DNA from: Acetobacteraceae bacterium
GTDB lineage: Bacteria > Pseudomonadota > Alphaproteobacteria > Acetobacterales > Acetobacteraceae
Assembly: GCA_025352375.1 (NCBI GenBank)
Contig: JANXTL010000238.1
Span: forward strand, 1 to 34,177
Reading direction: 5' to 3'
Length of the DNA stretch: 34,177 bases
Shown here piece by piece: positions 1 through 34,177 of this stretch. The first letter of the stretch is position 1, and each line of letters begins with the position of its first letter. The position numbers were made by a program, and so were the translations under genes. The notes beneath the pieces are model-generated. The model searched no databases. It was not told the origin of the DNA and saw nothing but the letters and a program-made list of their open reading frames with translations.

Positions 1-1
1 C

Positions 2-1081
2 ATGGTGGGCATCGCGCCGAACCGTGGTTTCTCGTCGATCGCCCATTTGCCCGCGCTCCTCGCGCTGCCCGATTTCGATGTCGTCGCCGTCTGCACCACC
101 AAACAAGCCTCGGCCGAAGTCGCCGCCCGCCATTACGGCGCCACCCACGCCTTCGCAGACCCGGTGAAACTGGCGCAGCATCCCGACGTCGACATGGTCA
201 CCGTGTGCGTCAGCGTGCCCGGCCACCTCGATCCCGTTATGGCTGCCATCGATGCCGGCAAGCACGTCTATTCCGAGTGGCCTCTAGGCCGCACGACGGC
301 GGAAGCGTTGACCATGCGCGATGCGGCGGAGGCAAAAGGCGTACGGCACGCAGTTGGGCTGCAGGGACGGGTGTCCCCGTCAATCTGCTACGTGCGCGAC
401 CTGATCGCCGCCGGACATATCGGGCAGGCTTTGTCCGCGACGCTGTTCGTCAATGCCGGCAACTGGGGGGCGACGATCGATCGCGCCTACCAAACCAGCT
501 TTGCCAATGGCGCCAACCTGATGACCATCACCGGCGGGCACAACCTCGACGCGCTCTGCTTCATGCTCGGCGAGTTCCGAGAATTATCGGCCTTTGCCGT
601 CTGCCAGCGCGACACAATCCCGCTGGAGGGCACCGGCGAACCAATCCCGAAAGACGTGCCCGACCAACTGGTCGTCAGCGGGATCGTTGGCAGCGGCGCG
701 GTGGTATCGGTCCAGGTGCGCGGCGGCATGACCCGCGGGCACGAGTTCCTGTGCGAAATCCACGGCTCCGAGGGCGATCTGATTCTGGAGGCGACCGAAC
801 GCGCCTCCACCCAGCGGCAGGAGTTGAAGGTGTCCGGCGCACGCGGCAAGGGCGTGCCGTTGACCGAAATGCCGGTGCCCGACAGCTACCGCTGGGTGCC
901 GGCCGGGGTCCCCAAAGGCTCCCCCTACAACGTCGCGCAGCTCTATGCCCGGTTCGCGGCGTCAATCCGTTCGGGTGCGCCCATGCAGCCCAGCTTCGAC
1001 GACGCGATCATCCGGCACCGGATGCTGGACTCGATTGTGGCGGCGTCGAAGACCGGCCAGAAGCAGGTCATCGGTGGCTAG
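2..1081 (+). CDS. Gfo/Idh/MocA family oxidoreductase (probably 5'-partial)
   Basis: Predicted NAD(P)-dependent sugar or cyclitol-type dehydrogenase; the substrate cannot be read from sequence. The N-terminal half resembles the family's Rossmann fold: a nucleotide-binding start (VGIAPNRG), a later valine-rich strand, and the conserved AGKHVYSEWPLG segment near residue 90, where family members carry EKP or EWP. The C-terminal half fits the usual alpha/beta substrate domain, including TGGHNLDALCFMLGE. The ATG at position 2 lies inside what should be the first beta strand (families usually read VxIVG before the loop), so the true start is probably just outside the window. The 3' end overlaps the convergent phnE gene by 14 bp. 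The family is clear; the exact reaction is unknown. Confidence 0.8.
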   Translation: MVGIAPNRGFSSIAHLPALLALPDFDVVAVCTTKQASAEVAARHYGATHAFADPVKLAQHPDVDMVTVCVSVPGHLDPVMAAIDAGKHVYSEWPLGRTTAEALTMRDAAEAKGVRHAVGLQGRVSPSICYVRDLIAAGHIGQALSATLFVNAGNWGATIDRAYQTSFANGANLMTITGGHNLDALCFMLGEFRELSAFAVCQRDTIPLEGTGEPIPKDVPDQLVVSGIVGSGAVVSVQVRGGMTRGHEFLCEIHGSEGDLILEATERASTQRQELKVSGARGKGVPLTEMPVPDSYRWVPAGVPKGSPYNVAQLYARFAASIRSGAPMQPSFDDAIIRHRMLDSIVAASKTGQKQVIGG

Positions 1082-1907
1082 GGATTCCGATCAGCCGCAG
1101 CCGCAGCGCCCTGGACAAATTATCGATCAGCGCCACGGTGATCAGAATCAGCACGATCACGTAGGCAACCTGATCCCAGGCGTTGATCTGAATGCGCTCC
1201 GACAACCGCAGCCCGATGCCGCCCGCGCCAACCAGGCCGAGGATGGTCGCCTCGCGGGAGTTCGATTCGATCTGATATAAGGTTTGACTAATCATCACCG
1301 GCAGCACTTGCGGCAGCACGCCGAAGCGCAGCGCGCCAATGAAGCTGGCGCCGGTCGACGTTATGCCCTCGACCTGTTTGCGGTCGGTGTTTTCGATGGC
1401 CTCGGCGAAGAGTTTCGACAGCACGCCGGTATCGGCGACGCAGATGGCCAGGATGCCAGCGATGGGCCCGAGGCCGACAGCGCGCACGAACACCAAAGCC
1501 CAGATCAGTTGGTCCAACCCCCGCATGCCGTCGAACATCCGTCGGGCGAAGAAGCGGAAGACCCGGGCGGGGATGATATTCCGAGCGCCGAGGAACCCAA
1601 GCGGAAACGAAATGAGCAGCGCCAGCATGCTGCCCAGATACGCCATCGCCACAGTCTCCAGCATCGACTGCAGCAACTCGGCGTGGTCCCAGCCGGCGAA
1701 ACCGGTCCAGTCCACCATCAGGCGGACGATGACCCACAGCCGCTCCAGGCCGCTGAAAACCTTACCGAATTCGAACAGCCAGTGGAGGTAGATCAGGTAT
1801 ACTACCGCCAGCAGCCCGATCCCCCAACGGATCGCCAAGGTCCGGCGATTTAAGCCGAAGGCCCAGGGGGTGCGCAGGCGTTGCGCCGCGATTTCGGCCG
1901 GCGTCAT
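1068..1907 (-). CDS. phnE: phosphonate ABC transporter permease PhnE (second copy)
   Basis: Inner-membrane permease, 279 aa, of a PhnCDE-type importer. Several hydrophobic segments are visible (around residues 28-45, 85-105, 130-160 and 245-265). The family loop that docks on the ATPase is present as EGITSTGASFIGALRFGVLPQVLP-like sequence, followed by the conserved SNSREATILGLVGAGGIG stretch typical of PhnE. Its start overlaps the stop of the upstream permease by 4 nt (ATGA), so the two are probably translationally coupled and form a heterodimeric channel. It is the last gene of the minus-strand phn operon. The ligand could be a phosphonate, phosphite or another phosphorus oxyanion; no C-P lyase or phosphonatase gene is visible nearby. 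Confidence 0.9.
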   Translation of the reverse strand: MTPAEIAAQRLRTPWAFGLNRRTLAIRWGIGLLAVVYLIYLHWLFEFGKVFSGLERLWVIVRLMVDWTGFAGWDHAELLQSMLETVAMAYLGSMLALLISFPLGFLGARNIIPARVFRFFARRMFDGMRGLDQLIWALVFVRAVGLGPIAGILAICVADTGVLSKLFAEAIENTDRKQVEGITSTGASFIGALRFGVLPQVLPVMISQTLYQIESNSREATILGLVGAGGIGLRLSERIQINAWDQVAYVIVLILITVALIDNLSRALRLRLIGIPSHR

Positions 1908-2818
1908 GCGAACTGCCCGATGAAGCGATGCCGGATGCGTTCCGACGTCAGATCGAGGATCACCACCACCAGCAGAATAAGAATGCAGATGGCGCTGACT
2001 TCCTCATAGATGTTGAAGCCGATGACCCGCTTCAGCTCCATGCCGATGCCGCCGGCGCCGACGAAACCCATGATGGTGGATGACCGAACATTGATCTCGA
2101 ACCGCAGCAGTGCGTAGCTGAGAAACCCCGGCAGGACCTGGGGGACAACCCCATAGCGGATTTGTGCCAGCCACGAACCGCCGACGGATTTAATCCCCTC
2201 GACCGCCCGCAAATCGGCATTTTCGTTCAGTTCCAAAAACAGTTTTCCAAGCGCGCCGGTCGTATGGATACCGATCGCCAGGATACCCGCCAAAGGCCCG
2301 ATGCCGAATGGCCAGACGAAGATGAACGCCAGCACGACCTGCGGGACCGTGCGCAAAATTTCCAGCAGCCTGCGCAGGAAGAACACCAGTACACGCAACG
2401 GCATCAGCGTGCCCGTTGCCGGGAAGCACAGCACGAACGCGGCGGTGAACCCCATCACAGTCGCAATGATCGCCATCTGCACCGTCTGCCACAGTAGCGT
2501 GCCGTACACGTCGATGCGATAGAACCAATAGGCGATCGACTGCGGCTCCTTCACGCCGCCGAACACATGACCGAAGGCCAGCACGGGTACAGGGTCGGCG
2601 CCGGCCAACGGCTCGATGGACAGCAATTTACCGAAATATTGGCCGATCCGCGGCAGGCCTTCGTAGATTTTCTCGGGCGAAAAATCGGTCCAGACCGCCG
2701 CCACCAGAAACAGCAGCACAGCCGTCGCCGCTGTCAACATCGTTTCCGCCATACGGGCACGCCGCCGCGCACCGAAACGTTGCTCGAACAAGCGATAGGC
2801 TGGATCGTCGGCGGACAT
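1904..2818 (-). CDS. phnE: phosphonate ABC transporter permease PhnE (first copy)
   Basis: Inner-membrane permease, 304 aa, longer at the N-terminus than its partner. After a cytoplasmic basic start there is a membrane segment near residues 27-45, a periplasmic stretch, and a cluster of membrane helices from about residue 105 on. The coupling loop reads EGIKSVGGSWLAQIRYGVVPQVLP, followed by RSSTIMGFVGAGGIGMEL, the same signature as in the second permease. It begins 2 bp after the stop of phnD and overlaps the next permease by 4 nt, so phnD-phnE-phnE is one tight transcription unit. Paired PhnE permeases are common in PhnCDE importers. Function as a phosphonate-type permease is well supported; the precise substrate is not. 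Confidence 0.9.
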   Translation of the reverse strand: MSADDPAYRLFEQRFGARRRARMAETMLTAATAVLLFLVAAVWTDFSPEKIYEGLPRIGQYFGKLLSIEPLAGADPVPVLAFGHVFGGVKEPQSIAYWFYRIDVYGTLLWQTVQMAIIATVMGFTAAFVLCFPATGTLMPLRVLVFFLRRLLEILRTVPQVVLAFIFVWPFGIGPLAGILAIGIHTTGALGKLFLELNENADLRAVEGIKSVGGSWLAQIRYGVVPQVLPGFLSYALLRFEINVRSSTIMGFVGAGGIGMELKRVIGFNIYEEVSAICILILLVVVILDLTSERIRHRFIGQFA

Positions 2819-2820
2819 TG

Positions 2821-3762
2821 TTACAAACGCCCGCCACGTTTTTCAGCTTGACGCAGATCGATGATATCTTTATAAAGGTCCATCGTCGCAGCTACGTAAC
2901 CGACCCCGGTGCCTGCTTCGATCGCATTGTACACATCTCGATATTCCCCCGGCAAACTCAACATGACATCGGCGAAAGCCTGCTTCAGGTCGGCCGGTAG
3001 CGCGGCCCGCACCGCCCAGGGCCCATTAGGAATTTTACCGGATTGCCAGATGATGTTCACATCCGACATTTTCAGCATGCCCTTGTCGACCATCGACCGC
3101 AGATTGCCGCGCGTATAGCCCTGGGCAATGTCGCCCTGACCGGATGTCCAGGTCACGCAAGCGTCATATTGATGGTTCAGCATGGCAATAACGCCTTGCT
3201 CGTGTCCGCCAGCGAAACCAGTGCGGGAAAAGTACTTGCCGTCCGCGAGGTCGATCCCTCTCGCTTTCATCGTCGCACTGGGGATCAAATAGCCGGATGC
3301 CGAGTTCGGGTCGGCAAACGCTAACGAATGGCCCTTCATCTGCTCGATCGAGGTGATACCCGAATCCTTCCGCGTCAGCATGGCCGCGACGTAGTACACC
3401 GAACCGTCGGCTTCCAGCGGCACCACAACGGGTTCGATACATTTACAATCCAGCCAGGTGCCGGCGAACGCGGAAGGGCTGAATTCGGTGGCGTCCACCT
3501 GGCCAGCCGCCATAGCCTGCATGACACCCGCATAATCCGCGGCCGGGAACAGCTTCACCGGGACGCCTAGTTTTTCCTGTAACAAATGCTGGAAGCCGTC
3601 GTACTTCTTCAACCGGTCCGACGTGTTTTCGCCGCCGAGCAAGCCAACGCGAAACTCTTTGACGCGATCTTTCCAGCTGTCCGCGCGGCTGGCGGATGGA
3701 AGGCCGATGCTCAATCCGGCGATAGCGGCGGGCGCAATCCTGACGAGTGTACGACGCAGCAT
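2821..3762 (-). CDS. phnD: phosphate/phosphonate ABC transporter substrate-binding protein PhnD
   Basis: Periplasmic binding protein, 313 aa. Residues 1-27 form an export signal (basic MLRRTLVR, a hydrophobic core, then SRA-D as a likely cleavage site). The mature part starts with the PhnD-like FRVGLLGGENTSDRL and contains DYAGVMQAMAAGQVDATEFSPSAFA. The phosphonate-contact region, which reads D-P-x-S-T-S-G in Escherichia coli PhnD, is here DPNSASG (residues 151-157), so one Thr is replaced by Ala; this may shift ligand preference. It lies downstream of phnC and directly upstream of two permease genes. Family assignment is strong. Phosphite or another phosphorus compound remains possible as ligand. 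Confidence 0.9.
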   Translation of the reverse strand: MLRRTLVRIAPAAIAGLSIGLPSASRADSWKDRVKEFRVGLLGGENTSDRLKKYDGFQHLLQEKLGVPVKLFPAADYAGVMQAMAAGQVDATEFSPSAFAGTWLDCKCIEPVVVPLEADGSVYYVAAMLTRKDSGITSIEQMKGHSLAFADPNSASGYLIPSATMKARGIDLADGKYFSRTGFAGGHEQGVIAMLNHQYDACVTWTSGQGDIAQGYTRGNLRSMVDKGMLKMSDVNIIWQSGKIPNGPWAVRAALPADLKQAFADVMLSLPGEYRDVYNAIEAGTGVGYVAATMDLYKDIIDLRQAEKRGGRL

Positions 3763-3785
3763 CGTGGCTCTCCCTTGTGCGGTTG

Positions 3786-4679
3786 CTATCGAGCCACGGC
3801 CGGGCGTGCCAGCATCGGCAAACTCGTGGAGGTCAGCTGCTCGTCCACCGCCTGGCCATCGCCCGATTGACCGTAGATCGAGCGCAATACGGCATCTGTC
3901 AACGCCTCTGGCTTGCCGTCGAACACGATAAGGCCCGCGGACATGCCAATGATGCGCTGGCAGTATGTCCTGGCGGTATCCAGGGTATGGAGATTGGTCA
4001 AAACCGTGATGCCCTCGCGCTGGTTGATATCCAGCAACGCGTCCATGACGATCTTGGCGTTCATCGGATCGAGCGAGGCGATCGGCTCGTCAGCCAGGAT
4101 CATCGCGGGTTCCTGCATCAGTGCCCGTGCGATCGCGACCCGCTGCTGCTGCCCGCCGGACAGCGCATCGGCCCGGTTCATCGCAATATCGGTAATACCG
4201 AGGCGATCGAGCACATGGACCGCCATCGCGCGTTCCGCGGGGGTGAAAACCTTGAACAGCACCCGCGCCGTCGACATGTGGTACAGCCGGCCGCACAGCA
4301 CGTTGGTCAGAACGTCGAGCCGGTTCACCAGGTTGAACTGCTGGAAGATCATGGCCGTTCGCGCACGCCAAGCCCGTAATTCGCGCCCGCGCAACGCCGT
4401 CACATCGGTGCCATCGGCAATTACGCGCCCGTCCGACGGCTCGATCAAGCGGTTGATCAGGCGCAGCAGAGTGGATTTTCCGGCGCCGGAACGCCCAATG
4501 ATTCCAACCATTTCGCCGCGAGCGAAGGTCAGATTGGCACCGGCCACGGCCAGTTTGTCGCCAAAACGGCGACTGAGTTGAACGAGTTCGAGCACAAGCG
4601 TCCTGTCGGTTCGTAGGCGGCGAGGTAGCAGGGCCGACGTGACCGGTGTGTGACGGTTCGGTGAAGGCCTCAGCCGCAT
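3786..4679 (-). CDS. phnC: phosphonate ABC transporter ATP-binding protein PhnC
   Basis: Cytoplasmic ATPase that energises the PhnDEE importer. Visible motifs, counted from the ATG at 4679, are Walker [10 protein letters not shown] (62-70), the Q-loop in [11 protein letters not shown], the ABC signature [15 protein letters not shown], Walker [13 protein letters not shown], and the switch His in TNLHTLDTA. The family normally starts close to LELxxLSRRFG, so the first 28 or so residues here are an unusual Arg/Pro-rich extension. A GTG at 4595, preceded by AGGA, would give a standard length. The ATG at 4679 is kept because it follows a short open frame by one base, but 4595 is a serious alternative. 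It is the first recognised gene of the phn operon. Confidence 0.88.
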
Positions 4680-4680
4680 C

Positions 4681-4758
4681 TTACGGCATGAATGGCTCCC
4701 AGCGGATATATTTCAGGATGTATTCCCGATAGATCCAGGCGTGGGCCCGCCCGCGCAT
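4681..4758 (-). CDS. possible 25-aa leader peptide upstream of phnC
   Basis: A short open frame starts at ATG 4758, with a GGGGGA stretch about eight bases upstream, and ends in TAA one base before the phnC ATG at 4679. The peptide is basic and aromatic: it starts [13 protein letters not shown] and ends IRWEPFMP. It could be a translated leader, or the tail of a gene that has been lost; the same frame stays open upstream of the ATG. I do not recognise a family. Support is only the tight spacing and the plausible ribosome site. Confidence 0.25.
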
Positions 4759-5062
4759 CGGCCAGATCCCCCGCAGCCGGGCGTCACACGGTAAATGACG
4801 CCCCGCGATCCTCAAATGGTCTGACGCGCCGCCTGAGCGGCCCGCTCGCGCGCGATCTCCACGGGGGTATACGGCGCGCCGTACTGATCGAAGGATGTCC
4901 AGCCGCTGTCGCGGTACATGCCTTCCCGCACGACATGATCGACACGGCCGTGACGCGCCATGATTGCCCCGATCGCCGCAATCCGGCTTTCATCCACACG
5001 AACCGTCACCAGCGTGCCGCCGCGCCGTACGCCCTCGGCGTAAACGTTTGCCTCATCGTTGC

Positions 5063-5179
5063 TAGAGCGTGATCGCCTGAGGTTGACTTCAACCTCGGGC
5101 GTGAATCACCCTCTCAAACAAAGGCTTAGACCATGATCGAACGCCGAGATCGCGTGCAACCTCAAACGATCATGGTCTA
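5063..5179 (+). mobile_element. MITE-like palindromic repeat, copy A (117 bp with both TA)
   Basis: The non-coding element is bounded by TA at 5063-5064 and 5178-5179. It has two modules. Module I (64 bp) starts TAGAGCGTGATCG and folds around the 8-bp arms GAGGTTGA/TCAACCTC. Module II starts at TAGACCATGATCG and ends CGATCATGGTCTA, with 11-bp perfect arms. The outer ends form imperfect inverted repeats (9 of 11 bp after the TA). It interrupts the stress gene at an ATT-AGC codon junction. No coding capacity; it would need a transposase supplied in trans. TA duplication is typical of IS630/Tc1-mariner relatives, which is an inference here. Confidence 0.9.
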
Positions 5180-5280
5180 ATGCCTGTGTCCGTCATCGCG
5201 CCGATCAGGCCACCTGCCATGGCACCCGCCCCAATCCCGGCGGCGGCCCCGACCACGGTAGCGGCCAGCCACCCGGCCGC

Positions 5281-5308
5281 CACGACCGGTCCGACACGAC
5301 CGGTCCGA
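5281..5308 (+). repeat. 14-bp perfect tandem duplication causing a frameshift
   Basis: Two adjacent identical 14-bp copies (CACGACCGGTCCGA) lie within the minus-strand stress gene. Removing one copy restores the expected Gly/Ala-rich reading frame. The length is not a multiple of three, so the duplication is disruptive and probably arose by replication slippage. Confidence 0.9.
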
Positions 5309-5571
5309 CACCGGGAATGGCGAGAAGACCGAGCCCGGTGAGGACCCCCACACCCGCCCCGGCCACGCCGCCAACGGCGGCACCAGCACCGGCGCCGTTG
5401 GCCGCGCCGTCGGAGGTTTCCATGGACTCGCTGACGTTATTCGAAAGCATGGCGATGTCGGCATCAAGGATATTGGCGCCCTTGAGGTCGCGCACGGTCA
5501 TCTCCGCGTCGGAATACGTGTCGTAGAGGCCGGTGACGGTCGAAATCATTTCAGTACCTTTTCACTTTTGT

Positions 5572-5988
5572 TCAAAGCCTGGCCGCCGGTCCGCCGACGA
5601 CATTGCCCTGGAAATCGAGGGCCACCGGCATCGACACGCCGTCCTTCCGGGCTGTACCACGCCAGATGGACTGAGCGTCCTGCTTAAGGTCGGTGATCCC
5701 AGAGTACCCTTGATCCTCCATTCGTTGCCGAGCCTGCGCTTCGGTAAAGCTGTTAGCACCAAGCAGCGGCGCGCCGATCGGCGGAGGGGTCGGCGTCACA
5801 TTGGTCTGGGGCGCCGGGATCAGGGGAGCGGGCTTTGCCATGGAACTGTCCATTGGGGCTGGGACGGCGATGGCGTTGTCGTTAATGGGAGGAACGGGAG
5901 GGACCGCGGAAGGAGGCGGGGTCTGGGCAGCGCACGTCCCCGCGCCGATCGCGGCGAAGGCCATGACAGCCCATACGATTTTAGACAT
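5572..5988 (-). CDS. secreted PepSY-like domain protein
   Basis: A 138-aa exported protein. Residues 1-21 are a Sec signal peptide (MSKIVWAVMAF...CAAQ). Residues 22-78 are a low-complexity Pro/Ala linker (TPPPSAVPPVPP). The C-terminal 55 residues form a small domain starting NSFTEAQARQRMEDQGYSG and ending with a short beta hairpin pattern (WRGTARKDGVSMPVALDFQGNV), which resembles the PepSY/YpeB-type domains common in small periplasmic proteins of Acetobacteraceae. It lies just upstream of the broken stress gene on the same strand (22 bp apart). Role unknown; the domain label is by resemblance. Confidence 0.7.
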   Translation of the reverse strand: MSKIVWAVMAFAAIGAGTCAAQTPPPSAVPPVPPINDNAIAVPAPMDSSMAKPAPLIPAPQTNVTPTPPPIGAPLLGANSFTEAQARQRMEDQGYSGITDLKQDAQSIWRGTARKDGVSMPVALDFQGNVVGGPAARL

Positions 5989-6097
5989 AGGATCCCGCTC
6001 CTGGTTCAGATCGTTTTAAGAATGAACGATGGGTGGTGCGCCGGATGTCGGCTACGACACCAAATGCTTACCGCACGGCGGTTTCGGGCGTCAGAGC

Positions 6098-6165
6098 CGG
6101 AAATTACTCAGGGACCGCGTCACCGGGCCGTTCGAACCGTAGCCTCCGCGGCTAAGTAATTTCCG
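6098..6165. repeat. inverted repeat with 11-bp perfect arms
   Basis: Arms CGGAAATTACT (6098-6108) and AGTAATTTCCG (6155-6165) flank 46 bp inside a 254-bp gene-free stretch between two divergent genes. The AT-rich arms stand out from the GC-rich surroundings. It could be a protein-binding site pair, a long hairpin, or the remnant of a small mobile element. Nothing else coding was recognised in 5989-6242. Confidence 0.6.
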
Positions 6166-6242
6166 ATTCTGTCGTGGTTGTTGGCCCCGGTGCAATACCG
6201 CCCCCACCGATACATCTCGTGTCGCCCGTGAAGGATATCGCA

Positions 6243-6482
6243 ATGGACCAGGACCGCATGACAAACACCGCGAACCACATGGCCGGGCATGTGCGCGAGG
6301 CCGTGGGCGAATTTGCGGACGAAACAAAGGTGCAGGCACAGGAGGCCGGCCGCCGGGCATCGGTCGCCGTGCGGGATGCAACCGCGGCCGTCAGCAGCGT
6401 GGTGCAACGGCAACCGCTTATCGCCCTTCTTGCCGCCGGCCTCGTCGGGGGCTTGCTGACCCTGATGCTCGGCCGACGCTAA
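6243..6482 (+). CDS. DUF883-like (ElaB/YqjD type) membrane-anchored protein
   Basis: A 79-aa protein starting at ATG 6243, chosen because AAGGA lies about eight bases upstream; longer frames to 6174 lack such a site. The first 50 residues are hydrophilic and helical (MTNTANHMAGHVREAVGEFADE, then Ala/Val-rich RRASVAVRDATAAVSS). The C-terminus is a single membrane segment with small residues and a basic end (LLAAGLVGGLLTLMLGRR). This helix-plus-C-tail layout matches ElaB/YqjD/DUF883 proteins, which in Escherichia coli bind ribosomes at the membrane in stationary phase; CsbD-like is an alternative label. It stands alone between a divergent secreted protein and minC. Confidence 0.7.
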   Translation: MDQDRMTNTANHMAGHVREAVGEFADETKVQAQEAGRRASVAVRDATAAVSSVVQRQPLIALLAAGLVGGLLTLMLGRR

Positions 6483-6500
6483 CGATCGCTGAACAGGTTA

Positions 6501-6532
6501 CCCCCGAAAACAACAGTTAGCGGTCCCGGGGG
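6501..6532 (+). terminator. possible stem-loop after the DUF883-like gene
   Basis: CCCCCG (6501-6506) can pair with CGGGGG (6527-6532) across a 20-base loop, 18 bp downstream of the stop. There is no U-rich tail, so an intrinsic terminator is only a weak possibility. Confidence 0.3.
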
Positions 6533-6536
6533 CAGG

Positions 6537-6545
6537 TTATCCACA
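6537..6545 (+). promoter_or_regulatory. perfect DnaA-box consensus (TTATCCACA) upstream of minC
   Basis: The 9-mer TTATCCACA matches the high-affinity DnaA box. It overlaps a small inverted repeat, ATCCACA (6539-6545) and TGTGGAT (6552-6558), 66 bp before the minC start. A single box may be chance, but the position suggests possible DnaA-linked control of the min operon. This is an inference. Confidence 0.4.
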
Positions 6546-6610
6546 GCATTTTGTGGATCGCGAGTCGTTTGTCGTTGACCCCCAATGCGTGAGGTCATAC
6601 CACTCATCGT

Positions 6611-7384
6611 GTGACCACCGACGATACAACCCCGTTCATACGCCTGCGAGGCCGGTCCGTGATGGCCCTCGTCCTCGCACCGGAGCCGCCGTTGCCGAAC
6701 TGGCTGGCGGCCCTGGACGCGCAGGTCGCGCGCGCACCCACCTTCTTCGACGGTCGGCCGGTCCTGATGGATCTCGGCGCCTTGCCAAGCAGCACGCCCG
6801 ATGTGGCGGCGTTCCTGCGGACGTTGGAGCAGCGCGGCATCCGCATCATCGGCACCGAAGGCGCCCATCCGTCCTGGCAAGGGGTGGAAGCCTGGGGACG
6901 GCCGTTCCCCGCCTCCTCCAAGCCGGGACGCCCCATTGAGGTTCCCGATGAAACACCCAAGGTGCCATCGCCGGCCCCTGGTAGCGACGTCAATTCTCTG
7001 GTCATCGACGAACCCATCCGTTCCGGCCAGAGCGTCGTATTCGAAAAAGGCGACGTGACCGTACTAGGTTCGATCGGTTCGGGCGCCGAGGTCCTGGCCG
7101 GCGGATCGATCCATGTTTACGGCACCATTCGGGGACGAGCGATCGCGGGGTTGGCTGGCAACAGCAAAGCCCGCATATTCTGCCGCAAAATGCAGGCGGA
7201 GTTAGTGGCGATCGATGGCGTTTACCAGACGGCGGACGACATGCCGGCAGATCTAATCGGCAAGGCCGTGCAAGCATGGCTCGAAGACGATCGAATGAAG
7301 ATGACAGCGCTCGATTCAACAGATACGGGAGACGCGAATGGCCAAAGTTTTGGTCGTAACATCCGGCAAGGGCGGCGTCGGTAA
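6611..7384 (+). CDS. minC: septum site-determining protein MinC
   Basis: A 257-aa cytoplasmic inhibitor of FtsZ polymerisation that acts with MinD at the poles. The N-terminal domain (about 1-105) starts with TPFIRLRGRSVMALVLAP and includes the family DLGALPSS strand; a Pro-rich linker follows; the C-terminal beta-helix domain begins near SLVIDEPIRSGQSV and carries the MinC signature GDVTVLGSIGSGAEVLAGGSIHVYGTIRGRAIAG. The start is GTG 6611, because the family N-terminal strand begins only a few residues later. The stop lies inside minD: the last 15 codons overlap the start of minD by 47 bp, giving an Arg-rich tail (SFGRNIRQGRRR) read from the minD P-loop region in another frame. Confidence 0.92.
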   Translation: MTTDDTTPFIRLRGRSVMALVLAPEPPLPNWLAALDAQVARAPTFFDGRPVLMDLGALPSSTPDVAAFLRTLEQRGIRIIGTEGAHPSWQGVEAWGRPFPASSKPGRPIEVPDETPKVPSPAPGSDVNSLVIDEPIRSGQSVVFEKGDVTVLGSIGSGAEVLAGGSIHVYGTIRGRAIAGLAGNSKARIFCRKMQAELVAIDGVYQTADDMPADLIGKAVQAWLEDDRMKMTALDSTDTGDANGQSFGRNIRQGRRR

Positions 7385-8153
7385 AACGACATCGACCGCG
7401 GCCCTCGGAGCGGCGCTGGCTCAGAACGGTGCAAACGTAGTCGTGGTCGACTTCGATGTCGGCCTGCGTAACCTCGATCTCGTGATGGGCGCGGAACGGC
7501 GGGTCGTCTACGATCTGATCAACGTCGTGCAGGGCGATGCCAAGCTGGCGCAGGCGCTGATCCGCGATAAGCGCATCGACACCCTGTCGCTGCTGCCGGC
7601 GTCGCAAACTCGCGACAAAGACGCCCTCACCCCTGAAGGCGTGGCTCGGGTGATCGACCAACTTCGCGAAAAATTCGACTGGGTGATCTGCGACAGCCCC
7701 GCGGGCATCGAAAAGGGGGCCATGCTGGCCATGCACCACGCCGACACCGCCGTCGTCGTCACGAACCCGGAAGTGTCGTCGGTGCGCGATTCCGATCGCA
7801 TCATCGGCATGCTGGATTCCAAGACCGCCAAGGCGGAAAAAGGCGAACGGATCGAGAAGCATCTGCTGCTGACCCGTTACGATCCAGGACGCGCAGCAAG
7901 GGGAGAAATGCTGAACGTCGAGGACGTGCTGGAAATCCTGTCGATCCCGCTGCTGGGAATCATCCCGGAAAGCGAAGAGGTGTTGCGCGCATCGAATGTC
8001 GGCTCCCCGGTGACCCTCGCCAGCCCGACGGGCGCCGCGGCCCGCGCTTACTTCGACGCCGCACGCCGCCTGGCGGGCGAGAATATCGAGGTCGTGGTGC
8101 CGATGGAGCGCAAGGGCTTCATGAGCCGGCTGTTCGGACGGAGGGTCGCATGA
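7338..8153 (+). CDS. minD: septum site-determining ATPase MinD
   Basis: A 271-aa membrane-cycling ATPase that recruits MinC and is released by MinE. The deviant Walker A motif GKGGVGKT sits at residues 10-17 with both signature lysines. VVDFDVGLRNLDLVMG and DWVICDSPAGIEKGA are the switch and Walker B regions. The C-terminal KGFMSRLFGRRVA is the amphipathic membrane-targeting helix. The start ATG 7338 lies within the end of minC, and the 3' end overlaps minE by 4 nt (ATGA), so the three genes are one coupled operon. Confidence 0.96.
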   Translation: MAKVLVVTSGKGGVGKTTSTAALGAALAQNGANVVVVDFDVGLRNLDLVMGAERRVVYDLINVVQGDAKLAQALIRDKRIDTLSLLPASQTRDKDALTPEGVARVIDQLREKFDWVICDSPAGIEKGAMLAMHHADTAVVVTNPEVSSVRDSDRIIGMLDSKTAKAEKGERIEKHLLLTRYDPGRAARGEMLNVEDVLEILSIPLLGIIPESEEVLRASNVGSPVTLASPTGAAARAYFDAARRLAGENIEVVVPMERKGFMSRLFGRRVA

Positions 8154-8422
8154 GCCTGCTGGCGCTATTTTTCAAACGCAAGCCAACCGCCGGCGTGGCG
8201 CGCGAACGCTTGCAGATCCTGCTGGCGCATGAACGCATCGCCACCGGGCACTCCGAGTTGCTGGCGAAGCTTCAGGAGGAGATCATTCAGGTGATCGCCA
8301 AGTACATCAAGATCGATCGGGAACAAGTGCATGTGAAGCTGGATCGCGGCAAGGACATGTCGACGCTCGAAATCGATGTGGACCTGCCCTCCGTCATGCC
8401 CCTTCTCGGTGCGCGCGGTTAG
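8150..8422 (+). CDS. minE: cell division topological specificity factor MinE
   Basis: A 90-aa protein that stimulates MinD ATPase and drives pole-to-pole oscillation. The N-terminal MSLLALFFKRK is the membrane/MinD-contact helix; ARERLQILLAHERI is the conserved anti-MinCD segment; IIQVIAKYIKIDREQVHVKL and the final TLEIDVDLP strand belong to the topological specificity domain. Length is standard. It overlaps minD by 4 nt and is the last gene of the min operon. The 156 bp after it show no further gene or clear terminator. Confidence 0.95.
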   Translation: MSLLALFFKRKPTAGVARERLQILLAHERIATGHSELLAKLQEEIIQVIAKYIKIDREQVHVKLDRGKDMSTLEIDVDLPSVMPLLGARG

Positions 8423-8578
8423 CTTGCACCTGCTACTGTTGCGTGCGCCCGAGACGGACAATTTCAATTTTGACAATTGACGGATTTCGCACTTGCGGCG
8501 CGGAATTGGGCTGGCTACACATTTGCCGCCTGGGCGTTTTCCCGGCAGACGTGCCCCGATGAGCGATAAAGGTGCAAT

Positions 8579-8791
8579 ATGACCAAAAGCCTTAACGACA
8601 GCGACATCCAGACGACCCGCCGCGCCGCCCTGCGTTCCTTCGCGGCGAGAGCCGGCCTGACCGCAGCCCTGATCGCCGGCGCCGTGATCGGTTCCACCGG
8701 GACCGCCCACGCCGGCAGCGACCGCCGCAACCAGACCGACAACGACACTGGCCGTGGCAGCGACTACGTGGGCCAGACCGACAACGACTAG
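8579..8791 (+). CDS. small exported protein of unknown function with a twin-arginine-like signal
   Basis: A 70-aa protein with AAGG about eight bases before the ATG. Residues 1-45 look like an export signal: twin Arg (TTRRAALRSFAARAG), a hydrophobic core (LTAALIAGAVIGSTG) and a possible cleavage at AHA-GS. The mature part is only about 25 residues, rich in Asp, Gly, Arg and Asn, with two similar pieces (NQTDNDTGRGSD, VGQTDND). The TAG stop is formed by the first bases of repeat copy B; without the repeat the stop would be TAA, followed nine bases later by the cupin gene start. No known function. Confidence 0.6.
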   Translation: MTKSLNDSDIQTTRRAALRSFAARAGLTAALIAGAVIGSTGTAHAGSDRRNQTDNDTGRGSDYVGQTDND

Positions 8792-8905
8792 AGCGTGATC
8801 GCCTGAGGTTGACTTCAACCTCGGGCGTGAATCAACTTCTCAAACAAAGGCTTAGACCATGATCGAACGCCGAGATCGCGTGCAACCTCAAACGATCATG
8901 GTCTA
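8789..8905 (+). mobile_element. MITE-like palindromic repeat, copy B (117 bp with both TA)
   Basis: It has the same two-module structure as copy A, with a few substitutions in module I (AATCAACTTCTC instead of AATCACCCTCTC). TA borders lie at 8789-8790 and 8904-8905. It is inserted exactly in the stop codon of the small exported gene: removal with one TA leaves TAA in frame, while its presence yields TAG. It now separates two codirectional genes that would otherwise be nine bases apart. Confidence 0.9.
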
Positions 8906-8915
8906 AGCCTACGCG

Positions 8916-10109
8916 ATGAACCGAGACGGCTTTTCGTTCGACCGGCTGATCGCACCGATCGGCCGGTCTTCGTTTTTGCGGGATCATTACGAAAAAGCAC
9001 CGCTGGTCGTGCATCGGGCGGACCCGGATTACTACGGCCGTGTGCTGCGGCTTGAGGATGTCTGGCAGTTTATCGAGACTCGGTGCCCGGGCGCGGACGA
9101 TCTCCGCGTGGTCAAATTCGGATCCGACCAGCAACCAACCGACCATATGGGCCCCAACCGCCGGGTGGACCCGGTTCGACTGGCGGGGTTGTTCAGTGAA
9201 GGCTGGACCATCGCGCTGAACAATATGCAGGATTACCTGCCAAGCCTTGGGCAACTTTGCGCCGCGGCCGAGGCGGAATTCTCGGCACCGTTCCAGACCA
9301 ATCTGTACCTCACGCCCCCGGACGCACAGGGTTTCAAGCCGCACTGGGACACGCATGACATCTTCGTCCTACAGATCCATGGGTCGAAGAACTGGACACT
9401 CTACGATACCCAGATCGAACTGCCGCTGGTCGGCCAGACCTTCGATGAGCACAAGCCGGAACCCGGACCGGTTAGCGCCGAATTTACGCTGCACGCCGGC
9501 GATTTGCTGTATTGTCCACGCGGCCTGATGCACGCCGCCCACGCTTCGGCCGACACGTCGTTGCACATCACGTTTGGCTTGATAGGCACGACCTGGGCGG
9601 AACTGCTGGTTGAGGCCATTTCCAAAACCGCTCTGACCGAACCGTCGCTGCGGCATAATTTGCCGTTCGGCTTTGCCCGATCCGAATACAACCGACAGGA
9701 GGCCGCGGACACGTTCGCCCGGATGGCAGCGACATTCGCCGAGAAGGCGGATTTTCCTGCGATCTTCGAGCATATGCGGGAGAAATTCGTCGGCACCCGC
9801 CGTATCCGGCGGCCGGGCTATATCGAGGAAATCGCTCGGCTGGATCAGGTGTCGTCAGCGAGCCGGGTCGGCGTGCGGCCCGATCTGATGTGGTTCCTGG
9901 AAGGTAATGAGGAAACGGTCAGCCTGAGTTGCGGCCCCAGCACCCTGACGATGCCCGGTTTTGTACGCGGCGCGATGGAGGTCGCGATGGCTTCGGCGAG
10001 CTTCGTGGTAAGCGAACTGCCGGGTCCGCTGGATGAGGACGGTAAGGTGACGCTGGTGCGGCGGATGATCCGGGAGGGGTTGCTGCGGACTATGGGGGGA
10101 ATTTATTAA
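8916..10109 (+). CDS. cupin_4/JmjC-type 2-oxoglutarate/Fe(II) oxygenase, ribosomal-oxygenase-like
   Basis: A 397-aa protein with the layout of bacterial ribosomal protein hydroxylases (YcfD/RoxA group). The double-stranded beta-helix core lies around residues 95-225. The iron ligands HxD are visible as HWD (His143, Asp145), and a distal His lies in CPRGLMH (His206), followed by SLHITFGL. The C-terminal half is a helical region plus a winged-helix-like end, as in this family, which hydroxylates ribosomal proteins such as L16. The target here is inferred only. Repeat copy B lies immediately upstream, so the ATG at 8916 has no clear Shine-Dalgarno sequence (ten bases separate it from the repeat). 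Confidence 0.82.
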   Translation: MNRDGFSFDRLIAPIGRSSFLRDHYEKAPLVVHRADPDYYGRVLRLEDVWQFIETRCPGADDLRVVKFGSDQQPTDHMGPNRRVDPVRLAGLFSEGWTIALNNMQDYLPSLGQLCAAAEAEFSAPFQTNLYLTPPDAQGFKPHWDTHDIFVLQIHGSKNWTLYDTQIELPLVGQTFDEHKPEPGPVSAEFTLHAGDLLYCPRGLMHAAHASADTSLHITFGLIGTTWAELLVEAISKTALTEPSLRHNLPFGFARSEYNRQEAADTFARMAATFAEKADFPAIFEHMREKFVGTRRIRRPGYIEEIARLDQVSSASRVGVRPDLMWFLEGNEETVSLSCGPSTLTMPGFVRGAMEVAMASASFVVSELPGPLDEDGKVTLVRRMIREGLLRTMGGIY

Positions 10110-10178
10110 CGCTGGCACCCAGCCCGATAGGCCATTGTTCCCTGCTGCGTTACCTGCCCGACTCCACGCCGCAGCACC

Positions 10179-11198
10179 CTACCCCTTATGGTGCCCCACC
10201 CGCACCAGCAGCTTCCCGAAATTCCGCCCACCGAGAATACCAGCCAAAGCTGCTGGCGCCTGATCCAGGCCCTCGTGGATATCTTCCCGGTACACCAACG
10301 AGCCATCCGCGATCCACGGCCCCGCCAGCTTGCGCCATTCCGGAAGCCGTTCGGGGCGGTCGGATACGATGAACCCCTGGATCATTACGGACTTTCCGAC
10401 CACGAACCCCAAATTCGGGCCGGGCGGGAATTCGGCTTCGTTATACTGCGAAACCATGCCGCACATCGCGACGCGCGCATGGCGATTGAGCTGGCCGAAC
10501 ACCGTCGCCTGCACGTGCCCGCCGACATTTTCGAAGTATCCGTCGATGCCATTCGGGCAGGCCGCGTGAAGTTCCCGCGCCAAATCCATCGACCGGTGAT
10601 CGACGCAATCGTCGAAACCCAGGCTGTCCTGGACCCACAGGCACTTTTCAGAACCGCCGGCGATACCCACAACCCGCGCCCCTGCCCGCCTGGCGAGTTG
10701 TCCCGCAACCGAACCGACGGCGCCGGACGCGGCCGAAACAACGATCGTCTGGCCTTTTTGCGGCTTGATGATTTCCGTCACACCGGCATAGGCGGTCGCG
10801 CCGGGCATGCCGAGCACGCCCAGATAGGTGGACGAATGCACGCCGGCGGGCACTTTCACCAGCCGGTCACCCGCCGTCACCGAATGCGTCTGCCAGCCAC
10901 GCGAGCCCACCACGATATCGCCGACAGCGAAGCGCGGATCGGCGGAGGCGACGACTTCGCCCACCGATTCGCCAGTCATGACTTCACCGATCTGAATGGC
11001 GACGGCGTAGGTCTGTTCTTCCCGCAGGCGGCCGCGCATGTAGGGATCGATCGACAGCCACAATGTGCGCGTGACCACCTCCCCCGTTTTGGGTTCGGGG
11101 ATCAGGTCCTGGACGATTTCGAAATCGTTGGGGCTGGGCTCGCCGGAAGGGCGGCGCTTCAGGACGACGGATTGGCGCAGTTGATTGGATCCGGACAT
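10179..11198 (-). CDS. NADP-dependent oxidoreductase, MDR superfamily (CurA/leukotriene B4 dehydrogenase-like)
   Basis: A 339-aa zinc-independent medium-chain reductase likely to reduce the double bond of enones using NADPH. Typical features are LWLSIDPYMRGRL near the N-terminus, MPGATAYAGVTEI, the nucleotide-binding VVSAASGAVGSVAGQLARRAGARVVGIAGG segment, LGFDDCVDHR, and ENVGGHVQATVFGQLN. No zinc-ligand Cys cluster is present. It begins 4 bp after the stop of the upstream zinc alcohol dehydrogenase, so the pair are probably cotranscribed. Substrate not determinable from sequence. Confidence 0.88.
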   Translation of the reverse strand: MSGSNQLRQSVVLKRRPSGEPSPNDFEIVQDLIPEPKTGEVVTRTLWLSIDPYMRGRLREEQTYAVAIQIGEVMTGESVGEVVASADPRFAVGDIVVGSRGWQTHSVTAGDRLVKVPAGVHSSTYLGVLGMPGATAYAGVTEIIKPQKGQTIVVSAASGAVGSVAGQLARRAGARVVGIAGGSEKCLWVQDSLGFDDCVDHRSMDLARELHAACPNGIDGYFENVGGHVQATVFGQLNRHARVAMCGMVSQYNEAEFPPGPNLGFVVGKSVMIQGFIVSDRPERLPEWRKLAGPWIADGSLVYREDIHEGLDQAPAALAGILGGRNFGKLLVRVGHHKG

Positions 11199-11202
11199 GG
11201 CG

Positions 11203-12303
11203 TTACGCAGCCTCCGCTTTCAGGACTAAACGACCGGTGACCTTGCCGTCGCGCAGGCGCATCAGCGCGCTGTCGGCGTCTCGCTGAGGCACGGTTTCCA
11301 CCGGCAAAGCTTGCAGTTCGCCCGATTGCGCCAAGGCCACGAGTTCCCGCAATTCCTTGGGGTTGCCGACGTAGCTGCCCTGCACCGTCAGCGCGCGAAT
11401 GGCCATGATGGGCAAAGGCAGCATCAGTTCCCCGCCGAACAGCCCGACCTGCACCAGCTTGCCGCCCTTGCGCAGCGCGGAGAAGGCGAAGCGGGCGGTG
11501 GCCGTGCCGTTCACCAGATCGACGACGGCCAGGACCGGTCCGCCGGCGGCCTCGATGATGCGCTGGGTGACGCCCTCCCCGTTGCCGTCCACGACCTTGG
11601 TCGCACCGGCTGCCAGAGCGGCGGCGCGCTTCTCGGCACTGATGTCCACCGAAACGATATTCTTGTGCTTCAGCGCCTTCAGCACGGCGATCGCGTTCAG
11701 GCCCAGGCCGCCGGCGCCAACCAGCACAATGGCCTCGGACGGGGTGTAGCCGGGCGTCGCCATGGCCTTCTTGATGCCGGAGAACACCGTGATCCCCGAA
11801 CAGGCATAGGTGGCTGCGACGGCGTGATCCAAGGTGCCGGGATCGACCAGATGACGCGGGTGCGGCGCTATCACGTGGGTGCCGTAGCCACCGTTCTGGT
11901 AAACGCCCAGGCTGCGGGCGGCGACGGTGCACATGTTATCGTCCTCGGCGAGGCAGGTGGCGCAGGTGCCGCAGCCGAGCCAGGGGTAGACGATCCGCAG
12001 ATCGCCGACCTTCACGCCCTTGGCGTCGGGGCCGAGCTTGACGCCCTTGGCGTCGGGGCCGAGCTTGACGACGCGGCCGACGATTTCGTGCCCCATGGCA
12101 AGGGGAAGAGTCACGCCGCGATCCGCCAGCGACATTTTTTGGCCGCCGCCGATGTCGTAGTACCCCTCCCAGATATGCAGGTCGGAGTGGCAGACGCCGC
12201 AATGAGTGACCTCGAGCAGCACCTCGGTGCCTTTCGGCTCCGGCGTGGGGAGTTCGATTTCCTTGAGGGGCTTCCCGTTTTCGACAACGGCCCAGGCGCG
12301 CAT
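11203..12303 (-). CDS. zinc-dependent alcohol dehydrogenase with an in-frame 9-residue duplication
   Basis: A 366-aa MDR enzyme. Catalytic zinc ligands are visible in CGVCHSD (Cys35) and GHE (His72, Glu73). The structural zinc site is C111-x2-C114-x2-C117-x7-C125. The nucleotide-binding loop VGAGGLGLNAI follows. Residues 80-97 contain a direct duplication of KLGPDAKGV, encoded by two perfect 27-bp copies; relatives carry the segment once before KVGD. The repeat sits in a surface loop between the catalytic and structural zinc sites and leaves the frame open. Likely cotranscribed with the CurA-like reductase downstream. Confidence 0.9.
   Translation of the reverse strand: MRAWAVVENGKPLKEIELPTPEPKGTEVLLEVTHCGVCHSDLHIWEGYYDIGGGQKMSLADRGVTLPLAMGHEIVGRVVKLGPDAKGVKLGPDAKGVKVGDLRIVYPWLGCGTCATCLAEDDNMCTVAARSLGVYQNGGYGTHVIAPHPRHLVDPGTLDHAVAATYACSGITVFSGIKKAMATPGYTPSEAIVLVGAGGLGLNAIAVLKALKHKNIVSVDISAEKRAAALAAGATKVVDGNGEGVTQRIIEAAGGPVLAVVDLVNGTATARFAFSALRKGGKLVQVGLFGGELMLPLPIMAIRALTVQGSYVGNPKELRELVALAQSGELQALPVETVPQRDADSALMRLRDGKVTGRLVLKAEAA
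12014..12067 (-). repeat. 27-bp perfect tandem duplication inside the alcohol dehydrogenase
   Basis: Copies occupy 12014-12040 and 12041-12067 and are identical. They add nine residues in frame. It looks like a recent slippage event because no substitution separates the copies. Confidence 0.92.
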
Positions 12304-12329
12304 GGTGGTTCTCCGATGGAATGACGTTG

Positions 12330-12351
12330 AGGGGGAATGGTTAGTCCCCCT
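12330..12351 (-). terminator. stem-loop between the hydroxyacid and alcohol dehydrogenase genes
   Basis: AGGGGGA (12330-12336) pairs perfectly with TCCCCCT (12345-12351) over an 8-base loop, 11 bp downstream of the minus-strand stop at 12363 and 27 bp upstream of the next start. No U-run follows on the minus strand, so it may be an attenuator or mRNA-stabilising hairpin and not a true terminator. Confidence 0.5.
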
Positions 12352-12362
12352 GGCGATTATTG

Positions 12363-13358
12363 TCAGCCCTTGAGCACTTCCGGATTGGTGACCCGGACCG
12401 GCTTGCCGTCCAGGAACCCCAACGCGTTCTCGATCATTTGCGGGTAGAATCCGTCCCAGGTTTCTTGCACGCCGTAGCCCATGTGCGGCATCAGCACGGT
12501 ATTCTTCGCGGTGCGTAGGGGATGCCCAACCGGCAGCGGCTCGCGATCGTAAACATCCAGCGCCGCCACGATCTTGCCCGCGTTTACCGCCGCCAGCATC
12601 GCGCCTTCGTCGATAATCGGCCCGCGGGAGGTGTTGATCAGAATGGCCCCCGGCTTCATCCGTGCGATATCCGCCGCACCGATCAGCCCGCGCGAACGAG
12701 GCGACAGCACCAAATGCACCGAGATCGCATCGGACTGGGACATCAGCTCATCCTTGGTCACCAGCGTCACGCCCATTTCGGCGCAGCGTTCGGCGGTCAG
12801 ATTCTGGCTCCAGGCGATGACGTTCATGCGCAGCGCCTTGGCATAGGTGGCCATGTAGCCGCCGAGCCGGCCCAGGCCCATTATGCCCATCGTCTTGCCG
12901 GCCAGCCCGATGCCAACGGGAACCCCCATCTGGAAGGTGCCCCCGCGCATATTGGCATCGCCCCGGGGAATGCCGCGCGCCGCCGCGATCAGCAGGCCAA
13001 GCGCCAGTTCGGCGGTAGCGGAGTCAGCGTAACCGCCGCCCGACGTCGCACAGACCGGAATGCCCCGCGCGGTGCAGGCCGGCGTATCCAGCGACGCGTT
13101 GCGCGCCCCGGTCATGCCCATCATGCGCAGTTTCGGCAGCCGGTTAATCAGCGACGCCGGCAATGGGGTGCGCTCCCGCATCGACAGCACGATGTCGAAA
13201 TCGGCGAGTTTCGCGACCGCGTCGTCTTCGTCGGCGAAGGCTTCCTGGAAGATGGTGACGTCGGCGCGGGCATCGAGCGCGGACCAGTCGGCGGAACCCC
13301 GCGCCACCCCCTGCCAATCGTCCAGCACCGCGATCTTGGATTTGTTGGTACCGCTCAT
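12363..13358 (-). CDS. D-2-hydroxyacid dehydrogenase family protein
   Basis: A 331-aa NAD(P)-dependent dehydrogenase of the phosphoglycerate/formate dehydrogenase group. The start is set at ATG 13358 (MSGTNKSKIAVLDDW); the frame extends to 13436, but that segment is basic and atypical. Visible elements are the nucleotide-binding MGIMGLGRLGGYMA, the catalytic Arg in INTSRGPIIDEGAML, the Glu in DVYDREPLP, and the His in LMPHMGYG. The substrate-binding part contains MTGARNASLD. It is the first minus-strand gene of the dehydrogenase trio and is divergent from the 3-hydroxyacyl-CoA-type gene, with about 107 bp between them. Substrate unknown. Confidence 0.88.
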   Translation of the reverse strand: MSGTNKSKIAVLDDWQGVARGSADWSALDARADVTIFQEAFADEDDAVAKLADFDIVLSMRERTPLPASLINRLPKLRMMGMTGARNASLDTPACTARGIPVCATSGGGYADSATAELALGLLIAAARGIPRGDANMRGGTFQMGVPVGIGLAGKTMGIMGLGRLGGYMATYAKALRMNVIAWSQNLTAERCAEMGVTLVTKDELMSQSDAISVHLVLSPRSRGLIGAADIARMKPGAILINTSRGPIIDEGAMLAAVNAGKIVAALDVYDREPLPVGHPLRTAKNTVLMPHMGYGVQETWDGFYPQMIENALGFLDGKPVRVTNPEVLKG

Positions 13359-13465
13359 TGTCCCGTTCCCATTATGCGCCTGGCGCGCAAGGTGGCGCTG
13401 GCGCCGCGCTGGCGCAAGCCGAGCTGTTGCGATCATATCCGCTCCGCAGTTTGAAGGAGTAGCAC

Positions 13466-14395
13466 ATGACCCAAGTCGCCGTCATCGGTGCCGGCCTCAT
13501 CGGCCGGGCCTGGTCCATTGTTTTTGCTCGGGCGGGGTTCGGTGTGGCGTTGTGGGACCCGTTCCCCCAGGCCGTGCAGCCCGCGTTGGACTTCATCGCC
13601 GAACGCCTGCCGGAGCTGAAGGAAAACGGGTTGCTCAAGGACGAACCGGCCGCAGTCATGGCCCGCATTCGTCCGGTACAGACCCTGGCCGATGCGTTGG
13701 GGGACGCCGTTTATGTGCAGGAAAACGGCCCGGAACGCGTCGCGATCAAAATCCCCCTGTTCGCCGAGATGGATCGCCTCGCACGACCGGACGCGGTGCT
13801 CGCGAGTTCGACCAGCGGCATCCCGGCCAGCGCCTTCACCGAGGGCCTGAAAGGCCGCGCACGGTGCCTGGTCGCGCATCCCGTGAACCCACCGTACCTG
13901 ATTCCGTTGGTGGAAATCTGCCCTGCACCGTGGACCGACGCGGCGACGGTGGCTCGCACGCGGGCGATTATGACCCAGGCCGGCCAGGTGCCCGCGACCG
14001 TCAAGAAAGAGATCGACGGGTTCGCCCTGAACCGCTTGCAAGGCGCGCTGTTGGCCGAGGCCTTCCGGCTGGTGGCGGATGACGTCATTTCGCCCGCCGA
14101 TCTGGATGCGCTGGTGAAGCACGGCCTCGGGCTGCGATGGAGCTTTATGGGCCCGCTTGAGACCATTGACCTGAACGCGCCCGGCGGGCTGGCGGATTAC
14201 TGCGACCGGTACGGGCCGCTATATGCCAAAATGCAGGCGCAGATGACGCCGCTGGAGTGGGACGCCGGGCTTGTCGGCAAATTGCAAGACGCCCGCCGGG
14301 CGGAGCTGCCGGCGAACATGCAGCCCGTGCGGCAGGCGTGGCGGGACCGGCGGCTCATGGCGCTGCTGGCGCACAAGGCGGGCCAGCCGGCGTAG
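13466..14395 (+). CDS. 3-hydroxyacyl-CoA dehydrogenase family protein (lambda-crystallin/L-gulonate dehydrogenase-like)
   Basis: A 309-aa NAD-dependent dehydrogenase with a strong ribosome site (GAAGGAG) before the ATG. The N-terminal Rossmann domain starts VAVIGAGLIGRAW. The catalytic His lies in VAHPVNPPYLIPLVEI, which in lambda-crystallin-type enzymes and carnitine dehydrogenases replaces the classic HFFNP of beta-oxidation enzymes. KKEIDGFALNRLQGAL begins the helical C-terminal domain. As a single-domain short protein it is more like L-gulonate 3-dehydrogenase/CRYL1 than FadB. The neighbouring dehydrogenases suggest a role in hydroxyacid or alcohol catabolism, which is an inference. Confidence 0.82.
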   Translation: MTQVAVIGAGLIGRAWSIVFARAGFGVALWDPFPQAVQPALDFIAERLPELKENGLLKDEPAAVMARIRPVQTLADALGDAVYVQENGPERVAIKIPLFAEMDRLARPDAVLASSTSGIPASAFTEGLKGRARCLVAHPVNPPYLIPLVEICPAPWTDAATVARTRAIMTQAGQVPATVKKEIDGFALNRLQGALLAEAFRLVADDVISPADLDALVKHGLGLRWSFMGPLETIDLNAPGGLADYCDRYGPLYAKMQAQMTPLEWDAGLVGKLQDARRAELPANMQPVRQAWRDRRLMALLAHKAGQPA

Positions 14396-14402
14396 ATCGG
14401 TT

Positions 14403-14429
14403 GGCGGGCTGCTTTCTCGGCCGCCCGCC
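14403..14429. terminator. stem-loop between convergent genes
   Basis: GGCGGGC (14403-14409) pairs with GCCCGCC (14423-14429) over a 13-base loop in the 57-bp gap between two convergent genes. It could serve both strands, although no U-run follows. Confidence 0.5.
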
Positions 14430-14452
14430 CTTCGCCCCGTTCGCTCGCCCGC

Positions 14453-15511
14453 TCAGACCTGATCGTAGTCCACCACGACGCGCTCGGTCACCGGCCGCGC
14501 CTGGCAGGTCAGCACGAAGCCTGCGGCGATTTCCCACGGTTCCAGCGAGTAATTCACCGCCATCTCCACCCTTCCCTCCAGCACTTTGGCGCGACAGGTG
14601 CAGCACATCCCGCCCTTGCAGGAGAACGGGAGGTTCCGCCCGGCGCGGATGGCGGCGTCGATGATCGCCTCGCCCGCTGCGACGGGAATGTCCACACGGG
14701 CGCCTTCATGCACGATGGTGGCGATGGTCGCCGGCTTGACACCGGCTGGGATCGCCACGGGTCTGGGGCGGCCGTCGGCGGAGGGGGTGAACCGTTCTAC
14801 ATGCACGTGGGGGATGCCGAGCGCGGCCAGCATGGTTGGGAGCCCCTCGATCATCGGCTGAGGGCCGCAGACGAAGGCATGATCGATCTTCGGCAGCATC
14901 GCCTGGAGGGCGCGCAGTTTGTCCGCGTCCAGATGGCCGTTCAGCACTGGGATATCCTGCTCCTCCCGCGACAGCACATGGAAAACCGACAGGCGCGCGA
15001 GGAAACGGTCCTTCAGGTCCTCGATTTCGGAACGGAACATGATGCTGTCGGTGGAGCGGTTGCCGCAGAACAGGAAGAAGCGGCTGGCGGGTTCTCCGGC
15101 GAGGAGCGCCTTCATCAGCGACAGCACCGGGGTGATCCCCGATCCCGCGACGAAAGCCGCGAAACTCCGCGCGGCGGCGGGGTCGGGCGCCAAGCCGAAG
15201 CGGCCGTCGGGGGTCATGACCTGGAGCGTGTCGCCGGCCTTCAGCGCGGCGTTGGCCCAGGTGGAGAACGCACCGCCCTCGACCCGCTTGATGCCAACGC
15301 TTAGCCCGGGTTCGTCGGGGGCGGAGCAGATGGAGTAGCTACGGCGGATGTCCTGCCCGTCGATCTCGGCGCGTAGGGTGAGGTACTGGCCGGGGGTGAA
15401 ACGGTACGCATCCCTCAGCACATCGGGGACGTCGAACGTAAGCACCACCGCGTCGGCGGTGTCGTGGCGCAGGGCGGCGATGCGCAGCGGGTGAAAGCGG
15501 GGTCTGGTCAT
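14453..15511 (-). CDS. paaE: PaaE-like ferredoxin reductase (phenylacetyl-CoA epoxidase reductase subunit)
   Basis: A 352-aa flavoprotein plus iron-sulfur reductase. The start ATG 15511 gives MTRPRFHPLRIAALR, which aligns with the usual PaaE start; a GTG at 15556 is possible. Order: FAD domain with RRSYSICSAP, NAD domain with VAGSGITPVLSLMKALL and FVCGPQPMIE, and a C-terminal plant-type [2Fe-2S] domain with CKGGMCCTCRAKVLEG and a distal Cys in FVLTCQARP. The segment MAVNYSLEPWEIAAGFVLTCQARP is characteristic of PaaE. No paaA, B, C or D neighbours are present, so its oxygenase partner lies elsewhere or it serves another oxygenase. Confidence 0.85.
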   Translation of the reverse strand: MTRPRFHPLRIAALRHDTADAVVLTFDVPDVLRDAYRFTPGQYLTLRAEIDGQDIRRSYSICSAPDEPGLSVGIKRVEGGAFSTWANAALKAGDTLQVMTPDGRFGLAPDPAAARSFAAFVAGSGITPVLSLMKALLAGEPASRFFLFCGNRSTDSIMFRSEIEDLKDRFLARLSVFHVLSREEQDIPVLNGHLDADKLRALQAMLPKIDHAFVCGPQPMIEGLPTMLAALGIPHVHVERFTPSADGRPRPVAIPAGVKPATIATIVHEGARVDIPVAAGEAIIDAAIRAGRNLPFSCKGGMCCTCRAKVLEGRVEMAVNYSLEPWEIAAGFVLTCQARPVTERVVVDYDQV

Positions 15512-15692
15512 ACCGAGGGGTGTTGCATCGTGCTTCGCCCCCTGCAAGGTCGGCACCCATTTCTGAACGCGCCATTAATTGGCGGCAATGTCTGAAACGG
15601 ATGCTTGGCTCGGGTGTCACATCCCCAGAACCGCACGATACTTCGTCACTGAGCCAAACCATTCTGGTTTAGTGTTATAAGGCGTTGCACCC

Positions 15693-15914
15693 ATGAAGAC
15701 CCTGTTGCTTGCTGCCGCTGTCCTGTCCTTCGGGATTGGCGTCGCACGCGCCGAAACCGCTCCGCCCTCGATGCACGATACAACGATGCAACACGATTCG
15801 ATGCATGATGGCATTCGCGACCGCATGAACGGCACGATGGCGCCGAAGCAAACCGCGCATGCCGTCACGAACGCCTGGCAGTCCGACGCTGGATTGGCCC
15901 GCGGCGGCGGCTAA
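15693..15914 (+). CDS. small secreted protein of unknown function
   Basis: A 73-aa protein with a clear Sec signal (MKTLLLAAAVLSFGIGVARA, likely cut after ARA). The mature part of about 53 residues is rich in Met, His and Asp (SMHDTTMQHDSMHDG), which could bind metal, though this is only composition. It ends in Gly residues and is followed 16 bp later by a strong stem-loop. No family recognised. Confidence 0.6.
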   Translation: MKTLLLAAAVLSFGIGVARAETAPPSMHDTTMQHDSMHDGIRDRMNGTMAPKQTAHAVTNAWQSDAGLARGGG

Positions 15915-15929
15915 ACCGAGCATAGATGG

Positions 15930-15965
15930 GCGTCCGGAACGTTGCAATATCGACGTTCCGGACGC
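15930..15965. terminator. strong 13-bp stem-loop between convergent genes
   Basis: GCGTCCGGAACGT (15930-15942) pairs perfectly with ACGTTCCGGACGC (15953-15965) over a 10-base loop. It lies between the small secreted gene and the GST gene, which converge, so it can act as a bidirectional terminator. A U-run is lacking. Confidence 0.65.
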
Positions 15966-15972
15966 AGGCAGG

Positions 15973-16656
15973 TCAAACCGTCTTAGCCGACCGCCCCAAC
16001 CCGCCATACAAATCCAGCACCCGGCCAAACCATTCCGCGATCGGCCCATCCGCCGCGATCGCCGGAAACGTGCTCGTGCAGCGTGGCCACATCAACGTTC
16101 CTGCTACGATATGATCTGCGTAGCTCGGCTGCGCCCCGCCGAGCCAAGGACGGCCCTGCAAGGCCACCCGCAGCGGGGTCAGGGAGGCGCGGAACGCCGC
16201 CACGCGATCCTCCCGCCCCGCTTGCACCGCTTCCAGTGTCCGGCCGAACCGGGTTTCGCGGCTGGTACGGAAATAGTCGCGATCCTTCTCCGCCACGACA
16301 TCCAGCAGATCGCGCACGATCAGCGTCACGATGCCCGGCATGAGCACCGAATCAGCCCAGGCGTTAATGAACCGGGCATGCGCCTGCCCACCGGGGCCGC
16401 CGAGAATGGAGGCATTGGGGTAAGCCCGATCCAGATACACCGCGATCGCCCAACTGTCGGACACGACCGTGGCGCCGTCCTGGATCACCGGCACCCGCCC
16501 CTGGCCGGAAAATACGATCTTATCCGTCTCGGTGAACCGCCAGGGCTGCGCATCCACCGGCAGCCCCTTGTGCGCCAGGGCAAAGCGCGTGCGCCAACAG
16601 TATGGGCTGAAGCGCAGTTCGGGGTCGGCCCCGGCCAGATCGTAAAGCGTGATCAT
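15973..16656 (-). CDS. glutathione S-transferase family protein
   Basis: A 227-aa two-domain GST. The N-terminal thioredoxin-like domain carries SPYCWRTRFALAHKGLPVD, a pattern found in LigE/beta-etherase-like and related bacterial GSTs, then GRVPVIQDG with the cis-Pro, and VVSDSWAIAVYLD with the glutathione-contact Ser. The C-terminal domain is helical and contains PSYADHIVAGTLMW. Its ATG overlaps the tpiA stop by one base (TGATG), so it is translationally coupled to tpiA. Substrate unknown. Confidence 0.85.
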   Translation of the reverse strand: MITLYDLAGADPELRFSPYCWRTRFALAHKGLPVDAQPWRFTETDKIVFSGQGRVPVIQDGATVVSDSWAIAVYLDRAYPNASILGGPGGQAHARFINAWADSVLMPGIVTLIVRDLLDVVAEKDRDYFRTSRETRFGRTLEAVQAGREDRVAAFRASLTPLRVALQGRPWLGGAQPSYADHIVAGTLMWPRCTSTFPAIAADGPIAEWFGRVLDLYGGLGRSAKTV

Positions 16657-17378
16657 CAGGCCCTCGCTATATCCAGGAAATCGGAGGCTTTCAGGCTCGC
16701 CCCGCCGACCAGCGCGCCGCCCACATGCGGCACGGCCAGCAGCGACGCGGCGTTGGACGGCCGGACGGACCCGCCATACAGGATCGGCATCGCCTCACCG
16801 GCCGGCCCGAAGCGGCGGACCAATGCCTGACGAATGAACAAATGCATCGCGGCGACATCGCCCTCGGTTGCCGTCCGGCCGGTGCCGATCGCCCAAACCG
16901 GCTCGTAGGCCACGATCCCCGCAAAATCGTCAGGCAGGCTGCCGTTCAACTGTTTGCCCACGACCGCGGTTTCCCAGCCGGCCTGCCGTTCCTCCGCGCT
17001 TTCCCCGACGCAGACGATGGGGGTCAGCCCCGCCGCCACCGCTGCCAGGGTCTTGGCTCGGACGAGAGAATCAGTCTCGCCATGGTTCTGCCGCCGCTCC
17101 GAATGACCGAGGATCACATAGCTGGCCCCGGCATCGCGCAGCATGGGGGCGGAAATATCGCCGGTATGGGCGCCGTGGGTTTCGGTATGGCAATCCTGTC
17201 CGCCCACCGCGACCGGCGATCCCGCCAGGAGTCGCGAAACCAAAGCGATCTGGGTCGCCGGCGGGCAAACAAGCAGGTCGCGGGTCAAGGCGCCGGCCTC
17301 CAGCAGCGGGGTCGCGATCGCCACGGCCTCTGCCGTCAACCCGAACATTTTCCAGTTCCCCGCGATCAATTGGCGCAT
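16656..17378 (-). CDS. tpiA: triosephosphate isomerase
   Basis: A 240-aa glycolytic enzyme interconverting dihydroxyacetone phosphate and glyceraldehyde 3-phosphate. Catalytic residues are visible: Asn8 and Lys10 in AGNWKM, His92 and Glu94 in LGHSERR, and the base Glu159 in [11 protein letters not shown]. The phosphate-binding ends are YGGSVRP and [10 protein letters not shown]. Length is slightly short, but all catalytic loops are present. It is followed directly by a GST gene and is divergent from the ppiD-like gene with 108 bp between them, which must hold both promoters. Confidence 0.96.
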
Positions 17379-17486
17379 GGGCGTGTTTCCTCCTTGGCTC
17401 CCTCCCCTACCAGGATTCCGCCCCGGCTGGCAAAGCGGCGTTCGGCCTTCTATATGGTGCCGCCTTCGCTATCGGGAACCTGTTGA

Positions 17487-19391
17487 ATGATCTCCGCCTT
17501 CCGCCGAGCCCTGGATACCTGGTACGTCAAGGGGTTCTTCCTTGTGATGGTCCTGGCTTTTGTCATCTGGGGTATCGGTCCCGACGTCATCAGATTGATC
17601 GGCAACTCGTCCTGGGTGGTGAAGGTCGCGGGCCAAACGATTGAGGCACCGGCATTCCAGGCCGAATTCCAGCGCGCGCTCTCGACGGCGACCCAACAGT
17701 TGCCGCCGGGTCAGGAAGTCACACCTGCCCTGAAGAAGGAGGTTGCGGACGCGACGCTAAAGCGCATTGTCGGGGAAGCGGCGATGCAGGGGATGCTGCG
17801 CGATATGCATTTGCTCACGCCGCCGGCGGCGATCGCCGAGGCGGTTCGTGCCATGCCGGTCTTCAAGGACCTCAGCGGGCAGTTCAGTCGGCCGTTGTAC
17901 GATCAGGTGCTGCGCAGCAACAGCATCCCGGAAACGCGTTTCATCCAATCGGTGCGCACCGACCTCACGCAACGCCAGGTGTTGGGCGCAATTGCCGCGG
18001 GCATCGAAGCGCCGCTGGTCGAAGCGGCGCCGGTCTATCAGGCCGTCACCGAAAAACGAGCCGCCGACATGGTGGAATTCGCCTTCACCCGCGCACCCAC
18101 GGTGCTGCCGGCCGATGAAGCGACGTTGCGACGGTTCTACGACAACCACCCCGACAGCTACACAACGGCCGAAACCCGCCGGATACAGGCGGTGATCCTG
18201 TCGCCCAAAGGGTTGGCAACCGAGATTCCCGTCACCGATGAGGATCTTCACGCCGCTTACGACCACGCCAAGGCCAGCTACGTCACCGAGGAAAAGCGCT
18301 CGGCGCAGATCATCGCGGTCTCCGATGAGGCTAAGGCCAAGGCACTGCTGGCGACCTGGCAGGGCAACGCCGATTGGGCCGCGATGCAGGCCGCCGCCAC
18401 GGCTGCCGGGGCGACGGCCTTGCCGCTTGACGACGCCAAGAAAGATGCGTTTCCCGACCCCGATTTGGCCGCCGCTGTATTCTCCGCCCCGGCCGGCGCG
18501 GTGACTGGACCGGTCAAAGGCGCTTTCGGCTGGTTCGTTTTGAAAGTGACCAATATCGCGCCCGGCAGCGTAAAGAGCTTCGAATCGGTCAAACCCGAGC
18601 TGGCGGAGCGCGTGCTGGCGGAGAAAGCGACCGATATTATCTACGCCAGAGCGAATACGCTGGACAATCTACTGGGTAACGGCACCAAGCTGGACGAACT
18701 GCCGGGCGATCTTGGCCTGGTCGCGGTCCAGGGCACGCTGGACGCCGAGGGCAAGACGCCGGAGGGTGAAGCCGCTCCCCTCCCCGATCCGCCGGAACTA
18801 CGCACCGCCCTGATCGCCGCCGCGTTCCAGGTCCGCCTGGGTGACCCCATCCGCCTCACTGAAGCTAAAACGCCGGGCGGCCCTGCTTATTTCGCGGTGA
18901 CTGTCGAAACGATCACCCCGCCGGGAATCAGACCCTTCGAAGACGTCAAGGACCGGGTCAGCACCGATTGGACGTTCGACCAGCAGCGCCATGCGCAGGA
19001 AACAGCAGCAGCCGCGATGTACGCCGCCGTGCAGGGCGGCCGCCCCTTCGCCGATGCCGCCACGTTTGCCGGCGTCGTCCCGCACCTCACACCGCTGGTG
19101 TCCAGCGGCGAAGGGGCTGCCGGCATGCCGCCGGAGCTACAGCGCATCCTGTTCGGGCTGAAGAAGGACGAACCCACGATGGTGGAAACGGTGGCTGGCT
19201 TCATCGTCGCCGTGCCCGCGGAAATCGTCATCAGCAACCCTGAAACGGATAAGACTGCCTATGACAAGATGCGCTTGGACCTCGCCCGCAACATCGCGCA
19301 GGATTACGTCGCCGTCTTCCAGGAAGCGGTGCGCCAGCGCGCCATCCCGCGTATAAACCAGACGAACTTCAACCAAATCGTGCAACCCTGA
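17487..19391 (+). CDS. PpiD-like peptidyl-prolyl isomerase/periplasmic foldase
   Basis: A 634-aa inner-membrane-anchored chaperone of the SurA/PpiD type. A short cytoplasmic start is followed by one membrane helix (about residues 16-36). The SurA N-like helical region follows (QTIEAPAFQAEFQRAL, then RIVGEAAMQGMLRDM). A parvulin-like region spans roughly residues 260-360 and ends GPVKGAFGWFVLKVTNI, and a further repeat-like region extends to the C-terminus. In many alphaproteobacteria this gene lies between tpiA and trpE, as here. The stop is 17 bp before trpE, so the two are probably cotranscribed. Isomerase activity is not certain, because PpiD parvulin domains are often inactive. Confidence 0.88.
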   Translation: MISAFRRALDTWYVKGFFLVMVLAFVIWGIGPDVIRLIGNSSWVVKVAGQTIEAPAFQAEFQRALSTATQQLPPGQEVTPALKKEVADATLKRIVGEAAMQGMLRDMHLLTPPAAIAEAVRAMPVFKDLSGQFSRPLYDQVLRSNSIPETRFIQSVRTDLTQRQVLGAIAAGIEAPLVEAAPVYQAVTEKRAADMVEFAFTRAPTVLPADEATLRRFYDNHPDSYTTAETRRIQAVILSPKGLATEIPVTDEDLHAAYDHAKASYVTEEKRSAQIIAVSDEAKAKALLATWQGNADWAAMQAAATAAGATALPLDDAKKDAFPDPDLAAAVFSAPAGAVTGPVKGAFGWFVLKVTNIAPGSVKSFESVKPELAERVLAEKATDIIYARANTLDNLLGNGTKLDELPGDLGLVAVQGTLDAEGKTPEGEAAPLPDPPELRTALIAAAFQVRLGDPIRLTEAKTPGGPAYFAVTVETITPPGIRPFEDVKDRVSTDWTFDQQRHAQETAAAAMYAAVQGGRPFADAATFAGVVPHLTPLVSSGEGAAGMPPELQRILFGLKKDEPTMVETVAGFIVAVPAEIVISNPETDKTAYDKMRLDLARNIAQDYVAVFQEAVRQRAIPRINQTNFNQIVQP

Positions 19392-19408
19392 ACCCGACAG
19401 AGACCCTG

Positions 19409-20938
19409 ATGAACGTATCGGTCCCACCCGGCTTTGCCGCCTTCCGTGCCGCCTACGACGACGGACGTGGCAGCCTGGTGTGGCGCAAGGGCGTGTCGGA
19501 CCTGGATACGCCGGTTGCCGCCTTCCTGAAGCTGGCGCACGGGCAGCCCAACTCCTTCCTGCTGGAAAGCGTGGAAGGCGGGGCGAAGCGCGGGCGTTAT
19601 TCGATCATCGGCATGGCGCCCGATCTGATCTGGAAGTGCCAGAACGGCAAGGCATCGGTGAACCGGCACGCATTGTCGGCGCCGCACGCCTTCCTGCCCG
19701 ACCCCAAGCCGGCCTTGGACAGTTTGCGGTCCTTGATCGAGGAAGTCCGGCTGGATGTGCCCGCCAATCTGCCGCCGATGTCGGGCGGGCTGGTCGGCTA
19801 CCTCGGCTACGACATGGTCCGGCTGATGGAGAAACTGCCGGAGAAGAACAAAGACACGCTGGGCGTACCCGAGGGCGTGATGGTGCGGCCCACGTTGTTC
19901 GCGATTTTCGACAACGTGAACGACGAGCTGTCGCTGGTGGCCCCGGTCTATCCGCAGCCGGAGATCCCGGCCGCCGAGGCCTGGTCGCGGGCACAGGTTC
20001 GCCTGGCCGAAGCCGCCGAAGCGCTGGACCGGCCAATGCCGCACCAGCCCCCGCCGGTGATGCTGCCGGACCCGCCGGAACCGGCGTCCAACTTCACCAA
20101 GGCGGGCTTCACCGATGCGGTGGCGCGTTGCAAGGCATACATCGCGGCGGGCGATGCGTTTCAGATCGTCATCAGCCAGCGGTTTTCCGTGCCGTTCACC
20201 TTGCCGCCGTTCTCGCTGTATCGCGCGCTGCGGCGGATCAACCCGGCGCCGTTTCTTTTCTTCTTGGATTTCGGGGGATTTTCTATTGTCGGGTCCTCGC
20301 CGGAGGTTCTGGTGCGGTTGCGCGACGGTGTCGTGACCATCCGGCCGCTGGCGGGCACGCGGCGGCGGGGCACGACGCACGACGAGGACATGGCGCTGGA
20401 GGCAGAACTGTTGACCGATCCGAAGGAACGGGCGGAGCATCTGATGCTTTTAGATCTGGGTCGGAACGACGTGGGGCGCGTGTCGGCGATTGGGTCGGTA
20501 AAAGTGACGGAAAGTTTCATCATCGAACGTTTCAGCCACGTGATGCATATTTCCTCGAACGTGGAAGGTAAGTTGCGGGACGGACTGGACGCGCTTGACG
20601 CGCTGATCGGCGGCTTCCCGGCCGGCACTTTGTCGGGTGCGCCCAAGGTACGAGCGATGGAAATTATTGAAGAATTAGAGCCCGACCGCCGCGGCATCTA
20701 TGCCGGCTGCATCGGCTACTTCGCCGCGAACGGAACGATGGACACCTGCATCGGACTGCGCACCGCGATGGTGAAGGACGGCACGATGTATGTGCAGGCC
20801 GGTGCCGGAATCGTTGCTGATTCTGTCGCATCAGCGGAATACGAGGAATGCCACCAGAAGGCTCGGGCTTTGGTCCGCGCGGCGGAGGAAGCAGTGCGTT
20901 TCGCAGCAGGGAAATCAGGCAGGAACAGCGGAGGATAA
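19409..20938 (+). CDS. trpE: anthranilate synthase component I
   Basis: A 509-aa enzyme that converts chorismate to anthranilate with ammonia from TrpG; first step of tryptophan synthesis. The N-terminal region carries SFLLESVEGGAKRGRYSIIG, which includes the tryptophan feedback-site element. The catalytic half contains AGDAFQIVISQRF, IRPLAGTRRRG, the LLDLGRNDVGRV segment, GTLSGAPKVRAMEIIEELE and GAGIVADSV. It is complete. In related genomes trpE is usually followed by trpG, but here a decayed patch with a broken sulfotransferase follows, so the trp genes have been separated. Confidence 0.95.
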   Translation: MNVSVPPGFAAFRAAYDDGRGSLVWRKGVSDLDTPVAAFLKLAHGQPNSFLLESVEGGAKRGRYSIIGMAPDLIWKCQNGKASVNRHALSAPHAFLPDPKPALDSLRSLIEEVRLDVPANLPPMSGGLVGYLGYDMVRLMEKLPEKNKDTLGVPEGVMVRPTLFAIFDNVNDELSLVAPVYPQPEIPAAEAWSRAQVRLAEAAEALDRPMPHQPPPVMLPDPPEPASNFTKAGFTDAVARCKAYIAAGDAFQIVISQRFSVPFTLPPFSLYRALRRINPAPFLFFLDFGGFSIVGSSPEVLVRLRDGVVTIRPLAGTRRRGTTHDEDMALEAELLTDPKERAEHLMLLDLGRNDVGRVSAIGSVKVTESFIIERFSHVMHISSNVEGKLRDGLDALDALIGGFPAGTLSGAPKVRAMEIIEELEPDRRGIYAGCIGYFAANGTMDTCIGLRTAMVKDGTMYVQAGAGIVADSVASAEYEECHQKARALVRAAEEAVRFAAGKSGRNSGG

Positions 20939-20967
20939 TACCACGAAATTATGGTTTGAACCCGGCG

Positions 20968-21658
20968 ATGATCATTTCGCACACCCATAAATTTATCTTT
21001 TTCCACAACCCGAAATGCGCCGGGACAAGTTTTCGCGCGGCATTGGCCGCCTTATCATGACGATCCATTCACATTCTGGGGCATTTTCAATGCCCCTTAT
21101 TTTCGTAACGTGATCGATCATACACATCTGCGCCTGTGGGAGATGGCGGCGCAATTCCCGGATATATACGAGAAGACCCACGAGTACAACTCGATCGTCT
21201 TCGTTCGGAGCCCGTATGCTCGCTTTCTCTCGGCGATGAGCGAACATTTGAAAAAATTCTGGCCTGCGATCGATATCCAGGCCATGACCCCGCTGCAACG
21301 GAGCCAGACGGTGGAAGTATTCATCGCGAAAATTCTGAACATATCGCGTATCATCACGGACTGCCGGTTCATCCATTTCTCGCCGCAGATTTGGTATCTG
21401 ACTCTCGAAAAACACCAGGTACCGAGGCATATCGTACCCATGCTGGAAAAAAACCCGGACGCATTCGCAAAGCAGGGTCTGGCGGTGCTCGGCCTGCCCG
21501 ACCGGATCGTTCCGCACTACAATCCCTCACCCGTCGATTTGTCTGCTGCGCTCGGATCGTCCGCGGTCAGAGCGTTTATCCAGGATTTCTATGAGGATGA
21601 TTTCGCGTTCTTCCGAGCGCGGCCTTCATTGGCGATCTTGGCGGAAATTCCAGGCTGA
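20968..21658 (+). pseudogene. sulfotransferase family gene with a +1 frameshift
   Basis: The N-terminal piece (ATG 20968) reads KFIFFHNPKCAGTSFRAAL, including the PAPS 5'-phosphosulfate loop typical of Sulfotransfer_2-type enzymes, and stops at 21058-21060. One extra base near 21051-21053 explains the stop: in the next frame the protein continues YHDDPFTFWGIFNAPYFRN, then HTHLRLWEMAAQFP and the 3'-phosphate-binding region IVFVRSPYARFLSAM, to a TGA at 21656. A GTG at 21110 could start the second half alone, but without the PAPS loop it should be inactive. The gene is visibly less GC-rich than its neighbours, suggesting acquisition. A sequencing error remains possible. Confidence 0.75.
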
Positions 21659-21763
21659 GGTTGTTCGGGAATTCGGTCCCGCAGCCTGCCGGCTAAATTG
21701 GAATCCGAGCAGTTTCAGGCGCCGCACAATCTCCCGATAACGAAAGCCGGCCAACCGGCCCAT
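21626..21763 (-). pseudogene. hicA: truncated HicA-like toxin gene
   Basis: It starts at ATG 21763, overlapping the hicB stop by one base (TGATG). The first 29 residues fit HicA: GRLAGFRYREIVRRLKLLGF followed by QFSRQAAG. Family members continue with a Ser-His-Glu-type catalytic segment; here the sequence changes after codon 29 (near 21677) to an unrelated PNSRTTSAW tail, which runs into the end of the convergent sulfotransferase and stops at 21626. The catalytic His is therefore absent and the RNase would be dead. The break marks a recombination or insertion junction. Confidence 0.7.
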
Positions 21764-22108
21764 CAGGCATTCACGACCAGTGGGTAGTCGAAAACGTCGG
21801 CGGTCGGCACCAGCCGGCTGACTGCCTCGTCGCCGTCCCGCAGTTCGATCAGCTTCTTCGCGACATCGCGCGCGATTTCGATCGTTTCCTGGATGGTTCG
21901 GCCTTGGGCAATCAGCCCCTGGATGTCGTCCTAGACCATGATCGTTTGAGGTTGCACGCGATCTCGGCGTTCGATCATGGTCTAAGCCTTTGTTTGAGAG
22001 GGTGATTCACGCCCGAGGTTGAAGTCAACCTCAGGCGATCACGCTCTAGGTCGCGAGATAGGCTCCTTCCGGCAGCCTTTCGATATGCAGCGTGGCGATG
22101 CGTTCCAT
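21763..22108 (-). pseudogene. hicB: HicB-like antitoxin gene split by repeat copy C
   Basis: The 5' part starts at ATG 22108 and encodes ATLHIERLPEGAYLAT, ending at a TAG formed at the repeat border. Past the repeat, the same frame continues DDIQGLIAQGRTIQETIEIA, then RDVAKKLIELRDGDEA and a final FDYPLVVNA, stopping at 21763. This is the HicB-type antitoxin pattern (strand, GRT-x-x-E-T helix, FDYPLVV end). Removing the repeat plus one TA leaves the halves in frame but with a TAG codon between Thr and Asp, where relatives usually carry Ser, which suggests a nonsense mutation (TCG to TAG) came first. With the truncated hicA, the whole locus is decayed. Confidence 0.8.
21932..22048 (-). mobile_element. 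MITE-like palindromic repeat, copy C, inverted, inside hicB
   Basis: It has the same 117-bp two-module structure as copies A and B but lies on the minus strand, with TA borders at 21932-21933 and 22047-22048. Relative to hicB it is oriented module I first, so its leading bases form the TAG that ends the antitoxin fragment. Confidence 0.9.
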
Positions 22109-22209
22109 GGTTCGGCCATCCTCGATGTGACGCCACACTATCACGTTTGACGCCGCCCCCCCAAACTCGCAAGTTCCGGGCCATCCAACATCCCAAGAGC
22201 GCAGCATCC

Positions 22210-23643
22210 ATGGCAGTGCAGGCCGTTTCCCATACTGAGGTTCCTCGCCGATCGGAAACAGCGCCCGTTCTGCTCTGGTTTCGCGACGATCTGCGGCTCG
22301 CGGATCATGCGGCGTTGCATGTGGCGCTGGGGACGGGTGCGCCGGTTTTGCCGGTGTACGTGCTCGACGACGATCCGCCGTGGGCGATGGGCGGGGCCGC
22401 GCGCTGGTGGCTGCACCGCAGCATTCGGTCGTTGACACAGGCGCTCGCAGCCCGGGGTGCCCCGCTGATCCTGCGGCGCGGGCCAGCCGCGGCCACGATC
22501 CGGGCATTGGTCGCGGAGACCGGCGCCACGGCGGTCTACACCGGGGGCATGCCCGACCCGAAGGCGCGGGCGATCGACCGCGCGCTGGTGGACGCGGGGG
22601 TGGCGCTGCACCGTCTCAGAACGTTCATGCTGTTCTCTCCGAACGACATCCGCACCGGCGGCGGCGGGCGGTACGCGGTCTACACCCCCTTCGCCAACGC
22701 CTGCCTCACGCGGGAACCACGCCCGTTGCTGCCGGCCCCCGAGCGCATCCCGGCCCCGCGGCCGCCTCGGTCGGACAGGCTGGACGATTGGGGGCTGTTG
22801 CCCACGAAACCCGATTGGGCCGGCGGCCTGCGCGCCACCTGGACGCCGGGGGAGCAAGGCGCGGCCGACCGGCTGGACCGTTTCCTGGCAGGCGCCATCG
22901 ACGACTACCCCAATGGCCGCGACCGTCCGGACCGATCCGGCACGTCCATGCTGTCGCCGCATCTGCGGTTCGGGGAAATCTCCGCCGCTACCGTCTGGCA
23001 TCGCGCCGGCACCAGCCACAAGACGTTCATCAAAGAGCTGCTCTGGCGGGAATTCAGCATCCACCAGCTCTGGCACAATCCGTCGCTGCCCGATGCCCCC
23101 GCCAAACCGGCGTTCGCCGCGATGCCCTGGCGGGACGACCCCGCGTCCCTGAACGCGTGGCAGCAGGGCATGACTGGCATCCCAATCGTCGATGCCGGCA
23201 TGCGCCAGCTCTGGCTAACCGGCTGGATGCACAATCGGGTGCGCATGATCGCGGCCAGCTACCTGATCAAGCATGCGATGATCGATTGGCGCGCCGGGGA
23301 AAAATGGTTCTGGGACACGCTGGTGGACGCCGACCTCGGGGCCAACGCCGCCAACTGGCAATGGGTCGCCGGCAGCGGCGCCGACGCCGCGCCGTATTTC
23401 CGGATCTTCAACCCCGTGCTGCAAGGGCGTAAATTCGATCCCGACGGGGCCTATACACGGCAATTTGTCCCGGAAATCGCGAGGTTGAACACAAGTCATA
23501 TCCACGCCCCGTGGGAGGCACCGCCCGACATCCTCCGCCAGGCGGGAATCGTACTCGGCCAGTCATACCCGCATCCGGTCGTGGATCTGGCGTTCGGACG
23601 GAGACGTGCGCTCGACGCCTTCGCGGCGCTTCGTGCTGGATAA
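22210..23643 (+). CDS. phr: deoxyribodipyrimidine (CPD) photolyase
   Basis: A 477-aa light-dependent DNA repair flavoenzyme of the class I cryptochrome/photolyase family. ATG 22210 is chosen; in-frame sequence to 22147 has only a weak TTG start. The N-terminal alpha/beta antenna domain begins PVLLWFRDDLRLADH. The helical FAD domain contains SPHLRFGEIS, ELLWREFSIHQLWH, GMRQLWLTGWMHNRVRM and the flavin/DNA region DTLVDADLGANAANWQW, then APYFRIFNPVLQGRKFDP. The Asn near the flavin and the Trp-rich core are present. It starts about 100 bp from the divergent hicB remnant and is followed 32 bp later by a phosphoesterase. Confidence 0.93.
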   Translation: MAVQAVSHTEVPRRSETAPVLLWFRDDLRLADHAALHVALGTGAPVLPVYVLDDDPPWAMGGAARWWLHRSIRSLTQALAARGAPLILRRGPAAATIRALVAETGATAVYTGGMPDPKARAIDRALVDAGVALHRLRTFMLFSPNDIRTGGGGRYAVYTPFANACLTREPRPLLPAPERIPAPRPPRSDRLDDWGLLPTKPDWAGGLRATWTPGEQGAADRLDRFLAGAIDDYPNGRDRPDRSGTSMLSPHLRFGEISAATVWHRAGTSHKTFIKELLWREFSIHQLWHNPSLPDAPAKPAFAAMPWRDDPASLNAWQQGMTGIPIVDAGMRQLWLTGWMHNRVRMIAASYLIKHAMIDWRAGEKWFWDTLVDADLGANAANWQWVAGSGADAAPYFRIFNPVLQGRKFDPDGAYTRQFVPEIARLNTSHIHAPWEAPPDILRQAGIVLGQSYPHPVVDLAFGRRRALDAFAALRAG

Positions 23644-23675
23644 AAGCCGAGTCGTGCCTATATATTTTGCAACCG

Positions 23676-24359
23676 ATGTCCCTCCCCCCGATTCCTCAGC
23701 CCGCCCGTATCAGGGTCGTGGGCGATGTTCATGGCGACGTCACCGCCTTCCGCTACGCTGCCGCGACCGACCGGTTTGTCATCCAGTTGGGCGACCTTGT
23801 AGATAACGGCCCCGACAGTGCCGGCGCGCTGCGGATCATGTTCGACCTGATCGACCAAGGCCGCGGCCTGTTCATCCTGGGCAATCACGACTTCAAGCTG
23901 GCGCGCGCCATCGGCGGTCAGATCACCCGCGTCGACGCCATGTTGACCGCGACGCTCGGGCAACTGGATGAACCCCTGCGGGAACGAACGGTGCGGGAGG
24001 TCCTGCGGGCGCCAGCCTGGCTTCGGCATGGCGGCAATTTGTTCGTTCACGGCGCGTTTCACTCATCGATGCTGGAGCAGCCGGCGCCTTCAGTGGACCT
24101 CGAACGGCCGCATGGGGCCGCGTCGCGCGCGCTGTACGGCGAACCGACCGGCCGGACGCAAGCGGACGGCTATCCCGAACGGAGCCTGAACTGGGTAGAC
24201 CGCATTCCCGCCGGCATCGTCGTTTATTGCGGCCACGACCGCCGCAGCACCGACGGACGTCCTTACCGTCGCACCGGACAGGCGGGCGGGGCTGCGGTGT
24301 TTCTCGACACCGGCGCCGGCAAAGGCGGACATCTGTCCTGGATCGATCTGGACTTGTAG
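23676..24359 (+). CDS. metallophosphoesterase (calcineurin-like, PP2A/Ap4A-hydrolase type)
   Basis: A 227-aa two-metal phosphoesterase. ATG 23676 is chosen because conserved sequence starts at RIRVVGDVHGD, ten residues in. Metal-binding motifs in order: GDVHG (Asp17, His19), GDLVDNGPDS (Asp40), GNHD (Asn70, His71), a His in FVHGAFH, and GHD near the C-terminus. Relatives include symmetrical Ap4A hydrolases, PrpE and Ser/Thr protein phosphatases, so the substrate may be a dinucleotide or a phosphoprotein. It follows the photolyase gene on the same strand. Confidence 0.85.
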   Translation: MSLPPIPQPARIRVVGDVHGDVTAFRYAAATDRFVIQLGDLVDNGPDSAGALRIMFDLIDQGRGLFILGNHDFKLARAIGGQITRVDAMLTATLGQLDEPLRERTVREVLRAPAWLRHGGNLFVHGAFHSSMLEQPAPSVDLERPHGAASRALYGEPTGRTQADGYPERSLNWVDRIPAGIVVYCGHDRRSTDGRPYRRTGQAGGAAVFLDTGAGKGGHLSWIDLDL

Positions 24360-24360
24360 T

Positions 24361-24375
24361 GCAACGGACCGTTGC
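24361..24375 (+). terminator. short palindrome after the phosphoesterase stop
   Basis: GCAACGG and CCGTTGC flank a single base directly after the stop codon. As RNA it could form a short hairpin. No U-run follows, so terminator function is uncertain. Confidence 0.3.
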
Positions 24376-24392
24376 AAGACCTCCGCTCGATT

Positions 24393-24432
24393 GCCTGAAC
24401 AACCTAGCCTGAACAACCTGGCCTGAACAACC
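24393..24432 (+). repeat. 14-bp tandem repeat, nearly three copies
   Basis: GCCTGAACAACCTA, GCCTGAACAACCTG and GCCTGAACAACC follow each other without gaps in the 116-bp gap before the SixA-like gene. No function is evident. Confidence 0.9.
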
Positions 24433-24475
24433 AGGGCGGGACAAAACCCGGACGACGTGCCACACTGGCCCCATC

Positions 24476-25009
24476 ATGCATCAGCTCCTCCTTCTGCGGC
24501 ACGCCAAATCGTCCTGGGACTCGCCCGATCTGCCGGATCGGGACCGACCGCTGAACGCACGTGGGCGCCATGCCACGGCGCTGATGCGGCAAGCCATGCG
24601 CGATCTCGGCCTGGAGCCGGACGTCATCCTGGTATCCACCGCCCAACGCACGCGCGAAACGCTCGCGTTGCTGGAGCCCTGGAACGAAACGCCGCTGCGG
24701 GAGGAGATGGATTCACTCTATCTCGCGCCGCCCGCCCGCCTGCTCGACGCCCTGCACAACGTGGCCAACACCGTTCGGTCCGTCATGATCGTCGGACATA
24801 ATCCCGGCCTGCATGAGCTGGCGCTTTCGCTGGCCGCACCGCAGGGACAAGACGATATTCACCAGGAACCGCTGCTTGGCCTGACACGGGGCTTCCCCAG
24901 CGGCGCACTCGCGGAATTCTCCGTCGCAGTCCCCTGGTCCCGCCTGACCGAAAACGGCGGGCGATTGGTGCGCTTCATCACCCCAAGGGAGCTTGAGGGA
25001 ACGGGCTGA
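24476..25009 (+). CDS. SixA-like histidine phosphatase
   Basis: A 177-aa member of the histidine phosphatase superfamily. The catalytic RHG-type motif is LLLRHAKSSWD (Arg8, His9), followed by DRDRPLNARGRHA and the second His in MIVGHNPGLHEL. SixA-type enzymes remove phosphate from phosphohistidine in phosphorelay or PTS proteins, but other small phosphorylated substrates are possible. The stop is only 5 bp before the CYTH/CHAD gene, indicating a two-gene operon and perhaps a shared role in phosphate or polyphosphate metabolism (inference). Confidence 0.85.
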   Translation: MHQLLLLRHAKSSWDSPDLPDRDRPLNARGRHATALMRQAMRDLGLEPDVILVSTAQRTRETLALLEPWNETPLREEMDSLYLAPPARLLDALHNVANTVRSVMIVGHNPGLHELALSLAAPQGQDDIHQEPLLGLTRGFPSGALAEFSVAVPWSRLTENGGRLVRFITPRELEGTG

Positions 25010-25014
25010 CGCCA

Positions 25015-26466
25015 ATGCGCATGGCGTTCGACGTCCACCCGGATGACGCCGTCCGCCTGACGCGATCGAAAAGCCTTGTCCGCAAACCCGGCACCCGCCC
25101 GCGATACCGGACGGTGCGGATCGTCTGGCACGACAGCCCCGACCACGCGCTGCGGACGGATGGGCTGGTGTTGGCGGAACAGCAAGGCCTGTGGCGGTTG
25201 GAGCGTCTGACGCCCGGCGCCGGCGTCTGGCTGCCGACGCAATCGCCGCCGGAGATCGCGCAAGCCCTGCTGCCAACAGACCTGCAACCCAAACTGCCGG
25301 ACGGCGTGGTGCCCATCGTGGCCTTCGACGGACGCCTGGCCATTTCTGTTCTGGAAACACCCAACGGCTCGGTCGCCATGGAGCTGCTGCGCGGAACGGT
25401 CGGGACCGCACCAATCAGCCGCGTAATCCTGGACGGCAGCGACAATGCGGTGCGCGACCTTGCTCTGTCCTTGGCTGGTGAATTCCGGATCGGCGTGCCG
25501 CGCGCCAGCCTCGCCGCGGAAGCCATCGCCATCGAGCGCGGCGATACGCCGCCGCCCCGCCGCCTGGGGCCACCGGAGCCGTTCGCCGACACCACGGTCA
25601 CCGCCGCCTTCGCCACTGCCATCGGCCATTTCACCGACGTGCTGGTGCACTATGCGCCGCTGGCTGCCCCAAGCGGTTCGGACACCGAACCCGTGCATCA
25701 AATGCGGGTCGCGGTGCGGCGGGCGCGCTCCGCCATCGCGGTGTTCAAACACGGGCTGGCGTGCGCGGACGTTATTGCGGCGGATCGCGACCTGAAGGCT
25801 TTGGGCACCGTCCTGGGTCCGGTCCGGGACTGGGATGTATGTGTTACCGAAACATTACCGCAGGTGACCGCCGCGTTTCCCGACGACGCCCGCCTGCGCC
25901 GCCTGACCGTTGCCGCCCAACGGCAGCGGGAAGCGTGCCACATCGGCCTCCGCGCATGCTTGGCGGCGCCATCGTTCCGGCAGTTGGGGATCGGCCTGGC
26001 CTGGCTCTGCGTCAGCGAGGCTTGGCACGCGACCCTGAGCCCCGAAGAACAGACCGCCAGCGCGATGCCGCCGGCGGATTTCGCCGCGCATGTGCTTCAG
26101 CACCGATGGAAGAAAGTATCCGCGGCCGGCAAGGCCATTAAGACCCTGGACGTCCCATCCCTGCACGCGTTGCGGTTGCGCGCCAAGCGGGCTCGCTACG
26201 CGATGGAGATTTTTCGGCCGAGCGAGCATGGCAAGCCGGCGCAGCGGCTGATCAAGCGGCTGAGTGCGTTACAGGACCATCTCGGCACGCTGAACGACGG
26301 GGCGGTCGCGGCGGGGCTGCTCGAAACATTGGGTGGCCCGCATGGCAAACACGGTTACGCGGTCGGCTTGGTCCTTGGGTTTTTGGCGGCCTCGGCCGGA
26401 AACGAGCGGCCGCTCATGCTGCGCGCCTGGGAGAAATTTCGGAGCACCCCGCGTTTTTGGGGTTGA
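25015..26466 (+). CDS. CHAD-domain protein with an N-terminal CYTH-like region
   Basis: A 483-aa protein. The first 190 residues resemble a degenerate CYTH (triphosphate tunnel) fold, with alternating strands and an Arg/Lys-rich start, but the canonical ExExK motif is not seen. Residues about 205-475 form a CHAD domain: EPVHQMRVAVRRARSAIAVFK, DLKALGTVLGPVRDWDVC, SLHALRLRAKRARYAMEIF and LSALQDHLGTLNDGAVA. CHAD domains bind inorganic polyphosphate through such conserved His and Arg/Lys. The gene lies 5 bp after a SixA-like phosphatase. A stem-loop (26457-26472) overlaps its stop codon. Confidence 0.85.
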   Translation: MRMAFDVHPDDAVRLTRSKSLVRKPGTRPRYRTVRIVWHDSPDHALRTDGLVLAEQQGLWRLERLTPGAGVWLPTQSPPEIAQALLPTDLQPKLPDGVVPIVAFDGRLAISVLETPNGSVAMELLRGTVGTAPISRVILDGSDNAVRDLALSLAGEFRIGVPRASLAAEAIAIERGDTPPPRRLGPPEPFADTTVTAAFATAIGHFTDVLVHYAPLAAPSGSDTEPVHQMRVAVRRARSAIAVFKHGLACADVIAADRDLKALGTVLGPVRDWDVCVTETLPQVTAAFPDDARLRRLTVAAQRQREACHIGLRACLAAPSFRQLGIGLAWLCVSEAWHATLSPEEQTASAMPPADFAAHVLQHRWKKVSAAGKAIKTLDVPSLHALRLRAKRARYAMEIFRPSEHGKPAQRLIKRLSALQDHLGTLNDGAVAAGLLETLGGPHGKHGYAVGLVLGFLAASAGNERPLMLRAWEKFRSTPRFWG

Positions 26467-26472
26467 CCCCAA
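26457..26472 (+). terminator. stem-loop overlapping the CHAD gene stop
   Basis: TTGGGGT (26457-26463) pairs with ACCCCAA (26466-26472) across two bases. It overlaps the TGA codon and is preceded by a T-run on the plus strand. Terminator role uncertain. Confidence 0.35.
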
Positions 26473-26532
26473 GTCGTTCGAGTCGCATCCCCAAGTCGAT
26501 GGCGGAAGTCCAAAAGGGGTGAGGACGAACGC

Positions 26533-27096
26533 GTGGCACTCAATCGTAAACGACGCATTTTCACGCAGACCGGGACGCCCTCGCGCCGCCGATCGCGCGG
26601 CGTGGCGCTAACGCTTCTGGCTGGCACGCTGATCGTGTCCGGCGGAGCGTGGTTAGGCCTGCAACCGAGTCAGGCGCCGGCGTCCACGTCTCCGCCGGGC
26701 CATTTGTCGGCGGAAGCCAACCAGACCCGCGTCGTCGACGGCAATACATTGATATTGGGCGGCAGGACGGTGCAACTCGCGGGCGTGCGTGCGGCACAGC
26801 GCGGGGCGGTTTGCGAGGCCTCCGGCAGCGGGCGCTTCGATTGCGGCGCGGCGGCGGCCAATGCTTTGTCCGCATTCGTCCGCGATGGCGCGATCGACTG
26901 CGCGCTGAACGGTTCGGGTCAAGGCGGGCGGCCGCTCGCGGTGTGTTCCACCAACGGGCGTGAGATCAACATGGCGATGATCGCATCCGGCTGGGCGCGG
27001 GCGGAGGCAGGGGTGCCGCTGCTAGGCGAAGCGGAGCGTCGGGCACAGGCGGAGCGGCGTGGTTTATGGGCTGGCTCCTGGATCGCGGCGGACTGA
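26533..27096 (+). CDS. thermonuclease (SNase)-like protein with degenerate active site
   Basis: A 187-aa protein starting at GTG 26533 with a GGTGAGGA site about ten bases upstream. A basic N-terminus and one hydrophobic segment (about residues 23-40, VALTLLAGTLIVSGGAWLGL) suggest a signal anchor. The rest is SNase-like: RVVDGNTLILGGRTVQLAGV, a Cys-containing middle (EASGSGRFDCGAAAANALSAF), GRPLAVCSTNGREINMAMIASGWARA, and ERRGLWAG. Active nucleases have DGDTL and IDAPE; here these read DGNTL and VRAAQ, so calcium and catalytic residues appear altered and it may be non-catalytic. Confidence 0.72.
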   Translation: MALNRKRRIFTQTGTPSRRRSRGVALTLLAGTLIVSGGAWLGLQPSQAPASTSPPGHLSAEANQTRVVDGNTLILGGRTVQLAGVRAAQRGAVCEASGSGRFDCGAAAANALSAFVRDGAIDCALNGSGQGGRPLAVCSTNGREINMAMIASGWARAEAGVPLLGEAERRAQAERRGLWAGSWIAAD

Positions 27097-27219
27097 GCGG
27101 CGCATTCTGGTAACGTCGATGCGAAATCGTCGGCCCGCACGCAATAATATTACGTACAAACTCCTTTTCACGTAACGGCGCCCGGCGCCCGGAATTCGGC
27201 ATTGCCGCCCAAACTCGCA

Positions 27220-27240
27220 ATTAACCACATTCTGGTTAAT
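27220..27240. promoter_or_regulatory. palindrome upstream of pdhA, possible operator
   Basis: ATTAACCA (27220-27227) and TGGTTAAT (27233-27240) are perfect arms around five bases, about 120 bp before the pdhA start, in a 266-bp gene-free region. Its AT-rich symmetric form suits a dimeric regulator. A PdhR-like or GntR-type protein is a guess. Confidence 0.4.
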
Positions 27241-27322
27241 CTTGATTTTTGCGTTGCAGCATCATGGTTTGTGCCAAGTTTCCTTGCCCGCACAGTGACC
27301 GCGTGGCACCTTTCTGCCATAG

Positions 27323-27340
27323 TTCGGGTCTGAACCCGAA
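27323..27340 (+). promoter_or_regulatory. hairpin in the presumed pdhA leader
   Basis: TTCGGGT (27323-27329) and ACCCGAA (27334-27340) form a perfect 7-bp stem with a CTGA tetraloop, 22 bp before the pdhA start and just ahead of its ribosome site (AAGGGA). It could stabilise the transcript or affect translation. Confidence 0.4.
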
Positions 27341-27362
27341 TACGCACGTAAGGGAAACGGCG

Positions 27363-28373
27363 ATGGCACAGGCAGCGGAGACCCGGAAACGCGGGAAAGC
27401 TAGGGAACCGTCGGTCAACCAGCCCGATTTGATGGGTGCTTACCGCACCATGCTGCTGATCCGCCGGTTCGAGGAAAAGGCTGGCCAATTGTATGGCATG
27501 GGCCTGATCGGCGGCTTCTGCCACCTGTACATTGGGCAGGAAGCGGTCGTGACCGGCATGCAGATGGCGGCCGGCGAGGGCGATCAGGTCATTACCTCCT
27601 ACCGCGATCACGGTCACATGCTGGCCGCCGGCATGGAAGCCCGCGGCGTGATGGCGGAGCTGACCGGCCGGTCCGGCGGGTATTCCCGCGGCAAGGGCGG
27701 CTCCATGCACATGTTCAGCAAGGAAAAGAACTTCTTTGGTGGCCACGGGATCGTGGGTGCTCAGGTGTCGCTGGGGAATGGGCTGGCGTTCAGCAACATG
27801 TACCGCGGCAACGACCGGGTCAGCTTCACCTATTTCGGTGAAGGCGCGTCCAATCAGGGGCAGGTTTACGAGAGCTTCAACCTCGCGGCGTTGCTGAAAT
27901 TGCCGACGGTCTTCATCATCGAGAACAACCGCTATGGCATGGGCACCTCGGTGGAACGCTCTTCGGGGTCGCACGACCTGTCGAAGAACGGTGCACCCTG
28001 GGGCATCCCCGGCCTGAAGGTAAACGGCATGGACGTGCTCGCGGTGCGGGAAGCCGCCGAAACCGCGGTGGCGCACTGCCGAGCGGGAAAGGGGCCGTAT
28101 TTGCTGGAGGTGGAGACGTACCGGTATCGCGGGCATTCGATGTCCGATCCGGCGCGGTATCGTACCCGCGAGGAAGTGCAGGCCATGCGGTCCCAGCACG
28201 ATTGCATCGAAAGTGCTCGGCATCGGCTGGAAGCGCTGGGTGTTGAGGAAACTGCGTTCAAGGCGATCGACGACGAGGTGAAGGGCATCGTGCAGGACGC
28301 CGCCGACTTTGCGCAGACAAGCCCAGAGCCGGACGAAGCCGAACTCTGGACCGATGTTTTGGTAGAGGACTGA
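27363..28373 (+). CDS. pdhA: pyruvate dehydrogenase E1 component subunit alpha
   Basis: A 336-aa thiamin diphosphate-dependent subunit that decarboxylates pyruvate together with PdhB. ATG 27363 is chosen (AAGGGA eight bases upstream). Key regions: AYRTMLLIRRFEEKAGQLYG, HLYIGQEAVVTGM, SYRDHGHMLAAG, the ThDP motif GEGASNQG (starting at residue 159) ending in IENNRYGMGTS (Asn188/189), and the loop YRYRGHSMSDPARYRTREE. It starts the operon pdhA-pdhB-pdhC and is separated from pdhB by 3 bp. Confidence 0.96.
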   Translation: MAQAAETRKRGKAREPSVNQPDLMGAYRTMLLIRRFEEKAGQLYGMGLIGGFCHLYIGQEAVVTGMQMAAGEGDQVITSYRDHGHMLAAGMEARGVMAELTGRSGGYSRGKGGSMHMFSKEKNFFGGHGIVGAQVSLGNGLAFSNMYRGNDRVSFTYFGEGASNQGQVYESFNLAALLKLPTVFIIENNRYGMGTSVERSSGSHDLSKNGAPWGIPGLKVNGMDVLAVREAAETAVAHCRAGKGPYLLEVETYRYRGHSMSDPARYRTREEVQAMRSQHDCIESARHRLEALGVEETAFKAIDDEVKGIVQDAADFAQTSPEPDEAELWTDVLVED

Positions 28374-28376
28374 ACC

Positions 28377-29741
28377 ATGGCGACACAGATTTTGATGCCG
28401 GCGCTGTCGCCGACGATGACCGAAGGCAAGCTCGCCAAATGGCTGAAAGCCGTTGGCGACGACGTGAAAGCGGGCGATGTCATTGCCGAGATCGAGACCG
28501 ACAAGGCGACCATGGAAGTGGAAGCGGTCGATGAGGGCAAAATCTCGCAGATTCTGGTTCCCGAGGGGACCGAGGGCGTGGCGGTCAACACGCCCATCGC
28601 GGTGCTGTCGATGAACGGGGAGGCTTTTTCCCCGGCCCCGGTCGCGACGCCCGCGCCCGTCGCGGCAGCGGTGTTAGCGGCCCTCCCTGCCCCAGTCTTG
28701 GCCCCAGTCGTGGCCCCAGTCGTGGCCCCAGTCTTGGCCGCGGTTGAAGACAAAGATTGGGGCCCGACCAAGCCCACGACCGTGCGTGAGGCTCTGCGCG
28801 ACGCCATGGCGCTGGAAATGCGCCGCGATGGCGACGTTTTTTTGCTTGGTGAGGAAGTTGCCCAGTACCAGGGCGCCTATAAGATCAGCCAGGGGCTGCT
28901 GGACGAGTTCGGCGCCAAACGGGTGATCGACACCCCGATCACCGAACACGGTTTTGCCGGTATGGCCGTCGGCGCAGCGCTGAACGGGCTGAAACCCATC
29001 GTCGAGTTCATGACGTTCAACTTCGCCATGCAGGCGATGGATCATATTATCAATAGTGCGGCGAAGACGCTTTACATGTCCGGTGGGCAGATGGGGTGCC
29101 CCATCGTGTTCCGTGGGCCGAATGGCGCCGCGTCGCGGGTGGGGGCGCAGCACTCGCAGTGCTACGCCAGCTGGTATGCGCATGTGCCGGGGTTGAAGGT
29201 GGTCTCGCCGTGGTCGTCGGCGGACGCCAAGGGGCTGCTGCGCGCGGCGATCCGCGATCCGAACCCGGTCATCTTTCTCGAGAACGAAATGCTCTATGGG
29301 CAGACCTTCGACTGCCCGGTGGACGACGATTTCATTCTGCCCATCGGCAAAGCGAAGGTGGAACGGGCCGGGACCCATGTGACCATCGTCGCGTTCTCGG
29401 TCATGGTCGGCGTCGCACTGGAAGCGGCGAAGGTGCTGTCCGAGCAGGGGATCGAGGCGGAAGTGATCAACCTGCGCAGTTTGCGTCCGCTGGATACCGC
29501 CACCATCGTCGAAAGCGTCAAGAAGACCAACCGCGTGGTGATGGTCGAAGAAGGCTGGCCCTTCGCCGGCATCGGCGCCGAAGTCGCCATGCAGGTGATC
29601 GAGCACGCCTTCGACTGGCTGGATGCCCCGCCGGTGCGTGTGCACGGGCTGGACGTGCCCCTGCCCTACGCTGCCAATCTGGAAAAGCTCGCATTGCCGC
29701 AGCCCGGCTGGGTCGTGGATGCCGTGCAGAAAATCGTCTGA
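28377..29741 (+). CDS. pdhB: pyruvate dehydrogenase E1 component subunit beta with N-terminal lipoyl domain
   Basis: A 454-aa protein. Residues 1-83 are a lipoyl domain with the modified Lys43 in ETDKATME. Residues 84-122 are a flexible Ala/Pro/Val linker encoded by 12-bp repeats. The rest is the E1-beta catalytic part: [46 protein letters not shown], then [17 protein letters not shown] and [17 protein letters not shown] lipoylated E1-beta is known from alphaproteobacterial PDH operons. It lies between pdhA and pdhC (17 bp to the next start). Confidence 0.95.
28689..28736 (+). repeat. 12-bp tandem repeat, four copies, in the PdhB linker
   Basis: Four consecutive 12-bp units (GCCCCAGTCTTG or GCCCCAGTCGTG) encode Ala-Pro-Val-(Leu/Val) repeats. 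The units differ at only one base, so linker length may vary between strains. Confidence 0.9.
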
Positions 29742-29758
29742 GTCCGGGGAACACAACC

Positions 29759-31036
29759 ATGGCCACCAACATTCTGATGCCGGCGCTGAGCCCCACGATG
29801 ACCGAGGGCACGCTGGCCCGCTGGCTCAAGAAAGAGGGCGATACGATTAAGGCTGGCGACGTGATCGCCGAGATCGAGACCGACAAGGCGACCATGGAAG
29901 TGGAAGCCGTCGATGAGGGCGTGCTGGGTCGCATTCTCGTGGTGGATGGCACCGAGGGCGTGAAAGTGAACGCGCCCATCGCGGTGATGGTCGATGCGGG
30001 GGAGGCTGTTCCCAGCGCCGCCGCCCCAGCCGCGCCGAAGCCGGTGGCGGTGCCGGTCGCCGCCCCGGTCGCCGCCGCCCCTGCCCCGGTTGCCGCGGCA
30101 GCGGTGCCGGTTTCTCGGCCGGCAGGGGAGCGCGTGGTCGCATCGCCGTTGGCGCGTCGTATGGCGGTGCAGGCGGGTGTGGATTTGGCGGCGCTGAGCG
30201 GCACCGGCCCCGGTGGGCGCATCGTGCGGGCGGATATCGAGGCGGCGGTGAAGGGTGCCGGCGCCGTTGCCCCGGCGCCTGTTGTCCCGGCGCCTGTTGT
30301 CGCGGCGCCGAAAGCCCCGGCCGCGCCGATCGCGGCACCGCATCGCCTCGTGCCGCACAGCTCAATTCGGAAAGTCATCGCGCGCCGCCTGACCGAGGCG
30401 AAGTCGTCCATCCCGCATTTCTACGTCTCGATGGATGTGGAAATCGACGAGCTGATCGCGTTGGGCGACAAGCTGAATTCCAAGTCTCCAGCGCGGGATA
30501 AGCCAGATGCTTACTTCATCACCATCAACGATCTGGTCATCAAGGCGACCGCCGCGGCGTTGCGCAAAGTGCCGGCGGTGAACGCATCGTGGACCGACGA
30601 CGGTACGGTTTTCTACGACGACGTCGACATCAGCGTCGCCGTTTCGATCCCGGATGGTCTGATCACGCCGATTGTGCGCAAGGCCGACCAGAAAGGCCTG
30701 CTGACCATCAGCCGCGAAATGAAGGACCTCGCCGGGCGCGCTCGGGCCGGTAAACTGAAGCCGGAGGAATTCCAGGGCGGTGGATTCTCGATTTCGAACA
30801 TGGGCATGTTCGGGGTGTCATCGTTCAGCGCCATCATCAATCCGCCGCAAGCCGGTATCTTGGCCGTCGGTGCAGGGCAGAAGCGCGCGGTGGTGAAGGA
30901 TGGCGAACTGGCGATTGCGACCGTGATGACCGTGACGCTGAGCGTCGATCACCGCGTCATCGACGGCGCCTTGGCCGCGACCTGGCTGAAAGCGTTCAAG
31001 GGCATCGTCGAGGATCCCCTGAGCTTGATGCTGTGA
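29759..31036 (+). CDS. pdhC: pyruvate dehydrogenase E2 component, dihydrolipoamide acetyltransferase
   Basis: A 425-aa core enzyme that transfers the acetyl group to CoA. Order: lipoyl domain (1-83, Lys43), Ala/Pro linker, peripheral subunit-binding domain ([18 protein letters not shown], then [12 protein letters not shown]), a second linker with PAPVV repeats, and the catalytic domain starting at [17 protein letters not shown] and ending with the active-site [10 protein letters not shown] (His398). The lipoyl region shares a 41-bp identical stretch with pdhB. Its stop overlaps the GTG start of the GNAT gene by 4 nt. Confidence 0.96.
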
Positions 31037-31530
31037 CATTCACCGTGCGCGACGCCACGCCCGCCGACGTCCCGGACGTGTTTCGGCTGACGCGCGGGCT
31101 GGCGGAGTACGAACGCGAACTGGGTCAGTTCACCGCGACGGAGGCCGACTTCCACCGGATACTGTTCGGCCACGGCCCGCGCGCTTTCGCGATGCTGGCA
31201 ATCGTTCCGGGTGTGCCGCCGGTGGGGCTGGCATTGTTCAACCAGACAATCAGCACCTTCCAGGGCAAGACCGGCATTTTCCTGGAGGATCTGTTCGTGG
31301 AACCGGAACACCGCGGCAAAGGCATCGGCCTGGCATTGATGCGCCGCCTCGCCGAACAGGCAGCGACGGAGGGCCATCACGTCATCGAGTGGCGCGTGCT
31401 GAACTGGAACCAACCGGCAATCGATTTCTACGAGCAGCTGGGCGCCCACCAGATGCAAAAATGGCACGTACGGCAACTCCATGGCGCGGCCCTGACCGCC
31501 CTGGCGAACGGAGACGCTCAACATGGCTGA
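31033..31530 (+). CDS. GNAT family N-acetyltransferase (diamine/thialysine acetyltransferase-like)
   Basis: A 165-aa acetyltransferase starting at GTG 31033 inside the pdhC stop (GTGA overlap). The acetyl-CoA loop is [38 protein letters not shown] and [20 protein letters not shown] are typical of spermidine/spermine or thialysine acetyltransferase-like proteins. It overlaps lpd by 8 nt, so it is fully embedded in the PDH operon; a link with acetyl-CoA supply is possible, but substrate and reason are unknown. Confidence 0.85.
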
Positions 31531-32923
31531 CCAATCCTTCGACCTGATCGTCCTCGGCGGCGGCCCTGGCGGCTATGTCGCCGCCATTCGTGCGGCGCAA
31601 TTGGGTATGAAAACCGCCCTGGTGGAGCGCGAGCACCTCGGCGGCATCTGCCTCAACTGGGGCTGCATACCGACGAAGGCGCTGCTGCGCACGTCGGAGA
31701 TCAATCATCTGCTGCACCATCTGCCGGAGTTCGGTTTTGCTCCCGTTACGCCGCAGTTCGATCTGGATAAGGTGGTGAAACGGTCGCGCGGTATCGCGAA
31801 ACAATTGTCGCAGGGTGTGGCGCATCTGTTGCGTAAAAATAAGGTTTCCGTCATTGACGGCGCTGGCGCCCTGGCCGGCAAAGGCACACTTGCGGTAACA
31901 AAAGACGGTAAGCCCGTCGCGACTTTGAAAGCCCCGCACATCATCCTGGCAACGGGCGCGCGTGCTCGGTCGTTGCCGGAGATAGAGGCCGACGGTCGTT
32001 TGATTTGGTCCTACAAGGAAGCCATGGTCCCCACCATGATGCCAAAATCGCTGCTGGTGATCGGCTCCGGCGCTATCGGCATCGAATTCGCCAGCTTCTA
32101 TCTGAACATGGGCGCCGCCGTGACGGTGGTGGAGGTCATGGACCGCGTTCTGCCGGTGGAAGACGCCGAAATCTCTGGATTGGCGCACAAAGCGTTCGAA
32201 AAGCAAGGTATGAAAATCCTGACCAAGGCGTCGGTGACATCGGTAAAAAAGAATGCCGACAGCGTGACGGTCAGCGTCGAGGCCGGCGGTGCGACCCAGC
32301 AAATAACCGTCGACCGCGTTATCTCCGCGGTCGGCATCGTCGGCAACACCGAGGGCCTGGGGCTCGAAGGCACCGGCGTCAAAGTCGACCGCACCCATGT
32401 GGTCATCGACGAATACTGCCGCACCGGAGAACCCGGCGTTTACGCCATTGGGGATTTGGCCGGCCCGCCCTGGCTGGCACACAAGGCCAGCCATGAAGGC
32501 GTCATGTGCGTCGAGAAAATCGCCGGCGTCAAAGGCGTCCACCCAATGGACCCGCTGAACATCCCGGGGTGCACGTATTGCCGGCCGCAGGTGGCCTCGG
32601 TCGGCCTGACAGAAGTGCGGGCCAAGGAAGGCGGCCGGGAAATCCGCGTCGGGCGTTTTCCGTTCATTGGCAACGGCAAAGCCATCGCCATGGGCGAACC
32701 TGAGGGCCTGGTGAAAACCATCTTCGACGCCAAGACGGGAGAATTGCTCGGCGCCCACATGATCGGCGCCGAGGTGACGGAGATGATCCAGGGCTACGTC
32801 ATCGCCCGCACGCTGGAGACGACCGAGGCCGAGCTGATGAACACCGTATTCCCGCACCCGACGATCAGCGAAAGCATGCATGAGTCGGTCCTTGACGCCT
32901 ACAAGCGGGTTATCCACTTCTAG
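31523..32923 (+). CDS. lpd: dihydrolipoamide dehydrogenase (E3)
   Basis: A 466-aa flavoenzyme that reoxidises dihydrolipoamide with NAD. FAD-binding start DLIVLGGGPGGYVAAIRAAQ; redox disulfide in GGICLNWGCIPTKALL (Cys43, Cys48); NAD loop LLVIGSGAIGIEFASFY; second FAD motif PGVYAIGDLAG; C-terminal active-site FPHPTISESMHES. The TAG stop is made with the first bases of repeat copy D; without the repeat it would also be TAG, and lipA would begin three bases later. The E3 of the PDH complex by context. Confidence 0.96.
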   Translation: MADQSFDLIVLGGGPGGYVAAIRAAQLGMKTALVEREHLGGICLNWGCIPTKALLRTSEINHLLHHLPEFGFAPVTPQFDLDKVVKRSRGIAKQLSQGVAHLLRKNKVSVIDGAGALAGKGTLAVTKDGKPVATLKAPHIILATGARARSLPEIEADGRLIWSYKEAMVPTMMPKSLLVIGSGAIGIEFASFYLNMGAAVTVVEVMDRVLPVEDAEISGLAHKAFEKQGMKILTKASVTSVKKNADSVTVSVEAGGATQQITVDRVISAVGIVGNTEGLGLEGTGVKVDRTHVVIDEYCRTGEPGVYAIGDLAGPPWLAHKASHEGVMCVEKIAGVKGVHPMDPLNIPGCTYCRPQVASVGLTEVRAKEGGREIRVGRFPFIGNGKAIAMGEPEGLVKTIFDAKTGELLGAHMIGAEVTEMIQGYVIARTLETTEAELMNTVFPHPTISESMHESVLDAYKRVIHF

Positions 32924-33101
32924 AGCGTGATCGCCTGAGGTTGACTTCAACCTCGGGCGTGAATCACCCTCTCAAACAAAGGCTTAGAGCGTGATCGCCT
33001 GAGGGTGACTTCAACCTCGGGCGTGAATCACCCTCTCAAACAAAGGCTTAGACCATGATCCAACGCCGAGATCGCGTGCGACCTCAAACGATCATGGTCT
33101 A
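32921..33101 (+). mobile_element. MITE-like repeat, copy D, with two tandem copies of module I (181 bp)
   Basis: Module I occurs at 32921-32984 and again at 32985-33048 (exact 64-bp period, one or two substitutions), then module II at 33049-33101 with two substitutions. TA borders lie at 32921-32922 and 33100-33101. Each module begins with TAGA, so the unit boundary is itself a TA. It is inserted in the lpd stop codon and separates lpd from lipA. Confidence 0.92.
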
Positions 33102-33105
33102 GGCC

Positions 33106-34041
33106 ATGACCACGCGCACCGAAATCGACCACCGCCACCCTGAAAAGGCCCACCGCCCGGACAACCCGATCCAGCGCAAACCCGCCTGGATCCGGGTCAA
33201 GGCGCCCAACCACCCGGTTTACAAGGAAACCCGCGACCTGATGCGAGCCAACGGGCTGGTGACGGTGTGCGAGGAAGCGGCCTGCCCCAACATCGGCGAA
33301 TGCTGGTCGCAACGCCACGCCACCATGATGATCATGGGCGACACCTGCACGCGGGCTTGTTCCTTCTGTAACGTGCGCACGGGGATGCCTCTGGCGCTGG
33401 ATGTTTCTGAGCCGGCGCGCGTTGCGGATGCGGTTTTTAAGTTGGGCCTGCGGCATGTGGTGATCACGTCGGTGGACCGCGACGATCTGCCCGACGGTGG
33501 CGCGGAGCACTTCGCGGCGGTGATACGCGCTATTCGGGCGGCGGCGCCAGGCACGACGATTGAGGTCCTGACACCCGATTTCCTTCGCAAGCCTGGCAGT
33601 GGGGATATTGTCGCGGATGCCCGTCCGGATGTATTCAACCATAATTTGGAGACTGTGCCTAGGCTTTATCCGTCCATTCGACCGGGGGCGCGGTATTATC
33701 AGTCGTTGCGTTTGCTCGACGGCGTGAAGCAACGCGCGCCGGGGGTGTTTACAAAATCCGGACTGATGGTCGGCTTGGGGGAGACGCGAGCCGAGATTAT
33801 GCAAGTGATGGACGACCTGCGGATCGCCGACGTCGATTTCCTGACCATCGGGCAATATCTGCAACCGACCGTGAAACACGCCGCCATCGCCGCGTTCGTC
33901 ACGCCCGAGGAATTCGAGGATTACGCTGCCCTGGCGCGCGCCAAAGGTTTTTTGCTCGTGTCGGCGACCCCGCTGACCCGCAGTTCCTACCACGCGGACA
34001 CGGACTTTGCCGCTTTGGCAGCCGCGCGGAATCGTGCTTAG
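33106..34041 (+). CDS. lipA: lipoyl synthase
   Basis: A 311-aa radical SAM enzyme that inserts sulfur into octanoyl groups on lipoyl domains such as those of PdhB and PdhC upstream. The auxiliary cluster ligands are [12 protein letters not shown] (Cys55, Cys60, Cys66); the radical SAM motif is CTRACSFC (Cys81, Cys85, Cys88). The C-terminal RSSYHA supplies the fourth Ser ligand of the auxiliary cluster. Complete. Repeat copy D ends just before its ATG (no clear Shine-Dalgarno), and its TAG stop is formed by copy E. Confidence 0.96.
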
Positions 34042-34177
34042 AGCGTGATCGCCTGAGGTTGACTTCAACCTCGGGCGTGAATCACCCTCTCAAACAAAGG
34101 CTTAGAGCGTGATCGCCTGAGGTTGACTTCAACCTCGGGCGTGAATCACCCTCTCAAACAAAGGCTTAGACCATGAT
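34039..34177 (+). mobile_element. MITE-like repeat, copy E, two tandem module I units, cut by the window end
   Basis: Module I occurs at 34039-34102 and 34103-34166, followed by the first bases of module II (34167-34177). The left TA forms the lipA stop codon TAG. The right border lies outside the window, so its TA target cannot be checked. Confidence 0.9.

Follow-up and report, generated by a model that had tools for sequence, protein, structure and literature searches.

Relationship to known mobile elements

Some integrative elements reconstitute the 3' end of the tRNA or protein gene into which they insert, and in restoring a gene after insertion at its end they resemble the repeat described here; unlike it, however, they bring along a copy of that gene end and use an integrase at one site, whereas the repeat relies on two bases and a generic target and is found at many genes. 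IS630 reportedly prefers the TA in 5'-CTAG-3', to go by the title of a 1991 paper by Tenzen and Ohtsubo. According to the accessible part of the source, IS630 from Shigella sonnei and ISY100 are TA-duplicating IS630/Tc1-mariner elements with a transposase of the DDE family (PMC2170065), and the duplication of TA is common to both of them and to our repeat. The repeat differs from IS630 in its wider target (YTAR, where Y is a pyrimidine and R a purine), in being a non-coding derivative of 117 bp, and in its concentration at stop codons. Two short repeats of Streptococcus pneumoniae are also relevant: RUP is thought to be moved by IS630-Spn1 and is over-represented between convergent genes, and BOX in 36 cases provides a gene with its stop codon, without strong evidence of truncation (PMC3049150, available portion). 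That portion ties neither RUP nor BOX to a YTAR target or to the rebuilding of a pre-existing stop. MITEPsy1, an IS5-type MITE of 100 bp from Pseudomonas syringae, has the target CTAG or YTAA (PMC3189936, available portion). The duplication reported there is of 4 bp, while the present repeat duplicates only TA, as follows from its boundaries, which read YTAG on the left and CTAR on the right also at sites that are TTAA or CTAA when empty.

Each ingredient is already in print, as far as the accessible text of these sources goes: the TA duplication, the CTAG preference, a MITE with a CTAG/YTAA target, repeats located between convergent genes, and repeats providing a gene with its stop. The combination of a target that is a stop on both strands with ends that restore it was not found by our literature search in the accessible text of the publications.

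Structure and classification of the repeat

In its usual form the repeat is 117 bp long and comprises the A end (TAGAGCGTGATCG...), a 64-bp unit, and a ~53-bp palindrome TAGACCATGATCG...CGATCATGGTCTA (B end). The 64-bp unit can be repeated, and its presence twice in one of the copies described below (copy D) brings that copy to 181 bp. We examined 81 stretches with a GC content of 63%, namely the window (the whole stretch of DNA analysed, 34,177 bp) and 80 fetched stretches of 2-7 kb around copies; this sample from G000, the window's own genome, was drawn from the first 100 of 683 listed places in contig order together with the 40 top BLAST copies, those near contig starts being excluded. The sample contains 88 complete copies, of which 78 are 117 bp long and 87 have both flanks (L155, with no right flank, was dropped); incomplete copies, among them copy E of the window and those of L093, L126 and L130, stand outside the 87. 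Genome-wide, the end motif TAGAGCNTGATCG with at most one mismatch has 683 matches (several per copy), 337 on one strand and 346 on the other, as against 3 and 5 matches on the two strands for the reversed control, and at the same threshold the window contains it 14 times (0.06 expected). Since 208 such matches accompany the 88 complete copies in the examined stretches, we estimate the genome total at ~290 copies.

The repeat can be classified as a non-autonomous element of the IS630 type (MITE): it is short, has a high copy number and no coding capacity, its target duplication is the 2-bp TA (relatives' empty sites have one TA, filled sites two), and its terminal inverted repeats are common with those of an autonomous IS630 element (L170 in genome G027, see below). 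An IS5-type MITE with a 3-4-bp target duplication is ruled out, as the bases outside the TA differ between left and right and the empty sites show TA only. A search of the window against Rfam at the gathering threshold gave no match.

Target site

The preliminary description of this DNA had named TA as the target. TA is indeed what is duplicated, but not any TA is used: in 86 of the 87 copies a pyrimidine precedes the first TA and a purine follows the last (TTAG 31, CTAA 23, CTAG 20, TTAA 12, CTAT 1), whereas YTAR accounts for only 440 of the 5,224 TA sites that are empty in these stretches. Copies away from stop codons have this target in 40 of 41 cases, which makes it a property of how the element inserts instead of a consequence of stop codons. 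Apart from a mild GC bias, the 12 bases outside YTAR showed no longer motif. Among copies in congeners, YTAR is found in 32/34 in G003, 9/9 in G012, 5/5 in G027 and 3/5 in G016, i.e. the departures amount to 2/34 in G003 and 2/5 in G016.

YTAR is its own reverse complement, and with the TA at codon positions 1-2 it reads TAA or TAG on either strand, so that an insertion in this phase never falls in a sense codon and convergent pairs with a common YTAR keep both stops. Both ends of the element continue with GA after the TA, and each strand entering the element reads TAG; the claim that insertion into the TA of TAA or TAG yields TAG in either orientation was thus well founded, the TA being duplicated and a G lying inside either end.

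The five copies in the window

All five copies start with TAGA, and TCTA is found at the right end of the four in which that end is visible. Four of them had been described as lying at in-frame stops; of these, copies B, D and E are at gene ends (3/5), each closing an open frame with coding signal, and copy C, together with copy A (judged by eye), is of the ordinary harmful kind. Copy B (8789..8905, plus strand, 117 bp) terminates with its first TAG a small ORF (8579..8791, plus strand), an open frame with coding signal for which neither Pfam nor NCBIfam gave a match. Copy D (32921..33101, plus strand, 181 bp) is located on the TAG stop of lpd (31523..32923, plus strand, dihydrolipoamide dehydrogenase-like), which it rebuilds, 4 bp upstream of the called start of lipA (33106..34041, plus strand, lipoyl synthase-like). 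The stop of lipA is supplied by the first TAG of copy E (34039..34177, plus strand, cut by the contig end), and copies D and E thus occupy two genes of one cluster. Excision in silico leaves CTAA at copy B and CTAG at copy D, the TAA and TAG given in the preliminary description. The right flank of copy E lies beyond the contig; in relatives lipA ends with TAATG (L002) or TGA (L001), and its nearest named relatives are MAGs of Acetobacteraceae.

Copy C (21932..22048, minus strand, 117 bp) lies within a short ORF and breaks it: the open frame stops at the TAG of the element, yet resumes past it. In the sole relative found (G007, L308) the ORF is open and the site is a sense codon, TCA, inside a frame of 90 aa, so the TAG of copy C is a premature stop. 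The ORF had been labelled a hicB fragment; the label gains no backing from Pfam or NCBIfam, where neither piece has a match. Copy A (5063..5179, plus strand, 117 bp, flanked by C and A) is not at a stop, and according to the gene caller it lies 26 bp past the end of a called gene. Inspected by eye, it is within a broken gene of the minus strand, the frames of which enter the element in the same phase from either side; thus, copy A probably interrupts one gene that was already frame-shifted, for the naming of which Pfam gave no support.

Natural empty sites and integrity of the genes

At the end of lpd all three relatives viewed (L001, L002, L004) read CTTCTAG, with the TAG already in place, while the window reads CTTC, the element, and then TAG again. 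Joined sites were searched in the genus for 14 copies, and ten of these were aligned to 25 relative loci. For six of the ten, one or more relatives carry a clean empty allele (8 of the 16 loci of these six): TTAA in G009 for L131, TTAG in G009 and TTAA in G016 for L113, TTAA in G009 for L111, TTAG in G009 for L118, CTAA in G016 for L124, and TTAG in both G016 and G009 for L112. Five of these sites are stops shared by two convergent genes (double stops). The frames of the relatives that enter the site are open for at least 114 codons, on both sides at double stops, with the exception of the left side of L111, where the frame of the left gene in the phase of the site (L288) is open for 25 codons only and just the stop of the right gene is sure. 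The other eight loci include one with a different element (L295) and seven that are gapped, partial or unalignable (L260, L302, L294, L303, L304, L301 and L300). In G016 the double stop of L111 is occupied by a different element. Four further sites (9 loci), for which no clean empty allele was counted, prove nothing: the relatives of L138 differ in their spacers, with TGA in L261 and CTAA plus a gap of one base in L263; for L159, L298 has GTAG; and L132 and L142 face other inserts or gaps. At sites with natural empty alleles the stop thus predates the insertion, in line with the original proposal that stops are rebuilt.

Nine double stops in the sample are the ends of 18 proteins, 16 of which have a Pfam match with an E-value of at most 1e-5 (in 15 of them the curated cut-off is also exceeded); the two with no Pfam match are encoded on the minus strand at L111 and L113. 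In five proteins the match reaches within ten residues of the C-terminal end (TauD, 5-272 of 279; BacA, 7-268 of 278; Aminotran_3, 13-434 of 439; NAD_binding_11, to 280 of 289; Abhydrolase_6, to 289 of 298), and these five show nothing that would suggest truncation. In the remaining matched proteins the domain stops earlier and the truncation test is silent. Copies at gene ends apparently leave the proteins unshortened.

Excess of copies at stop codons

Genes were called with a home-made codon model trained on the examined stretches, by which copies A and C of the window are counted as intergenic. The 87 copies comprise 37 on one stop, 9 on the double stops of convergent pairs, 30 in intergenic DNA, 4 within genes and 7 at stretch edges. 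The comparison suggested in the preliminary description, of copies at stops with TA sites, revealed a strong over-representation at stops: 46/87 copies (53%) are exactly on a called stop, compared to 97/5,224 empty TA sites (1.9%), and within the stop-plus-intergenic class the figures are 46/76 (61%) and 97/936 (10.4%). The 440 empty YTAR sites are distributed as one stop 30, double stop 2, intergenic 131, in genes 245 and edges 32, i.e. 7.3% are at stops. Stops (46 filled, 32 empty) are filled more often than intergenic YTAR sites (30 filled, 131 empty), with an odds ratio of 6.3 (p 1e-9). In this comparison the intergenic class excludes sites that lack a called gene on one side (7 filled, 32 empty), whereas the raw stop class includes stops at stretch edges (8 filled, 1 empty); omitting these stops gives 38/31 vs 30/131.

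The excess is also seen against YTAR sites located 1-60 bases past a stop (46/32 vs 12/29, odds ratio 3.5, p 0.0035) and between tandem neighbours (21/21 vs 17/75, p 3e-4); between convergent neighbours in G000 alone (17/10 vs 10/14, p 0.17) it is not significant. Within gene-orientation classes, with edges excluded for stops and intergenic sites alike in these stratified tests, the odds ratio is 3.55 in G000 (p 2e-4), 3.55 in G000 and G003 pooled (p 1.6e-5) and 3.76 in five genomes (p 1.7e-7). The flanks of filled sites in G000 are GC-richer at stops and in intergenic regions; in G003 this is not seen in the ten bases beside stops. With GC and tetramer covariates the odds ratio of stops is 2.17 (p 0.04) for the convergent and tandem sites of G000, and with all intergenic sites 2.5 (p 0.012) in G000 and 2.28 (p 0.003) in five genomes. 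About two fifths of the log excess thus tracks sequence context, and with GC allowed for, stops exceed the remaining intergenic YTAR sites by a factor of only about two.

Replication in congeners

The congener G003 has closely similar copies, the best 40 of 66 candidates scored being 97-99% identical to those of the window (copies near contig starts were mostly excluded). In this genome 18 of 34 copies are on stops, 3 of them double; stops (18 filled, 10 empty) differ from intergenic sites (12 filled, 41 empty) with p 5e-4, and within orientation classes the odds ratio is 3.26 (p 0.083). For the diverged copies of G012, G027 and G016 the motif threshold gave 21 complete copies in 29 stretches. 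Taken together, these three genomes have 10 of 19 copies on stops (10 filled and 19 empty stops vs 8 filled and 53 empty intergenic sites, p 0.025); G027 alone shows no excess (2/8 vs 3/12). A repeat comparison of all sites between G000 and G003, which have related flanks in four regions (L087/L209, L109/L226, L128/L202 and L129/L223), revealed no copy at the same aligned base, and the insertions in the two genomes therefore look independent.

A candidate transposase

Locus L170 of G027 encodes an IS630-family transposase (NCBIfam IS630) in two overlapping frames, located between TAGAGCGTGATCGTTTTAAG... and TAGAGCGTGATTGTCTGAAGTTGACTCC. The right end, TAGAGCGTGATTGTCTGAAGTTGACTCC, agrees with the A end of the repeat at 24/28 bases, and the target is TTAA. 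Ends of the TAGAGC type, more or less diverged, are found beside relatives in G010, G007, G012 and G003, and in G003 there is a fragment with the end TAGAGCATGATTG nearby (L316). In G000 we found five matches to IS630 transposases and among these no partner with matching ends; the nearest one (55% identity, C269) is 73 bases from a contig end. Two IS5 transposases (PF13340) of G000 were rejected, as no matching ends were found. Among the IS630 loci of the genus, a convincing inverted-repeat pair with a TAG tip is present in L165, L170, L171, L173, L174, L179 and L181/L182, and L166 has a 17-of-18 pair with a tip that is not TAG. As most IS630 elements of the genus with ends found read TAG, the stop-restoring end may be ordinary for the IS630 family.

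Interpretation

The reading that we favour, with a probability of about 0.8, is YTAR targeting together with purifying selection on an IS630-type MITE. An IS630-family transposase would move the non-autonomous repeat into YTAR, duplicating the TA. With the TA at codon positions 1-2 the insertion would strike an existing stop, and the G that follows the TA in the element would restore TAG; where convergent genes have a common YTAR, one insertion would restore both stops. In the other two phases insertion would truncate the gene, and purifying selection would remove such copies, as well as, presumably, many insertions in promoters, so that stops, as the least harmful YTAR sites, would be the ones most frequently filled. 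GC-rich surroundings may additionally be favoured, either by the transposase or by selection on AT-rich regulatory DNA. Selection or target preference had been offered as alternatives, and the data point to both: the YTAR of copies away from stops to target preference, and the depletion within genes (4/87 copies vs 245/440 empty YTAR sites) together with the ranking of convergent over tandem over promoter-bearing divergent gaps to purifying selection. Arranged by expected harm, the filled/empty counts of YTAR sites are 4/245 in genes, 3/42 divergent, 17/75 tandem and 10/14 convergent, and the rise from divergent to convergent sites to stops is the order expected if harm decides survival. We infer selection from this distribution of sites.

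A further reading, which we regard as rather unlikely, is that target and ends together constitute a stop-codon safe harbour, with the specificity shaped so that hits at codon positions 1-2 spare all proteins on both strands, also at the shared stop of two genes, and allow hundreds of copies in a gene-dense genome, even in operons. The preliminary description spoke of a strategy, and as an adaptation this finds no support here, given that most other IS630 ends found in the genus are TAG as well and that the pull of stops is about twofold after GC.

The twofold residue is also what would be expected if the transposase were drawn to the 3' ends of genes by something beyond YTAR, be it an extended motif, a step in GC content, DNA structure, or the state of transcription or termination. 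Such targeting would also account for the 9 filled vs 2 empty double-stop sites and for the copies in tight operons, where the next gene is 0-16 bp away at 10/21 filled vs 4/21 empty tandem stops. However, beyond YTAR the flanks offer only the mild GC bias, copies away from stops have the same target, and the ranking of the other site classes by harm is what selection predicts; we therefore regard stop-directed targeting as unlikely.

Less likely still is that copies at gene ends were positively selected for a function of the folded repeat, as a terminator or a stabiliser of mRNA 3' ends. Its predicted fold is strong (-53.8 kcal/mol, z -7.8) and includes hairpins, but palindromic ends fold by construction, and after the hairpin no T-run was seen in the consensus. 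Of the 33 oriented single-stop cases in G000, the A end adjoins the stop in 26 and the B end in 7 (p 0.0013), which would speak for a function; this bias is, however, confounded with the CTAA target in G000 and weak in G003 (9 vs 6), and the counts in G012, G027 and G016 together are 5 vs 2. Termination would, moreover, harm the operons that hold copies. Finally, the idea that gene ends are favoured by target availability alone, TA being rare inside GC-rich genes (the sample has 63% GC, and every TAA or TAG stop is itself a TA site), is very improbable, since genes hold 4,083/5,224 empty TA sites and 245/440 empty YTAR sites and the excess at stops persists against YTAR, within orientation classes and after GC.

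The favoured reading, YTAR targeting with purifying selection, provides a simple and testable rule by which short mobile repeats may reach a high copy number in dense genomes with genes unbroken. It predicts which sites can be colonised, namely genes with a pyrimidine before a TAA or TAG stop and convergent pairs with a common YTAR. Genes annotated as ending in a repeat may accordingly be intact, and the same consideration would bear on further elements that target TA and have a purine directly inside their ends.

Apparent recurrent insertion at a shared site and in the same gene neighbourhoods

The stop shared by two convergent genes at locus L111 of the window's own genome (G000) is occupied there by a copy of the repeat, and at the related locus of genome G016 (L295, contig C44, near 356-480) it holds another, distinct element of this type; the two are a parallel insertion at one site. 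Four pairs of related regions from G000 and the related genome G003 (L087/L209, L109/L226, L128/L202 and L129/L223, respectively) each carry one copy per genome by the same gene, inserted at different bases, which gives the impression that certain gene neighbourhoods have been struck repeatedly.

Adjacent pairs of complete elements were found in G000 in two fetched stretches, L084 (157-388) and L121 (2001-2232). In both, the second element starts 115 bases past the start of the first, which is the spacing predicted if the two share a common TA, and the junction between the elements reads TCTA in L121 and TCTG in L084. The end of an already filled site may thus itself serve as a new insertion target.

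Orientation, individual copies and assembly breaks

At single stops in G000, 26 of the 33 oriented copies have their A end towards the stop, and the bias is weak in G003 (9/15). With copy C (21932-22048, minus strand) taken out, TAG would remain in the frame, while the G007 relative has TCA at the corresponding position, so that either a nonsense change preceded the insertion or the insertion was unclean. The minus-strand gene around copy A (5178-5450 of the window) appears, by eye, to carry a frameshift on the upstream side of the insertion too.

The window contig terminates within a copy of the repeat (34039-34177), and among the first 100 of 683 listed places of the end motif (contigs C1-C101), 16 G000 contigs have it no more than 350 bases from their start. 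Thus, much of the fragmentation of the G000 assembly is probably due to the repeat.
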